This document shows, in pieces, positions 1 to 64,000 of a stretch of 64,000 nucleotides of DNA. This DNA comes from Flavobacterium sp. N502536 (GTDB lineage: Bacteria; Bacteroidota; Bacteroidia; Flavobacteriales; Flavobacteriaceae), in contig NZ_CP110011.1 of the NCBI RefSeq assembly GCF_025947345.1, positions 4,712,001 to 4,776,000 on the forward strand, written 5' to 3'. Each line of letters begins with the position of its first letter. Position 1 is the first letter of the stretch. The notes below the pieces were generated by a model. The model saw only the letters and a program-made list of their open reading frames with translations, ran no database searches and was not told where the DNA came from. A program made the translations under genes and the position numbers.

Positions 1-320
1 AAAAAAGAGGCTGTCCGAAAAGTAAGGACAGCCTTGTTTTTATAAATAATTTAAATTGAATTATAATCCAAAAGTAGTTTATTTGGTCGGCAAAAATTAT
101 ACGTCTTAATTCAACGCTGATTTGACAGATTCGCTATCGCGAAGACACTGATAAAAACGGATTCTAAAAATTAAAAAAACTTTTAAATGAGGAAAAAATC
201 TGTTTTTATTCGCGTTTTTACGAAGTAAATCTGTTTTATCCGCGTCGAACTAAAGTAGAGATTTTAAACAATAACATAATAAGAGGAAGTTCATACTTTT
301 CGGACAGCCCCTTCTCTTTT
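1..320. repeat. Bounded inverted-repeat element, MITE-like
   Basis: A 16-base sequence GGCTGTCCGAAAAGTA at 9-24 recurs in perfect inverted orientation at 294-309, bounding about 300 bases with no gene. The interior (about 103-250) is itself an imperfect inverted repeat, with CGCTGATTTGACAGATT-like sequence on the left and a diverged complement around 197-250. Terminal inverted repeats around a self-complementary, non-coding core are what a miniature inverted-repeat element looks like, and the termini resemble those of common Bacteroidota insertion sequences (recall, not a search). No transposase or clear target-site duplication is seen. Alternatively it is two terminators plus a degenerate flavobacterial intergenic repeat. 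Confidence 0.5.
9..40 (+). terminator. Intrinsic terminator for a gene left of the window
   Basis: The stem GGCTGTCC (9-16) pairs with GGACAGCC (26-33) across a 9-base loop and is followed by TTGTTTTT. On the plus strand this is a strong rho-independent terminator, presumably for a gene ending before base 1. Its left arm is also the left end of the larger inverted-repeat element. Confidence 0.6.
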
Positions 321-338
321 ACGATAGTTGCTTAAAAA

Positions 339-953
339 TTAAGCTTTCACTTTTCTTTTTACCGTACAACCAATTTCTTTGGTTTGCGTGATTGCCGGCT
401 TTTGATTGCTTTTTAATGCTGCAATTACATCTTCGGCATATTTTGTTTTTTCTGTTTTCGTTCCTTCCGGATCATTATCGATTGCTCCAACATACTCTAC
501 CACATTTCCTTTGGCGGTTTTAGAAACAATGAAAAGATGTGGCGTGCGCTTTGCACCGTACTGGTCGGTAATTTTCTGTCCGTCATCAAACAAATAAGGA
601 AATGGGTATTTTTTATCCTTCGCAAGCTCCTGCATTTTCTCAAAAGTATCCGCTTTAGAAGCTTCCGGATCATTCGGGTTAATTGCAATTACGGGATAAC
701 CCTGTGCTTTGAATTTTTTATCCAATTCAATTATTCTTTGCTCATACGCCACTGCATAAGGGCACGTATTACAGGTAAAAACAACGATGTATCCTTTGGC
801 TTTTGGAAAACTGGCAAAAGAAACTTCTTTTCCGTCTACATTCTTTAATTTGAAATCCGGAGCAGTCTCCCCGGCTTTAAGCGTTGTCGTCTGAGCCTGA
901 GAAAGCAAAAGACTAAACAAAAACAAAGTTACAGTGATAATAAACTTATTCAT
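339..953 (-). CDS. Secreted thioredoxin-family redoxin (AhpC/TSA-like)
   Basis: 204 residues. A signal peptide spans residues 1-20 (hydrophobic TVTLFLFSLLLSQAQ), so the protein acts in the periplasm. The mature part is a redoxin/AhpC-TSA thioredoxin fold: GETAPDFKLKNVDGKEV near residue 28, then CNTCP with C61 and C64 as the probable redox pair, followed by FDDGQKITDQYGAKRTPHLFI, where the cis-proline region TPH is clear. It likely reduces or oxidises thiols in envelope proteins, or removes peroxide; the substrate cannot be told. It lies 3 bases downstream of a TlpA-like gene on the same strand, so the two are almost certainly cotranscribed. Confidence 0.85.
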   Translation of the reverse strand: MNKFIITVTLFLFSLLLSQAQTTTLKAGETAPDFKLKNVDGKEVSFASFPKAKGYIVVFTCNTCPYAVAYEQRIIELDKKFKAQGYPVIAINPNDPEASKADTFEKMQELAKDKKYPFPYLFDDGQKITDQYGAKRTPHLFIVSKTAKGNVVEYVGAIDNDPEGTKTEKTKYAEDVIAALKSNQKPAITQTKEIGCTVKRKVKA

Positions 954-956
954 AAT

Positions 957-1436
957 TTACAGTTTTTTATATTCAGTTAATAATTGGTCATAGGTAAACT
1001 CAGATTCTATAAATTTTCTTTTATCCTCTTTAATGAATAATGTTGCCGGAATACTTCCCGACCAGTTCGGATCAATGCGGTCAATATACTCCTGCGGGCT
1101 GCTCTCATTTAATAGAAAAACTTCATTTTTCAGGCCTTTCCTTTTGACAAACGGAACTACAGCCGACTTTAATTTCGATTTAAAATCGACACTTACCAGT
1201 AAAACAGCTAATTTATCTGACTTATAATCGGCCTTTAACTTCTCAAAATGAGGTAGTTCTTTAATGCAGGGTGCACACCAGGTAGCCCAGAAATTAACGA
1301 CATAAGTACTGTCTTTTCCATTCTTAATTCTTTCGTTTAGCTGATCTATATTTAACAGCTTTACGTTTTGACTGTAACCACTTACGGAGAAAGCAAATAA
1401 AACAAGAATTCTTAAGAAGTTGGTTTTCATATTCAT
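957..1436 (-). CDS. TlpA/ResA-like periplasmic thioredoxin
   Basis: 159 residues with an N-terminal signal segment (about residues 5-22, ILVLFAFSVSGYSQ). The active site is WCAPC, with C54 and C57, inside VVNFWATWCAPCIKELPHF, the hallmark of TlpA/ResA-type disulfide reductases. A cis-proline context (SIPATLFI) follows near residue 131. The family supplies reducing power to envelope proteins, for example during cytochrome maturation; no partner is visible here. The start at 1436 gives MNMKTNF; the second Met (1430) is equally possible. It is the first gene of a two-gene unit with the redoxin at 339-953. Confidence 0.85.
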   Translation of the reverse strand: MNMKTNFLRILVLFAFSVSGYSQNVKLLNIDQLNERIKNGKDSTYVVNFWATWCAPCIKELPHFEKLKADYKSDKLAVLLVSVDFKSKLKSAVVPFVKRKGLKNEVFLLNESSPQEYIDRIDPNWSGSIPATLFIKEDKRKFIESEFTYDQLLTEYKKL

Positions 1437-1601
1437 TAGTGCTGTTTACATTTTTGCCTTACAAATATAAACCAATGAGAATTTACTTTTTGTTAATAAA
1501 AGTTTAATGATTACAGCAAAATTTTATTTTGGTCAAATTTACAAAGCTGTAAATTGTAACAAAATACTGAAAATTTCGTCATACCAAAAAAACAAAATCC
1601 T

Positions 1602-2030
1602 ATGGATACCAATCAGAATACCAGTGATTTAAAAGATTTCGAAGTCAATATCAGAATAAAACTTGCCTTTCTTTGGGCGGCGGTAACGTTGTGTTATTTG
1701 TATGGTGATTATTTTGAATTGTACCTGCCCGGAAAAACAGCCGGACTTGTAAGTGGTGACAATCTATTAAACAGTCCAATGAAACTACTTTCTGCAGCTA
1801 TTCTACTCGCTCTGCCTCCTCTAATGGTACTGTTCTCTATTTTTTTAAAGCCAAAAATAAACAGATTGCTCCATATTTTGTTTGGGATATTTTTTACTCT
1901 AATCATGCTGCTCATTGCGATTGGCTCGCTAACAGTATGGAAAAGTTTTTATGTTTTTCTGGCGCTGTTCGAAAGTGTCATTACGACAATAATTGTAGTT
2001 CTGGCGTGGAAGTGGCCCAGAAAAAACTAA
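1602..2030 (+). CDS. DUF6326 family integral membrane protein
   Basis: 142 residues. After a polar N-terminus (residues 1-18), four hydrophobic segments are visible: about 22-40 (LAFLWAAVTLCYLYGDYFELY), 60-82, 88-108 and 113-135. The motif LWAAVTLCYLYGDYFELYLPGK matches my recollection of the DUF6326 family of small inner-membrane proteins of unknown function. It is transcribed alone, divergently from the thioredoxin pair, and its 3' end faces the 3' end of the gene at 2055. No function can be assigned. Confidence 0.7.
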   Translation: MDTNQNTSDLKDFEVNIRIKLAFLWAAVTLCYLYGDYFELYLPGKTAGLVSGDNLLNSPMKLLSAAILLALPPLMVLFSIFLKPKINRLLHILFGIFFTLIMLLIAIGSLTVWKSFYVFLALFESVITTIIVVLAWKWPRKN

Positions 2031-2054
2031 TCGCAAAAAATTTTCTTAGCAGTA

Positions 2055-2453
2055 CTACTTTGCTGTTGTTATGTTTATATCGTTCACAAACAAAAGCGCT
2101 TCCATATTACTCATATTCGTCATCGATAATATGCCATTTTTATTTTCATTTACGCCATTCAATCTAAAACAAAACTCATCACCGTCCTTATCCATTAAGG
2201 TCAAAAATTCAGCACTATCATCTGAGTTATTCTGACAGCTGTTTGAAATCGTATAGCGGTACATCACTTTGAAGGTATTTTTGTCGTAGTTAAACACTTT
2301 TCCGTCTGCGGTAAATACCCATCTTGTATTTCTGTTTGCATCGGCAAACCAGGTTCCTACAATTCTTTTAGCCGAAGAATCCTGACTTGGGTTACTCCCG
2401 GAGATTACAGGGATTTGCAATAACAACAAAAAAATTAGTACTAACTTTTTCAT
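2055..2453 (-). CDS. Small secreted lipocalin-like protein, function unknown
   Basis: 132 residues with a signal peptide (KKLVLIFLLLLQIPVISG, residues 2-19). The mature protein begins with KRIVGTWFADANRNTRWVFTADGKVFNY. This 'GTW ... W.F..DG.V' pattern occurs in small lipocalin-like beta-barrel proteins of Bacteroidota that carry a Lipocalin_4 or DUF-type domain. Two cysteines (in SNSCQNN and DEFCFRL) could form a disulfide. It is convergent with the DUF6326 gene. The fold is inferred only from this short pattern and no ligand is suggested. Confidence 0.6.
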   Translation of the reverse strand: MKKLVLIFLLLLQIPVISGSNPSQDSSAKRIVGTWFADANRNTRWVFTADGKVFNYDKNTFKVMYRYTISNSCQNNSDDSAEFLTLMDKDGDEFCFRLNGVNENKNGILSMTNMSNMEALLFVNDINITTAK

Positions 2454-2508
2454 AATGTATAGGTTTTAGTCGTTTACTTTGCTGTCAAAATCACCCCGAA
2501 CCCCTTAC

Positions 2509-2826
2509 TTATCCCTGAGAAAAAAACTCCAGTTGTTTAAAAACCGGAATTAAAGACGCCCCTTTCTCCGATAGATTATATTCGATATGCAATGGTTTTA
2601 ACTGGATCACCTTTTTATCTAAAATTCCAAAATCCTCCAGTTCACGAAGTGCTGTCGCGATAGATTGTTTGTTGGCTCCTTTTATATCCCTTAAAAGTCC
2701 GTTGAAACGTAAAGGACCGCTAACCGCCAGTAAAAAAATCTGTGGTTTCCATTTGCCGGAGAGTAGTTTTAGAAGCCCCTGTGCAGGACATTCGGTCTCT
2801 GTTTCTGCTTTATTTTGTGTAGTCAT
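2509..2826 (-). CDS. HxlR-family winged-helix transcriptional regulator
   Basis: 105 residues, the usual length for the family. CPAQGLLKLLSGKWKPQIF near the N-terminus is the HxlR signature: a conserved cysteine (C13), then a GKW motif and a winged helix with SIATALRELEDFGILDKK as recognition helix and start of the wing. Family members sense thiol stress or small electrophiles and usually control a divergent neighbour. Here the divergent neighbour is the DsbA-family gene at 2924, with 97 bases between the starts, so that gene is the obvious candidate target. C13 may be the sensing thiol (inference). Confidence 0.9.
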   Translation of the reverse strand: MTTQNKAETETECPAQGLLKLLSGKWKPQIFLLAVSGPLRFNGLLRDIKGANKQSIATALRELEDFGILDKKVIQLKPLHIEYNLSEKGASLIPVFKQLEFFSQG

Positions 2827-2923
2827 ATTTTTTAGACTAATTGACTTGTGATTATAGATGGACGAACTTTACAGTAAAATTATAAAAATTTAAAATTGAA
2901 GCGTAAATTTAAAACAGTTATTT

Positions 2924-3916
2924 ATGAAAAGGCTGTCGCTATTACTAATTCTGATTTGCAGTACAAACTGTCAATCGCAAATAAATTCAAAAATGAGTAC
3001 AAGCAAAACAAATCCCCTATTATGTGATCCCGAAACCGGAACCTGCGAAATGCCCGCTAATGAAAAAACATATGAAAATAGCACCATTCCAACAGAGAAT
3101 AAACCTGTAAAAATTATTTATTACACAGATCCGATCTGTTCTTCCTGCTGGGGAATTGAGCCTCAATTGAGAAAATTAAAACTCGAATACGGTGCCTATA
3201 TTGATATTGATTACAGAATGGGCGGCTTACTTCCGGATTGGTCCTACAATAGCGGTGGAATAAATAAACCTGCAGATGTGGCCCATCACTGGGATGCCGC
3301 AAGTATACATTACGAAATGCCGATCGACGGAAATGTATGGATTGAAGATCCGCTTGATTCTTCTTATCCCTCCTGTATTGCAATGAAAGCTGCACAAATT
3401 CAGGACAAAGACAAAGCTGTAAAGTTCATGCGAATTTTAAGAGAACAGTTGTATCTCGAAAAGAAAAACATCGCGAAATGGGAAAACATTTCTGAAGCTG
3501 CCAGTCTTGTCGGACTCGATACAAAAAAGTTAAAATCAGACTATGAAGGGGATGCCCAAATTCTTTTTCAGGAAGACCTGAATTATGCAAGAACCCTTGG
3601 CGTAAGAGGCTTTCCTACCCTGTTTTTCTCTGACGGAACGAACAACCAGTTAACGGTTTACGGCTCTAAACCTTATGCTTCTTATGAAAATGCGCTGTTA
3701 GCCTTGTATCCTGAAGCCAAAAAGAAAAAAATTGCAAGTGAAAATCCATTATCTCTTTTTGAAATTTATCCAACTCTTGCTCCAAAGGAATATGCCGTTC
3801 TATTAGACATTTCGCTTTCCGAAGCAAAAGAAATCTTAGAAAATTTATTTGAAAAAGGAGCATTGAATAAGAAATCTATCAAAAACGGTGTTCTCTACAG
3901 TCCCAATAAAAACTAA
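2924..3916 (+). CDS. DsbA-family protein resembling the SpxH/YjbH (FrnE-like) group
   Basis: 330 residues. Residues 62-78 read VKIIYYTDPICSSCWGI, giving a C72-S-S-C75 active site in a DsbA-type thioredoxin fold, with cis-proline context GVRGFPTLFF near residue 230. The 'TDP.CS.CWG.EP' start and the following long helical insertion match the SpxH/YjbH (ClpXP adaptor) and FrnE-like group of Bacteroidota. The N-terminus is hydrophobic with two cysteines (C12, C16), so it may be exported or a lipoprotein; the lipobox is not canonical. Residues 34-41 add a CDPETGTC pair. It is divergent from the HxlR regulator, fitting a thiol-stress pair. Confidence 0.8.
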   Translation: MKRLSLLLILICSTNCQSQINSKMSTSKTNPLLCDPETGTCEMPANEKTYENSTIPTENKPVKIIYYTDPICSSCWGIEPQLRKLKLEYGAYIDIDYRMGGLLPDWSYNSGGINKPADVAHHWDAASIHYEMPIDGNVWIEDPLDSSYPSCIAMKAAQIQDKDKAVKFMRILREQLYLEKKNIAKWENISEAASLVGLDTKKLKSDYEGDAQILFQEDLNYARTLGVRGFPTLFFSDGTNNQLTVYGSKPYASYENALLALYPEAKKKKIASENPLSLFEIYPTLAPKEYAVLLDISLSEAKEILENLFEKGALNKKSIKNGVLYSPNKN

Positions 3917-4028
3917 TAATCCGGATGAGGACGATGATCGGAATAAACACTTAAGACAGATCTCACAGGCTTTTCTTTTCCGACCTAAATCGTGAAAAAC
4001 TCTAAAAATTTTGCCAAATATATCCCAT

Positions 4029-4062
4029 AACCGTTAAGAAATTAAACTTAACGGTTATTTTT
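4029..4062 (+). terminator. Intrinsic terminator downstream of the DsbA-family gene
   Basis: AACCGTTAAG (4029-4038) pairs with CTTAACGGTT (4047-4056) across an 8-base loop and is followed by ATTTTTG. It lies about 110 bases after the stop at 3916. The rest of the gap 3917-4403 holds no convincing ORF; a small hairpin CTTGTT/AACAAG sits at 4280-4296, and the promoter of the next gene must lie in 4150-4400. Confidence 0.75.
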
Positions 4063-4403
4063 GTAAATTAACAACTGGAATGAAATTGTATAATAAAAAA
4101 ACAAAACTATATAATTGTAGTAAACAGAATTGCAGTAATTTTAAAACATTGGTTATTGTCATATAAAATAGACTTGAGCGCACTATTTTAGCCATTATGT
4201 CACAATTTCCTTATGGTTCTTGTATAATTATAAAATTTTGCTAAATGATGGTCACGCTTATAATCTGGCAGGATTTTCGCTTGTTTTTTGAACAAGTATT
4301 TGCAGGAGTCTTTTTTGACGGCAATTGAAATAAAAACAAAACGGATAGTGAAATCTATCTGAATAAATAATAAACAAGTTTAATTAAATAAATTAGTATA
4401 ATC

Positions 4404-4673
4404 ATGGAAAAATTAAATTTTATAGATCCTCTATTACACGGAATTACCCCAAAACCAGCCTCTAAGCTTTCTGTAAAAAATTTGATTTTCGCAGGTGTAG
4501 GAACACTTATAGCTGGTGCCCTTTTAAAAAAAGCAGGACAGAATAAAACCGCTGCCGTTGTGGGAAGCCTTGCCGTACCCTTATTAGCAACAGCTTGTTA
4601 CAAACAAATATCAAAAACTACAAAAGCTAAAAGAGACCGCAACGTAAGCAGCGGTATCGAATACAATCATTAG
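4404..4673 (+). CDS. Small hypothetical protein with hydrophobic stretches
   Basis: 89 residues. Residues about 25-41 (LIFAGVGTLIAGALLKK) and 50-66 (AAVVGSLAVPLLATACY) are hydrophobic, separated by the polar AGQNKT, so it may be a two-helix membrane hairpin. The C-terminus is basic then polar (KTTKAKRDRN). It is flanked by a 487-base gap upstream and a clear terminator downstream, so it is monocistronic. I do not recognise a family. Its codon use looks like that of its neighbours, which supports it being real. Confidence 0.6.
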   Translation: MEKLNFIDPLLHGITPKPASKLSVKNLIFAGVGTLIAGALLKKAGQNKTAAVVGSLAVPLLATACYKQISKTTKAKRDRNVSSGIEYNH

Positions 4674-4741
4674 GTCTTTTTTGTTTCAGGTTTCAATCCT
4701 GAAAACGAGCGGACTTATTTCAAAATTGATCAAAAATAGTT

Positions 4742-4811
4742 TAGCCTCAAATTTATGAATATGGTACTGCACCCTCAGACCATTCTTCATGAATTTGAGG
4801 CTTTTTTTTTC
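4742..4811 (+). terminator. Large hairpin terminator, possibly bidirectional
   Basis: TAGCCTCAAATTTATGAAT at the left pairs with CTTCATGAATTTGAGGCT at the right with minor mismatches, followed by a run of nine T. It ends transcription of the gene at 4404. The stem also lies just after the stop of the minus-strand gene at 4822 and could serve that gene too, although the minus-side T tract is weaker. Confidence 0.75.
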
Positions 4812-4821
4812 CTTAGAAATT

Positions 4822-5196
4822 CTAATGCAAATTAATATTCCCTTCCACCCAGTTTAGTGCTTTATTGAAGGATTCTCTTTTAAAACCCTGAAATTCGCCC
4901 GGAACGATAGCACTAAATCCATTAGCAAAGGAAATAACCACTTCCGAATCTGAAATGATGGCGGCTCTATTCCACTTTCCAAGAGGTTTTAAGCCTAGTA
5001 AAGCATTTTCCAGCCATGTACCCGATGAAAAAATTTCGCTATCCGTATCCAGTACCAGCAAAAAATTAATTTCGTTGGTTTGTTTTACTAATTGCTCCAC
5101 GGCTGGAATCACTACATTTAAAAAATCTTCTGTTGTGAGCTCCGCCAAGGCCCGAAAAGCAACTATATTGTCTGTTGTATCAATTTGATGTATCAT
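4822..5196 (-). CDS. STAS/SEC14-like (SpoIIAA-like) domain protein
   Basis: 124 residues, cytosolic with no signal. Sequence features such as IVAFRALAELTTEDFLNVVIPAVEQLV, then LLVLDTD, and PLGKWNRAAIISDSEVVISFANGFS match the SpoIIAA-like (STAS/SEC14) family, whose members are small alpha/beta proteins of mostly unknown role, perhaps membrane- or lipid-associated regulators. The length fits the whole domain (usually about 120 residues). It is transcribed alone; its only close neighbour is the shared terminator at 4742-4811. No partner kinase or sigma factor is nearby. Confidence 0.7.
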   Translation of the reverse strand: MIHQIDTTDNIVAFRALAELTTEDFLNVVIPAVEQLVKQTNEINFLLVLDTDSEIFSSGTWLENALLGLKPLGKWNRAAIISDSEVVISFANGFSAIVPGEFQGFKRESFNKALNWVEGNINLH

Positions 5197-5494
5197 AATA
5201 TTTTATTTGAATAGTTATTAATCCTGACTTATTATCTTTCCCACATCTGAATAAGAGATCTTTCCAAAAATACGTATAGCTTACACTTCAAATGGTATCT
5301 TCTTTCCTTGCTTTTATATCGTTTCCAAAAGACGAAAACATCCTAAACAACAAAGATACAAAGGTTTACAAATCGAATTACAATTTAAACCCCAAAACCT
5401 TCATGGCTCATATCCTTAATATTTAGCATCCGCAAAACTTTGCACTTTGCAATTAAAATTCATTAAATTTATAATCATTTTCAATGCTAAACTT

Positions 5495-5869
5495 ATGGAA
5501 ACAAAAGACGGAAGAATAGCAGTCTATGCCAAAACCCGAAAAGAATGGCGTGATTGGCTGCAGGAAAACAGTCAGATCGAAAAATCAGTCTGGTTGATTT
5601 TATACCACAAAAAAAGTAAAACGGAAAGTGTAAATCTGATCGAAGCTACTGAAGAAGCTTTGTGTTTTGGCTGGATTGACAGTTTGTGCAAAAAAAGGGA
5701 TCCCGAGAGTTATTATTTGACATTTACACCGAGAAATCCTAAAAAAAGCAAATGGAGTCAGCCCAATAAAGACCGGGCAGAAAGAATGATCGCAGAAGGT
5801 TTAATGACCCAATACGGTCAGCTTTGCATTGATCTCGCCAAGCAAAATGGGAAGTGGGAATCGGTTTAA
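5495..5869 (+). CDS. YdeI/OmpD-associated family protein, C-terminally short
   Basis: The frame is open from 5447, but I chose the ATG at 5495 because the family match begins there (METKDGRIAVYAKTRKEWRDWL). Signature stretches are IEKSVWLILYHKKS, EATEEALCFGWIDSL and YYLTFTPRNPKKSKWS, typical of the YdeI-like family. These proteins are usually about 190 residues; this one stops after 124, just past AKQNGKWESV, so the C-terminal region seems to be missing. No continuation is obvious in the bases after the stop. It may be a naturally short version or a decayed end. The molecular function of the family is not established. Confidence 0.7.
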   Translation: METKDGRIAVYAKTRKEWRDWLQENSQIEKSVWLILYHKKSKTESVNLIEATEEALCFGWIDSLCKKRDPESYYLTFTPRNPKKSKWSQPNKDRAERMIAEGLMTQYGQLCIDLAKQNGKWESV

Positions 5870-6048
5870 AAAGATAAATACTCCATTAAATTATGATTAA
5901 CAAAATTAGGTCTTAAAACCTAATAAACAACTGTACAACAATACCTTGTACATTATTACTCCTAATCCGTATTTTTAAATTCAATTTCATTTGTAAATTT
6001 ATAATTCACAAAAAACAATGCCATTTCAGAACATTAAAAAATTGAATT

Positions 6049-7218
6049 TTGAAAAAACACCTTGTATTCACTGCGATTCTGGCCAGTAGTTTTGCCGCCC
6101 ATGCCCAAAATAAAATCATCACGGTTACCAACCCTCTGCCCCTGGACCGTGAATTTGAAACAATCGAACTGACCCCAAAAATCCTCGGTTTCCCTACCGG
6201 AACCAAACTCGAAAATTACATTATTAAAGAGATCGGCAGCAATACACTCTTAACCACTCAGGCGGTCGACAACGACGGTGACGGGACAATGGATCTTTTG
6301 TTGTTTCAGCCCGAAATAAAGGCTTCCTCTCATAAAGATTTTGAAATTTTAGTATCGGAGAATCCTCCAAAAGAAACAACAGTCAATTGTTACTCGAGAT
6401 TTGTTCCGGAACGAACAGATGATTATGCCTGGGAAAATAACAAAGTCGCTTTCAGAACGTATGGTCCGGTCGCCCAAAAAATGGTGGAAGACCAAATTCC
6501 CGGTGGAACGCTGACCAGCGGAATCGATGCCTGGCTCAAAAGGGTTGACTACCCCATTATTAACAAATGGTACGAAAAAGCAACTAACGGAACCGGAACG
6601 TATCACAAAGATACTGGCGAAGGTTTAGACAATTTTCACGTAGGTGACAGCCGTGGTGTAGGCGGAATTGCAGTTAAAGTTGATGACAAATACTATTTTT
6701 CTAAAAACTTCATCCGCTGGAAAACCATTACTACCGGCCCCATCAGAACCAGTTTTACACTGACTTATGCCAATTGGGATGCAAAAGGCAACAAAATTAC
6801 CGAATCGAAACTCATTAGTCTGGATTACGGAAGTTATCTTTCCCGCTTTGAAATTAGTATTACAGGAACAAAATCTGTGGCAGCAGGACTAACGCTACAC
6901 GACAAAAAAGGAACAATAGGAACCAATATTAAAGAAGGCTGGATAAGCTATTGGGAGCCCATTGACGATTCTGAAATCGGAACCGGAATTGTGGCACCAA
7001 AAAATACTTTATTAAGTTTTGACCACTATGTTACCGATAAAAAAGATCTGAGTAATCTTTACGGAAATATCCAAGTAAAAAACAACAAAACGATTTACTA
7101 CACAGGTTTTGGATGGAAAAAAGGAAGCCCCTTTCAGACTAAAAAAGACTGGGAAGCTTATTTAACTTCGTTCGCTAAAAAAATAAATAACCCTCTTTTG
7201 GTAAAGATCAAAAAGTAA
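6049..7218 (+). CDS. Secreted DUF4861 family protein
   Basis: 389 residues starting at a TTG codon: the only nearby ATG (6018) is out of frame and the TTG gives a clean signal peptide (KKHLVFTAILASSFAAHAQ, residues 2-20). The mature part begins IITVTNPLPLDREFETIEL and includes YHKDTGEGLDNFHVGDSRGVGG around residues 184-207, characteristic of DUF4861 proteins, which are frequent in uronic-acid PULs. The molecular role is unsettled; an enzyme acting on unsaturated uronyl oligosaccharides is a fair guess. It is followed by a strong terminator and lies convergent to the LacI gene. A second DUF4861 protein is encoded in the pectin locus at 43322. Confidence 0.75.
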   Translation: MKKHLVFTAILASSFAAHAQNKIITVTNPLPLDREFETIELTPKILGFPTGTKLENYIIKEIGSNTLLTTQAVDNDGDGTMDLLLFQPEIKASSHKDFEILVSENPPKETTVNCYSRFVPERTDDYAWENNKVAFRTYGPVAQKMVEDQIPGGTLTSGIDAWLKRVDYPIINKWYEKATNGTGTYHKDTGEGLDNFHVGDSRGVGGIAVKVDDKYYFSKNFIRWKTITTGPIRTSFTLTYANWDAKGNKITESKLISLDYGSYLSRFEISITGTKSVAAGLTLHDKKGTIGTNIKEGWISYWEPIDDSEIGTGIVAPKNTLLSFDHYVTDKKDLSNLYGNIQVKNNKTIYYTGFGWKKGSPFQTKKDWEAYLTSFAKKINNPLLVKIKK

Positions 7219-7247
7219 TTTTTGGTTAAGCCTTTAACCTTTTTTTC

Positions 7248-7284
7248 AAACCCGACAGGTTTCAAAAACCTGTCGGGTTTATTA
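7248..7284. terminator. Flavobacterial hairpin terminator (CCCGACAGGTTT type)
   Basis: AAACCCGACAGGTT (7248-7261) pairs perfectly with AACCTGTCGGGTTT (7267-7280). It lies between the convergent DUF4861 gene and the LacI gene and probably stops both. Nearly the same hairpin recurs at 40460-40490. Confidence 0.8.
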
Positions 7285-7308
7285 ATTAAAAAATCTACAG
7301 AACCGATT

Positions 7309-8352
7309 TTAAAAACCTCTCCTATTTGCCGGAAAATAGTTTTCTTTTAAAATAACATCCAGCGGAATATAATGCATATCTTCTACCGTTTCCTGCAAAA
7401 CTAATTTTTTATACAAATAGTGAATCCCCATATAACCCTGCTCTTCCGGTCTTTGATTGATTAAAAAATCAATTACCCCTTTGTTCAGGTATTCGATATT
7501 TTCTTTCAGTAAATCATAACCAATAATACGGATGCCTTTTATATGGTTCTCTTCTAAAAATCGGGCAACGATATAGGCTCTTGAATTTGGTACAAAAACA
7601 CTGTTAACACCTGCAAACATTTCCAAATTCAATTGATCGATTCCGGAATCTTTAATGGTTACTTCTGAAAATTTAAAATTCTTAAGATGCTCCTGATCTT
7701 TAAAAAACGAATGAAATCCGGCAATACGCTGCAAATAAACCGAGGTACTTTCAATCTCTCTGGTAATCTTAAAGACCAAAACCTGTCTTTCATTTTTTAC
7801 CGCAAAACTAATCAGTCTTCCTGCTAGATAACCACTCTGAAAAGCATGCTGCCCAATATAAGCATGAGCGGTATCCGAATCAATATTAGAGTCAATCATC
7901 ACCAAGGGAATATTGGTTCTTTTATATTCTTTCAGGAACTGAACAGACTCTTCATAGAAAATAGGCGCAAACAATAATCCGTCGCATTCAAAATCAAGTA
8001 CTTTTTTGACAGCCTCTTTGAAAGAGGCTGTATTAAAATCATAAAAGAAATAATCCAGCACAATGCCGAATTTACCAAACTCTATTGCTGCCTTTTCGAT
8101 ACCTTCAATCTGGCTTTTCCAGTATTCTAAATTTTCATACTGAGGTAAAAATACTGCAAAATGAAACTTTTTATTCAACGCCAGATTACTGGCCAGAATG
8201 TTTCGTTTGTAGCCATACTCCTCGATAATAGCATTTACTTTATCTACATTTTCCTGAGCTACCTGCCCACGATTATGGATAATTCTGTCAACAGTTCCGG
8301 GGGAAACGTTAGCCAGTTCCGCGATTTTTTTTATAGTTATGATATTGCTGAT
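7309..8352 (-). CDS. LacI-family regulator without a canonical start codon
   Basis: The annotated-looking start (TTG at 8178) would leave out the DNA-binding domain. Upstream in the same frame the sequence encodes TIKKIAELANVSPGTVDRII then HNRGQVAQENVDKV, a textbook LacI helix-turn-helix, reaching back to about 8352. The frame is closed by TGA at 8377-8379, and no ATG, GTG or TTG lies between that stop and the HTH, only ATC, ATA and similar codons. With the HTH the protein is about 345 residues, normal for LacI. The C-terminal part is a periplasmic-binding-protein-like sensor (HFAVFLPQYENLEYWKSQIEGIEKA split over its first strands). It is divergent from the yhcH-uxuB-uxuA operon and probably controls it. 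Coordinates of the start are uncertain. Confidence 0.75.
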   Translation of the reverse strand: MSNIITIKKIAELANVSPGTVDRIIHNRGQVAQENVDKVNAIIEEYGYKRNILASNLALNKKFHFAVFLPQYENLEYWKSQIEGIEKAAIEFGKFGIVLDYFFYDFNTASFKEAVKKVLDFECDGLLFAPIFYEESVQFLKEYKRTNIPLVMIDSNIDSDTAHAYIGQHAFQSGYLAGRLISFAVKNERQVLVFKITREIESTSVYLQRIAGFHSFFKDQEHLKNFKFSEVTIKDSGIDQLNLEMFAGVNSVFVPNSRAYIVARFLEENHIKGIRIIGYDLLKENIEYLNKGVIDFLINQRPEEQGYMGIHYLYKKLVLQETVEDMHYIPLDVILKENYFPANRRGF

Positions 8353-8412
8353 TTTTAAGTTAAATGATTTTACGAATCACTTTAAATTATTATTTTTTTT
8401 ATCAAAAACGAG

Positions 8413-8442
8413 TTGTTTTACTTAACTTTTTATATACATTTG
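8413..8442 (+). promoter_or_regulatory. Predicted promoter of the glucuronate operon
   Basis: A TACATTTG element (8435-8442) matches the Bacteroidota -7 consensus TAnnTTTG, with TTG (8413-8415) 19 bases upstream as a -33 element. Transcription would start near 8450, leaving a leader of about 410 bases before the first gene at 8862. Confidence 0.55.
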
Positions 8443-8450
8443 TAAAACAC

Positions 8451-8464
8451 CGTGTGCGCACACG
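8451..8464. promoter_or_regulatory. Palindromic operator candidate CGTGTGCGCACACG
   Basis: A perfect 14-base palindrome with the central CpG-type symmetry of LacI-family operators. It begins 9 bases after the predicted -7 element, so a bound repressor would block transcription initiation. It lies between the divergent LacI gene and the glucuronate operon, and is the natural site for that regulator. I did not find a second copy in the window. Confidence 0.6.
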
Positions 8465-8861
8465 CAAATATACACAGGTCGATCAAATAATCATAACATT
8501 TGGTAAAAATAATAGTACGATTTTCGCTTTTAAAGGATTTAAGAGCCTTTTTTCGAGCTGTAAGGGAGCTAAATCAATTTATTAAAAACACATAACAAAC
8601 TAACAAACAACAAAATAAACCATTTTATATCAACAACTAATATAAGCATACAAAGAGTAAAACAACTGGTTTTCGTTAAACTGACAGTCAAAAAACAAAT
8701 TTTTGACCTGTACTGACATCAGAACACAAAAAGCACTCAACAAACTAATTACCAGTATTTTACAATTAAACACATAAAGTAAAAAGCAAATTATCAACCT
8801 GCTCTAAAACTGTTAATCAAGACAGCTTAAAGCCTTTAAAAAACATAAAAAACAACTCACA
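8465..8861 (+). other. Long A/C-rich leader of the glucuronate operon
   Basis: About 400 bases with no convincing ORF. It is rich in AACAAA-type sequence. It contains a perfect hairpin GTCAAAAA (8687-8694) / TTTTTGAC (8700-8707), bordered by CTGACA at 8681 and CTGACAT further right. No known riboswitch is recognised. A second, nearer promoter inside this stretch cannot be excluded. Confidence 0.4.
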
Positions 8862-9311
8862 ATGATTGTAGATTCATTACCAAACGCAGCCAAATATTAC
8901 AGCCTGCATCCTAGTTTTAAAAAAGCATTTGATTATGTAAACCAAAATGACATCAGCACTCTCGAAGAAGGTGTTTTTGAAATTGACGAGAACTTAAAAG
9001 TAATCGTAATTGTGGGCGAAGGCACCACTAAAGAAGAAAGTATAAAAGGGTTTGAATGTCACGATAAAAATATTGACATCCAAATTTCGATCAAAGGTCC
9101 GGAGATTTTTGCTTGGAAACCCCGAGAAAAATGCTTTAGTCCAAACGGAGATTATAATGACGAACGCGATGTTCGTTTCTTTTATGACAAACCGGATATG
9201 TATTTTGAATTACAAGAAAAACAGTTTGCGATTTTATTTCCCGAAGATGTTCATGCAGCAATGATTGGCGAAGGAGCACTTAAAAAAATTGTGATTAAAG
9301 TAAAAATTTAA
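8862..9311 (+). CDS. YhcH/YjgK/YiaL family (DUF386) sugar-handling protein
   Basis: 149 residues, cytosolic, the normal length for the family. Landmarks are LEEGVFEID, FECHDKNIDIQISIKGPE, then YFELQEKQFAILFPEDVHAAMI near the C-terminus; the E.H and H residues of these stretches form the metal site of the cupin-like fold in this family. Members sit in sialic-acid, uronate and other sugar operons and are thought to act on free sugar epimers or anomers, although the exact reaction is debated. It is the first gene of an operon with the SDR (44-base gap) and uxuA. Confidence 0.85.
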   Translation: MIVDSLPNAAKYYSLHPSFKKAFDYVNQNDISTLEEGVFEIDENLKVIVIVGEGTTKEESIKGFECHDKNIDIQISIKGPEIFAWKPREKCFSPNGDYNDERDVRFFYDKPDMYFELQEKQFAILFPEDVHAAMIGEGALKKIVIKVKI

Positions 9312-9355
9312 AATAGGTCATGAGACAAGAACAGTCTAAATTATAAAAACTTTAC

Positions 9356-10168
9356 ATGGATTCAATATTTAATCTAAAAGGAAAAATTGCATTAATTACA
9401 GGTGGTGCCGGAGTACTAGGAAGTAATTTTGCCAACGTTTTGGCTAAACAGGGCGTTATTACGGGAATTGTTTCCCAATCTATCGAAAAAGCCAATGCGA
9501 CCGTAGCTGCCATAGAAAACAATGGCGGAAAAGCTTTTGCCATTCAGGCGAATGTTTTAAACCAGGAAGAACTGGAAAAAGCCAGAGATTTTATTGTCGA
9601 AAAATACGGCCGTCTCGACATTCTCATCAATGCTGCCGGAGGAAATATGCCGGGAGCAACCATCAGACCAGATCAGGCGATCTACGATTTACAGTCCGAA
9701 GATTTACAAAAAGTAATCGACCTGAACATAATTGGAACGATGTTGCCATCACAAGTGTTTTCAGAACTTTTTGCCCGACAGAAAGAAGGAAATATCATTA
9801 ATATCTCATCGGCATCCGCACAGCGGCCTTTAACGAGAGTAGTGGGATACTCCGCTTCAAAAGCTGCGATCGACAATTTCACGCAGTGGATGGCAGTCGA
9901 ACTGGCGTCAAAATATGGTGAAGGAATACGCGTCAATGCTATTTCACCCGGTTTTTTTATAGGCGAACAAAACCGATCTCTCTTACTAACTCCGGAAGGA
10001 AAACTGACTCCACGAGGCGAAAAAATAATCGAACACACTCCAATGGGAAGATTTGGAACACCCGAAGACATCGATGGAGCGCTTTTGTTTTTGTGCAGCG
10101 ACATGTCAAAATTTGTGACAGGAACGATTTTAAAAGTTGATGGAGGATTTGCCGCTACCAGTATTTAA
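9356..10168 (+). CDS. SDR-family fructuronate reductase (mannonate oxidoreductase)
   Basis: 270 residues, classical short-chain dehydrogenase. The cofactor loop is TGGAGVLGSNFA (residues 15-26), followed by NAAGG, ISSASAQRP and the catalytic YSASK; LKVDGGF closes the C-terminus. By itself the fold does not fix the substrate, but it sits directly before uxuA, an arrangement well known for SDR-type D-mannonate oxidoreductases in Bacteroidota and Bacilli. It should reduce fructuronate to mannonate with NAD(P)H. The 'GGNMPGATIRPDQ' segment after NAA is common to this subgroup. Confidence 0.85.
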   Translation: MDSIFNLKGKIALITGGAGVLGSNFANVLAKQGVITGIVSQSIEKANATVAAIENNGGKAFAIQANVLNQEELEKARDFIVEKYGRLDILINAAGGNMPGATIRPDQAIYDLQSEDLQKVIDLNIIGTMLPSQVFSELFARQKEGNIINISSASAQRPLTRVVGYSASKAAIDNFTQWMAVELASKYGEGIRVNAISPGFFIGEQNRSLLLTPEGKLTPRGEKIIEHTPMGRFGTPEDIDGALLFLCSDMSKFVTGTILKVDGGFAATSI

Positions 10169-10231
10169 AACAAAATTTAAACTCCTGCCTGGTTTTCAAA
10201 ATCATACAGAATCTATTAAAACACTTAAAGA

Positions 10232-11416
10232 ATGGAACAAACGTTAAGATGGTTCGGCCCAAATGACCCGGTTTCTTTACAAGATATTAAACAAACCGGA
10301 GCCACCGGAATTGTAACTGCATTACATCATATTCCCAACGGAGAAGTTTGGAGTATTGAAGAAATTTTAAAACGAAAAGTCGAAATTGAACATGAAAACG
10401 GTGATCCCAAAAAAGGAGCATCCGGATTAATCTGGTCAGTAGTCGAAAGTATTCCGGTACATGAAGACATCAAAAAACAAAGTGGAAATTACCTGCAATA
10501 CATTGAAAACTATAAGGAAAGCATTCTAAATCTGGCTTTGTGCGGCATCAAATGCATTTGTTACAATTTCATGCCCGTTTTAGACTGGTCCAGAACCGAC
10601 TTGGCCTATGAAGTTGCTGATGGCTCTAAAGCATTACGATTTGATATTAATGCCTTCGCAGCTTTTGAACTGTTTATTCTGAAAAAACCCGGAGCTCAAA
10701 AAGAATACTCCGCAGATCAAATTAAAAAAGCGACAAAATACTTTGAAACCATGACAGCGGCTGATAAAGTAAAACTACAGCAAAACATCCTGGCAGGGCT
10801 TCCGGGAGCCGAAGAAGCTTATAGCATAGAAGATTTTCTGATTACGTTAAGCGCTTATAATGAAATCGACCGAAAAACGCTAAAACAGAATCTTTTCTTC
10901 TTTTTAAAACAAATTATTCCAATCGCCGAAAGCAAAGGTGTTCTCATGGCCATACATCCTGACGACCCTCCCTACCCGATTCTCGGATTACCCAGAGTGG
11001 TAAGTACCGAAGAAGATTTAATCGATCTAATGGCTGCTGCCGATTCAAAATCAAATGGGTTTACGATGTGCACCGGTTCTTATGGAGTGAGGGCTGAGAA
11101 TGATTTGCCCGGTATCGTAAGACGTCATGGTGATAAAATGAACTTTATTCATCTCAGAAGCACCCAGAGAGATGCCGAGGGCAGCTTTTATGAAGCCAAC
11201 CATCTGGAAGGTGATGTAGACATGTATGAAGTTGTAAAAGCGATTCTGGAAGTTGAAAAAAGAAACAACAGCCAGTTGCCCATGCGTCCGGATCACGGAC
11301 ATCAAATGCTGGACGATTTAAACAAAAAAACAAACCCGGGATATTCTGCTATTGGCCGATTAAGGGGATTAGCCGAATTGAGAGGATTAGAAATGGGGAT
11401 TGTGAAATCTTTATAA
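10232..11416 (+). CDS. uxuA: Mannonate dehydratase
   Basis: 394 residues, full length for UxuA, a TIM-barrel, Mn/Fe-dependent enzyme that converts D-mannonate to 2-keto-3-deoxygluconate. Recognisable stretches are [20 protein letters not shown] at the N-terminus, [15 protein letters not shown] near residues 110-124, MAIHPDDPP (metal ligand region), [12 protein letters not shown] and MRPDHGHQM near the C-terminus. It follows the SDR by 63 bases in the operon yhcH-uxuB-like-uxuA. Together the three genes make the glucuronate-specific branch. A GlcA isomerase is missing here and would have to be UxaC at 58315. Confidence 0.95.
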
Positions 11417-11575
11417 AATAATCACGCGAAGGCGCAAAGACGCAAAGTTTTTTATACATGTCTAAAAAGAATTTAATTAGTAAAAACCGGTACATAAACG
11501 CTACATCCTACAAAACAGAAACCTTTACGCCCTCGCGACTTTGCGAGAAACTACCTAACCAAAATAACCACAACC
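11417..11575. repeat. CGCAAAG-type degenerate intergenic repeats
   Basis: The gap has ACGCGAAGGCGCAAAGACGCAA at its left (from about 11424) and its inverted relative CCTCGCGACTTTGCGAGAAA at its right (about 11531-11550). Related sequences occur at 13217-13252 and 26264-26300. These are short flavobacterial intergenic repeats. The two arms could form a large stem in the transcript. Confidence 0.6.
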
Positions 11576-13216
11576 ATGAATACCCAAACCATCCTGATTT
11601 GCTGCAGTTTTTTTGTGTCTGGCTTTGCATTTAGTCAACAGACTCCTAAAATACTAACCGATTCAAAAAACAATTACCTTCCTGACTTCAGTTATGCAGG
11701 ATATCATTTCGGCGAAAGCCCAATTCCGGAAACATCAGGAAAAGTCATTAACGCCACAGATTATGGCGTAAAAGCAAATGATGCGCTAGACGATTCAAAA
11801 GCCTTATTAAAAGCCATACAAGCAGCAAATGACGTTCAGGGCAATGTCATTTTACAACTGCCTGCCGGAAGAATTATTCTGAGTGCCGTTTTATACCTCG
11901 AAAGAAGCAATTTTATACTTCGCGGTATGGGGTCAGGTGAAAAAGGAACCGAAATTTACTGTCCGAGACCCATGATGTATTTCAAAGATCCGGAGTCTTT
12001 GGCAGAACTTCGTGAATATTTAACCACATTTGATAAAAGACAACGCGAACCCGAAAACAACGTCGACCTCCCCTTCTCTCAATATGCATGGTCTGGTGGA
12101 TTTATCTGGACCCAGATTCCGAATGAACGCGTTAAATCTTATCTCGATAAATATGAACCCATTTCGACCCCTTTGGCAAAGGTAAATTCCGGAACAATGG
12201 GCCAGCATATCATCACCGTTTCGGAAGTAAAAGGAATTAAAGTGGGCGACATACTCGAGTTGCAGCTGTTCAATAAAGACGGTGAAAATGGCGAAATCAT
12301 AAAAGACTTATATCAGGGAGCTCCTGTAAAACCGGGCTCTCATCACTGGAAATTCCCAAAACTGCCGATTGTCAGGCAACAGGTTGAAATCACTAAAATA
12401 GCAGGTTCGAAAATTACCCTCAAAACACCACTTACGATCAGCATAAAACCAAGCTATCAGGCGCAATTAGTGGAGTGGAAACATTTGAGCGAAGTGGGTA
12501 TCGAACAGCTGCGCTTCACCTTTCCGGATATTCCGAGAGTCGCACATCATGTAGAACCCGGAAACAATGCCCTATTCTTAACACGACTTTTCAACAGCTG
12601 GGTCAAAGATGTCGTCATAACGAATGCCGACAGCGGGATTCTGGCCGAAGAAATTGCCAGTGTTACCATTCAGGACATTGTTACCGATGGGCCTCATTTG
12701 TCGCATTATACCGTTACTTTGGGCGGTGTGCATAATGTATTGGTCAGGAATCTTAAAATTTATAACAAAGCGGTTCATCCTTTAAGTTTCAACACTTTTG
12801 CAACAAAAAATGTCTATCAAAACTGTGAGATTTTTGCCGATGCCCTTTTAGACCAGCATTCGGGAGCCAATCATCAAAACTTATTTGATCAGATCACGGT
12901 ACATATACGACCGGACAAAAACAACAGTTATTATTTGTTTGGCGGTGGAGGCGCCGATTACTGGAAACCTTCACATGCCCCGTTTAGTACATTTTGGAAT
13001 CTGAATGTTCAGGTTGAAAATCCGATCGAAACGACGCAACCCATTTTATTATACGGCATGAAAGATGGCCCATTTGCCCGAATTATAGGTGTAAATGGTA
13101 ACGCTAAATTTGAGGTAAAATATGAACCCGAGGCTTATATGGAGTTTCTGAATACGGCGATGGATAAAGTTCCTTCGTTATATGATTATCAATTGCAAAA
13201 GCGCTTGAAGAAATAA
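11576..13216 (+). CDS. Secreted parallel beta-helix protein, candidate polysaccharide lyase or hydrolase
   Basis: 546 residues with a signal peptide (residues 1-20, ending FAFSQQ). It starts the beta-helix with INATDYGVKANDALDDSKAL, the Pectate_lyase_3/GH28-related entry motif, then shows many short repeating strands (for example VRNLKIYNKAVHPLSFNTF and KNVYQNCEIF). A region at about residues 420-432 reads DQHSGANHQNLFDQ, giving candidate catalytic histidines. No standard GH28 motif (NTD, DD, HG, RIK) is present, so it is not a typical polygalacturonase. Its place between uxuA and the HTCS suggests it cuts a glucuronic-acid polymer. Specific family not recognised. Confidence 0.7.
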   Translation: MNTQTILICCSFFVSGFAFSQQTPKILTDSKNNYLPDFSYAGYHFGESPIPETSGKVINATDYGVKANDALDDSKALLKAIQAANDVQGNVILQLPAGRIILSAVLYLERSNFILRGMGSGEKGTEIYCPRPMMYFKDPESLAELREYLTTFDKRQREPENNVDLPFSQYAWSGGFIWTQIPNERVKSYLDKYEPISTPLAKVNSGTMGQHIITVSEVKGIKVGDILELQLFNKDGENGEIIKDLYQGAPVKPGSHHWKFPKLPIVRQQVEITKIAGSKITLKTPLTISIKPSYQAQLVEWKHLSEVGIEQLRFTFPDIPRVAHHVEPGNNALFLTRLFNSWVKDVVITNADSGILAEEIASVTIQDIVTDGPHLSHYTVTLGGVHNVLVRNLKIYNKAVHPLSFNTFATKNVYQNCEIFADALLDQHSGANHQNLFDQITVHIRPDKNNSYYLFGGGGADYWKPSHAPFSTFWNLNVQVENPIETTQPILLYGMKDGPFARIIGVNGNAKFEVKYEPEAYMEFLNTAMDKVPSLYDYQLQKRLKK

Positions 13217-13333
13217 TCTCGCAAAGTCGCAGAGTCGCAAGTTTTTTTAATGACATACAGTGAGGAAAGCCTTTGAACCTCTGCACCTTTGCACCTTTGA
13301 GTCTGTGAACCTTTGCACCTAAAAAAAACCGCT
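13217..13333. repeat. Intergenic repeat stretch before the HTCS gene
   Basis: It holds TCTCGCAAAGTCGCAGAGTC from about 13217 and a tandem of CTTTGCACCTTTG-like units (about 13271-13320). The second part resembles degenerate 'ACCTTTGCACC' repeats, a class related to those flanking the GH28 gene at 37007. No promoter stands out. Confidence 0.5.
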
Positions 13334-16300
13334 ATGAAATACAAAATAGCCTTTCTACTACTCCTTTTTATTTCCGGAAACATGCTTTCCCAAAATAAAT
13401 ACCGTCTCAAAAACATCTCGACTACTGACGGGCTTTCGCAGAGTTCTGTTATTGTAATTCATCAGGATAAACTGGGACAAATGTGGTTGGGTACCCGTGA
13501 CGGACTCAATAAATACGATGGCAGTAAATTCACCATTTTCAGGAATGATGTCACCAACAAACATTCGATCAGCAACAATGACATTTTATCCATTGAAGAA
13601 GACAATACAGGAAAAATCTGGGTGGGGACCTACAACGGACTCAACTGTTACGATCCTGTCAATAATCGCTTTACCCGATATTTGCACACCAAAACCAATC
13701 ATACCATAAGCAGTAATGCCATTTGGTCGATTAAAGAAATTGGTGACGAAATGTGGTTTGGAACTTCAAAAGGAATCACTCTTTACAATAAAAAAACCAA
13801 GCTGTTCACTTCTCTTTTTCACTCAGACACAGACGATACAACAGTACCCAGCAACAATATCATCACCATTTTAAAAAGCAAAAAAGGCGAAATCTGGATT
13901 GGAACCACCAAAGGTTTGTGCAAACTTATCAGCAGAAAAAAAGGAAAATATATCTTTAAAAACTATCCTTTAAATTCCATAGACCTTCTGAATGTTGTGG
14001 CCCTTACAGAAGATGTTTCGGGCAATTTGTGGGTGGGAACAAAAAACAAAGGTCTTTTAAAACTAGACCAAAACTCCAACGCATTTGTCTCCTTTTTACC
14101 TGATGAAAAATACAGCGAAATCAATACGGATATCCGTTCTCTGGCAATCGACAAACAAGGTTCGTTATGGATTGGTGCCTACGACGGAATCTATATTTTA
14201 GGAAAAGACAAAAGCATTCAAAAAATAAACAGCACGAACAATAGCAACGGAATTGATAAGGTAAAATCGATATTTATTGACCGAAAAGGTTCCGTTTGGA
14301 TTGGCTGTTACTACAAAGGCGTCAACATCTGGGACATTTCAAATGTTAATTTTTCCAACTACAATCAGAATTCTAAAAAAATCCCCATGAGTTTTGATGT
14401 TGTGAGTTCGATTGTGGCCGATAAAAATCACAATGTCTATTTTGGAACAGAAGGCGGCGGCATCACGGTTTTTAACCGAAATACCGAAGCGGTAGGTTAT
14501 ATCAACAGTCAAAGCGGCAAAAACGTCAAAAACGATATCAAATCCATGTGTCTTTCTGCTGATGTTTTGTGGATAGGAACTTTCTCGAAAGGGCTGTCTG
14601 CTTACAACATTAATTCAAAAAAAATAGAAGACCATCGAATTGCGCCCGCGTTAAACACTTTACTCAAAGAATCCGGTGTCTATTCGATCAAAGCTGAGGG
14701 CAACGGTATCCTTTGGATTGGGACTTTTGGAAAAGGCCTGATTCGGTACGACACCTTTTCTAAAACCTTTGAAGTCATCGGAAATGATACTGCCCAGCCT
14801 GAATATTTAACCAACAACATTGTGCGAACGATGCTGGTGGATGAAAAAAAAGGAATCTGGGTTGGAACTCAAAACGGATTGAATTACATTCCATTGCAAC
14901 ATTCCACTTCAAAAAAATACAGCATCAAACATTACTTTTTTGATTCTTCTTCCCTGTCCGGAGACGATATCCTAACCTTATTCCAAGACAGTCAAAAGAA
15001 AATCTGGGTAGGAACAAAAGCCAAAGGCCTTCATTATTTTGATGGAAAAAAATTCTCTAAAATCAATTTAAGAGTTGGAAACACCATCATTACTTCCATA
15101 CATTCCATCCTTGAAGACGATGACAAAAACCTATGGATCAGTACCAATCAGGGCATCATAAAATACAATACCGTTCAGAAAACAGTTGTAATCTACGATC
15201 AGAAAGACGGTTTGGCTAGCAATGAATTTAATGATAACTCGGCCTTAAAACTCGATTCTAATAAATTCTATTTCGGGAGCCCATCGGGTGTAACCTTTTT
15301 TGATGCCAAAAAAATCTCTCTGAACCGCTATGCACCTCAGGTATTAATTACCAATTTGAAAATCAAAAACGAAACCATACATCCCAATGATACTCTTGGT
15401 ATCCTCGAAAAAAGCATTACCTACACCAAAACCATAACGCTCGATTACGACAAAGCCAATTTCTCCATTGATTTTGCGATTCCCAACTACATTCGATCCA
15501 AAAACAATCAATACAGCTATCGTCTGTTGGGACTGGAAAACAACTGGACCACAACCAAAAGTTCCGAAGCTATTTTTGCCATTCAGAACCCAGGAACCTA
15601 TGTTTTTGAAGTTCGTGGGGCCAACAATGATGGTGTCTGGAATAAAACTCCAACGACCTTAACAGTTATCGTAAAACCGGCTCCCTGGCGCAGTATCTGG
15701 GCATTTTTACTCTACGGAATTTTAATCGGACTGGGAATATACGGCTTAATCTGGATCATGAAATCTAAAGCTGCACTAAAACAAAAACTGGAGCTAGAAT
15801 ATCTCGAAACCAAACGCATCGAGGAAAACAACCTTGCCAAACTCGATTTCTTCACCAATATTTCGCATGAGTTCAGAACACCTTTGACCTTAATTTTGGG
15901 CCCTTTACAGCAAATTCTGTCCAACTATAACGGTACAAATGAAATGTATAAAAAGTTACTGGTTATTGAAGGAAGTGCCAATCATCTTCTGAGCCTGATC
16001 AATCGCCTGATGGATTTTAGAAAACTCGAAAATCATCAGGTAACACTCGAATCAGCGGAAGGAAATATTGTAAAATTCACCAAAGAGATCTTTCTATCAT
16101 TTATCGAATATGCAAAAGACGGCGGTTACCACTACACCTTCGAAGCAGCAGATGAAGAAATCCTTCTGTACTTTGACCGCTATAAACTGGAACGTGTTTT
16201 TTACAATCTAATTTCCAATGCCTTTCGATACACCCCAAAAGGTGGAAACATCCATCTTAAAATAACACACGACCATGAAAACCTTTTTATAGCCGTAGAA

Positions 16301-17425
16301 GATTCGGGAGTTGGCATCGCAGCCGAACATATTGATAAAATTTTTGATCTGTTTTACGAAGTTCCGATCCACAACAACGTACAGAAAAACTACAACAAAG
16401 GAACCGGAATTGGTCTTTCAATTGTAAAAAACATCGTAAAACTCCACAAAGGAAATATTGAGGTAGAAAACCAACCAACCGGAGGTGTCGTATTTAAAAT
16501 AACACTTCCCTTAGGCCGATCTCATCTTCTGGACCATGAAATTATAGAAAACTTCCAAATCAGTGATGCGATCGAGCAGTACAGTTCGCAACTCGAAGCT
16601 TCTGAAACAACTGAACGCGAAGACATTGCCGGTCTTGTAATGAACAATGAAAAACCAACCATTTTACTTGTCGAAGATCATAAAATTCTTCGATCGTTTA
16701 TGAAAAATCTACTTAAAGAAGAGTACAATATCATTGAAGCTGAAAATGGAAAGGCCGCGTTTGAAAAAGCCCAGCAGTATGTTCCGAATTTAATCATCAG
16801 TGACGTCATTATGCCCGAAATGGTAGGCACAGAACTTTGCTCAAAAATCAAAGAGAACTTAAAAACCAGTCATATTCCTGTAATCCTGCTGACTTCAAGA
16901 ACTTCACTGGTCTATAAATTTGAAGGACTGGAAAGCGGCGCCGATGATTATATCAGTAAACCTTTTAATCTAACCGAATTTAAACTTCGCATTAAAAACC
17001 TGCTGAATTCCACCGAACGTCTGAAAAACAAATTCTCAAATGAAGACAGTTTTGTTCCTTCAGAGATTACCGTTTCTTCACTGGACGAGGAACTGCTGAA
17101 AAAAGCCTTTAAAATTGTAGAAGAAAATATTTCAAACGAGCAATTTGATATTCCGTTTTTCTGTACCGAATTAGGCGTCAGCCGGACCATGTTGTTTTTG
17201 AAAATTAAAGCCTGGACCAATTATACACCCAACGAATTTATCCACGAAATACGAATGAAACGTGCGGCCCAACTGTTAGAACAAAACAAATTAAATGTCT
17301 CCGAAGTGAGTTACAAAGTAGGTTTTAATAATCCGAAATACTTTAGCAAATGTTTCCAGAAAAAATACGGCGAAACCCCGACACAGTTTGCGGATAAGTT
17401 TTTCAGCTCGTCTGTCATTTATTAG
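13334..17425 (+). CDS. Hybrid two-component system regulator (HTCS)
   Basis: 1363 residues from the ATG at 13334 (a TTG 21 bases upstream only adds a non-signal tail). Signal peptide, then two seven-bladed Reg_prop propellers (many WIGT/WVGT repeats, about residues 25-690), a Y_Y_Y domain, one membrane segment (about 785-809), HisKA with H845 in ISHEFRTP, HATPase (GVGIAAEHIDKIFD; GIGLSIV), a receiver with D1157 in ISDVIMPEM, and a C-terminal AraC HTH (about 1265-1363). Such proteins sense oligosaccharides in the periplasm and switch on the neighbouring PUL. It should control the SusC/SusD operon that follows. A terminator separates it from susC. Confidence 0.95.
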   Translation: MKYKIAFLLLLFISGNMLSQNKYRLKNISTTDGLSQSSVIVIHQDKLGQMWLGTRDGLNKYDGSKFTIFRNDVTNKHSISNNDILSIEEDNTGKIWVGTYNGLNCYDPVNNRFTRYLHTKTNHTISSNAIWSIKEIGDEMWFGTSKGITLYNKKTKLFTSLFHSDTDDTTVPSNNIITILKSKKGEIWIGTTKGLCKLISRKKGKYIFKNYPLNSIDLLNVVALTEDVSGNLWVGTKNKGLLKLDQNSNAFVSFLPDEKYSEINTDIRSLAIDKQGSLWIGAYDGIYILGKDKSIQKINSTNNSNGIDKVKSIFIDRKGSVWIGCYYKGVNIWDISNVNFSNYNQNSKKIPMSFDVVSSIVADKNHNVYFGTEGGGITVFNRNTEAVGYINSQSGKNVKNDIKSMCLSADVLWIGTFSKGLSAYNINSKKIEDHRIAPALNTLLKESGVYSIKAEGNGILWIGTFGKGLIRYDTFSKTFEVIGNDTAQPEYLTNNIVRTMLVDEKKGIWVGTQNGLNYIPLQHSTSKKYSIKHYFFDSSSLSGDDILTLFQDSQKKIWVGTKAKGLHYFDGKKFSKINLRVGNTIITSIHSILEDDDKNLWISTNQGIIKYNTVQKTVVIYDQKDGLASNEFNDNSALKLDSNKFYFGSPSGVTFFDAKKISLNRYAPQVLITNLKIKNETIHPNDTLGILEKSITYTKTITLDYDKANFSIDFAIPNYIRSKNNQYSYRLLGLENNWTTTKSSEAIFAIQNPGTYVFEVRGANNDGVWNKTPTTLTVIVKPAPWRSIWAFLLYGILIGLGIYGLIWIMKSKAALKQKLELEYLETKRIEENNLAKLDFFTNISHEFRTPLTLILGPLQQILSNYNGTNEMYKKLLVIEGSANHLLSLINRLMDFRKLENHQVTLESAEGNIVKFTKEIFLSFIEYAKDGGYHYTFEAADEEILLYFDRYKLERVFYNLISNAFRYTPKGGNIHLKITHDHENLFIAVEDSGVGIAAEHIDKIFDLFYEVPIHNNVQKNYNKGTGIGLSIVKNIVKLHKGNIEVENQPTGGVVFKITLPLGRSHLLDHEIIENFQISDAIEQYSSQLEASETTEREDIAGLVMNNEKPTILLVEDHKILRSFMKNLLKEEYNIIEAENGKAAFEKAQQYVPNLIISDVIMPEMVGTELCSKIKENLKTSHIPVILLTSRTSLVYKFEGLESGADDYISKPFNLTEFKLRIKNLLNSTERLKNKFSNEDSFVPSEITVSSLDEELLKKAFKIVEENISNEQFDIPFFCTELGVSRTMLFLKIKAWTNYTPNEFIHEIRMKRAAQLLEQNKLNVSEVSYKVGFNNPKYFSKCFQKKYGETPTQFADKFFSSSVIY

Positions 17426-17452
17426 GAAATCCATTATTTTAAAGGCATAAAA

Positions 17453-17485
17453 GAAGGGTATCTGTATTTTTAGATACCCTTTTTT
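17453..17485 (+). terminator. Terminator after the HTCS gene
   Basis: AAGGGTATCT (17454-17463) pairs with AGATACCCTT (17472-17481) and runs into TTTTT. It separates the regulator from the SusC/SusD transcript. Confidence 0.85.
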
Positions 17486-17510
17486 GTATTTCTATATCCT
17501 TTGTGCCTCC

Positions 17511-17518
17511 TACATTTG
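17511..17518 (+). promoter_or_regulatory. Candidate -7 element of the PUL1 susC promoter
   Basis: TACATTTG matches TAnnTTTG. The nearest TTTG upstream (17483-17486) is 24 bases away, a little longer than usual, so the assignment is tentative. Transcription would begin near 17525 and give a leader of about 115 bases before susC. Confidence 0.4.
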
Positions 17519-17523
17519 TCCTT

Positions 17524-17616
17524 ATGAAAGCCCAAAAAACAAAATTCATATTGCTGCAAATTGTGTTTATATTGCTGATAATCGGAATGAGTTTATTGCT
17601 TTTTTATTTTATCTAA
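17524..17616 (+). CDS. Possible 30-residue membrane peptide upstream of susC
   Basis: ATG at 17524 to TAA at 17616 encodes 30 residues: a basic N-terminus (MKAQKTKF) followed by a fully hydrophobic helix (about residues 9-30) rich in L, I and F. Such single-helix peptides can be real, but the predicted promoter would place the transcript start at or beyond this ATG, leaving no ribosome site. It may therefore be chance, or a remnant. It ends 23 bases before susC. Confidence 0.3.
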   Translation: MKAQKTKFILLQIVFILLIIGMSLLLFYFI

Positions 17617-17639
17617 CACTAACCTAAAACCTAAAATGA

Positions 17640-20600
17640 ATGTTTACAAACCAAAATTTAAAATCGCTTAAATGGTGTTTGCTGGTCTATTTTTTACTGG
17701 CGAATATTGTGATGAACGCACAGGAAAGAAAAGTCACAGGAAAAGTTACTTCCGCTGAAGACTTGCTTGGACTTCCGGGTGCTAATGTGTATATCAAAGG
17801 ATCTTCAGTGGGTGCATCAGCAGATATGGATGGAAACTATACTGTTATCGTTTCTGAGAAAAATGCCGTATTAGTCTTCAACTTCATAGGATATCAAACT
17901 GTCGAAATTCCAGTAGGCAATAAAACCGTAGTCAATGTCAGCTTAAAACCGGATACTAAAAATCTCGATGAAGTAGTCGTTGTGGGTTATGGTACCCGTA
18001 AAAAGAGCGACATCACGGGTTCCGTATCTTCGGTGACAGCCAAAGAACTAACCGCTTATCCGTTATTAAATGCAGAACAGGCATTACAAGGCCGTGCTGC
18101 GGGAGTATCGGTACAATCCAATAATGGTGGCGAACCGGGTGCTCCCGTAAAAATCAGGGTTCGTGGCGGTACTTCTATCAATGCTAGTGGAGATGCGCTT
18201 ATCGTGGTAGACGGTTTTGCCGGTGCATCGATGCCCGCCCCTCAGGATATTGCTTCGATCGAGATTTTAAAAGATGCTTCGGCTACTGCCATTTACGGAT
18301 CTAGAGGTTCAAATGGAGTTATCATGGTTACCACAAAAAAAGGAAAACCAGGAGCTCCTGTTATCGAATTCAGTAATTCTACCTCCGTGCAGTCTGTCAA
18401 CAATAAATTGCATCTGCTAAATGCAGATCAATTTGTAGCCTACCGAAAAAGTTTCACCACACACACTGCGGCAGGTTCGGATACAGACTGGCAGGACGTT
18501 ATTTATCGTAACGGATTAATTTCTAACTCCCAATTGTCATTTTCAGGCGGGTCAGACAAAATCAAATACTATGTTTCTGGAAATTATTTCAATCAAAATG
18601 GAGTTGTAATTAACTCCGGAATTGACAAATACACCATTGTAAGTAATCTGGAAGCCGATTTGAGCGACAAGTTTAAAGTGGGTCTGAATTTATTTCAAAG
18701 CAAACAAAATAAAGAAGGAATCATCAGCCAGACCAGTGCGGGAGGAACAGGAGCCGCAGGTGTAATTGCCGCTGCTTACCGTTTTATGCCCGACAAAGGA
18801 ATTTATAATGCCGACGGAACTTTTACCACCACAGCACCTATTGGAGATGATATCGACAATCCGTACGCGACAGCTATGGAAAACATACTGGAGGTAATCA
18901 ACATTACCAACAGAAGTAACTTCTTTGCATCGTATCAACTTACCAAAGATCTGAACTTCAAAACCACTTTAGGGTTGACCGAATCCAATTCACAAACCGG
19001 AAGATATACTCCATCCACTTTAATTGCGGGAAAAAACATCAAAGGAGAAGCTTCTGTAAACAATACCAGATTCTCTTCTTTCTTAACTGAAAATTACCTG
19101 ACTTTCAAACGTGAAATCGTCGAAAAAGGAATCCTTACGGTACTTGGAGGTTACTCCTATCAAAAAAACAGAAACGAAAACTCCTATGCCGCTGCAAGAG
19201 GTTTTTTAACAAACACCAACTCCTATCATAACTTAGGTGCCGGAACCGTATTCTTAAAACCCGATTCGGGATTGTCAGAGACAGAACTGATCTCGGCTTT
19301 CGGAAGGTTAAACTTTGATTATGCCGATAAATACCTGTTCACTTTTACAGCCCGTAGAGACGGTTCGTCAAGCTTTAGTAAAAATTACAAGTACGGAACC
19401 TTCCCTTCTGGAGCAATTGGCTGGAATATCGGTAAGGAAAACTTTCTGAAAGACAGCAAAACGGTTTCAAACTTTAAATTGAGAGCCAGTTACGGAGCCA
19501 CCGGAAACCCATCGATCGGAGCTTATTCGACACTTTCCCGATTTTCTGAAATTTATGATGTAAGTGGAGACGTGATTGTCAATGCGGTTCAGCTGACTTC
19601 TTTAGACAATCCGAACTTAAAATGGGAGACCTCCTACCAACAGGATTACGGAATTGATCTCGGTTTATTTGATAACCGAATCAGTATCACAGCCGATTAT
19701 TACAAAACAATTACCAAAGATCTATTGTTCAACCGACCTTTACCGGGCGTTTCAGGAATTGCTTCTCAACTTCAAAATGTTGGAGAATTAGAAAATAAAG
19801 GATGGGAATTAGGCATCAATACCAAAAACTTTACCGGAGCTGATTTTACATGGTCAACGAGTTTTAATATCTCTTCCAACAAAAACAAAGTACTGAAATT
19901 AGCCGACGACAAAGATCTTTTAATCAACTCTACGCCGGGTCACTTCCTTGCGACCGATTCTCAAATTTTAAGAGTCGGACAACCTGTTGGTTCTTTCTTC
20001 GGATTTGTTTACGACGGTGTAATTCAGCAGGGAGAAACCGTTCTGCCTGGGAATTTTGAGACAATAGCCGGAGGAGAAAAATTCAGAGATGTAAACGGTG
20101 ACGGCAAACTGGATTCAAGCGACAAAACCATCATAGGAAACCCAAATCCTGATTTCATCTTCGGACTTAATAACGATTTCACGTATAAAAATCTTGATCT
20201 TAATATTTTCTTTCAGGGTTCAGAAGGGAATCAGATTTTAAACTATACGCTGATGGAACTGGCCTCAGGAAACAATAATGCTACAACCGAAGTTTTGGAT
20301 GCCTGGACACCAACTCACACCGATACTAATGTGCCTATTAATGCGGCAAGAACGAAAAGAGTTACTTCAAGATTTGTGTACGATGCAAGCTACATTCGTT
20401 TGAAAAACATCTCTTTAGGTTATAGTCTGGATGATAAAATTGTATCCAAAATGGGATTGAGTAAAGTTCGTTTTTACATCAGTGCTCAAAACTTATGGAC
20501 GATTACCAATTACCCGGGTTCTGATCCGGAAGTAAACTACCTGAACGATACCAACGCCAGAAGCAACACCAACTTAGGATTGGATTATGGAAGCTATCCG

Positions 20601-20642
20601 AATGTGAGAACGTTTACACTGGGCTTTAATTTAAAATTTTAG
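17640..20642 (+). CDS. SusC-family TonB-dependent outer-membrane transporter (PUL1)
   Basis: 1000 residues. The start at 17640 is preferred because an overlapping ATG at 17635 runs out of frame. It has a signal peptide (ending NIVMNAQ, about residue 28), a carboxypeptidase-regulatory-like domain (KVTGKVTSAEDLLGLPGANVYIKG), the DEVVVVGYGT TonB-box region, a plug domain (ALQGRAAGVSVQSNNG; IEILKDASATAIYGSRGSNG) and a 22-strand barrel ending in FNLKF. It imports large oligosaccharides across the outer membrane with the SusD partner encoded 121 bases downstream. Substrate: inferred glucuronic-acid-containing glycan from the flanking enzymes. Confidence 0.95.
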   Translation: MFTNQNLKSLKWCLLVYFLLANIVMNAQERKVTGKVTSAEDLLGLPGANVYIKGSSVGASADMDGNYTVIVSEKNAVLVFNFIGYQTVEIPVGNKTVVNVSLKPDTKNLDEVVVVGYGTRKKSDITGSVSSVTAKELTAYPLLNAEQALQGRAAGVSVQSNNGGEPGAPVKIRVRGGTSINASGDALIVVDGFAGASMPAPQDIASIEILKDASATAIYGSRGSNGVIMVTTKKGKPGAPVIEFSNSTSVQSVNNKLHLLNADQFVAYRKSFTTHTAAGSDTDWQDVIYRNGLISNSQLSFSGGSDKIKYYVSGNYFNQNGVVINSGIDKYTIVSNLEADLSDKFKVGLNLFQSKQNKEGIISQTSAGGTGAAGVIAAAYRFMPDKGIYNADGTFTTTAPIGDDIDNPYATAMENILEVINITNRSNFFASYQLTKDLNFKTTLGLTESNSQTGRYTPSTLIAGKNIKGEASVNNTRFSSFLTENYLTFKREIVEKGILTVLGGYSYQKNRNENSYAAARGFLTNTNSYHNLGAGTVFLKPDSGLSETELISAFGRLNFDYADKYLFTFTARRDGSSSFSKNYKYGTFPSGAIGWNIGKENFLKDSKTVSNFKLRASYGATGNPSIGAYSTLSRFSEIYDVSGDVIVNAVQLTSLDNPNLKWETSYQQDYGIDLGLFDNRISITADYYKTITKDLLFNRPLPGVSGIASQLQNVGELENKGWELGINTKNFTGADFTWSTSFNISSNKNKVLKLADDKDLLINSTPGHFLATDSQILRVGQPVGSFFGFVYDGVIQQGETVLPGNFETIAGGEKFRDVNGDGKLDSSDKTIIGNPNPDFIFGLNNDFTYKNLDLNIFFQGSEGNQILNYTLMELASGNNNATTEVLDAWTPTHTDTNVPINAARTKRVTSRFVYDASYIRLKNISLGYSLDDKIVSKMGLSKVRFYISAQNLWTITNYPGSDPEVNYLNDTNARSNTNLGLDYGSYPNVRTFTLGFNLKF

Positions 20643-20763
20643 TTTAAAAATGATCTTAAACACATCGAAAAATAGATTTTATGCTCACAATTATAGAACA
20701 TTCCAAAAAGCTATGCTTCTATGTGTTAAAATTAGTACACCAAATACCTAAAAAAATAATAGT

Positions 20764-22275
20764 ATGAAAAAATATATAGCTTTTCTTTTTCTGGGAATAT
20801 TCGCTTTTGGATGTTCCGACTTAGAAGAAAAACCGGTGGGAATCATTCGTCCGGAAAACTTCTTCAGCAATACAGATGACCTGCAGGCTGCTGTAAACGG
20901 AGCTTTTGCCAACATTGCCCATAATAATTATTGGGGAAGAGAATTTACAATCGCTTTAATGTTGCGCGATGACATGGCCGATATTGGCGACAGAACCACT
21001 CAGGCTGCCCGTATCGATGTGAACGATTTTTCGATGAACGACACCAATGCACTGGTGGCCAACTTCTGGCCGCAATCGTACATCATTATCACCGCAGCCA
21101 ATCAGGCAATCGAAGGCGCTAAAAAAACACCAGGTGATCCCGCCAAAGTAAACGCCATTGTGGCTCAGGCTTATTTTGCAAGAGCTTTTGCCTACTATCA
21201 TTTAGTTCGCATCTTTGGAGATATTCCCTACATCGACTTTGTGGTAAATGACGTATCGCAGGTAAATTCCCTAAGCAGAACCAAACAAGCCGATGTATAT
21301 CCGAAAATTATTGCCGATCTGGAATTTGCCAAACAATGGCTGGAAGACAAACCAAAAGTAAAAGCTGTTCCCGGAAAAGGTACTGCTGCGGGTTATCTGG
21401 CCTCTGTTTATTTGACCCTTGGAAACTATCAAAAAGCCTACGACGAGTCCAAATATGTTATAACCAACGAAGCTAAGTTTGGTTTAGGACTGGACGCTGA
21501 TTTTCAGGATTTGTTTAATGCCACAAAAACAGCGGCACTTAAAGAACCTTTATTTACAGTTGATTTCAACAACTTAACTTCCGGAAATTACGGTCAGGAT
21601 TATACTGCATTTTTCACCGGTTCTCTAAAAGACGAAACCTACAGCTACGGACAAGGATTTTCGGTAGCCGTTCCTTCTTTAAAAGTATTCAACGACTGGG
21701 ACAAAAGAGATTACCGAAGAGCGGTAAGTTTTGACACCATCATCAGAAAAAAAGTGGGCAATAATTTGCAAATTTTTCCTTCGAGTGATAACGAAAAAGC
21801 GCCACGTCCGCATATTGCCAAATACTATCGTTTTCCCGGAAAAGCGGGTGCCAACGGAAGAACTTCACAGCACAATTACATCACGATGCGTTTTGCCGAG
21901 GTACTCCTGACAGCAGCCGAAGCCTTAAATGAAATTACTCCCGGAACCGCAGAAGCAGACGGATATGTAAACCGCGTACGCGCCAGAGCCAGAAACAAAG
22001 CCGGAAAACTGGTTTCCTTTCCTGCCAATGTAACACCGGGTTTATCTCAATCTGCTTTCAGAAAAATGGTTATCGATGAACGCAGACTAGAATTGGCTTT
22101 TGAATATGTAAGATGGTACGACATCAAAAGACTCCAAAATGGTCCGGAAGTATTTGGTCCGACTGGTTTTGAACCGCATGCTAATTTTGATCCCAACAAG
22201 GATTATTTATTTCCATTACCGGGCACTGAGTTAGCGATCAACCCGAACTTAAAACCAAACAATCCCGGTTACTAA
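20764..22275 (+). CDS. SusD/RagB-family surface glycan-binding lipoprotein (PUL1)
   Basis: 503 residues. The lipobox FAFGCSDLEE puts the lipidated cysteine at residue 17. TPR-like helices follow (AQAYFARAFAYYHLVRIFGDIPY, the classic SusD stretch) and the family C-terminus RRLELAFEYVRWYDIKRLQ ... FPLPGTELAINPNLKPNNPGY is intact. It forms the lid of the SusC channel and binds the glycan at the cell surface. It is cotranscribed with susC and probably with the downstream enzyme genes, although a 380-base repeat-filled gap follows. Confidence 0.95.
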   Translation: MKKYIAFLFLGIFAFGCSDLEEKPVGIIRPENFFSNTDDLQAAVNGAFANIAHNNYWGREFTIALMLRDDMADIGDRTTQAARIDVNDFSMNDTNALVANFWPQSYIIITAANQAIEGAKKTPGDPAKVNAIVAQAYFARAFAYYHLVRIFGDIPYIDFVVNDVSQVNSLSRTKQADVYPKIIADLEFAKQWLEDKPKVKAVPGKGTAAGYLASVYLTLGNYQKAYDESKYVITNEAKFGLGLDADFQDLFNATKTAALKEPLFTVDFNNLTSGNYGQDYTAFFTGSLKDETYSYGQGFSVAVPSLKVFNDWDKRDYRRAVSFDTIIRKKVGNNLQIFPSSDNEKAPRPHIAKYYRFPGKAGANGRTSQHNYITMRFAEVLLTAAEALNEITPGTAEADGYVNRVRARARNKAGKLVSFPANVTPGLSQSAFRKMVIDERRLELAFEYVRWYDIKRLQNGPEVFGPTGFEPHANFDPNKDYLFPLPGTELAINPNLKPNNPGY

Positions 22276-22656
22276 AAACAAGATTTAACCATATTCTTAT
22301 CATTATGACGCGAGAAGAATCACACTAGAAACCTGGCCAAGATTGGTCGATTTTGCATGCGGAGTTTCTAGTGTGATTTACTTCGTCAGTCGCTATCGCT
22401 CGAGTCTCCTTCGTCGAAATGATAAAACAATCGTATCTTTTTCTTCGCATAGCTTTACGACATTACTATGAGGTACTTTAAAAGTGAAATGCCTTTTAAA
22501 CGCCCTTATAAACTATGTTCCTATGTGTTAAAAATAAATACAACAGATTAAAAAAATAAAAATAAAAATCTGCCAGATCTGCCAGATCTGCGAGAAAAAA
22601 ATAGAATCTTGTATTAACACCAGATCTCTATATCAAAACCAAAATAAAACTTACAT
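22276..22656. repeat. Repeat-filled gap between susD and GH88
   Basis: No gene is visible. It holds a hairpin AATCACACTAGAAAC (22318-22332) / GTTTCTAGTGTGATT (22364-22378) that could terminate or stabilise the susCD message, then a copy of a repeat CCCTTATAAACTATGTTCCT (around 22503-22522), whose inverted relative lies at about 43110-43160, and a tandem CTGCCAGAT array at about 22569-22595. All are flavobacterial intergenic repeats rather than regulatory sites that I recognise. Confidence 0.6.
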
Positions 22657-23838
22657 ATGAATAGAGTTAGTTTCTTTACTTTAATCCTTGGGTTTGCATT
22701 GCTCACAACCGCATGCAAATCCGGGATTAATTCGCAACCAAAAAATACCTCAGCAGTAGACCACCTTCTCGAAACCCGATACAAAATGCTGCTGGATTAT
22801 CCGGTTGATTCGATGGCGATGCCCAGAAGCATGACCCTCAAAACCAATCTCATTAGAAAAGTTCCTTCAAGAGACTGGACAAGCGCATTCTTTGCCGGAA
22901 ATCTTTGGCAATTGTATCGCTTAACAGGAAATACAGACTATAAAAAACAAGCCGAAAAATGGACGCCTTTCAGTAAAAAAGAAAGCGTAAACAGAGGTTC
23001 CCACGATGTTGGTTTTAAAGTCTATTGCAGTTATGGAGAAGCGCTAAAAGTGGAAAACAAACAAGAATACAAAGATGTAATTGTTAAAGGTGCTGAAACT
23101 TTATGCAGCCGTTTTGACCCAAAAGTCGGAGCAATTCGTTCCTGGGATTTCAACAAAGAAATTTGGGACTATCCAGTGATCATTGACAATATGATGAACC
23201 TTGAATTGCTTTTTGAAGCCAGCAGATTATCCGGCAATAAAAAGTATCAGGACATCGCCATCCAACACGCCAATACCACTTTAAAAAATCAGTTTAGAGC
23301 AGACAACAGCTGTTATCATGTTATTGATTACAATCCGGTTTCGGGAGCCGTAAGAAAAAAAACGACCCTGCAGGGATATAACGACGATTCTGTTTGGGCA
23401 CGCGGACAAGGCTGGGCCGTTTACGGATTCACCATGTCGTATCGTTATACACAAGATCCGGCCTACCTCAAACAGGCCGAAGCCACAGCACAATTTTTTA
23501 TGCCCCATAAAAACCTGCCGGAAGACGGTATTCCGTATTGGGATTTTAAAGATCCGGGCATTCCAAATTCGGCACGTGATGTTTCTGCGGCAACCATTAT
23601 GGCTTCAGCTTTATATGAATTGTATGGTTATACTAAAAACGACCGTTATCTGGCTTTCGCCAACAAAATAATCGCGTCTTTACATTCCGAAAAATACCTG
23701 TTAGATGCCAAAATAAACGCCCCTTTCCTATTGAATCACAGCACCGGAAACTGGCCAAAACACGACGAAATCGACGAACCTATTATCTATGCCGACTATT
23801 ATTTCCTGGAAGCATTGTTAAGACAAAAAGCCTTATAA
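22657..23838 (+). CDS. GH88 unsaturated glucuronyl hydrolase
   Basis: 393 residues, a lipoprotein (lipobox LLTTACKSG, lipidated cysteine about residue 20). The (alpha/alpha)6 barrel family GH88 removes the 4,5-unsaturated uronic acid left at the non-reducing end by lyases. Both catalytic aspartates are visible: D117 in SHDVGF and D177 in VIIDNMMNLELL. DDSVWARGQGWAVYGFTMSY is another signature stretch. The presence of GH88 means that a lyase acts in this locus. Its product, a 5-keto-4-deoxyuronate, would go through KduI/KduD. It is separated by 3 bases from the first GH2 gene. Confidence 0.9.
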   Translation: MNRVSFFTLILGFALLTTACKSGINSQPKNTSAVDHLLETRYKMLLDYPVDSMAMPRSMTLKTNLIRKVPSRDWTSAFFAGNLWQLYRLTGNTDYKKQAEKWTPFSKKESVNRGSHDVGFKVYCSYGEALKVENKQEYKDVIVKGAETLCSRFDPKVGAIRSWDFNKEIWDYPVIIDNMMNLELLFEASRLSGNKKYQDIAIQHANTTLKNQFRADNSCYHVIDYNPVSGAVRKKTTLQGYNDDSVWARGQGWAVYGFTMSYRYTQDPAYLKQAEATAQFFMPHKNLPEDGIPYWDFKDPGIPNSARDVSAATIMASALYELYGYTKNDRYLAFANKIIASLHSEKYLLDAKINAPFLLNHSTGNWPKHDEIDEPIIYADYYFLEALLRQKAL

Positions 23839-23841
23839 ACT

Positions 23842-26259
23842 ATGAAAAAACTACTGTATCACTACAAGTCTTTTCCGGTTATGACTTTTCTGGTTTGTTG
23901 CTTGTTTTCTCACAATTATACTTTTGCTCAAACGAAAACCAACCTCAACGAAAACTGGCTGTATCTAGAAAACAATACCTCTAGTCCTGATCAGGCTAAA
24001 AAAGCAGACCACTGGAGCAAACTTAACTTACCGCACACCTGGAACGCCGAAGATGCAACCGATTTAAATCCGGGGTACCGACGTGATGCCAGCTGGTATC
24101 AAAAGAAACTGAATCTTCCTAAAATCGACCAGAATCAACGTTATTATTTATATTTTGAAGGATCGAATGTAACCACAAAAGTATATGTAAACGGTACCGA
24201 AGCCGGCGGACATATTGGTGGCTACATTGGATTTACAATCGAAATTACTCCCTTTATCAAAGAAGGAAACAACGAAATTCTTGTTCGTGTAGACAACAGT
24301 TATGATATCGAAATCATCCCGTCTCAAAAAAGCGATTTCTTTATTTATGGTGGTATAACACGTGATGTCTGGTTATTGTCGAAATACAAAAACCACATTG
24401 AGGATCTGAAAATTACCACTCCTGAAGTTTCTGCCAAAAAAGCATCCTTGAATATTGTTGCTAAAACCAACCATTCTGATCCCTCAAAAGAACTCACCTT
24501 AACCGTGATTCTTAAAAATCCAAAGGGAAAAAAAGTAGCCACTAAAACCATTCCGGTTACAGCCAATAGTTCAACAATAGCGTTCGACAATATTAAAAAC
24601 CCGGAGCTTTGGGATATTGACACCCCAAATCTATACTCGGTTACCGCGATTTTAGCAGAGAAAAATCAAATCAGAGACAGTGTAAATGAAAAAACAGGTT
24701 TCAGATGGTTTGAATTTAAAGATCATGGACCTTTTTATCTCAATGGAAAACGACTGCTCCTTCGGGGTACACACCGCCATGAAGAAGAAGCTGGTGTGGG
24801 AGCTGCCATGAGCAATGCACAGCATCGAGCCGATATGCAATCCATCAAAAAAATGGGAGCCAACTTTGTTCGTCTTGCCCATTACCCGCAGGACCCCGAA
24901 GTTTATAAGGCTTGTGATGAACTTGGCCTTTTAGTTTGGGACGAATTGCCATGGTGCCGCGGCGGAATTGGCGGCAAACTTTGGCAAACCAACACTAAAA
25001 ACATGCTCGCAGAAATCATCAATCAAAACTACAACCATCCGAGTATCATTATCTGGTCGTTGGGGAATGAGATGAACTGGCTGCCGGATTTTCCTGATGG
25101 AGATAATACAGACCGAACAAATGTATTCCTGAAAGAATTAAACGACATCGCCCACAAAATGGATCCCACCCGAAAAACAGCGATTCGAAAATACTATGAA
25201 GGTTCTCAAATAGTCGATGTCTTCTCCCCTTCGATCTGGTCGGGCTGGTATTCCGGAAGCTACAAAAGCTATCAAAAAGCAATCGATGTTTACAAAAAAG
25301 AATACAAACATTTCATTCATGCCGAATATGGCGGTGACAGTCATGTGGGCCGTCACAGTGAAAATCCGGTCACAGGCGAGAATATCATAAAAGCCGAGGG
25401 CTGGGAAGAAGCCATAGTGCAAACCAAAGTAGCTAATATTGCACAAATTGGCGACTGGAGCGAAAATTATATCGTTGATTTATTTGACTGGCATCTGCAT
25501 ATATCCGAGAATGACCCATCGTTTGTGGGCAATATTCAGTGGGCATTCAAGGATTTTGCGACGCCTTTGCGACCGGAAGACGATATTCCGTATATGAATC
25601 AAAAAGGACTGACAGACCGAAACGGAAACCCAAAAGATGCCTACTATGTTTTTAAAAGCTACTGGGGCAAGGAACCTTTTGCCTACATCGAGTCGCACAC
25701 CTGGACCGAGCGTCAGGGCCCTGAAAATACCCCTCGCACAATTAGTGTTTTTAGCAATTGTGAAAAAGTAACTTTATTTCATCAGCAAAAATCACTGGGT
25801 GAAAAGAAAAGAAATCTTTCACTGTATCCTGCCAATGGTTTAACCTGGGACGTAAATTTTTTAAAAGGAGAAAACATCCTGATTGCCGTTGGAGAAACAA
25901 AAGACGGAAAAAAGGTCACAGATACTTTAAAAGTGAATTACCGTTTCAATAAAAATGATACGGCTACGGCACTGCAATTGTCCAGCGAAAAATTAAAAAA
26001 CGGTAACTATCTCGTGACGGCAATTGCAATCGACCACAATAACTTACGCTGTCTGGATTACGAAGAAAGCGTTTATTTTCAATGCCTGAAAGGAGGAAAA
26101 ACCATGAAAAATCAGGGAACGCCCACCGGAAGCGAGTCTATAAAAATGGCTAATGGAAAAGCTTCTATTGAAGTGGTTCCGGACGGTTCCGGGATTCCGA
26201 TTGAAATGACCGCATTGAACCAGAGTTTTAAAGGAGAATATTTGAAGATTGCCAATTAG
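23842..26259 (+). CDS. GH2 glycosidase with an N-x-K uronate motif
   Basis: 805 residues with a signal peptide (FLVCCLFSHNYTFAQ). Domain order is sugar-binding (NENWLYLEN ... WYQKKLNL), immunoglobulin-like, TIM barrel (LNGKRLLLRGTHRHEEE) and C-terminal Ig-like domains. The acid/base is E410 in SLGNEMNW and the nucleophile E495 in HAEYGGDS. N586-Q-K588 (YMNQKGL) lies where GH2 beta-glucuronidases carry their Asn-x-Lys uronate-recognition motif, although other GH2 families have a similar stretch. Beta-glucuronidase, galacturonidase or galactosidase are all possible; context favours a uronic-acid substrate. Only 3 bases after GH88. Confidence 0.85.
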   Translation: MKKLLYHYKSFPVMTFLVCCLFSHNYTFAQTKTNLNENWLYLENNTSSPDQAKKADHWSKLNLPHTWNAEDATDLNPGYRRDASWYQKKLNLPKIDQNQRYYLYFEGSNVTTKVYVNGTEAGGHIGGYIGFTIEITPFIKEGNNEILVRVDNSYDIEIIPSQKSDFFIYGGITRDVWLLSKYKNHIEDLKITTPEVSAKKASLNIVAKTNHSDPSKELTLTVILKNPKGKKVATKTIPVTANSSTIAFDNIKNPELWDIDTPNLYSVTAILAEKNQIRDSVNEKTGFRWFEFKDHGPFYLNGKRLLLRGTHRHEEEAGVGAAMSNAQHRADMQSIKKMGANFVRLAHYPQDPEVYKACDELGLLVWDELPWCRGGIGGKLWQTNTKNMLAEIINQNYNHPSIIIWSLGNEMNWLPDFPDGDNTDRTNVFLKELNDIAHKMDPTRKTAIRKYYEGSQIVDVFSPSIWSGWYSGSYKSYQKAIDVYKKEYKHFIHAEYGGDSHVGRHSENPVTGENIIKAEGWEEAIVQTKVANIAQIGDWSENYIVDLFDWHLHISENDPSFVGNIQWAFKDFATPLRPEDDIPYMNQKGLTDRNGNPKDAYYVFKSYWGKEPFAYIESHTWTERQGPENTPRTISVFSNCEKVTLFHQQKSLGEKKRNLSLYPANGLTWDVNFLKGENILIAVGETKDGKKVTDTLKVNYRFNKNDTATALQLSSEKLKNGNYLVTAIAIDHNNLRCLDYEESVYFQCLKGGKTMKNQGTPTGSESIKMANGKASIEVVPDGSGIPIEMTALNQSFKGEYLKIAN

Positions 26260-26413
26260 ATAAATCTCGCAAAGGCGCGAAGGCGCAAAGTTTTTTATGC
26301 CACTGATTACACAGATTAAAATGATTTTTGAAGATTAAATTTAAAACTCTGTCTAAAACAAAAAATACGCATTACATTGAAATAGAACAAAATTGCAAAC
26401 TAAAAACTCAATT
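26260..26413. repeat. CGCAAAG-type repeat between GH2 and the secreted lyase
   Basis: TCTCGCAAAGGCGCGAAGGC from about 26264 followed by ATGCCACTGATTACACAGAT is the same class of degenerate repeat as at 11424 and 42975. Nothing else is visible in this stretch. Confidence 0.5.
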
Positions 26414-27541
26414 ATGAAAAATACACTATTTTACAAAATTGCCTTAGTACTAATCAGTTTTGCGGGCCATGCACAAGTCACTTTAAATGCCGATGGTCCG
26501 GGTGGCGTTGGAACTTATGAACTCATAACAAATGCACTGGCTCCCGGTACAGCAAATGGAGCTATCGAGGCACCCGATGCTATACATCCCGGTTTTGGAC
26601 CTCATATTACCGAAGTTTTTGATGCGGATCTGAATAAAAATGTTTTTGTATTTCACGCACATGTGAGTAACACTCCTCCAGACAATGAACCCGTAGCCGG
26701 GAAAACGGACAGACAGCGTGTAGAAATTAAATCGTACAACCCCTCACTCGATAATTTAAAAGGAATAATCGGTGAAACCGTGCGATACAAATGGCGGTTT
26801 AAAATTCCTGTTGGATTTAAACCAACCACCAGTTTTACGCACATCCATCAGGTTAAAGCTGTAGATGGTGACGACGACGATCCGCTTTTTACGATTACCC
26901 TCAGAAAACTTTCAACCGGGGCAACACGTTTAGAATTACTTTATGACGAAAATGCTGCAACGGCAACCACTAAATACGCTTTACCTGCCTTATCTTTATT
27001 TGAGGGTGTGTGGGTGGAAGCTACCGAAACGATCAAAATTGGCAGCAATGGAACCTATGCTATGGTCATCAAAAAAGTCAGCGATGGAACTGTGTTGGTC
27101 GACTACAGCAATTCAAATGTGCAAACGATCCGCCCTGCTTATACGGCCGCCAACGGAACTGTTTATGCAGCCAACTCTTTTATCAGACCCAAATGGGGAA
27201 TTTACCGCAGCCTCACTGATATTGCCAACATGAGAGACGAAACCCTTCTTTTCTCCGATTTCAGTATTGAGGAATTGACTACTTTATCCGCCAAAGAGCA
27301 GTCAAAAGCAACAGTTGATATCCAATTCCCCAATCCGGTAGGCGACAAACTCGAACTTTCAGAAGCTGTTGTAAATCAGTATAGCGGAATAAGGATTTAT
27401 GACAATACCGGTAAACAGGTCGTTTCTTACGACACAATTCCCGAAACCATTAATGTCTCGTCTCTACCATCAGGACTTTACCTTATAAAATTCAAAAAAG
27501 AAAATACCTTTTCAAAAGGTGTAAAAATGATTAAAAAATAA
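26414..27541 (+). CDS. Secreted heparin-lyase-I-like protein with T9SS sorting domain
   Basis: 375 residues from the ATG at 26414 (a TTG 21 bases upstream only extends the tail). A signal peptide ends AGHAQ. The body carries KTDRQRVEIKSYNPS, VRYKWRFKIPVGFKPTTSF and THIHQVKA, a pattern I associate with the PF14099-type jelly-roll lyases (heparin lyase I and glucuronan-lyase relatives). The last about 75 residues (FPNPVGDKLELSE ... SSLPSGLYLIKFK) are a type IX secretion C-terminal domain, so the enzyme is exported to the cell surface or medium. It could be the polymer-cutting lyase of PUL1. Linked 10 bases before the second GH2. Exact family and specificity inferred. Confidence 0.75.
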   Translation: MKNTLFYKIALVLISFAGHAQVTLNADGPGGVGTYELITNALAPGTANGAIEAPDAIHPGFGPHITEVFDADLNKNVFVFHAHVSNTPPDNEPVAGKTDRQRVEIKSYNPSLDNLKGIIGETVRYKWRFKIPVGFKPTTSFTHIHQVKAVDGDDDDPLFTITLRKLSTGATRLELLYDENAATATTKYALPALSLFEGVWVEATETIKIGSNGTYAMVIKKVSDGTVLVDYSNSNVQTIRPAYTAANGTVYAANSFIRPKWGIYRSLTDIANMRDETLLFSDFSIEELTTLSAKEQSKATVDIQFPNPVGDKLELSEAVVNQYSGIRIYDNTGKQVVSYDTIPETINVSSLPSGLYLIKFKKENTFSKGVKMIKK

Positions 27542-27551
27542 AATAGTATCA

Positions 27552-29366
27552 ATGAAAAAGCTAATCACTTTAGTGCTACTCACCTCATCCTTTTTTGGAG
27601 TAGCACAAAACCTGATCTCCAATGTTCCAAACCGAAATACGACCTCGTTAAACGGAGTCTGGAATTATATTGTCGATCCATACGAAACGGGCTATTACAG
27701 CTTTCATCACGACGAATACGACAAACAGACCAAACCTTCCAATGCGGCTTTTTTTAATAACTATCATGTCGTAAACAAACAGGAACTAATTGAATATGAT
27801 TTCGACAAATCCCCCAAAATCAACATTCCGGGAGACTGGACTTCACAGGTTCCGGAATTGAAATATTACGAAGGAAATGTCTGGTTCAAGAAATCTTTCG
27901 ATTATAATTTACAGGCCAAAAAACGTCTTTTTCTGTATTTTGGAGCCATTAATTACAAAGCCGATGTTTATTTAAACGGGAAGAAATTAGGAAGACACGA
28001 AGGAGGTTTTACGCCATTTAATTATGAAATCACTTCGATTGTAAAACCAAAAGACAACTATTTAGTCGTTAAAGTCGACAATACACGCCACAAAGAAGAT
28101 GTTCCGACAATCAATACCGATTGGTGGAATTACGGCGGAATCACCCGTGACGTAACGTTAATCGAAGAGAATGAATCGTTTGTAGAAGATTACCACATTC
28201 AGCTCAAAAAGGGCAATGCTGCTTTGATTTCCGGTTTTGTAAAGATCAACAACTTCAATTCGGCACAAAATAACATAAGCCTTTCGATTCCCGAATTAAA
28301 GATTCATTATAAAGGAAAAATTGGTGCTGACGGAATCCTAAACTTTGAAATTCCGGCAAAAAAAATCTCGTACTGGGCTCCTGAAAACCCAAAATTATAC
28401 GAAGTAACAATCGATTATAACGGCCAGCAATTAAAAGATACCATTGGTTTCAGAACCATTGAAACTGAGGGAGACAAAATCCTCCTGAATGGAAAACCAA
28501 TCTTTCTGCGCGGAATTTCGATTCATGAAGAAAATGCAAAAGGTGGTCGTGCCCATTCGGAAGAAGATGCTTTACGTCTTTTAAACTGGGCAAAAGAACT
28601 GGGCTGCAACTATGTACGTCTCGCCCATTATCCACACAACGAAAATATCATCAGAGTAGCCGATAAAATGGGAATCATGGTTTGGGAGGAAATTCCGGTG
28701 TACTGGACAGTTGAATTCACCAATACAAACACCTACAAAAATGCCGAAGAGCAGTTGACAGCAGCCATTACGAGAGATAAAAACAGAGCCTGCATCATCA
28801 TCTGGTCGATGGCCAATGAAACTCCAATTTCGGATGCCCGAAATACATTTATCAAAAATCTGGTGGATCACACCAAATCTTTAGACAATACCCGACTCAT
28901 CAGTGCGGCTTTACTGACGCAAACCGGAGCAGACGGTTTTGGAACAATCAATGACGAAATTGGTCAATATCTGGATCTTATTTCCTTCAATCAGTATTTA
29001 GGCTGGTATGGCGGAAAACTGGAAAACGCCGAAAAGATTTTCTGGAAAACCAAATACAACAAACCCGTGATTGTCTCTGAATTTGGAGGTGATGCCAAAC
29101 AAGGTCTGCACGGTGAAAAAAACGAACGATGGACAGAGGAGTATCAGGAATACCTGTACATTCAAAATCTGAAAATGATCGAAAAAATACCACATCTGAG
29201 CGGCTTAAGTCCGTGGATTCTGGTTGATTTCAGATCGCCAAAACGACTTTTACCCGGAATTCAGGACGGATACAACCGAAAAGGATTGATCTCCAATGAT
29301 GGAAATAAAAAGAAAGCCTTTTATATTATGCAGGATTGGTATGCAAAGAAGAAAAAAGAATATTAA
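27552..29366 (+). CDS. GH2 beta-glucuronidase
   Basis: 604 residues, the size of beta-glucuronidases, with a signal peptide ending GVAQ. Domains: jelly roll (WFKKSFDYN ... YLNGKKLGRHEGGFTPF), Ig-like, TIM barrel (LNGKPIFLRGISIHEEN). Acid/base E423 in SMANETP, nucleophile E510 in VSEFGGD. N575-R-K577 in YNRKGLISND aligns well with the NKKGIF uronate-recognition motif of the E. coli enzyme, so removal of terminal beta-glucuronic acid is likely. It is the last gene of the PUL1 enzyme operon, 10 bases after the lyase-like gene, and probably releases free glucuronate for the uxu branch. Confidence 0.85.
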   Translation: MKKLITLVLLTSSFFGVAQNLISNVPNRNTTSLNGVWNYIVDPYETGYYSFHHDEYDKQTKPSNAAFFNNYHVVNKQELIEYDFDKSPKINIPGDWTSQVPELKYYEGNVWFKKSFDYNLQAKKRLFLYFGAINYKADVYLNGKKLGRHEGGFTPFNYEITSIVKPKDNYLVVKVDNTRHKEDVPTINTDWWNYGGITRDVTLIEENESFVEDYHIQLKKGNAALISGFVKINNFNSAQNNISLSIPELKIHYKGKIGADGILNFEIPAKKISYWAPENPKLYEVTIDYNGQQLKDTIGFRTIETEGDKILLNGKPIFLRGISIHEENAKGGRAHSEEDALRLLNWAKELGCNYVRLAHYPHNENIIRVADKMGIMVWEEIPVYWTVEFTNTNTYKNAEEQLTAAITRDKNRACIIIWSMANETPISDARNTFIKNLVDHTKSLDNTRLISAALLTQTGADGFGTINDEIGQYLDLISFNQYLGWYGGKLENAEKIFWKTKYNKPVIVSEFGGDAKQGLHGEKNERWTEEYQEYLYIQNLKMIEKIPHLSGLSPWILVDFRSPKRLLPGIQDGYNRKGLISNDGNKKKAFYIMQDWYAKKKKEY

Positions 29367-29536
29367 AAAAATTTCCTTATAAAATGATAATTTAAGAGAA
29401 AAAACAGCTGCATTCTATATCATTCTAAATGAAACAGAAGAACCGTTAGCAATTCATTAACAAAAAACAAACCTTAATTATATGATTTTTATTCATTATT
29501 AACTTACTTTGTAGATATTCTAAAAATTGTAATTCT

Positions 29537-30100
29537 ATGAAAAAATTAAGTTTAATGGCAGTTACTTTATTTGCTGCCTTTACAGTTCAAGCACAGGATT
29601 TAGTAAAATTTGCTCCGTTAGACGCAAGTCCGGTCGACATTTCGTATTTCCCGAATAAAGCGGTAAAATTCAAAAAAACCGATAATCCTGCTCCGGCGAT
29701 TAAGGTTATTTACGCAAGACCTTCTGCTAAAGGACGTGCTATTTTTGGTGATTTAATTAAATTTGGTGAAGTTTGGCGTGTAGGTGCTAACGAAAATACC
29801 GAAATCAAGTTTTACAAACCGGTTACTATTGGCGGAGTAAATATTCCTGCCGGAACTTACAGTTTGTTTGCCATTCCTGAAAAAGACAAATGGACGATCA
29901 TTATCAATAAAGAAATTGATTTGTGGGGTGCCTATGCATACGATGAAAGTAAAGATATTGCAAGGGTAAGCGTTCCGGTGAAACCGGTATCCAATACAAT
30001 CGAAGCCTTATCGATTGCTTTTACCGCTCAGGGCGCTGTAGCGAATTTAGTAATTGGCTGGGACAAAACAACTGTTGAAGTTCCAATAACCATTAAGTAA
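29537..30100 (+). CDS. Secreted DUF2911 protein
   Basis: 187 residues with a signal peptide (KKLSLMAVTLFAAFTVQAQ). The core matches DUF2911: IKVIYARPSAKGRAIFGDLIKFGEVWRVGANENTEI, then AGTYSLFAIPEKDKWTIIIN, a beta-rich secreted domain of unknown function common in Bacteroidota. It stands alone with its own promoter region and a strong terminator downstream (30126-30165), so it does not look like part of the PUL. No enzymatic residues are known for the family. Confidence 0.85.
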   Translation: MKKLSLMAVTLFAAFTVQAQDLVKFAPLDASPVDISYFPNKAVKFKKTDNPAPAIKVIYARPSAKGRAIFGDLIKFGEVWRVGANENTEIKFYKPVTIGGVNIPAGTYSLFAIPEKDKWTIIINKEIDLWGAYAYDESKDIARVSVPVKPVSNTIEALSIAFTAQGAVANLVIGWDKTTVEVPITIK

Positions 30101-30125
30101 TTGTTTAGCGGCAGAACGATATACC

Positions 30126-30165
30126 AAAAGAGACACTAGTTTTAAATTAGTGTCTCTTTTTTTTT
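30126..30165 (+). terminator. Terminator after the DUF2911 gene
   Basis: AAAAGAGACACTA pairs with TAGTGTCTCTTTT (right arm 30148-30160), followed by more T. Very strong stem of 13 base pairs. Confidence 0.9.
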
Positions 30166-30198
30166 CACTCATTAACATCAACCTCAAAACCAAAAAAG

Positions 30199-31599
30199 AT
30201 GAAAAACACCTATTTATTCTTGTTTTTTTTAGGGGCAATTTGTGTCGGGCATTCCCAGCAAAAGTTCAAAATTACCTATGAACAGCTAAAAGAATACGAA
30301 GGCCTTTATGAGTACCAAAACAATACCACACTGCAAATCGCGGCTTCACCAAAAGATACGCTATTGTATGCGATCATCAACGAAAGCAAATATCCACTGA
30401 CGCCTTCGGAGAAAGACATTTTTCTAAACACCTCTAATGAAAAAGTAACTTTTGTACGCGATAAAACTGCTATTCTCAACGGCTATACGACGGATGAAAA
30501 GACGTTTAAACTAATCAATAAAAAGGTCATTTTCCTCAAAGAAATGTGGTACCCCAGACTCAACGTACCGAAAGATTACGTATACCTGTACCAGCAACCC
30601 AAAAAAGAGAATGATGGCCTCGTGACCGGAACTATTGACAATACCGGGCTGGACAAGGCATTATTGGGCGAAATGATGCGAAAAATTGTCAACGGATCGT
30701 ACCCAAACGTCCACAGTGTGCTGATTATTAAAGATGGGAAATTAGTTTTTGAAGAGTATTTTTATGACTACAACAAAACCAAACTGCACGAACTGCGTTC
30801 GGCAACCAAAAGTTTTGTTTCGGCACTTACCGGAATCGCGATTGACAAAGGATACATTAAAAGTAAAAAAGAAACGGTACTCTCCTATTTCCCTGGTTAC
30901 ACTTTTAAAAACCTCAACGAAGACAAAAGACAAATTACAATTGAAAACCTGCTTACCAACCAAAGCGGACTCGATTGTGATATAAGCAATCCGAAATCTG
31001 CGGGTGATGAAACGAGCATGAACTCTTCTGACGACTGGGTTCAGTATACACTTGATTTGCCCATGATTGATGTACCCGGAGGCAAAGGAATGTACTGCTC
31101 CGGAAACCCGATTACACTTGGTAAAATAATCGAAAAAGCATCCAAAATGCCTTTGCCCGATTTTGCAAAAGAAACGCTTTTTAAAGAGCTCGGCATTAAA
31201 AACTTTAAATGGAATTTTAAACCTGATGCTTCAAGTGCCGAAACCTTCTGTCAGCTGTATTTAAGCTCCAGAGATATGGCTAAACTGGGTTTGCTGTATC
31301 TCAATAAAGGCGTCTGGAACAGCAAACAGCTCATCTCTAAGGAATGGATTCAGGAATCCTTAACCAAACATACCGAAATTCAGGGGATTAATTATGGTTA
31401 TTTGTGGTGGCTCAAATATCTGCAAGTCGATGGCGTGAAATATTACGGCGCAGCGGCACAGGGAAACGGTGGCCAGAAAATCTATATTTGGGAACAGCAA
31501 AACATGATTACCATTATTACAGGAGGAAATTACAACTCGCAATCCCCAAGTGACGAATTGATTCAAAAATACATTTTAAAAGCTTTTAATAAAAAATAA
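30199..31599 (+). CDS. Serine hydrolase, class C beta-lactamase fold
   Basis: 466 residues with a signal peptide (LFLFFLGAICVGHSQ). After an N-terminal about 130-residue domain the class C/DD-peptidase fold begins with SVLIIKDGKLVFEEYFYDYN. The catalytic SxxK is S201-A-T-K204 (RSATKSFVSAL), and YCSGN near residue 295 is the Y-x-N element. KIYIWEQQNMITIITGG supplies the final strand. Probably a periplasmic esterase, peptidase or penicillin-binding-like enzyme; beta-lactamase activity should not be assumed. It is preceded and followed by unrelated genes. Confidence 0.85.
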   Translation: MKNTYLFLFFLGAICVGHSQQKFKITYEQLKEYEGLYEYQNNTTLQIAASPKDTLLYAIINESKYPLTPSEKDIFLNTSNEKVTFVRDKTAILNGYTTDEKTFKLINKKVIFLKEMWYPRLNVPKDYVYLYQQPKKENDGLVTGTIDNTGLDKALLGEMMRKIVNGSYPNVHSVLIIKDGKLVFEEYFYDYNKTKLHELRSATKSFVSALTGIAIDKGYIKSKKETVLSYFPGYTFKNLNEDKRQITIENLLTNQSGLDCDISNPKSAGDETSMNSSDDWVQYTLDLPMIDVPGGKGMYCSGNPITLGKIIEKASKMPLPDFAKETLFKELGIKNFKWNFKPDASSAETFCQLYLSSRDMAKLGLLYLNKGVWNSKQLISKEWIQESLTKHTEIQGINYGYLWWLKYLQVDGVKYYGAAAQGNGGQKIYIWEQQNMITIITGGNYNSQSPSDELIQKYILKAFNKK

Positions 31600-31767
31600 G
31601 TACAAATTACAATACTGTAATTGGAGTGTAAAGCCCTGTTGCAATTGGCACAGCTGTATTTGCTTAAGTATTTGATTTATTTTTTCATCCGGTTATGCTT
31701 TATACGATGAAGTTTTGTAATTTTATGAATATCAAAGAATTTAATTTTTAACTTAATCAAAAAATAG

Positions 31768-32100
31768 ATGGGAAAATTTGTAATTACTAAAAGAGCCAAT
31801 GGTGAATTTCAATTTAATTTAAAAGCTGGTAATGGGCAAACGATTCTAACAAGTGAAGGTTATACTACGAAAGCGGCCTGCTTAAACGGAATTGAGTCTG
31901 TTAAAACAAATTCGCAAGATGATGGTAGATTTGACAAACTGGAATCTAAAAGTGGAAAACCTTATTTCAACTTAAAAGCTAGTAACGGTCAGATTATCGG
32001 AGCAAGCGAAATGTATGAGAGTACAGCCGCGAGAGATAACGGAATTGCATCGGTAAAAACAAATGCACCTGAAGCTGATACAGACGATCAAACTGCATAA
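31768..32100 (+). CDS. YegP-like DUF1508 tandem-repeat protein
   Basis: 110 residues made of two copies of the DUF1508 repeat: residues about 1-50 (FVITKRANGEFQFNLKAGNG) and 51-105 (FDKLESKSGKPYFNLKASNG), each ending GI.SVKTN. The repeat forms a small beta-beta-alpha unit, and two copies give one compact domain as in E. coli YegP. The function is unknown, with stress-related roles suggested for relatives. Monocistronic, with a terminator at 32123-32149. Confidence 0.9.
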   Translation: MGKFVITKRANGEFQFNLKAGNGQTILTSEGYTTKAACLNGIESVKTNSQDDGRFDKLESKSGKPYFNLKASNGQIIGASEMYESTAARDNGIASVKTNAPEADTDDQTA

Positions 32101-32122
32101 ATACGATACAAAATAGAAAAAG

Positions 32123-32149
32123 ATGGGGTCTTGTAACCCCATTTTTTTT
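32123..32149 (+). terminator. Terminator after the YegP-like gene
   Basis: ATGGGGT (32123-32129) pairs with ACCCCAT (32136-32142) across a 6-base loop and is followed by seven T. It may also serve the convergent XRE gene. Confidence 0.85.
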
Positions 32150-32164
32150 GTTCCAAACTTTACC

Positions 32165-32557
32165 CTAAAGCTCTCCAAATTTTTCTTTGTAACGACGTAA
32201 TTCTTCTTCGGTTTTACTTAATAATTTTTCCAGCAGTCCAATTTTATCTTCATACAAAACCTTTAATGCGGCACTATTGTCTGAATTGATCTGAATACTT
32301 CCATTATTGTTCCCTCTCACTTTATTAAAACTGTTGAAGTATCTCTGACTGTCAAAGCTGATTACATCTTCGACACTAACTTCTAAAATTCGGGCAATCT
32401 CGACCAGTTTTTCATAAGAAAGAATGGTTTTTCCCTTCTCAATTTTACTATATCCTGCCTGCGTAACACCTAACTGATCTGCCATATATTCCTGCGTATA
32501 ATTTTTTAATTCTCTTATGCTTTTTATTTTACTTTTTATTGAAGTGGAAGCGGTCAT
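32165..32557 (-). CDS. XRE-family HTH regulator with C-terminal coiled coil
   Basis: 130 residues. The HTH (residues about 10-65) reads IKSIRELKNYTQEYMADQLG then VTQAGYSKIEKGKTILSYEK, a clean Cro/CI-type domain. Residues about 98-128 (ALKVLYEDKIGLLEKLLSKTEEELRRYKEKFGE) look like a leucine-rich coiled coil for dimerisation. Similar small regulators are frequent in Flavobacterium; the target is unknown. The gene lies downstream of the small membrane-protein pair at 32688-33190 on the same strand, with a 130-base gap holding a probable promoter. Confidence 0.85.
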   Translation of the reverse strand: MTASTSIKSKIKSIRELKNYTQEYMADQLGVTQAGYSKIEKGKTILSYEKLVEIARILEVSVEDVISFDSQRYFNSFNKVRGNNNGSIQINSDNSAALKVLYEDKIGLLEKLLSKTEEELRRYKEKFGEL

Positions 32558-32687
32558 AATTTTATTTGGGGGTATTTTGTATCGCTAAAAACCGACCGGT
32601 ATGAAACTTTTAGTATTACCGCGATACTTTTTTAGTATACTATCTATCCTACTACTTCAACTGGTAGGTTTATGAAGTAGCCGATTT

Positions 32688-32777
32688 TCATTTTTTTCTG
32701 GTGGTAATAACAAAACCATACAATAGGGCAAGCACTATCACCAGCAGATCATTTTGAGAGATTTCATCTAATAACAT
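32688..32777 (-). CDS. 29-residue membrane peptide, translationally coupled
   Basis: An ATG at 32777 overlaps the stop of the upstream gene in a TAATG arrangement (one shared base) and runs to TGA at 32688. The peptide starts with acidic-polar MLLDEISQND, has one hydrophobic helix (about residues 11-25, LLVIVLALLYGFVI) and ends with basic TTRKK, an orderly single-span topology. The coupled start is strong evidence that it is translated. I do not recognise a family. It would act in the inner membrane, perhaps with the protein at 32777-33190. Confidence 0.5.
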   Translation of the reverse strand: MLLDEISQNDLLVIVLALLYGFVITTRKK

Positions 32778-33190
32778 TATAGATTTGTTTTTGTTTTTTG
32801 CAAAAGCCTGTTAAAATTCAGGTTTAGAAACTGATCAATCTGTTTCCCTATTTCGTGACGATCTAAGACTTTGATTTTCACTTTTGTTTCTTTTTTATAA
32901 ACATCTCTGACAATAACATAATAGTCAAATTCAATGGTATTATGAAATCTTAAAATGATAAGAATGGTATAAACTAATATTGTGGGGCCGATATAATACA
33001 GCTCATTTAAATTTGAAAAAACCATCGCATAATAAGCCAAAGCGGTAGCCAGAATAAAAGCTCCGTTTTCAAGAAGATAAGTCTTCTTTTTTTTGAGTAA
33101 ACCAAGTTCTGCAATTTCATTAAAACAGTATTGCCATCGTTTTGAACCATACTGAAACTGGACCTGATCCTGAGTAAGGGTAATGAACAT
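32777..33190 (-). CDS. Small two-helix membrane protein, function unknown
   Basis: 137 residues. A short N-terminal soluble part (FITLTQDQVQFQYGSKRWQYCF) is followed by LGLLKKKK, then two hydrophobic helices (about residues 44-61 and 66-82) and a C-terminal cytosolic part rich in K and V (KKETKVKIKVLDRHEIGK) ending near LLQKTKTNL. The layout is like small PH-like membrane proteins but no family is certain. Its stop codon overlaps the start of the 29-residue peptide, so the two are a unit. Confidence 0.6.
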   Translation of the reverse strand: MFITLTQDQVQFQYGSKRWQYCFNEIAELGLLKKKKTYLLENGAFILATALAYYAMVFSNLNELYYIGPTILVYTILIILRFHNTIEFDYYVIVRDVYKKETKVKIKVLDRHEIGKQIDQFLNLNFNRLLQKTKTNL

Positions 33191-33553
33191 AGTAATTAAA
33201 GGTTATTAATAAAGACAAGAAATAATTATGCTGAATGCTTAAACATAGCGACAATTAAAAATGAATTTTGCGCTTCAAAAAGAGGCAGACTGTTGCTCTT
33301 TTTTTTGAATAAAACTCTCATTCGCAATATTACGCATTCTATGCATTTTCTTTCTTACAAACCTCCTTATAGAATATAACTAAATGTTGTAATTAAATCT
33401 AAAATATCAATTTTTACTGATATTCAGGCGCAACTGCCGATGATTTTACCTTCACCGGTCTACCCCCTCTTTTCTGTCCTTACTGTTACCAAAAACGAAA
33501 AACCCCTCAATCAAAATTTTGTTTAAGGGCTTACTATTTATGGCTATTGGAGA
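33191..33553. other. Gap holding only weak signals
   Basis: 363 bases without a convincing gene. It contains an imperfect hairpin around 33278-33305 (AAAAGAG / CTCTTTT) followed by T, and a weaker one near 33500-33535 that may end the kinase transcript on the minus strand. It must also contain the promoter of the gene ending at 33190. I see nothing else. Confidence 0.4.
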
Positions 33554-34456
33554 TTATTCTTCCCCTCTCAGGAGGCTTTCAATTTTTGAAGTTGAAATTT
33601 TAGGATTGGCTCCCGGTGAAGCAGCAACTAAAGCTCCTGTCGCACACGCAAAATCGATTGCATATTGAGGTGTTTTTCCGGTAAGCAATGTCGTAATCAA
33701 AGCGGCTAAAAAAGAATCACCTGCTCCTACTGTATCGACAACTTTTACAGCATATCCGTTGTTCTCATACAATTGATTTTCCCAAAGCAATACAGCCCCA
33801 TGTTGTCCTCTGGTGACGCAAATGGCATTGGTATTGGTTTTTCCGGCAATAAAATGAATATTTTCTTCCAGTGTAGTAAAAGGCGAATGCAATGCGAGAG
33901 CAATTTCTGCTAATTCTTCGTCATTGAATTTAATAAAACTAGCGGAATGCATCAAACGCTCTAAAATCTCATAGGTATAATGAGGTTTTCTTAGATTGAC
34001 ATCAAAAACTTTGTACACATTGGTCTGCAATAATTCTTCAAGCGACTTCCTTGATACGGCATCCCGACAAACCAGACTTCCAAAAATCAAGACATCGGCA
34101 TTAACTGCCAAATTTCTGGCAAAATCACTCAATATAATCTTGTCCCATGCCGCCGGATACTGGATAGTATAACTCGCCGAACCTTTATCGTTTAAGCTTA
34201 CTTCGACCAAACCGGTTGAAAAATCTTCTGACCTGATAATCGCATCCGTTTCAAGTCCGAAACTTTTTATATGATTGATGAGAGCGGAACCGTCTTCATC
34301 ATTGCCTACACTACTAATCATAGCCGCTTCGCAACCTAACGATTGCATTCGCAAGGCAACGTTTAGTGGTGCGCCGCCAATCTTTTTTTCAGTAGCAAAA
34401 ACATCCCAAAGTACTTCTCCATAGGCTACTGCCTTAAGGTTATTTCCGTCACTCAT
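33554..34456 (-). CDS. PfkB-family carbohydrate kinase, fructokinase-like
   Basis: 300 residues, complete. N-terminal GEVLWDVFATEKKIGGAPLNVALRMQSLG carries the GG(A/G) sugar motif of fructokinases in the PfkB family, and DTVGAGDSFLAALIT near residue 247 is the ATP/anion-hole motif with catalytic Asp (in GAGD). The 'FGEVLWD ... GGAPLN' start fits fructokinase more than KDG kinase, and the KDG kinase of this window is at 57199. Monocistronic on the minus strand, not near other sugar genes. Confidence 0.85.
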   Translation of the reverse strand: MSDGNNLKAVAYGEVLWDVFATEKKIGGAPLNVALRMQSLGCEAAMISSVGNDEDGSALINHIKSFGLETDAIIRSEDFSTGLVEVSLNDKGSASYTIQYPAAWDKIILSDFARNLAVNADVLIFGSLVCRDAVSRKSLEELLQTNVYKVFDVNLRKPHYTYEILERLMHSASFIKFNDEELAEIALALHSPFTTLEENIHFIAGKTNTNAICVTRGQHGAVLLWENQLYENNGYAVKVVDTVGAGDSFLAALITTLLTGKTPQYAIDFACATGALVAASPGANPKISTSKIESLLRGEE

Positions 34457-34644
34457 TCTAAAAACATTTTTATATTAACAGGCTTGTTTAGTACAGTTTA
34501 GCATCGATTTTTTTTCTAAAAATGGAGTAGTCAAAAAAACACTTCTCCACACATTCGACGTTATTGCAATATAATGATAAAAAGCTTTGGATATAATTAG
34601 AATCAGGTACAAAAGTTGTGGAGTCCTAAAAAATATTTTCCATA

Positions 34645-34686
34645 AAAAAACCTCGTTTAAAATTCATTAAACGAGGTCTTTTTTTG
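34645..34686. terminator. Bidirectional terminator
   Basis: ACCTCGTTTA (34650-34659) pairs with TAAACGAGGT (34668-34677), with an A run on the left and a T run on the right, so it works on both strands. It ends the histone-like gene at 34698. Confidence 0.85.
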
Positions 34687-34697
34687 AAATAAAAATA

Positions 34698-34874
34698 TTA
34701 TTTTTTAGATTCTTCGATAGAAACTTTTCTAAACTCTTTTAAAAGTTTTTCAATTTCTAAAGTTGATTTACGCGCTCTTGGACCAGCAGCTTTAACACCT
34801 TTTTCCGTTAATGATTCAGCCTCTGCTTTAAATGTTTCAATTTCGGCGTTGATTTTTACTAATAGATCGTTCAT
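34698..34874 (-). CDS. Small histone H1-like protein
   Basis: 58 residues from the ATG at 34874. The upstream TTG at 34901 would add a hydrophobic tail not expected for this family. The sequence MNDLLVKINAEIETFKAEAE then LTEKGVKAAGPRARKSTLEIEKLLKEFRKVSI resembles the small histone H1-like (Hc1-related) proteins of Bacteroidota: an acidic-helical front half, then a basic RARKS stretch. It may bind DNA or ribosomes; the role is not established. Monocistronic with a strong terminator. Confidence 0.75.
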   Translation of the reverse strand: MNDLLVKINAEIETFKAEAESLTEKGVKAAGPRARKSTLEIEKLLKEFRKVSIEESKK

Positions 34875-34901
34875 GCTTATAATTATTAAATTAAGACGCA
34901 A

Positions 34902-35311
34902 AAATAAAAGTTTGCATGGGAGTTACAACACTTTTGCTGTTAAATTTATCCCCATTTTTCGGGCCTTAGCTTAACAATAAATTTACTTCTTCTTTTTTCA
35001 GCATCCCGTTTTACACAATAAACTAATAGTCAATATCTTATTTTTCTAACCCGATAATTCCTGCCTTGTAGCGCATTCAAAAGTATTTTTTATAAAATTT
35101 CATTTTCTCTCTTCAAAACGTCAAAAAAGTAACTTTTTGCTCCATCCAGCAACTGCAATTTGCTGTTTTATTGGAGAAAATCTACCCAAAAAGTACCTGA
35201 TTGAACTAAAACCGCTTCAAAAGTGATTGTATTTAGAAGGAACGTAGAGAACAAAGAAAAGTTTATTTCTCTATTTCAATTTTTACTTTTCCAAAAAGCT
35301 ATTCCTCCAAA
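34902..35311. other. Gap without a recognised gene
   Basis: 410 bases. It must carry the promoter of the histone-like gene (toward 34900) and the 3' end of the gene at 35312. It contains a short self-complementary stretch around 35130-35190 (GCTCCATCCAGCA ... TGCTGTTTTATTGGAG), but without a T tract. No ORF with recognisable content is seen. Confidence 0.4.
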
Positions 35312-35845
35312 TCAGATTCTTTCTACAGGAGTTACATTACCATCTATAAATGCAATTAACTCGGCTATTTTATGACAGCAATTGTCTTTAGTAGAAATTG
35401 AAATGATGTAGGCATTTTTATCTCTAATGTATAATAGAAAGAAGTCTTTGGTGAGAATAGCCTTTTCGATCTGGCACCAGCGATGGGTGAACCCGCCTAA
35501 TGGCGAATGTACTCCAATAAATGAATTGGTAAAACTAAATTTATACCTGCGTAAAAGACGGTCAAATTTCAATAATTTTTTGATTACCCGAAAGGTTACT
35601 TTACAAATTGTGTTTACAATTAAACAGTGAAAAAGTAAAAAGAAAATCACCAGAATTAAATCTCTTAAAATCCATTGGAAAAAATCGTGGTTATGATCCC
35701 CGCCCAAAAAAACAATTCCTAACAAGACGATCGCCAAAAAAAACGTTACTCTTTTTTTGTACAAATCTTTGAAATACATTTTATTCATAGTACGTATTTC
35801 CGCATTATTCAGATCAAACTCTAAAGAAAAGGTAGAGGTGCTCAT
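35312..35845 (-). CDS. YcxB-like membrane protein
   Basis: 177 residues. After a polar start (STFSLEFDLNNAEIRTMNKMYFKDLYKKR) come two hydrophobic helices (about residues 33-49 and 58-80), then a soluble C-terminal half (YKFSFTNSFIGVHSPLGGFTHRWCQIEKAILTKDFFLLYI) that fits the YcxB-like domain, a PH-like fold of unknown function. Monocistronic. It is a second example in this window of a small membrane-anchored PH-like protein (compare 32777-33190). I see no hint of its partners. Confidence 0.65.
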   Translation of the reverse strand: MSTSTFSLEFDLNNAEIRTMNKMYFKDLYKKRVTFFLAIVLLGIVFLGGDHNHDFFQWILRDLILVIFFLLFHCLIVNTICKVTFRVIKKLLKFDRLLRRYKFSFTNSFIGVHSPLGGFTHRWCQIEKAILTKDFFLLYIRDKNAYIISISTKDNCCHKIAELIAFIDGNVTPVERI

Positions 35846-36091
35846 ATGCTGTTGTTCTAATTATTTTTTAATAATTAATTTTCCTTTATTCCAATCTTGT
35901 TTTCCTGAAAAAACGATCCTTTCATAAAGTTCTGAGCAAATTTAGACGCAACTTTTTTTTTCGGGCACCGCTAGAAGCCATTAAACTATCGTGATAAGAC
36001 AAATCTGCAATTGGTACACATAAAGAACTTCTATACCTGTTTAACAGCCACTTAAAAGTGGTTCTGAGTCACTTTCAAAATAGCTCTAAAC

Positions 36092-36123
36092 AAAAAAGAG
36101 AGAACCTCCGTTCTCTCTTTTTT
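36092..36123. terminator. Bidirectional terminator
   Basis: AAAAAAGAGAGAAC (36092-36105) pairs perfectly with GTTCTCTCTTTTTT (36110-36123) across a 4-base loop. On the minus strand it follows the acetylesterase stop at 36147. The remaining gap 35846-36146 shows nothing else apart from the promoter region of the YcxB-like gene. Confidence 0.9.
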
Positions 36124-36146
36124 GAAAATATCATTCTTAAACTGTT

Positions 36147-36892
36147 TTATCTAATTCCTTTTCTAAGTAAAGCTAAAGCAGGATCTGTACTTATTTTTAT
36201 CTGGTTGATTACAAGCTGAGCTATTGCTGTAGCTCCTTTTAATGACAAATGGGTATCATCACTTTTATCTTTGTCGTAATAGGCATTTTCACCGGCTTTA
36301 AAATGCAAATGCAGCTGTTTCGATTGTTCGGGTCCATAAGTTTGTTCCAGTATTTCTGTATAGTATTCCAGGTCAATAAAAGGAACTTTATACTCCTGGG
36401 CTACCCATCTGGTTTCTAAAGGATAATCGCCGTGTGTAGGTACTAAAACACCTTTCTCATTAAAATTGCGTCTCACTATAGAGGTCAATAATACAGGGAT
36501 TGCTCCTTTTTCCCGACTTTCTTTTACAAACTTAATCAAGTTGTAGCGGTAGCTTGTATGAGGATTTGTATAACGGTTGAATCTTCTATTTTTTCATCAT
36601 TATGTCCAAACTCAATAAAAACGTAGTCTCCTTTTTTAAGCTTTTTATAAATAGAATCCCATCGCTTTTCGTTGATAAAACTTTTTGTACTTCGTCCGTT
36701 TACAGCTTTATTCTCCACTTTTACATCTTTGTTAAAAAAAGGCTGTAACACCTGTGCCCATCCATGTTCCGGATTACGTTCAGGGTCTTTTTTATTGGCC
36801 ATTGTAGAATCTCCAATCGTATAAAGTGTTGTTTTCTGAGCGAAACAAGCCGTCGAAAGCAAACACATAAGTAACAGATAGTATTTCATCAT
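36147..36892 (-). pseudogene. Rhamnogalacturonan acetylesterase (SGNH, CE12-like) with a one-base frameshift
   Basis: Two frames together make one SGNH esterase. The first (from 36892, signal peptide LLLMCLLSTACFAQ) has the catalytic block YTIGDSTMANK, NGRST and EFGHNDEK, then leaves frame in IEDSTVIQ and stops at 36536. A different frame continues as RYTNPHTSYRYNLIKFVK and runs to 36147 through DDTHLSLKGA (the D-x-x-H catalytic pair). Inserting one A in the CAACC stretch at about 36575-36580 restores D-S-N-R-Y and the full protein of about 248 residues. It should deacetylate pectin if intact. Either a true single-base deletion or a sequencing error in a short homopolymer. Confidence 0.85.
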
Positions 36893-36954
36893 TTGATTTA
36901 TAATTAATGCGTTGGGGTAAATATTCAACACCTAGAAACATATTTTCGTACTAC

Positions 36955-37002
36955 AAAAAAACTCAGCACCTTAGTACCTCAGCATCTTAGACCCTCAAAA
37001 AA
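36955..37002. repeat. CTCAGCACCTTAG repeat downstream of GH28
   Basis: A tandem-like stretch of CTCAGCACCTTAGTACCTCA type units ending in a poly-A tract. The inverted relative GAGGTTCTGAGGTGCTAAGG lies at 38364-38386, on the other side of the GH28 gene. These are flavobacterial intergenic repeats. Confidence 0.6.
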
Positions 37003-37006
37003 AAAT

Positions 37007-38356
37007 CTACTTCGCTGCTGTTGGCACCGTTGCTTTTTCTCCGATAACCACTTCATTGAGCAGCACATTTTCGGCATTCTCACTCGAAATGGCATTTTTT
37101 GCCCATTTGATATTAATATGGTTTAAAGAGATGTTACGAACTTTTTTATCCGGAAACCCCTGAATTACGATTCCCGATTCCGTGGCTTTATTACACGTAA
37201 TATTTGAGAAAAAAATATTGAACAGGTCAGACTGAAAACCACTTCCTTCCCCATGATAATTGGCGGTGATGTACAAACAATCTTCTACTTCATCCAGTGT
37301 TAGATTGCGGACAAATACATTTCTGATGAAACCACCGCGGTCAGCATTAGTCTTCAAATAAATACCTCTTTTTAAATAGCCTGCTGTTTTACAGTTCTCT
37401 ACAAATACATTTTGAACTCCAGCCGACATTTCACTGCCAATTACAACGCCGTGAAGTCCTTTGAAATTACAGTTTCTGATCACAATATTTTCACTTGGTG
37501 TAGCCGAATTAGCTCTTCCCTCATGATCTCTTCCGGCTTTGATCGCCACATTATCGTCACCATTGTCAAAGGTTACATTTTCAATTAAAACATCTTTTGC
37601 ATACTCGGGATCAATTCCGTCGTTATTATAATTCAGTGATTTATAACGAAGCCCGCGTACCGTAATGCTTTGTGATTTCAATAAATGCAGACACCAAAAA
37701 GGAGAATTTTCAATTCGAATATTCTCGACTAAAATGTTCCTGCAATTAAAAAACTGAATCATTTGCGGACGTAAAAAATAGCCTTCTCCAAATTTCCTGT
37801 CTTTCAAAGCTACGTTATTATGATTCATGTCACGGCTTCTGTTTTTTCCCGGGCCTTCCTTCGCTTTAAAACTTTTCCAGTTTTTTGCTCCTTCTCCGTC
37901 CAGCGTTCCCTCACCAGTTATGGCAATATTCGAGCAGTCATAAGCATAAATCAACGGACTGTAATTGTAGAGCATGGTCCCTTCCCAACTCGTTAAAATC
38001 ATTGGTAAATAATCTTCCGGGCGATCACTGAACTTAATTTTTGCTCCTTTTTCCAGTTTAAGATTGACATTACTCACAAAATGAATCGGGCCGTTTATTT
38101 TATAGATTCCTTTGGGAACAACAATCGTCCCGCCATTGTTCTTTTTACACAGCGCCATTGCTTTGTCAAAAAAGGTTTTGTTATTGCTAATGGAATCTCC
38201 CTTTGCACCCAATTTCACAACATTAATTTGATACGAAGGAAATACAGGAAGCTGAATTCGATTCACAATTGAATCTACTTTTGCTGACGGAAATTCGGTA
38301 TGCTGCGCTACAGAAATCCAGGTGATGAAGAGGAAAATAACGTATTTAAAGTTCAT
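37007..38356 (-). CDS. GH28 polygalacturonase-like enzyme
   Basis: 449 residues with a signal peptide (YVIFLFITWISVAQ). A right-handed beta-helix with all GH28 motifs: NNDGIDP near residue 240, DNGDDNVAIKAG, GLHGVVIGSEMSAG and RGIYLKTN. These give the three catalytic aspartates and the substrate-binding R/K. It hydrolyses alpha-1,4-galacturonic-acid or mixed rhamnogalacturonan linkages; exo or endo mode is not visible. Its neighbours are the acetylesterase (upstream in the list, downstream in transcription) and the PL10-CE8 fusion, so it belongs to the pectin operon. Confidence 0.9.
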   Translation of the reverse strand: MNFKYVIFLFITWISVAQHTEFPSAKVDSIVNRIQLPVFPSYQINVVKLGAKGDSISNNKTFFDKAMALCKKNNGGTIVVPKGIYKINGPIHFVSNVNLKLEKGAKIKFSDRPEDYLPMILTSWEGTMLYNYSPLIYAYDCSNIAITGEGTLDGEGAKNWKSFKAKEGPGKNRSRDMNHNNVALKDRKFGEGYFLRPQMIQFFNCRNILVENIRIENSPFWCLHLLKSQSITVRGLRYKSLNYNNDGIDPEYAKDVLIENVTFDNGDDNVAIKAGRDHEGRANSATPSENIVIRNCNFKGLHGVVIGSEMSAGVQNVFVENCKTAGYLKRGIYLKTNADRGGFIRNVFVRNLTLDEVEDCLYITANYHGEGSGFQSDLFNIFFSNITCNKATESGIVIQGFPDKKVRNISLNHINIKWAKNAISSENAENVLLNEVVIGEKATVPTAAK

Positions 38357-38399
38357 GATTTTTTGAGGTTCTGAGGTGCTAAGGTTCTAAGTTTTTTTT
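38357..38399. repeat. Short GAGGTGCTAAGG repeat
   Basis: GAGGTTCTGAGGTGCTAAGG between the GH28 and PL10-CE8 genes, ending in a T run. It is the inverted relative of the repeat at 36955-37002. Confidence 0.55.
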
Positions 38400-40427
38400 C
38401 TATTGCTTTACAGTTGGCAGGCCTGAATACCAGTTGACAATTGAATCTTTCAGAATGTTGTCTATCGTATATTTTTCTGCCTCTTTTTTCTCAAGCTGAT
38501 GCGACCACGAAACTCTTTTTGCAGACGAAGCTCCCTCGCCTTTGCAATTGTATTCGGCATAAAAAGCTGTTTTTTCCGCTTCGGGTTTCGACCAGTTTTC
38601 CCATCCTTCCGGTCTGATATGTTTTGCCATATCGCAATCGATATACACCGTTTTGGCATAAATACGCCAGGGTCTGCCGAGATAAACTGCCGTTGCTGAT
38701 GACGCTGCTGTAAGTCTGCAATTTTTAAAAACAAATCCAAAAGCAGTTCCTTCGGGCGTTGAAGCAGCAGTAATATAGGAGTTTTTAATACTGTGGATTT
38801 CGCAATTTTCAAATAAGGCAGTTGCGCTTCCAAAAATAAAATCAGTGGTTCCTTCAATGTAACAATCTTTGATATACTGTTTGGCTTCTTTCCCTGACAG
38901 GTATAAGGTATCCTGATTTCCCAGAATATTACAGTTTAAAATCTGTACCCGATTGGCTACAACAGACAGTGCAATCGCCTGACCATTGTCGCCCGAAGCA
39001 TTTTTGATCGTTAAATTTGATGCCGAAAAATCATCCCCTTCCACCAAGACCGTGTAGGTATAAAAAGTACTGTTTCTCCCCGTATTAATTTTGGAAAAAT
39101 TATCATCAAAAACGATCACTGTGTTCTCTTTACTTTCACCAATTAGTGCCAGCTGTGTATTCCATTCCGGGATTCTGATTTTTTCATTGTACGTTCCGTT
39201 TTTCACAAAAACAGTGATTTTCTCATAGGGAAATGACGGGGCAGCATTTATAGCGTCCTGGATTTTTGTGAAATCACCTGAACCGTCTTGAGCGACCGTA
39301 ATGAAGTTATTCTTTTTTTTTTCCAACGGTTCTTTAGCTGAAACTTTCAGTCCGTTTTTTGCCGCCCAGGCCGGATATTTTTTAAGTACTTCTTTGGGTG
39401 CATCAGAATACCAGGAATAACCGTTTCGTCTTTCAGCACCAATCTCTTCTAAAGATTTTTTCCTGATTCCGTCACGATCGCAGAAAAAGGGTACGTTGGT
39501 CGAAAGATCCATAAATCTTGCCCAAATTGGAGCCGCATTTTGTGCTACGATCATTTTTTTGTCAATGATTTTTCCATCCTCATTTAAAATACGTTTTTCT
39601 TCAAGATTGGTGATTTTTGTTTTTTCAAACCAGGCCTGCGCGCTTTGCACAGCCGTTATAATTTGCGGTGAAGGCTTTTCTACTGCCATTAAAAGCAATA
39701 CAATCTTTGCCGATTCAGAACCACTTAACGACGCCAATTCGAATGCTCTTGCATTTGCTGGCGCAAGAGTAACTTCATCGTGCTGTGCACACCAGGCAGT
39801 TAAAACACCATTTTGCCTGTACTGTGTTTTTAAAATACAGTCGATTCCTTTTTCGAAAGCTGCTTTCGCTTTTTCAACAATTGCTTTAGCCGGTTTTATA
39901 CTAAAATAATTCGTTTCCTCACTCACTTGTTTTATGGTGTTCAGGATGTTTACCATAGAGTCGTCATTGTAGGTGATGTGCGTGTAATAGCCTTTTTTTA
40001 AAGGATAAAACTGAGGCCATCCTCCATTTTTGTATTGCGCATCCAGCAGGTACTGCAATCCCTTTAAAAAAGATTCCTGGTAGCGATCGTCTTTTACCTG
40101 CGCGTACATTTTCGACATGAAAAGCATTTCCTGACAAGTCGCTCCGTTGTCTGTCGTTGTTTCTGCAGTTGTTTTTTTAAGTGCAAGCAACTCCTTTTTC
40201 TGCTCCGGCGTTAACTCTTTCTGCATCTGAATGTTCTTAGGCCAGCCGCCTATATCCCTTTGATACAGTAAAACATTCTCTGCTATTTTTTTTGCTTCAT
40301 CGGTACCAAACCAGGCTGCATCGCTTTTCCGAATAATATCCGGCCAGTTTTTATAGCTGTTCTGTGCCTGAATACCAAAGCTCAGAACCATACCAAAAAA
40401 CAATAGGATATTTTTTAACTTAATCAT
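38400..40427 (-). CDS. Fusion of PL10 pectate lyase and CE8 pectin methylesterase
   Basis: 675 residues with a signal peptide ending FGIQAQ. Residues about 22-355 are a PL10 pectate lyase (RDIGGWPKNIQMQ; NGATCQEMLFMSK; GWPQFYPLKKGYYTHITYND). A linker with KKK follows, and residues about 374-670 are a CE8 methylesterase (ITVAQDGSGDFTKIQDAI; GDNGQAIALSV; NQDTLY; TTDFIFGSATALFE near residue 527; LGRPWR). The CE8 aspartates and arginine are all present. Acting together, the esterase would expose galacturonate for the lyase on the same protein. Located in the pectin operon between GH28 and the GH105 pair. Confidence 0.9.
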   Translation of the reverse strand: MIKLKNILLFFGMVLSFGIQAQNSYKNWPDIIRKSDAAWFGTDEAKKIAENVLLYQRDIGGWPKNIQMQKELTPEQKKELLALKKTTAETTTDNGATCQEMLFMSKMYAQVKDDRYQESFLKGLQYLLDAQYKNGGWPQFYPLKKGYYTHITYNDDSMVNILNTIKQVSEETNYFSIKPAKAIVEKAKAAFEKGIDCILKTQYRQNGVLTAWCAQHDEVTLAPANARAFELASLSGSESAKIVLLLMAVEKPSPQIITAVQSAQAWFEKTKITNLEEKRILNEDGKIIDKKMIVAQNAAPIWARFMDLSTNVPFFCDRDGIRKKSLEEIGAERRNGYSWYSDAPKEVLKKYPAWAAKNGLKVSAKEPLEKKKNNFITVAQDGSGDFTKIQDAINAAPSFPYEKITVFVKNGTYNEKIRIPEWNTQLALIGESKENTVIVFDDNFSKINTGRNSTFYTYTVLVEGDDFSASNLTIKNASGDNGQAIALSVVANRVQILNCNILGNQDTLYLSGKEAKQYIKDCYIEGTTDFIFGSATALFENCEIHSIKNSYITAASTPEGTAFGFVFKNCRLTAASSATAVYLGRPWRIYAKTVYIDCDMAKHIRPEGWENWSKPEAEKTAFYAEYNCKGEGASSAKRVSWSHQLEKKEAEKYTIDNILKDSIVNWYSGLPTVKQ

Positions 40428-40459
40428 TTTAAAATTTTATTTGTTACTATCATCCCATT

Positions 40460-40490
40460 AAACCCGACAGGTTTTAGAAACCTGTCGGGT
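40460..40490. terminator. CCCGACAGGTTT-type hairpin inside the pectin operon
   Basis: AACCCGACAGGTTTT pairs with AAACCTGTCGGGT. It is nearly identical to the hairpin at 7248-7280. It lies between GH105 and PL10-CE8 with no strong T run on the minus strand, so it could partly stop or trim the transcript rather than end it. Confidence 0.55.
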
Positions 40491-40499
40491 GGTTTTATA

Positions 40500-41720
40500 T
40501 TATCTGTTTAATTCGACAGCTGCCAGAATAAACGGTCCGGTCGCTTTAGGATCGTTGTCTTTTTTCTTTTCGTTCACATAGTAGTTGTACGAACCATCAC
40601 GATATGGATTACCACCTAAACCTGCCACCTGACAGGCTTGTGTAAGTGTAATTCCACCATCAGCATCTACCTTTATCAATTGTTTGGTCAAACCGTCAAA
40701 AGCTTTATTGGCCAGACTTTTGTATTTTGCAGGCAGGTATCCTTTATTGGCTCCTTTTGCAAAAGCATAAGCAAACATGGAAGATCCGGAAGCTTCAAGA
40801 TAGTTTCCTTCTGCACCGCCTTTGTCTGTAACCTGATACCATAAACCGGATTTGTCCTGATATTTAGCCAAAGCTGCCGAAACACTATTGAAGTATTTTA
40901 CCAGTTCTTTTTGTTTTGGATGATTTTTAGGGAAATAATCAAGCGCATCAACCAATGCCATCGCGTACCAGCCTAAAGCTCTGGACCAAAAGTTTGGAGA
41001 AGTTCCGTTTTCTTTATTCGCCCATGGCATTGCTTTGCTTTCATCCCAACCGTGGTACAACAATCCCGTTTTAGGATCTGTGGCATGCAATTGAATTAAC
41101 TCAAATTGTTTCGCAACATCATCAAGATTTTTTCCTCCTTCAAAAGTAACGGTGTATTGCGCATAAAATGGTTCTCCCATATACAAACCGTCCAGCCACA
41201 TTTGGTTGGGATAGATTTGTTTGTGCCAAAATCCGCCACTTGCTGTTCTGGGCTGTTCTGCCAATTGTTTGCGTAATAATTGAAGTGCTTTTAAATATTT
41301 TTCTTCCTTAGTAGCAGCATAAGTTTGAAACAGCAAACGTCCCGGCACAATTAAGTCAATATTGTACTTGTCTAACTCATAGGTTTTAATGGTTCCATCG
41401 TTCTGAACCAAAGTATCCACATAACTTTTTACATAAGCCGCGTACCTTGGATCCGGATTCTTTTTGTACAATTCTGCAATAGCATGTAAAACCAATCCAT
41501 GAACATAATCCCATTTTGGTGTTTTCGAATCATCAATTTTATAACTTTCAGGATGGCGTTTCATTAAAGTCAAAGTCATTTTATCGGACCATTTTAAATC
41601 TTTACCAATGACAATTTCTTTTTTTGACGTTTCCTGAGAAGTCACTTTACAGCTTGTAAAGGCCATCAGACAAACTAAAGCCACTGCTGTAAAACAACCT
41701 TTCGTTCTATTATTTTTCAT
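40500..41720 (-). CDS. GH105 unsaturated rhamnogalacturonyl hydrolase, copy 1
   Basis: 406 residues, a lipoprotein by its lipobox (LMAFTSCKVTS). The (alpha/alpha)6 barrel family GH105 removes the unsaturated galacturonate left by pectin and rhamnogalacturonan lyases. The stretch GFWHKQIYPNQMWLDGLYMGEPFYAQYTV carries the key aspartate (in MWLDGLYM), and SPNFWSRALGWYAMALVDAL is the second family signature. It is a close paralogue of the next gene, and the two are 24 bases apart, so a tandem duplication is likely. The product is 5-keto-4-deoxyuronate, a substrate for KduI. Confidence 0.9.
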   Translation of the reverse strand: MKNNRTKGCFTAVALVCLMAFTSCKVTSQETSKKEIVIGKDLKWSDKMTLTLMKRHPESYKIDDSKTPKWDYVHGLVLHAIAELYKKNPDPRYAAYVKSYVDTLVQNDGTIKTYELDKYNIDLIVPGRLLFQTYAATKEEKYLKALQLLRKQLAEQPRTASGGFWHKQIYPNQMWLDGLYMGEPFYAQYTVTFEGGKNLDDVAKQFELIQLHATDPKTGLLYHGWDESKAMPWANKENGTSPNFWSRALGWYAMALVDALDYFPKNHPKQKELVKYFNSVSAALAKYQDKSGLWYQVTDKGGAEGNYLEASGSSMFAYAFAKGANKGYLPAKYKSLANKAFDGLTKQLIKVDADGGITLTQACQVAGLGGNPYRDGSYNYYVNEKKKDNDPKATGPFILAAVELNR

Positions 41721-41744
41721 TTTTAAACTATATTTTAGATTCTA

Positions 41745-42947
41745 CTATTTCTCCAATTCTAATGCACTGAGCAAAAAGGCTGCAAGTGCTGGTGAGCTAT
41801 TATCCTTTGTTTTGCTTTTGATGTAATACTCATTTGTTCCGTCCCGAAATGGTTTTCCTCCTAAACCAACATTCGAAGATACCTTTGAAATAATGATTTG
41901 TCCCTGACTGTCTTTGCTTACAAATTCTTTCAGATAGGCCTCGAATGATTCTTCTGCCGTCTTTTTATATATCGGTTTCAGGTATCCTTTATTCGCTCCT
42001 TTCGCTAAAGCATAAATAATCATAGCCGAGGCCGAAGATTCTAAAAAATTCCCATTCATTTCAGGCTTATCTACAACCTGATACCACAAACCTGACGCAC
42101 TTTTATGCTGCCCGACACTTTTTGCAATTTGATTCAGATCTTCTGTCAGCGCTTTATATTTTGGATGTGTTTTTGGATAATACTCCAAGGTTTCAACCAA
42201 AGCCATCATATACCAGCCAATGCCACGTCCCCAAATGGTTGGTGAAGTTCCTGTTTGTGGGTTTGCCCAAGCAATTTCTTTGCTTTCATCCCAAGCCTGA
42301 TAAACCAATCCTGTTTTTTGATCCACTAAATGTGTCTGTACCAATTCAAATTGCTTTGCAATATCGTTTAAAGCTTTACCATTTTCAAATCTAACCGTAT
42401 ACTGGGTGTAAAAAGGTTCGGCCATGTACAAACCGTCAATCCACATTTGATTGGGATAAATTTGTTTGTGCCAGAATCCGCCACTGGCTGTTCTGGGCTG
42501 GCTTTCAAGCTGTTTTCTTAATTCCTGCAATACTTTCAAATAACGTTTGTCTTTTGTTTCGTCGTACAGCTTAAACAGTAATTTTCCGGGATTGGCACAA
42601 TCGATATTGTACTCATCCCACTCATATTTACTATTATTTCCATCGGCATCAATCAGTTCGTCTGCATATTCTTTGATGTAATTAAAGTATTTTTTATCGT
42701 TTGTTTTTTGATATAATTTTTCAAAAGCCGATAATACCAATCCCATTTTATAATCCCATTTGGGCTTTTCGGTGCCATCGATCTGCCAGGCTTTCGGGTA
42801 TTTATCTAAAATAGTAAGTGCTGTTCTTTCCGACCATTTTAGATTATTGGGCAAGGCGCTATTTTCATGTGTCTGTGCTATTGTTTTAATACTGATTATC
42901 AGCAACAAAACAATAAAGTTATTCTTTATAAAAGTCGGTTTAAGCAT
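41745..42947 (-). CDS. GH105 unsaturated rhamnogalacturonyl hydrolase, copy 2
   Basis: 400 residues from the ATG at 42947; a GTG at 42983 would add residues encoded by an upstream repeat and no signal. A signal peptide ends IKTIAQ, without a lipobox, so this copy is probably periplasmic while copy 1 is a lipoprotein. GFWHKQIYPNQMWIDGLYMAEPFYTQYTV and PTIWGRGIGWYMMALVETL match copy 1 almost residue for residue. The pair may differ in substrate, for example homogalacturonan against rhamnogalacturonan fragments. It starts the second half of the pectin operon, after a 374-base repeat region. Confidence 0.9.
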   Translation of the reverse strand: MLKPTFIKNNFIVLLLIISIKTIAQTHENSALPNNLKWSERTALTILDKYPKAWQIDGTEKPKWDYKMGLVLSAFEKLYQKTNDKKYFNYIKEYADELIDADGNNSKYEWDEYNIDCANPGKLLFKLYDETKDKRYLKVLQELRKQLESQPRTASGGFWHKQIYPNQMWIDGLYMAEPFYTQYTVRFENGKALNDIAKQFELVQTHLVDQKTGLVYQAWDESKEIAWANPQTGTSPTIWGRGIGWYMMALVETLEYYPKTHPKYKALTEDLNQIAKSVGQHKSASGLWYQVVDKPEMNGNFLESSASAMIIYALAKGANKGYLKPIYKKTAEESFEAYLKEFVSKDSQGQIIISKVSSNVGLGGKPFRDGTNEYYIKSKTKDNSSPALAAFLLSALELEK

Positions 42948-43321
42948 AAAATTATATTCTTGCAGTTGATGTTTTTTTGCCACAGATTACAACGATTAAA
43001 ATGGATTAAGCTAACTTGTGTTTTAAATTGCGAATATTTTTCTCTCGCAGATTATGCAGATCATGCAGATTTTTTAATCTCTAATCCTTTAATCTGTGGC
43101 TTATTTTTTAACACATAGAAACATAGTTTATAAGGGCTAAAAAAGGTGTTTTACTTTTATCTCAAAACACATTAGCTATGTATGTGGATGCTACTGTGTT
43201 TAATTTTTTCTCTCGCAGATCTTGCAGATTATGCAGATTTTTTAATCTCTAATCCTTTAATCTGTGGCCTATTTTTTAACTACATTTTACATTCCACATT
43301 TCACATATCACATCTTATATT
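42948..43321. repeat. Repeat cluster between GH105 and DUF4861 genes
   Basis: 374 bases with no gene. A stretch of about 70 bases occurs twice with little change (about 43039-43112 and 43206-43280), starting TTTTCTCTCGCAGAT, with ATGCAGATTTTTTAATCTCT inside and ending AATCTGTGGC. Between them lies an inverted copy of the repeat found at 22486-22532 (TAACACATAGAAACATAGTT). The stretch 42975-43000 has GCCACAGATTACAACGATT. All are flavobacterial intergenic repeats, which may act as transcript-level structures. Confidence 0.7.
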
Positions 43322-44287
43322 CTACATCTTCCCCTTTCTATTCAGCACCTCTAGCTTTTCATCTAAATATTTTACAAATTCTTCTTTCGATTTAACTCCG
43401 TTTTGTTCTTGTTCCCAGGCGCCTAAAAGGTAAAAAGAAGTCGCTTTTGTTGTTGGTTTGAATACCAAAAGATAATCTAAATCTGTATCCGGGGCACTCT
43501 CAATTGTGTTAATTTCATAAAAAATAGCCATTCCTAACTTATCCGGAACTAACGACTGCTGCCCGTATGTTGCCAAATAAGCCCATTTTTTATTTTTGCT
43601 TTCTTTTTTAAGAAGTTCTGTGTTTTTCTGCTTTACAATTCCGGTGCAAATTCCCTTAATTTCTTTGGATGCCTGAATGGTATGTTTTGTATACAGTTCG
43701 TTTGGTTTGATGGTCAAAACAGATGTGAAATCGATTTTATCAGAGGCGGTTTTCCAACCATAGTATTGCACTTTTACACCCGATTCATTGGTTTTGTTTA
43801 CTACTGTTGCAATGGTAGAATCCACTTCATGGAAATGTAATTTTTCATTGTTTAAATAGCGGTCTATTGAACCAATTCCGATTCCCTTTCCGGCTTTCAG
43901 AATATCAGCACCCCAATCGCTCATCTCGTGATACGAATCAAAGTTATCCTGTCCCACTTTTGGCAGAATAATTTCTGCTGTTTTTTTTCCAAAAATGTCA
44001 ATCGCATTTCTCCAATCTAAATACAAACGATATCCAATGCGGTTATTTTCCCAACCCGGTCCTTCGTAACGAATATCAAATGAGTGATCGGTATGTTCCG
44101 GTGACAATTTGAGTCTGTCAACATTTTTAAATGCTGTTCCGCCAATGTATTTACGACCTTCCCACTTTCCGTCTGTTTTAGCAGATATTTCGGCATAGGT
44201 TTTAGCGGTTTTTAGATCCTGTTTCTGCGCATTAACTGCTGTAATACCAACTAAAAGTAAGGTCGCTAAGGTGATTTTCGTTTTCAT
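43322..44287 (-). CDS. Second DUF4861 family secreted protein
   Basis: 321 residues with a signal peptide (ITLATLLLVGITAVNAQ). The core matches DUF4861 in the pectin context: RYEGPGWENNRIGYRLYLDWRN, then YHEMSDWGADILKAGKGIGIG (residues about 128-148), the counterpart of the YHKDTGEG stretch in the protein at 6049. This copy lacks an N-terminal region seen in the larger protein. It is linked 11 bases after the esterase gene at 44299, inside the pectin operon. Function unsettled; a role on unsaturated uronyl oligosaccharides is an inference. Confidence 0.75.
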   Translation of the reverse strand: MKTKITLATLLLVGITAVNAQKQDLKTAKTYAEISAKTDGKWEGRKYIGGTAFKNVDRLKLSPEHTDHSFDIRYEGPGWENNRIGYRLYLDWRNAIDIFGKKTAEIILPKVGQDNFDSYHEMSDWGADILKAGKGIGIGSIDRYLNNEKLHFHEVDSTIATVVNKTNESGVKVQYYGWKTASDKIDFTSVLTIKPNELYTKHTIQASKEIKGICTGIVKQKNTELLKKESKNKKWAYLATYGQQSLVPDKLGMAIFYEINTIESAPDTDLDYLLVFKPTTKATSFYLLGAWEQEQNGVKSKEEFVKYLDEKLEVLNRKGKM

Positions 44288-44298
44288 TTTTATTGTAA

Positions 44299-45234
44299 TT
44301 ATTTAAATACTTTGTTTAAAAATTGTGTGGCATAATAAACCGTTTCATCCAACCACGGCTGAAAAAACCAAAAGGAATGAGGTGAATTCTGAATTGTTCT
44401 GACCTCATTGTAAATTTTATGCTGATTCAAAATCGCAATCATATCGTCTCTGCCGGCATGAAACCGATCAAAACTACTGTTGATGAACAGTATTGGCGGT
44501 GTATTTTTATCCGTATGCCTTAACGCTGATGCCTGCTCCCAATTCTCAGGATTCTCCTGATAGGTTCCATTTAACCAAAAAGCTGCCATTTCTCCTTCTT
44601 CCGACTCGGGATGTTTAAATGCTAAAATTCCGTCTACATCAAGTATTGCCTGTACTTTTGACGAAGATGTACTCTTGTTCCGAGGATCTTCAAAAGCCAG
44701 ATTCTCATTTGTTGTACCAATCAAAGCTGCCATCTGACCTCCTGAGGAGCATCCTAAAACGGCAATTTTATCCGGATCTACATGGAATTTTTTCGCATTG
44801 TCTTTTACAAATTTAATTGCATTTTTTACATCATAAATCGCTTGCGGATACTTTGCTTCCGGTGATAATCTGTATTCGATTGCAAAACACGAATATCCTT
44901 TTGCGCTTATTGTCTGTCCTAAAACCTCCAGCTGCTTTTTATTCCCGGATTTCCAGCCTCCCCCGTGAATCAGTATGACTCCCGGATTTGCCTCTTCACC
45001 TTTATTCCAATAGGCGTCCAGATGTAACTCTTTCTTTTCAATTTTATCATAGACTATATCCTCTATTTGAAGAACATTTGCCTTTTTGACTGCTTCCGCT
45101 ATTTTTATAAACGGATATTTCTTAATTAGTTTGGCATAAGTACTTTTTATGGTATAGGAGCTATCAACAGCATAGTGATTTTGTGCCAGCATGACCTTCG
45201 AAAAAAGCAATAAAACAATCCCTATTCTTTTCAT
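44299..45234 (-). CDS. Alpha/beta-hydrolase esterase (BD-FAE-like)
   Basis: 311 residues with a signal peptide (GIVLLLFSKVMLAQ). HGGGWKSGNKK is the oxyanion-hole motif and G161-C-S163-S-G165 (VLGCSSGGQMA) is the nucleophile elbow, with S163 as the catalytic serine. SPHSFWFFQPW near the C-terminus provides the catalytic histidine. The layout fits carboxylesterases of pectin or xylan PULs that remove acetyl or feruloyl groups. It sits in the pectin operon between SusD (118 bases) and DUF4861 (11 bases). The exact leaving group cannot be told. Confidence 0.8.
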   Translation of the reverse strand: MKRIGIVLLLFSKVMLAQNHYAVDSSYTIKSTYAKLIKKYPFIKIAEAVKKANVLQIEDIVYDKIEKKELHLDAYWNKGEEANPGVILIHGGGWKSGNKKQLEVLGQTISAKGYSCFAIEYRLSPEAKYPQAIYDVKNAIKFVKDNAKKFHVDPDKIAVLGCSSGGQMAALIGTTNENLAFEDPRNKSTSSSKVQAILDVDGILAFKHPESEEGEMAAFWLNGTYQENPENWEQASALRHTDKNTPPILFINSSFDRFHAGRDDMIAILNQHKIYNEVRTIQNSPHSFWFFQPWLDETVYYATQFLNKVFK

Positions 45235-45352
45235 TTACCTGCTCTGGTTTTTAGTTAAAAGGAGTCCGATTCCGGGTCGAACCCCTTTTTAACTGCCTCA
45301 AAAAAAAAAAAACGAACCTCAAAATTTTTAAACTACTAATTATAAAAACCTG

Positions 45353-47044
45353 TTAATAAGCCGGGTTTTGAGGGTAGTTTTTACTTCTGTTCAAATCTAA
45401 TGCTGACTGAGGGATTGGTCTTAATATTTTAAGATTGCCATTTTGTCCGCTAAAGACGTTTGCATTTGTGATTTTAGGATTGTATAAAACGGCTCTTTGC
45501 ACTAAGGTACCGGTACGTTTCAAATCGAACCAACGGTGGTACTCGCCTAATAATTCTCTTCCTCTTTCATCTAATATGGTGTTGATATCGATGGTGGTCA
45601 TTACCGGAATTGCTCCGACTACTCCACCACCCGCTCTTCTTCTTACTTCGTTTAAACGTGCTAAAGCTGTCGCAGGCTGACCGGCTTTAAAGTAAGCTTC
45701 GGCGGCTACTAAATAGGTTTCTCCAAGTCTTGCTACAATAAAATCACGGCTACTGCTTCTGTTGGTTGCCGGTGTGATCGGTGTGGTGTTGTAGTTTGCG
45801 CTGGTTGCACCGCTATAAGGAGCATTTGGATCGTCAAATTTACGAACCGGAATCAGGTTGTAGTCACCACCTGAAGCTGCTGCTGAAGAATAGGTTCCCC
45901 AATTGTGATATCTGAAAGTTGCTGCATTTGCTTTTCTTGAAGCATTAGCAGTATTCCAGGCTGCTCTATCGGCCAAAGTAAACCAACGAGGCTCGTAAAA
46001 ATCTGTAATTTTTAATGCCGTTTTATCGGTTACCGTATAAAAATCATAGTATCTGCTATAGATTTCTGTCATGAAGGTATTCTCCCAACGTTTATCGCCC
46101 TGCTCATACAACGATAATGCGTAAACTGTAGGGCAAAGTGTGTAACTTCTGTTTGGATAAGGATTGCCTGCCGCCGCTGCTCCTAAATACGAGCTAAACC
46201 AGTAGTTTTGTGAACTTCCCAAAGCTGTTGGACCAGTAGCATTTGAGGCTACAGAAAACTGAACAGAGAAGATCGTTTCGGCATTCATTTCGTTTCCTGG
46301 TTTTACTACGTCGGCAAAAGAAATATTAAGTGGCTGTCCCGCAATTACCTGATCGGCTAAATTGGCCGCAGTTGTAAAATCTGCCGCAGTTCCAAAAGTT
46401 TCATAACCTTTGGTCAAATATACTTTTGCCAGTAAATCCTGAACAGCTCTTTTATTAATTCTTCCTGTGTAGGCGCCAGTAGCCACTGCAGGTAAGGCTT
46501 CGTTAAGATCTTTTAAAATTTGAGTGTATACTTCTTCTGCCGAATTTCTGTCGAAAGAAGTCACAGCAGTGTTGATATTTTCCAATACAACAGGAACACC
46601 TCCGTAAGTCTGAACCAAAAGAAAATAAGCGTTTGCTCTTAAAAATTTAAGTTCTCCCACTCTTGTATCTACGGTACTTGCTTTTTCAGTAAGGGTAGAA
46701 TAGTACAGTCCTTTGTTAGCTTGCTGAATGGCCATGTAACAGGTTCTGTATAACAAATCTACACCCGCAGAAGACGAAGAAAGGGTTAAATATTTAGCCA
46801 GTCCTTCCGGTTCCTGATTTCTTCCTTCAGAGTACATATCGGTACCTGCTTCAAACAGCCACGGATCACCACCATAAATGTCTTTTAAAGTTGCATAATT
46901 GGTGTTTACCAAAGACTCAAACCCGGGTGCCGTAAGAAAATATTGTTCTGCCGAGCCGAAGGCACGATTGTCTTCCTCTATAAAATTGGAGCACGAATTT
47001 AATGTCGTCACCAGTATTCCTAAAACTATTAGTATTTTTTTCAT
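45353..47044 (-). CDS. SusD/RagB-family surface glycan-binding lipoprotein (PUL2)
   Basis: 563 residues. The lipobox LNSCSNFIEED puts the lipidated cysteine at residue 18. Family stretches are RVGELKFLRANAYFLLVQTYGGVPVV and, near the end, ERGRELLGEYHRWFDLKRTGTLV ... NRSKNYPQNPAY. It partners SusC at 47055, 10 bases away. The protein binds pectin fragments at the surface and passes them to the transporter. Longer than the PUL1 SusD (503 residues). Confidence 0.95.
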   Translation of the reverse strand: MKKILIVLGILVTTLNSCSNFIEEDNRAFGSAEQYFLTAPGFESLVNTNYATLKDIYGGDPWLFEAGTDMYSEGRNQEPEGLAKYLTLSSSSAGVDLLYRTCYMAIQQANKGLYYSTLTEKASTVDTRVGELKFLRANAYFLLVQTYGGVPVVLENINTAVTSFDRNSAEEVYTQILKDLNEALPAVATGAYTGRINKRAVQDLLAKVYLTKGYETFGTAADFTTAANLADQVIAGQPLNISFADVVKPGNEMNAETIFSVQFSVASNATGPTALGSSQNYWFSSYLGAAAAGNPYPNRSYTLCPTVYALSLYEQGDKRWENTFMTEIYSRYYDFYTVTDKTALKITDFYEPRWFTLADRAAWNTANASRKANAATFRYHNWGTYSSAAASGGDYNLIPVRKFDDPNAPYSGATSANYNTTPITPATNRSSSRDFIVARLGETYLVAAEAYFKAGQPATALARLNEVRRRAGGGVVGAIPVMTTIDINTILDERGRELLGEYHRWFDLKRTGTLVQRAVLYNPKITNANVFSGQNGNLKILRPIPQSALDLNRSKNYPQNPAY

Positions 47045-47054
47045 TTTTCTTACT

Positions 47055-50000
47055 TTAAAATTTTAAACTTAATCCCATCTGAACCGTCATTGTTGCTACG
47101 CGATTTACCGCTAAAGCTGCAGTTGCCCATTCAGGGTCATATCCTTCATAATTTGTAAATACAAAAGGATTCAACACATTCACATAAAGTCTTAAACTTT
47201 TAATTTTTAATTTACTCACCAAATCCTGATCAAAACTATAACCTAAAGCAATGTTTTGCACTTTTACAAAGGATGCGTCTTTATAAAATGCTACGTTATT
47301 GGTATCGTAGTAAACACCCGCTCCACGCGGTAACGGATTTGTGTTTGAATACTGGGCAGGCAGACCTGCACCATTAGCCGGAACATACCAATCGCCAAGA
47401 TCAAACTTCTGACGTCCTCTATCGGTAACATCGGCAAAGTTGTCGTGGAATCCGCTAAATACAGTCATTCCCTGATTGGTGATCAAAGACATCGACAAGT
47501 CAAATTGTTTTACTTTTAAAGTGGTAGAAAAACTTCCGGACCATTTAGGATCGTAGTTTCCTAAAATAGCTCTGTCGTTATTGGCATCAATTTTACCGTC
47601 GTTGTTCAGGTCTTTTACTTTTGCTTCTCCCGGTTTCTGACCGTAAGTAAGTGCCTGTGCTGCTTCGCTCTCCTGCCATACACCATCAAAAACATAGTTG
47701 TAATAAGAGTGAACATTTTCTCCGATAAATAAGTTATTTCCAACATCACTTACCTGATCTTGTCCGTAAATCGATTCGAGTTTGTTTACGTTTTTAGTAA
47801 AAGTAAAACTCGTTTCCCAACTCACATTTTTAGTCTGAACATTTTTAGTAACCAAGGCAACCTCAATACCTTTATTTCTGATCGAACCTACGTTAGAGGT
47901 AATAGTTGGCACTCCAATTTCCAATGGAAGTGCTTGTTGAAACAATAAATCTTTTGACAAACGATTGTACACATCCACACTACCAGAGATTCTGTTATGA
48001 GCAAATCCGAAATCTAAACCTAAATTCACCTCTTTTGTTTTTTCCCAGGTCAGATTTGTATTTCCTAAACTTGAAGCCGTGTAACCATTTGCGATGGTAC
48101 CGTTGAAATCATAATAAGTAGGATTTTTTAAAACACTTAAACTTGAATACGGGCTTACGTTATCGTTTCCTGTGTACCCAATACTTCCTCTTAGTTTGAA
48201 ATTAGAAACAAAATCTAATTTTTTCATAAATCCTTCTTCATGAACATTCCATCCTAAAGCTACAGAAGGGAAAGCCGTCCATTTATTATTTTCTGCTAAA
48301 ACTGATGATCCGTCATAACGTACCGAAGCGGTTAACAAATAACGTCCCTTGTACGCATAATTGAAACGGGCGGCATACGATTCTAAAGTGTTTTTAGAGT
48401 ACGGTGTGAATACTCCCGAAGGAATTAATGCGATCGTCCCGGTTGATGGTGTCAAGGAGTAAGTAGACTGAACTCCTGAACCTAAATTGTAAAAACTGGT
48501 TTCAAAAGGGTTTTCTCTTGAGGCTGCAAAGTAAGTTTCGGTAGTATTAGAGTAGAAACTCTGAAGTCCTAAAAAGCTAAAAACGTGGTCTTTGTTTAAA
48601 GTATAGTTAATGTTAAACTGGTTGTCCCAGGTATAATTAAAATTGTTCAGATTCGTTACGTCACCGGATGGTAAACTTTTGTTTTTAAGACCAAAATCGG
48701 TTTGAGCGCCAAATGATCTTCCTTCTCTGGCATCCATTTTTCCTGCTGAAAAAGTAGATCGGAACGATAACCAGCTGTTGATTTTATATTCTCCAAAAAT
48801 ATTCCCGATAGTGGTGAATCTTTCTATTTCATCTGCCGAATTTGCAATTTCTAAAAGCGGATTATAAGAACCCGTTTTGTTAATCGCCAAATTTCCGTTA
48901 GGATATCTTAATGTCCCCGGTTGCTGCGCATAAGTTCCCACAATTTCATTACCGGCAGCATCTATAGCCCAAGGCGACGTATACGGATTTTGTCTGAACG
49001 CTTCCTGCATGGCCGTTGGACTCCCTAACTGTTCGGAAGTTTTAGAAATGGTAAGGTTTACTCCAAATGAAATTTTATCGTTTACCTTATGATTTAAACC
49101 CGCTTTAAAATTGTACTTATCAATTCCCTCATTGTCAATTACTCCGGTTTCTTTCTGAGCTCCCAGACCAATGTTGTAAGACAGTCCGTTATCAGCACGA
49201 CCCGAAACATTCAGATAATTGTTTTGTGTCATTCCGCCTTTAAGAACTGTATCCTGCCAGTTATAGCTTTGATTTTTAGCTACTCTCTGAAACAAAACAG
49301 GGTTTGTACCTGCCTGACCTACAGCTGCATTCAATTCTGAAGCATCAATATCATTATAGGTTGGATTTGTAGCTGAAATAGTGGTTGCCAAAAATGCCGA
49401 TTGATGGTAATACCACCATTTTTCAGGACTCATTAGTTTTGGTAATCGTACGGCCTGTTTGTTACCGTAAGAGCTATCAAATGTAACAGTTACACCCGAC
49501 TTAGCACTTGTTCCGCTTTTGGTGGTTACAATGATAACCCCGCTTCCTCCTCTTGAACCATAAATTGCAGCAGAAGAAGCATCTTTCAATACATCCATTC
49601 TTGCAATATCCTGCGGATTCAGGAAGTCAATATTGTCACTAGGTACACCATCAACCACAAAAAGCGGTTTAGAACCATCTTTATTGATCGAGTTTGTTCC
49701 TCTGATCACCACATTAAAACCGTCTCCGATTCGCCCACTGTTTGAAGTTACCTGAACTCCGGCAATACCCCCCTGAATGGCTTCCATTGGGTTCGTCACG
49801 TTTCTTTCGGTTATTTTAGCTGCCGATAAGGTATTGACAGCCCCTGTAAGATCTGTCTTTTTTGCTGTACCATACCCTACAACCACCACTTCATTAAGTG
49901 AGTTCGATTGTTCGGCAAGGCTAACATTTACTTTCGATTTTCCGGCAACACTCACTTCCTGCGTCTGAAAGCCTAAGTAGCTCACAATTAAAATAGCTTT

Positions 50001-50231
50001 GTTACTGGTGACATTTATTTTAAAACTTCCTTCAAAATCTGTAGAAGTTCCATTTTTAGTTCCTTTTTCCTGAATGTTTACACCTGGCAATGATAAACCC
50101 GCAGCATCTGTAATTTTCCCCTCTATTGTAGTCGACTGCCCATAAGTGGCGGTGCTCAACAGAAAATTCAGGAAAAATAAAAATACAAGACTGTATTTTA
50201 TTTTTTTCTTTAATAATGGTCTGATATTCAT
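47055..50231 (-). CDS. SusC-family TonB-dependent transporter (PUL2)
   Basis: 1058 residues with a signal peptide ending TATYGQ. A carboxypeptidase-like regulatory domain (TIEGKITDAAGLSLPGVNIQ), a NEVVVVGYGTAKKTD box, a plug (EAIQGGIAGVQVTSNSG; RMDVLKDASSAAIYGSRG) and the barrel ending VQMGLSLKF are all present. It imports pectic oligosaccharides. Start agrees with the 46-base spacing from the upstream GH28 gene at 50278, which shares the LacI-controlled promoter near 51770. Confidence 0.95.
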   Translation of the reverse strand: MNIRPLLKKKIKYSLVFLFFLNFLLSTATYGQSTTIEGKITDAAGLSLPGVNIQEKGTKNGTSTDFEGSFKINVTSNKAILIVSYLGFQTQEVSVAGKSKVNVSLAEQSNSLNEVVVVGYGTAKKTDLTGAVNTLSAAKITERNVTNPMEAIQGGIAGVQVTSNSGRIGDGFNVVIRGTNSINKDGSKPLFVVDGVPSDNIDFLNPQDIARMDVLKDASSAAIYGSRGGSGVIIVTTKSGTSAKSGVTVTFDSSYGNKQAVRLPKLMSPEKWWYYHQSAFLATTISATNPTYNDIDASELNAAVGQAGTNPVLFQRVAKNQSYNWQDTVLKGGMTQNNYLNVSGRADNGLSYNIGLGAQKETGVIDNEGIDKYNFKAGLNHKVNDKISFGVNLTISKTSEQLGSPTAMQEAFRQNPYTSPWAIDAAGNEIVGTYAQQPGTLRYPNGNLAINKTGSYNPLLEIANSADEIERFTTIGNIFGEYKINSWLSFRSTFSAGKMDAREGRSFGAQTDFGLKNKSLPSGDVTNLNNFNYTWDNQFNINYTLNKDHVFSFLGLQSFYSNTTETYFAASRENPFETSFYNLGSGVQSTYSLTPSTGTIALIPSGVFTPYSKNTLESYAARFNYAYKGRYLLTASVRYDGSSVLAENNKWTAFPSVALGWNVHEEGFMKKLDFVSNFKLRGSIGYTGNDNVSPYSSLSVLKNPTYYDFNGTIANGYTASSLGNTNLTWEKTKEVNLGLDFGFAHNRISGSVDVYNRLSKDLLFQQALPLEIGVPTITSNVGSIRNKGIEVALVTKNVQTKNVSWETSFTFTKNVNKLESIYGQDQVSDVGNNLFIGENVHSYYNYVFDGVWQESEAAQALTYGQKPGEAKVKDLNNDGKIDANNDRAILGNYDPKWSGSFSTTLKVKQFDLSMSLITNQGMTVFSGFHDNFADVTDRGRQKFDLGDWYVPANGAGLPAQYSNTNPLPRGAGVYYDTNNVAFYKDASFVKVQNIALGYSFDQDLVSKLKIKSLRLYVNVLNPFVFTNYEGYDPEWATAALAVNRVATMTVQMGLSLKF

Positions 50232-50277
50232 AATTTTTTAAAATGGTTTGGTTAATTGATAGTTTTTGTTTTATAAG

Positions 50278-51705
50278 TTATTCTACTTTTTTTTCATTGA
50301 TATAGGTATTCATAAATTTGATGTTCTTTACATTTTTGAGCAGGTGTACGGAGTCTACTTTTTGAATGACTACGTTTTTAAGCGTGATATTTTCAACGGG
50401 AGATTGTGCATAACCTTCTGCCCAGACTCCATATTTTCCCCCATTTTTCACTTTTACATTTTCAAGGCTTATGTTTCGGATGGTCGGAATAAAGTTGCCC
50501 GTTTGTGATCCGTAGACGTTGTAAAACATGTTTAATTTTAAAACACATTCTTTTACAGTTCCGACTTCAAGATTTCGGACGTATACATTTTCAATAATGC
50601 CGCCTCTTTTTGAATTGGTTTTGATCCGGATGGCGCGATCCAGATTGGGGCTGTCCATGACACAGTCTTCTACAAAAACATTGTTGACACCGGCCGATAT
50701 TTCACTGCCAATTACAACTCCGCCATGCCCGTCGATCATTTTACAGTTCTGAACAATAATATTCTTACTCGGAATGGCAATGCGTCGGCCATCGGCATCT
50801 CTTCCTGCTTTGATTGCGATACAATCATCACCGGTATTAAACGTGCAGTTTTTGATGAGTATGTTTTGCGAATATTCGGGATCACAACCGTCATTATTAG
50901 GTCCATGACTGTTTACGGTAACGCCGTCAATAATGATGTTCATGGATTTTAGAGGATGTAAAATCCAAAAAGGAGCGTTTATAATCGTAATGTCTTTTAC
51001 CAGGACGGTATTGCATTCAAAAAACTCAATAAAATTAGGACGCAGGTAACGTCCCTCTCCAAAAATTCTTTCGGGAACCGGAACTCCTTTTTCCGCCATA
51101 TCTACCAAAACCTCACGGTTCTGCGGGTCATTTTGCGATGGAATTCCTTTTTTCCAGCCGTAATCCTTACCTCCTGACCAAATCCACCAATTGGTGTGAT
51201 CAGCTTGTCCGTTTAAAGTTCCTTTACCGGTTATGGCAATATTGGTTTTGTTCTTTGCATAAATAAGAGGGGAATAATTCATCAGCTCGGTTCCTTCAAA
51301 TGAGGTATGAACTATAGGATATTCATTTGGATGGATACTAAAAAGAATTTCAGCATGATCGTCCAGATGCAGGTTTACATTGCTTTCTAAATGAATGGCA
51401 CCCGTTAGATACTTCCCGTCAGGAACCAGTACTTTTCCACCTCCATTCTGAGCACATGTTTTTATCGCTTTTTCAAAGGCTAAGGTATTTGATGTTCTTC
51501 CGTCGGCCACCGCTCCAAAGTCTTTAATATTATAAGTCTTATCCGGAAAACGGGTTTCGGGAATGCTGTTAACGATGGCCTCTTTCTCTTTCCAGCGATC
51601 CGATTCAGAAACTGCCAAAACCTGCTTCCCACAAGACAGCATAATGATTCCTGCTGCCGCCGCCATTAAAACTGATTTAAATACTAAAACTTTCCCTGTA
51701 GTCAT
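50278..51705 (-). CDS. GH28 exo-polygalacturonase-like lipoprotein
   Basis: 475 residues from the ATG at 51705 (a TTG at 51744 is in the leader and overlaps the operator region). A lipobox IIMLSCGKQ gives a lipidated cysteine. GH28 motifs are complete: PNNDGCDPEY, NTGDDCIAIKAGRD, DGHGGVVIGSEISAG and RAIRIKTN. The sequence YLTGAIHLESNVNLHLDD is shared with many exo-acting GH28 enzymes, so release of galacturonate monomers from the chain end is plausible. It is the first gene of the pectin operon and is directly behind the operator at 51748-51761. Confidence 0.9.
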   Translation of the reverse strand: MTTGKVLVFKSVLMAAAAGIIMLSCGKQVLAVSESDRWKEKEAIVNSIPETRFPDKTYNIKDFGAVADGRTSNTLAFEKAIKTCAQNGGGKVLVPDGKYLTGAIHLESNVNLHLDDHAEILFSIHPNEYPIVHTSFEGTELMNYSPLIYAKNKTNIAITGKGTLNGQADHTNWWIWSGGKDYGWKKGIPSQNDPQNREVLVDMAEKGVPVPERIFGEGRYLRPNFIEFFECNTVLVKDITIINAPFWILHPLKSMNIIIDGVTVNSHGPNNDGCDPEYSQNILIKNCTFNTGDDCIAIKAGRDADGRRIAIPSKNIIVQNCKMIDGHGGVVIGSEISAGVNNVFVEDCVMDSPNLDRAIRIKTNSKRGGIIENVYVRNLEVGTVKECVLKLNMFYNVYGSQTGNFIPTIRNISLENVKVKNGGKYGVWAEGYAQSPVENITLKNVVIQKVDSVHLLKNVKNIKFMNTYINEKKVE

Positions 51706-51747
51706 TTGTATGATATTTTTGGTTTGATTTCCAAAACAATGCAATTA

Positions 51748-51793
51748 TGTAATCGATTACACGAAAGTAAAAAATAAGTTCCAATGCACCAAA
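51748..51793 (-). promoter_or_regulatory. Promoter and operator of the PUL2 operon
   Basis: On the minus strand TTTG (51793-51790), 20 bases, TACTTTCG (51769-51762), one base off the TAnnTTTG consensus, then directly the perfect palindrome TGTAATCGATTACA (51761-51748). A repressor bound there would cover the transcription start. It controls GH28-susC-susD and probably the rest of the pectin operon. Confidence 0.75.
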
Positions 51794-51910
51794 TTTATTT
51801 GAAAATTAATTATATATTTAATTTTTATTCCGAATTATAATTACACTTAATGTAAAAAAACATATAATTTATTAGCATTGTGCAACCGAAATCGTTTTAA
51901 CTATAAATTA

Positions 51911-51960
51911 TGGTAATCGATAACAATTTGTGTAACGTTATAAAAAAATATGTATTTTTG
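51911..51960 (+). promoter_or_regulatory. Promoter and operator-like site of the PUL2 LacI gene
   Basis: TTTG (51927-51930), 22 bases, TATTTTTG (51953-51960), a good Bacteroidota promoter. A diverged palindrome TGGTAATCGATAACA (51911-51925) lies just before the -33 element and shares the core TAATCGAT with the operator sites, suggesting autoregulation. The regulator gene starts at 51990. Confidence 0.6.
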
Positions 51961-51989
51961 TCAGAGATTAATTTGAAAAAACATTTTTC

Positions 51990-53018
51990 ATGAGCGAAAA
52001 AATAACCATTTACGATATTGCCGAAAAATTAAATATCACCGCTGCTACTGTTTCCCGGGCGTTAAACAACAATCCGAAAATAAAAGAGAGCACACGTGAG
52101 TTGGTTATTAAAACTGCGGCTTCAATGAATTACAAGCAGAATAAGCTGGCGCTCGCCTTAAAAAGCGGCCGTAGTAATAATATTGGCGTTATCGTTCCGC
52201 GTATCGACAGCAACTTTTTTGCTTCGGTAATCAGAGGAATCGAAGAAGAACTTCATCCGCATGGCTATCAGGTTATTATTTGCCAGACGCACGAAAGTCC
52301 GAAAAGAGAAAACGAAAATCTATATACTTTAATAGACGCTCAGGTGGATGGCATCATCATGTCGGTTACCGATGTCACGGGAGAAAACGACGGTGCTTTT
52401 CAATATGTCTTAGAAAAAAATGTTCCGTTAATCTTTTTTGACAGAAGCAAACATATTGACGGTGTAAGTTCCGTAACGATCAATGATTTTAGAGGCGGTT
52501 ATTTGACAACCAAACATTTGATCGACGAAGGCTGCAGGCAAATTGCACATTTGTCCGGAGATCAGTCGCTTGAAATTTTCAAGAACAGGTTCCTCGGTTA
52601 CAAGCAGGCCTTACTGGATAGTGGAATCCCTTTTAATGAAGCGTACGTTATTCCGGTTAAAAGTACGGTTGATCACGGAAAAGAGGCTGTTGATCTTTTG
52701 CTTCAGCTGGAAACTCCTCCTGATGCGATATTCTCATCAAGTGATTTTGCTGCTTTAGGCGCTATTCAGGAGTTAAAAGAAAGAAACATCAATATCCCGA
52801 AAGAATTTTGTGTAGCCGGTTTCAGTAACGAACCTTTTACCAAATTCATGGAGTTATCGATTACCTCTGTAGATCAGTCTCCTTTAGAAATGGGGAAAAT
52901 GTCTGCACGTGTTTTTCTGGAACAGGTTGATAAAACCGAGACTATTAAAATCGAAAAAAAGGTCGTTCTTGCTCCGGAATTACACATTCGTAAATCATCG
53001 TCAAGAACAAGCTTTTAA
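51990..53018 (+). CDS. LacI-family repressor of the uronate regulon
   Basis: 342 residues. HTH at residues 4-26: ITIYDIAEKLNITAATVSRA then LNNNPKIKESTRELV, followed by the hinge region and the periplasmic-binding fold (IGVIVPRIDSNFFASVIRG; IFFDRSKHIDGVSSVTIND). The TIYDIAEKLNITAATVSRALN sequence is of the type that binds a TGTAATCGATTACA-like palindrome with central CG. It is divergent from GH28 and has four matching sites in the window (51748, 51911, 61390, 63103), so it is likely the repressor of pectin and uronate genes. The inducer is probably a pathway intermediate such as KDG (inference). Confidence 0.9.
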   Translation: MSEKITIYDIAEKLNITAATVSRALNNNPKIKESTRELVIKTAASMNYKQNKLALALKSGRSNNIGVIVPRIDSNFFASVIRGIEEELHPHGYQVIICQTHESPKRENENLYTLIDAQVDGIIMSVTDVTGENDGAFQYVLEKNVPLIFFDRSKHIDGVSSVTINDFRGGYLTTKHLIDEGCRQIAHLSGDQSLEIFKNRFLGYKQALLDSGIPFNEAYVIPVKSTVDHGKEAVDLLLQLETPPDAIFSSSDFAALGAIQELKERNINIPKEFCVAGFSNEPFTKFMELSITSVDQSPLEMGKMSARVFLEQVDKTETIKIEKKVVLAPELHIRKSSSRTSF

Positions 53019-53214
53019 TTTTTTATTTTACCATTAAGACATTAAGGCAAATTAAGTTTTTGCCTTTTTTCATCTAAAGATTAAGTGAATTAAGCTCTGT
53101 AATTAACCGGCTTGCTATAACTACCATACTACTTAATGAAACTTAATGTCTTAATGGTTCAAACAAAAAAAACTCACTGTTAAGTGAGCTTTTTTTTTAC
53201 AATACCTTCTTTTA
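53019..53214. repeat. ACCATTAAG repeat pair and terminator
   Basis: ACCATTAAGACATTAAGG at about 53031-53048 and its inverse CTTAATGTCTTAATGGTT at about 53142-53159 form a large stem between the convergent LacI and uxaA genes. Next to it, CTCACT (53173-53178) / AGTGAG (53183-53188) with a T run is a terminator. Confidence 0.7.
53170..53198 (+). terminator. Terminator of the LacI gene
   Basis: CTCACT / AGTGAG stem with a four-base loop followed by nine T. The A run on its left makes it usable on the minus strand, where it would end the uxaA operon. Confidence 0.75.
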
Positions 53215-54837
53215 TTAAAGTGAAACTCCTCTTTTCCAGGGAATAAAATCGTTTTGATTTAAGATTGCTGCTTTGGTTTTAATGATACCACTGGCAACAT
53301 CGATGATAAATTCCAACATTTCGTCGGCCATTTCGTCGATCGTTTTTTCTCCGGTGATAATTCCGCCGGTATCAATATCAATGATGTCGGACATTTTTTT
53401 AGCCAGATCTGTGTTGGATGAAATTTTCACTACCGGTGCGATCGGGTTTCCTGTTGGAGTTCCCAAACCTGTCGTAAACAATACCATATTAGCTCCTGAA
53501 CCTACCATTGCTGTGGTACATTCAACATCATTTCCAGGTGTACAAAGCAAAGTTAATCCCGGTTTTGAAATGTATTCACCATAGTCAAAAACACCCGTAA
53601 TTGGTGATGTACCGCCTTTTTTAGCTGCTCCTGCCGATTTCATCGCATCGGTAATCAATCCGTCTTTAATATTTCCCGGAGAGGGGTTCATATCAAATCC
53701 TGAACCGGCATCTACCACCGTTTTTTCGTACCATTTCATCAATTCCAGAAAACGCTCTCCTCCTTCATCTTCCACGCAACGATTTACTAGTTCCTGTTCT
53801 ACCCCGCACAATTCAGGAAATTCCGAAAGAATGGTAGTTCCTCCTAAAGCAGCCAGTAAATCTGAGGTTACTCCTAAAGTCGGGTTAGCCGAAATTCCGG
53901 AGAATCCGTCTGAACCACCACATTCCAAACCAATTTTTAGTTTTGACAAAGGTGCCGGAGCTCTTTGTACTTCATTGGCTTTTTTAATTGCTTCAAAGGT
54001 ATCTTTTACCACACTGCTCAACATGGTTTCGATGGTTCCGATTTGCTGTTGATCGTAAATCAAAACCGGTTTTTTACTGTTTGGATTTATGGCATCTAAA
54101 GCATCTTTAAAAATCTGAATCTGCAGGTTCTGACAGCCCAAACTCAAAACCGTTGCCCCCGCCACGTTTGGATTGTTTACATAACCCGCCAACAATTTGG
54201 CCAGACTATGCGAATCCTGACGAATACCGCCACAACCACCTTGATGCGTGATAAATTTTACTTCGATGTTGTTGAATAAATTGGCTTCATTTGAAGCGGC
54301 TTCATTTCCCGCACCACCCGTTTCTGATTTGACCAAAGAACGAAGCAACAATTGATAATCGTTTTCCTTCGGTTTCATTAGTTCTTTCTCGAAAATATCT
54401 TTTAAAATTTCGATGTTTCGGTTCTCACAAAATACCAATGGAAAAAACAACCATACATTCTCTGTTCCAACTTGTCCGTCTTCTCTGTGATAGCCCATGA
54501 AAGTTCTGTCTTTCCATTTGTCAATATTAGGAGCTGTCCAGCCAATCGTTTCTGTTTTTCCGGTTACCTTATCACTTTCATGTTTGACATTTGCTGTAGA
54601 AAGCAAACCTCCTTTTTCAATTTTGGCACTGGCTTTCCCCACCAAAACACCGTACATAATAATCCTGTCTCCTATATTAAAAGGAACCATCGCGATTTTA
54701 TGTTTCATTTTCACATCACTCTCCACAGTAACAGCCGAACCTTCAAAATCAATCACCTCACCAGCTGAAAGATTCACTAAAGCTACCGCTACGTTGTCAG
54801 TAGGATGAACTTTTATTAGTTTTTTTTGCGTTGCCAT
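53215..54837 (-). CDS. uxaA: Altronate dehydratase
   Basis: 540 residues. An N-terminal SAF domain (about residues 1-95, IKVHPTDNVAVALVNLSAGE) is followed by the UxaA catalytic part (GYHREDGQVGTENVWLFFP; HQGGCGGIRQDSHSLAKLLAGY; LECGGSDGFSGISANP; GSGANMVLFTTGLGTPTGNP). It converts altronate to 2-keto-3-deoxygluconate with iron. The single-chain arrangement with both parts is normal for Bacteroidota. It is the last gene of the kduI-kduD-uxaC-kdgK-eda-uxaB-uxaA operon and starts 2 bases after uxaB ends. Confidence 0.95.
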   Translation of the reverse strand: MATQKKLIKVHPTDNVAVALVNLSAGEVIDFEGSAVTVESDVKMKHKIAMVPFNIGDRIIMYGVLVGKASAKIEKGGLLSTANVKHESDKVTGKTETIGWTAPNIDKWKDRTFMGYHREDGQVGTENVWLFFPLVFCENRNIEILKDIFEKELMKPKENDYQLLLRSLVKSETGGAGNEAASNEANLFNNIEVKFITHQGGCGGIRQDSHSLAKLLAGYVNNPNVAGATVLSLGCQNLQIQIFKDALDAINPNSKKPVLIYDQQQIGTIETMLSSVVKDTFEAIKKANEVQRAPAPLSKLKIGLECGGSDGFSGISANPTLGVTSDLLAALGGTTILSEFPELCGVEQELVNRCVEDEGGERFLELMKWYEKTVVDAGSGFDMNPSPGNIKDGLITDAMKSAGAAKKGGTSPITGVFDYGEYISKPGLTLLCTPGNDVECTTAMVGSGANMVLFTTGLGTPTGNPIAPVVKISSNTDLAKKMSDIIDIDTGGIITGEKTIDEMADEMLEFIIDVASGIIKTKAAILNQNDFIPWKRGVSL

Positions 54838-54839
54838 AA

Positions 54840-56306
54840 CTAAACTTTCTGAGTTATCTTGTTTATTTGTTTTTGAAAATTGGCGAAACCATTTTCAACT
54901 CCATTTGCATCAATTTCTTCCAATGCCACTGCAATTGCATTTGTTAATCCCGGCAGCAGGGTTAAATCCTCGTCCCAGAAATTTTTATTTTGCAAAGTCA
55001 GTCGCGCTATTTTTTCATAATCATCCGATTTCCAAAGACTTTCAAAAAAAGAAACAATATCCTCACTGTCATTAACCGGCAAGACCTCTCCTTTCCATGT
55101 TCCTTTGTAGAAACGAATTAAAGCCGCAAATGCAAATGTTAAATGAACCGGAAGTGTCTGATGAATCGCTACATAACCTGTCAAACTAGGTAATACCCTT
55201 ACTTTGAATTTTGAAACTGAATTTAATGCAATGGACGAGAGTAAATGCTTGATAAACGGGTTTCTGAAACGATCCAGAATTTCTTCAGAGAAACTGGCCA
55301 ATTCTGCTTTGTCCATGTTCAAGGTCTCATTAATCTCCTCAAAAACAGCTTTGTTTACAAAAGCTCCCGTAAAGGCATTATCAACCGTTTCTTTAACTGT
55401 TTCGTTGCCATAAAGCATTGAAAAAGGAACCATAGCGGTGTGTGCTCCATTCAGAATTCTAACCTTGCGCGTACGATACGGCTGCATGTCTGCCACGATT
55501 TTCACATCTAAAGCGGTTTGATCAAACGGAAGTTTTGCTTTTAGCTGATCATCTCCTTCAATCACCCATAAAAAGAAGCTTTCGGCACTTACAATCAAAT
55601 CGTCTTTATAAGTTAACTGGCTGTTGTATTCTTCGATCTGGTCTTTAGGATAACCCGGTACAATTCGGTCTACCAAGGTATTATGAAAAGAACAGCTGTT
55701 GGTTAACCACGAAACAAATTCTTCTTCCAGTTTCCAATCGGCGCAATATTTTAAAATAATTTCTTTTAAAGTCTCTGAATTGTAATTGATTAATTCGCAA
55801 GGAATAATCGTTAAAGCTTTATCTGCCGCACCGCTAAAATGTTTGAATCTTTCATACAAAAGCACTGTTAATTTAGCCGGAAATGAAACCGGTGGCTGCA
55901 TCGTCAACTGATCGGATTCGATGTACTCGATACCTGCTTCGGTTGTATTTGAAATGATAAAAGTCAATTCTTCTTCTTTGGCTAAAGCCAGATATTCCTG
56001 AAAAGAAGTGTAAGGATCCACTGCTTTCACGATATTGGTAATCAATTCTTTCTCCTGAATTTCTTCTCCTTTTTTAACGCCCTTCATAAACAGGGTATAT
56101 AGTCCGTCCTGAGCATTAATCATGTTCACCAAACCTCTGTCGATAGGCTGTACTACGGCAATTCCCGCATTAAAACCAGCTTCCTGATTTAATTTTTGAA
56201 AAGCGTATTCGACAAAGGCTCTTAAAAAGTTACCTTCTCCAAACTGAACTATTTTTATAGGAAGTTTTTCTGAAAAACCTGAGTTTACTCTGTTTATTTT
56301 TTCCAT
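54840..56306 (-). CDS. uxaB: Tagaturonate reductase
   Basis: 488 residues, complete, of the mannitol dehydrogenase family (long-chain, NAD-dependent). IVQFGEGNFLRAFVEYAFQ near residue 19 is the cofactor-binding start, and VRILNGAHTAMVPFSMLYGN near residue 278 is the family active-site signature (with N and H). It reduces tagaturonate to altronate, and related enzymes reduce fructuronate. Because PUL1 carries its own SDR for the fructuronate step, UxaB here is most likely the galacturonate-branch enzyme. It lies 2 bases before uxaA and 209 bases after eda. Confidence 0.95.
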   Translation of the reverse strand: MEKINRVNSGFSEKLPIKIVQFGEGNFLRAFVEYAFQKLNQEAGFNAGIAVVQPIDRGLVNMINAQDGLYTLFMKGVKKGEEIQEKELITNIVKAVDPYTSFQEYLALAKEEELTFIISNTTEAGIEYIESDQLTMQPPVSFPAKLTVLLYERFKHFSGAADKALTIIPCELINYNSETLKEIILKYCADWKLEEEFVSWLTNSCSFHNTLVDRIVPGYPKDQIEEYNSQLTYKDDLIVSAESFFLWVIEGDDQLKAKLPFDQTALDVKIVADMQPYRTRKVRILNGAHTAMVPFSMLYGNETVKETVDNAFTGAFVNKAVFEEINETLNMDKAELASFSEEILDRFRNPFIKHLLSSIALNSVSKFKVRVLPSLTGYVAIHQTLPVHLTFAFAALIRFYKGTWKGEVLPVNDSEDIVSFFESLWKSDDYEKIARLTLQNKNFWDEDLTLLPGLTNAIAVALEEIDANGVENGFANFQKQINKITQKV

Positions 56307-56515
56307 TACTTTTCTCTTAAAGTGTTATAAATAACCACATTTAATCTCTTACTTTCGCTCCTTCACTCGTCTTGTAAAAGAAACATTACGCTTGTGTGAG
56401 GAAAACAAATCTTGCTGTGAGGATTCACAAAATTTATTTATCAAGCGTAATGCTCAATTACAATTTCTAAAATCTAAAAAAACGCATGTTAAATAAGGAT
56501 TGGCATGATTACTCC
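56307..56515 (-). promoter_or_regulatory. Structured gap between eda and uxaB
   Basis: 209 bases within the operon. An 11-base perfect inverted repeat CATTACGCTTG (56384-56394) / CAAGCGTAATG (56442-56452) encloses a 47-base loop holding the direct repeat TGTGAGGA (about 56395 and 56416). No T run follows on the minus strand. It could be a stem protecting or tuning the downstream uxaB-uxaA message, or an internal regulatory site. No LacI palindrome is present here. Confidence 0.45.
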
Positions 56516-57187
56516 TTATTTATTTTTAATATTTTTTATGATCTCAAGAACCTGACTGACTTTTGTTTTTAGTCCGTCAAAATCATTGTTATCCAATATG
56601 TCTTTTGAAATTAACTGTGACCCGATCCCAACACAGGTTGCTCCTGCATTAAACCACGAAGTCAGACTCTCTACTGTTGGCAAAACTCCGCCGGTAGGCA
56701 TAATGTTCGTCCACGGGCAAGGGCCTTTTATAGCCTTTATAAATTCCGGTCCGTAAATATCCCCTGGGAACAGTTTTACGATTTCGCATCCTAATTCTTC
56801 GGCTCTTGCTATTTCCGTCAAAGTTCCGCAGCCCGGAGACCAAAGCACTTTTCGGCGATTACAGGCGATTGCTATATCTTCTCTAAAAACGGGTGTTACG
56901 ATAAAATTTGCTCCTAAACTCATGTACAACGAAGCCGCAGCCGCATCTGTAACAGAACCCACACCAAGCATCATTCCCGGTAATTCTGCCAAAGCATATT
57001 TGTTTAAAGCGCCAAAAACTTCATGAGCAAAATCTCCCCGGCTTGTAAACTCCATTAATCGTGCGCCTCCATCATAACAGGCTTTTAATACTTTCTTGCT
57101 TATTTCGATATCTGAATGAAAAAATAGCGGAACCATTCCATTCTCTTTCATCGTTAAAGCCACTTCAATTCTTGAATATTTTGCCAT
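56516..57187 (-). CDS. eda: KDPG/KHG aldolase
   Basis: 223 residues, class I aldolase. The Schiff-base lysine is K138 in IVKLFPGDIYGPEF. Other landmarks are GGARLMEFTSRGD near residue 36 (catalytic Glu region), GVGSVTD, GANFIVTPVF and MPTGGVLPTVESL. It cleaves 2-keto-3-deoxy-6-phosphogluconate to pyruvate and glyceraldehyde-3-phosphate, the final step for both uronate branches. It starts 11 bases after kdgK. Confidence 0.95.
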   Translation of the reverse strand: MAKYSRIEVALTMKENGMVPLFFHSDIEISKKVLKACYDGGARLMEFTSRGDFAHEVFGALNKYALAELPGMMLGVGSVTDAAAASLYMSLGANFIVTPVFREDIAIACNRRKVLWSPGCGTLTEIARAEELGCEIVKLFPGDIYGPEFIKAIKGPCPWTNIMPTGGVLPTVESLTSWFNAGATCVGIGSQLISKDILDNNDFDGLKTKVSQVLEIIKNIKNK

Positions 57188-57198
57188 ATTTAAATCAA

Positions 57199-58221
57199 TT
57201 ATCTGGATACTAATCCGGCAGAATCACCATCTATTATATTTTCAACTTCTTTTAAGGTTACCAGATTATAATCTCCGGCTATGGTATGCTTTAAACAGCA
57301 GGCTGCCACTGCAAAATCTAAGGCCCGCTGATGGTTATTCTCATATTGTTGCAATCCGTAAATTAGACCTCCCATAAAAGCATCTCCGCTTCCTACCCGG
57401 TCTACAACTGAAGTCACTTCTTTTACGGCTGCCTGATAAATGGCTTTTCCGTCAAACAAAATTCCGCCAATTCTCTGGTGTGAAGCGCTTACAGAATAAC
57501 GCAGGGTTGTTGCTACTGTTTTTAAATTCGGAATCAAATCAAACAATTTGCGATACAAAACCGGAAGCGATTTCTCCTCCTGATAATCCGGATTGACTTT
57601 CGGAATTCCAAGCATAAAATAAGCGGTATCAATATCTCCTAAAATAACATTGCAGTATTGCAAAAGCTCCGGCATTACATCGGCTGGCGTTTTTCCATAT
57701 TGCCATAATTTTGATCTGTAATTCAAATCACAGGAAATTGTAATTCCCAACTTATGAGCCGCTTTCACTGCTTCTAAACAGGCTTCGGCAGCACTTTGGG
57801 AAATTGCCGGCGTAATTCCGCTCCAATGAAACCAGCTTGCCCCTTCGAGCACTTTCTCCCAGTCAATCATTCCTTTTTCAATAGTTGCCATGGAGCTGTG
57901 TGCACGATCATAAACGACATTACTGCCGCGTGTTCCTGCACCGGTTTCCAGAAAATAAATCCCTAAACGTTCGCCTCCATACACTACGTTACGGGACTCT
58001 ACATTCATTTTTCGCATTTCTTTTAAGGCCGAAACCCCAATTTCATTCTCGGGTAATCTTGTTACAAATTCTGCATTGATACCATAGTTTGCCAAAGACA
58101 CACAAACGTTAAATTCGCCGCCTCCATATGTAGCACCAAATGCTGTAGCTTGTGAAAAACGCAAATGCCTTTCGGTCGACAAACGCAACATGATTTCCCC
58201 AAATGCAACTACTTTATTCAT
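57199..58221 (-). CDS. kdgK: 2-keto-3-deoxygluconate kinase
   Basis: 340 residues from the ATG at 58221; the GTG-like start at 58245 would add the repeat-encoded AKKIIIN tail. A PfkB fold with VAFGEIMLRLSTERHLRFSQ at the N-terminus, YGGGEFNVCVSLANYG and the ATP motif DRVGSGDAFMGGLIYGL near residue 292. Together with its place before eda this identifies KDG kinase rather than a general sugar kinase. It phosphorylates KDG to KDPG. Also serves the KDG from PUL1. Confidence 0.9.
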   Translation of the reverse strand: MNKVVAFGEIMLRLSTERHLRFSQATAFGATYGGGEFNVCVSLANYGINAEFVTRLPENEIGVSALKEMRKMNVESRNVVYGGERLGIYFLETGAGTRGSNVVYDRAHSSMATIEKGMIDWEKVLEGASWFHWSGITPAISQSAAEACLEAVKAAHKLGITISCDLNYRSKLWQYGKTPADVMPELLQYCNVILGDIDTAYFMLGIPKVNPDYQEEKSLPVLYRKLFDLIPNLKTVATTLRYSVSASHQRIGGILFDGKAIYQAAVKEVTSVVDRVGSGDAFMGGLIYGLQQYENNHQRALDFAVAACCLKHTIAGDYNLVTLKEVENIIDGDSAGLVSR

Positions 58222-58314
58222 ATTTATTATTATTTTTTTTGCCACAGATTATTATGATTAGAAAGGTTTTAAGCCTTGATGCTAAAACTCTTTCTTCTCA
58301 CACTTCACATTTCA

Positions 58315-59718
58315 CTAAAAACCGAAATATTCTTTTGCGTTGTTATACGAAATATCAGCCACTAATTTTCCAATCCATTCCATATCGTTTGGAAGCTCAC
58401 CGCGTTGAATTTCATCTCCCAGAAGATTGCATAAAATACGTCTGAAATACTCATGTCTCGGGAAGGACAGAAAGCTTCTCGAATCTGTCAGCATCCCTAC
58501 GAAACAGCTGATTAACCCCATATTGGAAAGAGCATTTAATTGTTTCGTCATTCCGTCTTTCTGATCTAAAAACCACCAGCCTGATCCAAACTGCACTTTT
58601 CCTCTGACACTTCCGTCATTGAAATTCCCAATCATGGTTGCCATGACCTCATTATCAGCCGGATTTAGGTTGTAAATAATGGTTTTGGTCAATTTATCCT
58701 GACTGTCCAGGGCATTTAAAAAACCGGATAGTTTTTGTGCCTGCGGATAATCTCCTATAGAATCCCAACCGGTGTCCGGTCCTAAAATTCGGTGCATACG
58801 GGCGTTGTTATTTCGCAATGCTCCTAAGTGAAACTGCTGTACCCATCCAAACTCATGATAGGTTTCGGACAAGAATAACAATACAGCGCTTTGAAATTTT
58901 AAAATTTCTTCGGGGCTTAAAATTCTGTTTTCTCTTTTCTTTTTGAAAATGGTGTTGATTTCACTTTCTGTAAAATCTTCAAAGTAAATCTGATCCAGAC
59001 CATGATCGCTCAGTTTACAGCCATTTTGATTGAAAAACTCAATTCGGTTTCTTAAGGCACTGCACAAATCTGTGTAGGTGTGTATTGCAACTCCGGACAC
59101 ATCCCCTAATGTGTCCAGATATGCATTATAGCCATCATTAGAAATTAAGATCGCTTTATCAGGTCTGAATGCTGTACTCATTTTGGTTCCGATTGGATTT
59201 TTGGCCAGTTTCTGATGAAACTCCAGGTTATCAATAGGATCTTCGGTGGTACAAACCAATTCAGCGTTTACTTTTTTAAGCAGGTTTTGTGTGCTGTAGG
59301 CTGGAGAATTAATTTTCTCCGTGGTTTCGATGTATATTTTCTCCGCCGATTTTTCATTCAGCAAATCATAAATGTCAAAATAACGGGCCAGTTCTAAGTG
59401 TGTCCAATGATACAAAGGATTACGCATGGTATACGGAACTGTTTTCGCCCAGTTTAAGAACTTATCTTTGTCGGAAGCAGTTCCGGTTACAAACTGCTCG
59501 TTAATTCCTAATGTACGCATCGCGCGCCATTTGTAGTGATCTCCGTTGATCCACACCTTTGTAATGGTATCAAAAATTTTATCTTCGGCAATAAACTGCG
59601 GGTTCAAATGGTTGTGGTAATCTATGATGGGCTGATTTTTAGCGTAAGCGTGATACAACTCTTCAGCAAATTTATTTTCAAGTAAAAAATTATCGTTAAT
59701 GAAGGTATTTAAACTCAT
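58315..59718 (-). CDS. uxaC: Uronate isomerase
   Basis: 467 residues, full length. The N-terminal YHNHLNP (residues 34-40, metal-binding HxH) and FRPDKA, then GLDQIYFEDFTES, HLGALRNNNARMHRILGPDTG and TDSRSFLSFPRHEYFRRI near the C-terminus are the UxaC signatures. The enzyme isomerises galacturonate to tagaturonate and glucuronate to fructuronate, so this single gene can feed both branches. It is the only uronate isomerase seen in the window. It starts 24 bases after kduD and is followed by a 93-base repeat-bearing gap. Confidence 0.95.
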   Translation of the reverse strand: MSLNTFINDNFLLENKFAEELYHAYAKNQPIIDYHNHLNPQFIAEDKIFDTITKVWINGDHYKWRAMRTLGINEQFVTGTASDKDKFLNWAKTVPYTMRNPLYHWTHLELARYFDIYDLLNEKSAEKIYIETTEKINSPAYSTQNLLKKVNAELVCTTEDPIDNLEFHQKLAKNPIGTKMSTAFRPDKAILISNDGYNAYLDTLGDVSGVAIHTYTDLCSALRNRIEFFNQNGCKLSDHGLDQIYFEDFTESEINTIFKKKRENRILSPEEILKFQSAVLLFLSETYHEFGWVQQFHLGALRNNNARMHRILGPDTGWDSIGDYPQAQKLSGFLNALDSQDKLTKTIIYNLNPADNEVMATMIGNFNDGSVRGKVQFGSGWWFLDQKDGMTKQLNALSNMGLISCFVGMLTDSRSFLSFPRHEYFRRILCNLLGDEIQRGELPNDMEWIGKLVADISYNNAKEYFGF

Positions 59719-59742
59719 GTCTGTTTAATATAATTGAACTAA

Positions 59743-60534
59743 TTATTCGTTTGACGGCTTGCCAATTGTTGCCAAAATTCCACCATCGACATACAAAATA
59801 TGACCGTTGACAAAGTCACTGGCTTTTGAAGATAAAAATATAGCTGCTCCTGCTAAGTCACTGGCTTCTCCCCATTTTGCGGCCGGCGTTCTGCTGATGA
59901 TAAAATCGTTAAACGGATGCCCGTCAACGCGGATCGGTTTGGTTTGCTCGGTAGCAAAATAACCCGGGCCAATACCGTTGATCTGAACATTGTGTTTGGC
60001 CCATTCGGTAGCCATATTTTTGGTTAGCATTTTCAAACCGCCTTTTGCAGCAGCATAAGCTCCTACTGTACTGCGGCCTAACTCACTCATCATCGAACAA
60101 ATGTTGATTATCTTGCCTCGTCTTCTTTCAATCATTCCTCTCACCACGTGCTTTGATACAATAAACGTACTTACCAGATCGATATCGATAACTTCCCTAA
60201 AATCGGCGACTTCCATTTCGATCAGCGGAATCCTTTTGATGATTCCGGCATTATTGATCAGGATATCAATGGGACCCACCTCATTTTCAATTTGTCGAAC
60301 GGCGGCAATCACTTCCATCTCATCGGTTACATTAAATTTATAACCCACTGCATGAATTCCCTCTTTTTCAAGTTCGGCTACAGCAGCATCAATTTTTTGT
60401 TGAGAAGAGTTACCGTTTATTACAATTGTTGCACCTGCCTCACCCAATCCTTTTGCCATTGCCATTCCCAGTCCGTGTGTACTTCCTGTGATAAGGGCAA
60501 CTTTTCCTTTAATATCAAACAATGAGTTTACCAT
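59743..60534 (-). CDS. kduD: SDR 2-keto-3-deoxygluconate (5-keto-4-deoxyuronate product) oxidoreductase
   Basis: 263 residues, classical SDR. TGSTHGLGMAMAKGLGEAG (cofactor loop, residues 16-34), NNAGIIKR, ICSMMSELGRS and YAAAKGG (catalytic Tyr-Lys) are in order, and VDGGILATIGKP closes the chain. The stretch NGNSSQQKID and the location between kduI and uxaC identify it as KduD, which reduces 2,5-diketo-3-deoxygluconate to 2-keto-3-deoxygluconate. It is 5 bases downstream of kduI. Confidence 0.9.
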   Translation of the reverse strand: MVNSLFDIKGKVALITGSTHGLGMAMAKGLGEAGATIVINGNSSQQKIDAAVAELEKEGIHAVGYKFNVTDEMEVIAAVRQIENEVGPIDILINNAGIIKRIPLIEMEVADFREVIDIDLVSTFIVSKHVVRGMIERRRGKIINICSMMSELGRSTVGAYAAAKGGLKMLTKNMATEWAKHNVQINGIGPGYFATEQTKPIRVDGHPFNDFIISRTPAAKWGEASDLAGAAIFLSSKASDFVNGHILYVDGGILATIGKPSNE

Positions 60535-60539
60535 ATTTT

Positions 60540-61376
60540 TTATCTTAAATCGGTGATTTTACACACATCCATATCTCCATAATCTAAATTCTCACCGGCC
60601 ATTCCCCAGATAAAAGTATAATTACTCGTTCCGGAACCGGAGTGGATGGACCAGGGCGGTGAAATAACGGCCTGATGATTGTTCATCCAAATATGTCTTG
60701 TTTCCTGAGGCTGTCCCATAAAGTGGCAAACGGCCTGATTTTCGGGAATGTCGAGATAAAAATACACTTCCATTCTGCGATCGTGTACGTGCGCCGGCAT
60801 GGTATTCCAAACACTTCCGGGTCTTAACTCGGTCATTCCCATCTGCAACTGGCAGGTGGTTACAACACCTCCAATGATCATTTGGTTTACGGTACGGTGA
60901 TTGGCGGTTTCCATAGTACCCAATTCCAGTTTATTGGCTTCCGCCAAACTTACTTTTACCGTTGGATAGGTAGTGTGGGCCGGAGCCGAATTGATATAAA
61001 ACTTTGCAGGGTTCTTACTGTCATCGCTTTTAAAGATTACTTCTTTGTTACCACTTCCGATATACAAAGCATCTTTAAAATCCAATTCAAAAGAAACTCC
61101 TTCTACTACTACAGCTCCCTTACCTCCTACATTGATGATGCCTATTTCTCTTCTTTCCAGAAAATAACCTGCTTTAAGCGGATCGATACTTTCTAAAGTC
61201 AGATCCTTTAACGGAACTGCCGATCCGGCTATGTATCTGTCATAATGAGAATAGGTTAATACAATCTCATCTTCCTGCATCAGGTCATCAATTAAAAATT
61301 CATTTCTCAATTCCTGAGTATCATACTTTTTTACCGCTTCGGGGCTTGACGCGTATCTTGAGCTATATTTTGTCAT
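60540..61376 (-). CDS. kduI: 5-keto-4-deoxyuronate isomerase
   Basis: 278 residues, the normal length of this cupin enzyme. Landmarks are KYDTQELRNEFLIDDLM, VLTYSHYDRYIAGSAVP, PAHVHDRRMEVYFY (metal-binding HxH) and SPPWSIHSGSGTSNYTFIWGM near the end. It isomerises the 5-keto-4-deoxyuronate that GH88 and GH105 release. First gene of the uronate operon, 14 bases downstream of its operator at 61390-61403. Confidence 0.95.
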   Translation of the reverse strand: MTKYSSRYASSPEAVKKYDTQELRNEFLIDDLMQEDEIVLTYSHYDRYIAGSAVPLKDLTLESIDPLKAGYFLERREIGIINVGGKGAVVVEGVSFELDFKDALYIGSGNKEVIFKSDDSKNPAKFYINSAPAHTTYPTVKVSLAEANKLELGTMETANHRTVNQMIIGGVVTTCQLQMGMTELRPGSVWNTMPAHVHDRRMEVYFYLDIPENQAVCHFMGQPQETRHIWMNNHQAVISPPWSIHSGSGTSNYTFIWGMAGENLDYGDMDVCKITDLR

Positions 61377-61389
61377 AATTTTATTTTAA

Positions 61390-61411
61390 TGTAATCGATT
61401 GCACAAAATTA
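61390..61411 (-). promoter_or_regulatory. Operator and -7 element of the kduI operon
   Basis: On the minus strand TAATTTTG (61411-61404), a perfect TAnnTTTG element, is followed immediately by TGCAATCGATTACA (61403-61390; plus strand TGTAATCGATTGCA). One arm has G for A but otherwise it is the same palindrome as at 51748. A clear -33 TTTG was not found. Confidence 0.75.
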
Positions 61412-61522
61412 GATTTTTATCCTTAAAAACCATAATTGAAACTATAAATTTATTTTATTTTTTATTAAAACTTCTCTTTTCTATCCTGATAATGACCACA
61501 GTTTACCGGACTTCCGAAAATC

Positions 61523-62992
61523 TTAAAGATTGGTTATCGGGCTGTATTTTGGTACTAACGTTTTCATTACAGACCAGCCTGTTAAGTAACAAACGGCACA
61601 AATGGAGAAAATGATAAAGTAGCCGGCCTCAATACCCTGAAAGCCCATAAACGACATATTATTTTCTTTGGCATAGTCAAACAGCATTCCCGATCCCTTG
61701 TTGATAAAAGTTGAACCAACACCTCCTGCTAAACCACCAATTCCGGTAATCGTTGCAATGGCTTTTTTAGGAAACATATCTCCTACAGTGGTAAAAATAT
61801 TAGCCGACCATGATTGGTGAGCCGCTCCTGCAATACCAATAATAACTACAGGAATCCAATAACTTATGTACCCTAAAGGCTGTGCAATTAAAGCCAGTAA
61901 CGGAAAAAATGCGAAAATCAGCATGGCTCTCATTCTGCCTTCGTACGGGTTCATTCCTTTTTTCTCCACAAAATAGGTTGGCAGCCATCCCCCAATAATA
62001 GACAGCAGGGTGATCATATACAAAACAAATAACGGCAAAGCAGCCTGTGTAGAATCCATTCCGTAAACAGAGCTCAAGTAAGCCGGCGTCCAGAATAAGA
62101 AAAACCACCATACACCATCGGTCATGAATTTTCCAAAAGCGAATGCCCAGGTTTGTTTGTATTTAAAGCAATCTACAAAAGATACTTTGTCTTTGGTTTC
62201 CGGAACATATCCTTCTAACTTACTGTCGGCCACATCATCCTGCTGGATATATTCTAACTCTGCAGCACTTACTTTTGGGTGTTTTTCGGGTTTATCATAC
62301 ATAAAAATCCAGAATCCCATCCAGATAAAGCCTAAAGCTCCAATAATGATAAACGCCATTTCCCATCCGAACGATTTTGCTATAAACGGAATGGATATTG
62401 GAGCTGCTAGTGCCCCAACAGTGGCACCTGCATTAAAAATACTGGTTGAAAATGCCCTGTCTTTTTTAGGAAAATATTCGGCTGTTGTTTTAATAGCTGC
62501 CGGAAAATTTCCTGCTTCTCCTACGGCCAGAACAAAACGGGCGAAGATGAACAAGGTTACACTTACATTGATTACCAATCCGGTATCTTTCACAAGATGA
62601 ATCGCTTCCTTCGCTCCTTCAAAACCTACCAACCAGTTTCCTGTAATGATTCCGGCCGTGGCAATACCACAAAAGGCATGCAAACAAGCTCCAAAAGACC
62701 AGATTCCAATCGCCCAGAGAAATCCTTTTTTAGTATCCATCCAATCCACAAATCTTCCTGCAAACAGCAGCGAAACAGCATAAAATATAGAAAACAAGGC
62801 GGTTATATTTCCATAGTCATTATTCGTCCAATGAAACTCCGGCGCAATAAAATCGCTCCAGGTTAAGGAAAGTACCTGTCTGTCTAAGTAATTAATGGTT
62901 GTAGCAAAAAATAGCAACGCACATATACTCCAACGATAACTTCCTGTAATTTTTTTGGTTTGGCTCATAATAACTGCATCTGTTTGGTTCAT
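61523..62992 (-). CDS. MFS hexuronate transporter
   Basis: 489 residues, about 12 hydrophobic segments. YRWSICALLFFATTINYLDRQVLSL is the characteristic start of ExuT-type ACS-family transporters, with RFVLAVGEAGNFPAAIKTTAEYFPKKDRA as the loop 4-5 signature. An inserted loop of about 40 residues between helices 6 and 7 (YMNPEKHPKVSAAELEYI region) is long, as in this family. It should bring galacturonate, glucuronate or oligouronides through the inner membrane. Start 62992 or the second Met at 62968. It has its own promoter and operator. Confidence 0.9.
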   Translation of the reverse strand: MNQTDAVIMSQTKKITGSYRWSICALLFFATTINYLDRQVLSLTWSDFIAPEFHWTNNDYGNITALFSIFYAVSLLFAGRFVDWMDTKKGFLWAIGIWSFGACLHAFCGIATAGIITGNWLVGFEGAKEAIHLVKDTGLVINVSVTLFIFARFVLAVGEAGNFPAAIKTTAEYFPKKDRAFSTSIFNAGATVGALAAPISIPFIAKSFGWEMAFIIIGALGFIWMGFWIFMYDKPEKHPKVSAAELEYIQQDDVADSKLEGYVPETKDKVSFVDCFKYKQTWAFAFGKFMTDGVWWFFLFWTPAYLSSVYGMDSTQAALPLFVLYMITLLSIIGGWLPTYFVEKKGMNPYEGRMRAMLIFAFFPLLALIAQPLGYISYWIPVVIIGIAGAAHQSWSANIFTTVGDMFPKKAIATITGIGGLAGGVGSTFINKGSGMLFDYAKENNMSFMGFQGIEAGYFIIFSICAVCYLTGWSVMKTLVPKYSPITNL

Positions 62993-63102
62993 GGTAATGG
63001 TTTATTATAAAATTGATATTTTTTCGGGTAGTTTAATCTGTAGTTAACACACGATACAAAAACAGCAGCACCTTTGAATTTAATCTAGCAAAATTAAACA
63101 AA

Positions 63103-63147
63103 TGTAATCGATTGCACAAATATAGTTTTAAATCTTTATATTCCAAA
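63103..63147 (-). promoter_or_regulatory. Promoter and operator of the MFS transporter gene
   Basis: On the minus strand TTTG (63147-63144), 19 bases, TATATTTG (63124-63117), directly followed by TGCAATCGATTACA (63116-63103). It is the best promoter in the window and has the same -7/operator layout as the kduI and GH28 promoters. The start codon lies about 110 bases downstream. Confidence 0.85.
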
Positions 63148-63432
63148 TAAATTATAGAAAAAATTAATTTAAACTCATAATTAAACATATCAATCAAAAA
63201 AAAGAACTCAAAATTACATATTAAACAATATATTTGTTAAAAGCTATTGTGTGAAATTTGTCCGTTTTATGTATCAAAATTGTCCAGAAAACTTTCACTT
63301 TTGATGAATCCCCAGTAATTCTGCAATCTACAAGGCAAAAGTCATTTGTTACATTTTTACCGGAACTAAAATCTGATCTAAAATTTTGCGATTAAAACAC
63401 CCATTCCATTCACTTAAAAATTCAAATAATTC
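63148..63432 (+). promoter_or_regulatory. Upstream region of the esterase gene, with a direct repeat
   Basis: No gene is seen. TTGTCC occurs at 63258-63263 and again at 63280-63285 (22-base period). The spacing of two helical turns is typical of sites for dimeric or tandem-HTH regulators such as AraC-type or HTCS proteins. The regulator is not identified. Confidence 0.4.
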
Positions 63433-64000
63433 ATGAAAAAATTGCCTTTTTTTAAATACTATACCATCAAAGAAGTACTTCTAACGCTATTTTTACTCAC
63501 CATAATGCAGTCTAAATTACACGCACAAGATCAAATCATACCACTGTGGAATACGATTCCAGGAGCTATAAAAGCTTCTAATTATATAGAAAACGAATCT
63601 CTTAAAGACGGAAAAGTGCAAAGCACCAGTTTGGTCAGCATTCCAACTCTGAGTATTTTTTTACCGAAAAATCCTAAACCCAATCAGACTGCTGTTCTTA
63701 TTTTCCCAGGCGGAGGATATCAGCATTTAGCAATAGACAAAGAAGGTACGAAAGTTGCCAACTGGCTGAATCGTTTAGGAATTGCCGCTTTTGTGGTCAA
63801 ATACAGATTGCCCAGTGATCAGATCATGAAAAATAAGAATACCGGGCCATTACAGGATGCGCAGGAAGCTATGCGTTATGTGAGGCAAAATGCAGCCAAA
63901 TACGGCATAGACAGCAACAAAATTGGTGTTATAGGCTTCTCAGCGGGAGGACATTTGGCCTCGACCTTAGCCACTCATTACGACGATGTGACCTATGAAA
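63433..64000 (+). CDS. Alpha/beta-hydrolase esterase, cut by the window edge
   Basis: 189 codons are present before the window ends. A signal peptide (EVLLTLFLLTIMQSKLHAQ, about residues 15-33) is followed by VLIFPGGGYQHLAIDKEG, the oxyanion-hole motif HGGG-like (PGGGY), and the nucleophile elbow GFSAGG with S170. DAQEAMRYVRQNAAKYGID is also typical. It resembles acetylxylan-esterase-like (DLH/BD-FAE) proteins of pectin and xylan PULs, so it may be a further pectin deacetylase. Transcribed away from the MFS gene. The catalytic Asp and His would lie beyond the edge. Confidence 0.85.
   Translation, partial: MKKLPFFKYYTIKEVLLTLFLLTIMQSKLHAQDQIIPLWNTIPGAIKASNYIENESLKDGKVQSTSLVSIPTLSIFLPKNPKPNQTAVLIFPGGGYQHLAIDKEGTKVANWLNRLGIAAFVVKYRLPSDQIMKNKNTGPLQDAQEAMRYVRQNAAKYGIDSNKIGVIGFSAGGHLASTLATHYDDVTYE

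Follow-up and report, generated by a model that had tools for sequence, protein, structure and literature searches.

A probable lyase-first PUL of Flavobacterium sp. N502536 for an unsulfated glucuronic acid polymer

Positions 6049–29366 of the analysed window (i.e., a 64,000-nucleotide stretch of the 5.05 Mb genome of Flavobacterium sp. N502536) probably constitute a lyase-first PUL (hereafter PUL1) for an unsulfated polymer whose backbone contains 4-linked D-glucuronic acid (GlcA), at a rough probability of 0.62, with glucuronan or a heteropolymer rich in it as the likeliest candidate. Pure beta-1,4-glucuronan appears to be the single likeliest substrate, at somewhat less than even odds, since sequence does not discriminate between glucuronan, another GlcA-rich polymer, and hyaluronan or heparosan as target. 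Candidate sources of the polymer are fungi, algae, and bacteria, and glucuronan has been reported from green algae (PMC4765187).

Domain scans were run on 15 proteins encoded between 6049 and 31599, i.e., the 13 of the locus plus two downstream. All genes named in the original prediction were recovered at their places (Table 1), although a LacI-family regulator encoded on the minus strand had been missed. The ORF of this regulator as listed (7309–8178) lacks an HTH, which lies in frame upstream, and the start codon is seemingly ATA or ATC. The locus combines a SusC/SusD pair, a regulator, and CAZymes, as expected of a PUL, and its glycosidase domains are confined to GH88 and two GH2. The predicted lack of sulfatase, rhamnosidase, and GH28 domains held for all 15 scanned proteins. 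The DUF4861 protein also scored 407 bits against NF058564 (BT_3233_fam; cut-off of 320) and had no match in a sequence search of the PDB; neither DUF4861 nor DUF4955 was mentioned in the literature searched. The DUF2911 and beta-lactamase-fold genes downstream were often conserved alongside PUL1. Among the fetched loci, the nearest named species was F. collinsii (88–99% for the locus proteins).

Table 1. Features of PUL1 and neighbouring genes, in window coordinates.
Feature	Position	Strand	Basis
DUF4861 protein (BT_3233 family), signal-peptide-like N-terminus	6049..7218	+	PF16153, 291 bits
LacI-family regulator	about 7309..8340	-	domain scan
YhcH/YjgK/YiaL (DUF386)	8862..9311	+	PF04074
SDR, D-mannonate oxidoreductase	9356..10168	+	NF006132, 374.7 bits (cut-off 281)
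UxuA mannonate dehydratase	10232..11416	+	PF03786, 429 bits
Beta-helix protein, distant PL29 (BT3328) relative	11576..13216	+	PF12708; PF16315/DUF4955; NF058554, 3.2e-29
HTCS (hybrid two-component system sensor/regulator)	13313..17425	+	domain scan
SusC	17640..20642	+	domain scan
SusD	20764..22275	+	domain scan
GH88, predicted unsaturated glucuronyl hydrolase	22657..23838	+	Pfam, 47.7 bits (gathering score 26.6); 3wiw, 3.1e-87
GH2, beta-glucuronidase-like, 805 aa, N-x-K at 586–588	23842..26259	+	
Jelly-roll lyase-like protein, T9SS tail, PL20/PL13-like fold	26414..27541	+	
GH2, beta-uronosidase-like, 604 aa, N-x-K at 575–577	27552..29366	+	
DUF2911 protein, downstream neighbour; PUL membership uncertain	29537..30100	+	
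Beta-lactamase-fold protein, downstream neighbour; PUL membership uncertain	30199..31599	+	
KDPG/KHG aldolase, PfkB kinase, UxaC, SDR beside KduI, KduI (pectin-type neighbour)	56516..61376	-	

By its sequence, the beta-helix protein (546 aa) is PL29-like rather than a PL29 member, and it is predicted to be an endo-lyase. Its residues 198–544 matched positions 463–829 of the 840-position NF058554 (BT3328) model with 101.7 bits, against a curated cut-off of 1100 bits that was exceeded in one genome among 395 of the phylum; unlike the window protein, the model extends over a long N-terminal part. Homology of the lyase domain was nevertheless evident from a full-domain, 10-row alignment including the one family-level PL29 match found (ca. 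23% identity) and three intermediates, in which 36 columns were invariant; these include SYAGY, a pair of neighbouring histidines, SW, and, C-terminally, SL...QL..R. Moreover, BLASTP within an 18-sequence set aligned the protein with a PL29-like Flavobacterium protein at 132 bits (4.2e-36). In a tree that drew long-branch warnings, the window group formed a branch apart from PL29, and structure prediction yielded a pLDDT of 50.

BT3328 is described as a surface lyase acting on hyaluronan and chondroitin sulfate (PMC6994673), and this homology counts in favour of a rival reading in which PUL1 targets an unsulfated GAG-like polymer (hyaluronan, heparosan, or chondroitin, including those of bacterial capsules), with the PL29-like enzyme working as BT3328 does and GH88 splitting the unsaturated disaccharides. 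The CS/DS/HA PUL of B. thetaiotaomicron (BT3328 PL29, BT3348 GH88, BT3334 HTCS; PMC6994673) indeed shares the lyase-first logic of PUL1, and both have one SusC/D pair, an HTCS, a GH88, and a homologous beta-helix lyase. A tie with PL13 in the jelly-roll fold (see below) and the reported activity of RiPL38 on hyaluronan (PMC13027841) point the same way. However, the B. thetaiotaomicron PUL has PL8 lyases and sulfatases, with GH2 and UxuA not listed in the available text of its description (PMC6994673), whereas the domain scans revealed no hexosaminidase, HexNAc-catabolism, PL8, PL12, or sulfatase domains in PUL1. Two GH2 enzymes and a mannonate branch would also seem superfluous if unsaturated disaccharides were the end product. 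Furthermore, the genome carries a separate sulfatase/heparinase-II-III/SusCD cluster near 0.43 Mb, and a cluster with a PL29-like gene, a GH88, and a sulfatase-like gene in two Flavobacterium genomes (G022 and G025) holds a different beta-helix paralogue (ca. 25% identity). On balance, we regard a GAG-like target as unlikely. A sulfated GAG was rejected as target because of the missing sulfatase domain in PUL1 and the separate sulfatase/heparinase cluster.

The second lyase-like protein of the proposed GlcA-polymer locus is the jelly-roll protein, which is predicted from sequence to be secreted via its T9SS tail. Although a mechanical ORF call opens at a TTG (26393), the start shared by the aligned homologues is the ATG at 26414, in line with the original prediction. 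The protein scored 27.2 bits against PF14099 (i.e., below the Pfam gathering score of 29.9), and many of its homologues bear PF14099 in precomputed annotation. It shares the jelly-roll fold of 2zzj/3imn, with the PL20 glucuronan lyase and the PL13 heparinase I tied and GH131 within about 1 Z unit of both, so that no single family was chosen for it. Compared with the PL20 glucuronan lyase, it is 15% identical, gives no sequence-profile match, is bacterial, and has a T9SS tail. Sequence searches of the PDB returned matches to this tail and otherwise weak, unrelated ones (E of 0.085 and above). Together, the beta-helix and jelly-roll proteins probably represent two new lyase subfamilies. The original prediction had placed both in families whose role could not be named, which was too strong given their respective relatives PL29 and PL13/PL20; both proteins are thus related to uronate-lyase families rather than to families for non-uronic substrates.

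For the GH88 protein, the closest solved structure was GH88 3wiw, followed by the unsaturated glucuronyl hydrolase 2zzr; an alternative assignment to GH154 was dropped once 3wiw proved the closest match. GH88 enzymes strip the unsaturated uronate left by lyases, releasing 5-keto-4-deoxyuronate (PMC12269599). Both GH2 proteins were nearest to beta-glucuronidase-type structures, with strong full-domain matches (6d1p/6d7j and 6d1n). In alignments with solved relatives, both retained N-x-K, which we take to be the carboxylate motif of GH2. The curated NCBIfam beta-glucuronidase models were at best matched with 372.8 of the 950 bits (NF050095) and 277.4 of the 544 bits (NF007538) required, so the GH2 subfamily is not fixed. 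Moreover, 7vqm (AqGalA), which also bears N-x-K, is almost as good a match for the 604-aa GH2, leaving room for galacturonate specificity; the depositors of 7vqm name AqGalA a beta-galacturonate enzyme. A literature search for BuGUS-2/3 and AqGalA returned nothing relevant. As far as sequence can tell, the GH88 and both GH2 fit release of glucuronate.

Of the original prediction, an unsulfated, GlcA-based, and lyase-first target was supported, with these matches and the UxuA and D-mannonate oxidoreductase branch on the side of GlcA; the inclusion of arabinogalactan side chains fared less well, as no Rha- or Ara-directed domain was found in PUL1. If arabinogalactan or gum side chains were the target, GH2 would trim terminal GlcA while the backbone would barely be attacked, for which the two GH2 with N-x-K and the GlcA catabolism in PUL1 would be suitable. 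However, lyases need a 4-linked uronate, as required by the two lyase-like proteins and the GH88, and no rhamnosidase, GH43, or arabinofuranosidase domain exceeded its cut-off among the 15 scanned proteins. With the matching domains absent, arabinogalactan was rejected as target and seems hardly credible.

UxuA and the D-mannonate oxidoreductase form, by homology, the branch for saturated GlcA. Since PUL1 has the mannonate branch only, the remaining catabolic steps require a neighbouring locus or copies elsewhere. A second, pectin-type PUL lies at 37007–62992 of the window, with GH28, a pectate lyase/pectinesterase, two GH88-family (PF07470) proteins, UxaC, a PfkB kinase, a KDPG/KHG aldolase, and KduI with an adjoining SDR, which by its position is judged KduD-like. 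The catabolic genes of this neighbour could complete those of PUL1.

Starting from the observed gene content, homology, fold, conserved motifs, and conserved order, we propose a route in which localisation, activity, substrate, and order of steps are predicted. The T9SS-tailed jelly-roll lyase, where present, would cleave the polymer extracellularly by beta-elimination, after which the HTCS would sense the oligosaccharides and SusC/SusD would import them. The PL29-like beta-helix lyase would shorten them within the periplasm. GH88 would then take the lyase-generated unsaturated uronate off the non-reducing end, and both GH2 would remove the saturated GlcA thereby exposed. Free GlcA could reach KDG by way of UxaC (from the pectin-type neighbour), mannonate oxidoreductase, and UxuA, and the KduI/KduD-like genes of that neighbour would handle the unsaturated unit.

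Conservation of gene order was examined in the best 80 of 138 relatives, omitting from the counts those loci whose contig ended early, of which there were 3 on the downstream side and 5 or 6 on the upstream side. Of the 80 loci, 79 had an HTCS downstream of the beta-helix gene (the contig of the remaining one ends), and SusC came directly after the HTCS in 62 of the 77 with enough sequence. Upstream of the beta-helix gene, UxuA was found in 72/75 loci and SDR and YhcH each in 70/74. Such conserved order (for HTCS, SusC, and UxuA) indicates that the cluster is no chance assembly. When 20 relatives were extended by 20 kb, all retained a core of beta-helix, HTCS, GH88, and large GH2 genes, while orthologous SusC/SusD (11/20) and the small GH2 (12/20) were less constant. 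Two of the nine without the orthologous pair (G024 and G025) have another pair further downstream (SusC ca. 31% identical), and G024 carries a 66% identical SusD and a 64% identical SusC at a distance of some 145 kb, where nothing else from the reference set adjoins them. For G013, G015, G016, G018, and G020–G023, which lack SusCD at the locus, only 31–32% identical SusD paralogues were found.

Of 69 close relatives (G001–G023 and G429–G474, the latter set leaving out L082 and L051; six plus three distant genomes were counted apart), only 15 had the jelly-roll gene (E <= 1e-30). In all 15 it starts 14.6–16.2 kb downstream of the start of the beta-helix gene (14.8 kb in the window); these distances were derived by hand, taking the contig searched as that of the fetched locus, with which the numbers fit. 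The core is therefore found without the secreted lyase, and in some genomes it lacks an importer of its own. Within the genus, the beta-helix gene occurs in 83 of 398 genomes, including the window genome (i.e., about a fifth).

Distant relatives place the same families in other settings. A jelly-roll homologue (34–56% identity) was found in all six distant genomes, sharing the contig of the core in two. In five of the six, the large GH2 is directly followed by a PL38-type gene; G027, the sixth, has two short PL38-type remnants flanking a GntR-type gene. PL38 includes two glucuronan lyases (CUL-I and TpPL38A) as well as alginate and hyaluronan lyases (PMC9029943, PMC13027841). Genome-wide lyase searches of 30 genomes were carried out with PF07940, PF14592, and one PL38-type protein (from L131), the latter matching 3nfv and 8bdq and having no match in the 24 close genomes (the window genome and 23 relatives). 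Three sulfatases and two members of the chondroitinase B family are also encoded at one distant locus (L134). In L179 and L180, the nearest outside relatives of the beta-helix protein (41%) lie inside polyuronate-lyase clusters, that of L179 being of alginate type. These contexts suggest that the protein families serve several polyuronates, and that it is the core gene set of the window that points to GlcA; relatives in polyuronate-lyase or sulfatase-bearing loci call for some caution with the GlcA reading.

Among these polyuronates, alginate or mixed polyuronates might be the actual substrates of the core enzymes. Apart from the L179 context and the alginate lyases within PL38, PF14592 and PF07940 genes, including one of PL17 type, occur in the vicinity of the core in G024 and G025, and in G024 the core is preceded within 10 kb by UxuA, UxaC, an MFS transporter, and a PL17-type gene. 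However, 21 of the 24 close genomes had no PF14592 match; the window genome is one of these 21, and its two PF07940 proteins show different architectures. Since PL6, PL7, and PL17 domains are absent from PUL1 and PF14592 from the genome, alginate was rejected as target of the window locus. Moreover, UxuA, mannonate oxidoreductase, and beta-glucuronidases have, to our knowledge, no role in known alginate breakdown. The alginate reading is thus quite improbable.

Returning to a GlcA polymer, it is possible, though tentative, that the DUF4955 beta-helix protein is the first member of a new PL family or subfamily acting on poly-glucuronic acid, and that its locus and relatives form a widespread bacterial system for glucuronan utilisation. 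This would set the DUF4955 family parallel to PL29 (hyaluronan/chondroitin) and alongside its 41% identical relatives in polyuronate-lyase clusters. Glucuronan lyases are reported from fungi and bacteria (PMC9029943, PMC13027841), and among the literature matches listed (titles and abstract openings), no Bacteroidota PUL was shown to use glucuronan. For this gap, the core and the two probably new lyase subfamilies offer named, testable proteins.

Finally, the polymer might be a GlcA-containing heteropolymer (e.g., a bacterial exopolysaccharide or a fucose-bearing glucuronan), which the lyases would cut at GlcA, with other enzymes completing the breakdown elsewhere. Besides GH88, PUL1 has only the two GH2 as glycosidase domains, both seemingly uronate-directed, which argues against this reading and makes it a minority option, albeit a more serious one than a GAG-like target. 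It overlaps with the preferred one, so that the odds of the readings do not sum to one. In its favour, SASA- and BD-FAE-type esterases accompany the jelly-roll genes of distant relatives, and another genome (G287, L177) clusters a PL29-like protein, two PF14099-type proteins, and GH88-family proteins with three alpha-L-fucosidases. One of these PF14099-type proteins scored over the Pfam cut-off and the other under it.

In frame, the helix-turn-helix of the LacI-type regulator begins with 5′-ATC ATA AC.-3′, and ATG, GTG, and TTG were all absent at that place. The regulator's helix-turn-helix stretch was found in 70 sequences, of which 68 conserve the ATC-ATA pair. Judging from these sequences, a non-standard codon seems to serve as the start of this regulator; an AUA or AUC start may be used, or another mechanism may operate.

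Among the relatives of PUL1, six close Flavobacterium loci (L123, L125, and L127–L130) retained the HTCS/GH88/GH2 core and lacked SusC/SusD, with the SusD proteins elsewhere in their genomes being 31–32% paralogues only. In the distant Aureibaculum relative (L133), the PL38 gene is decayed into two short remnants.

Features in the window, the own genome, and related loci.
Feature	Location	Strand	Context
LacI-type regulator	window 7309–8340	minus	
Second DUF4861 protein	window 43322–44287		within neighbouring pectin-type PUL
Separate cluster (L182)	G000:C1:433568–447932		heparinase II/III, SusC/D, sulfatase, DUF4962 lyase-like protein
Beta-helix protein relative, 41%	L179:9540–11210		polyuronate-lyase cluster of alginate type
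Beta-helix protein relative, 41%	L180:9106–10758		polyuronate-lyase cluster
Two short PL38 remnants	L133 13187–14405 (G027:C12:219004–220222)		flanking a GntR-type gene; Aureibaculum

The separate cluster in the own genome probably targets a sulfated uronate glycan, and the two beta-helix relatives possibly constitute a further lyase group. A single cluster (L177) combines a PL29-like protein, two PF14099-type (jelly-roll lyase) proteins, GH88-family proteins, and three alpha-L-fucosidases, and its target is perhaps a fucosylated glucuronic-acid polymer.

Besides the second DUF4861 copy in the window, more copies were found adjoining KduD-like genes in three fetched loci (L170, L173, and L176); DUF4861 proteins may have a general accessory role in uronate pathways.

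Finally, the contig bearing one Bacteroidota relative of PUL1 (L078) is labelled in its title as part of a Klebsiella pneumoniae MAG, probably wrongly.
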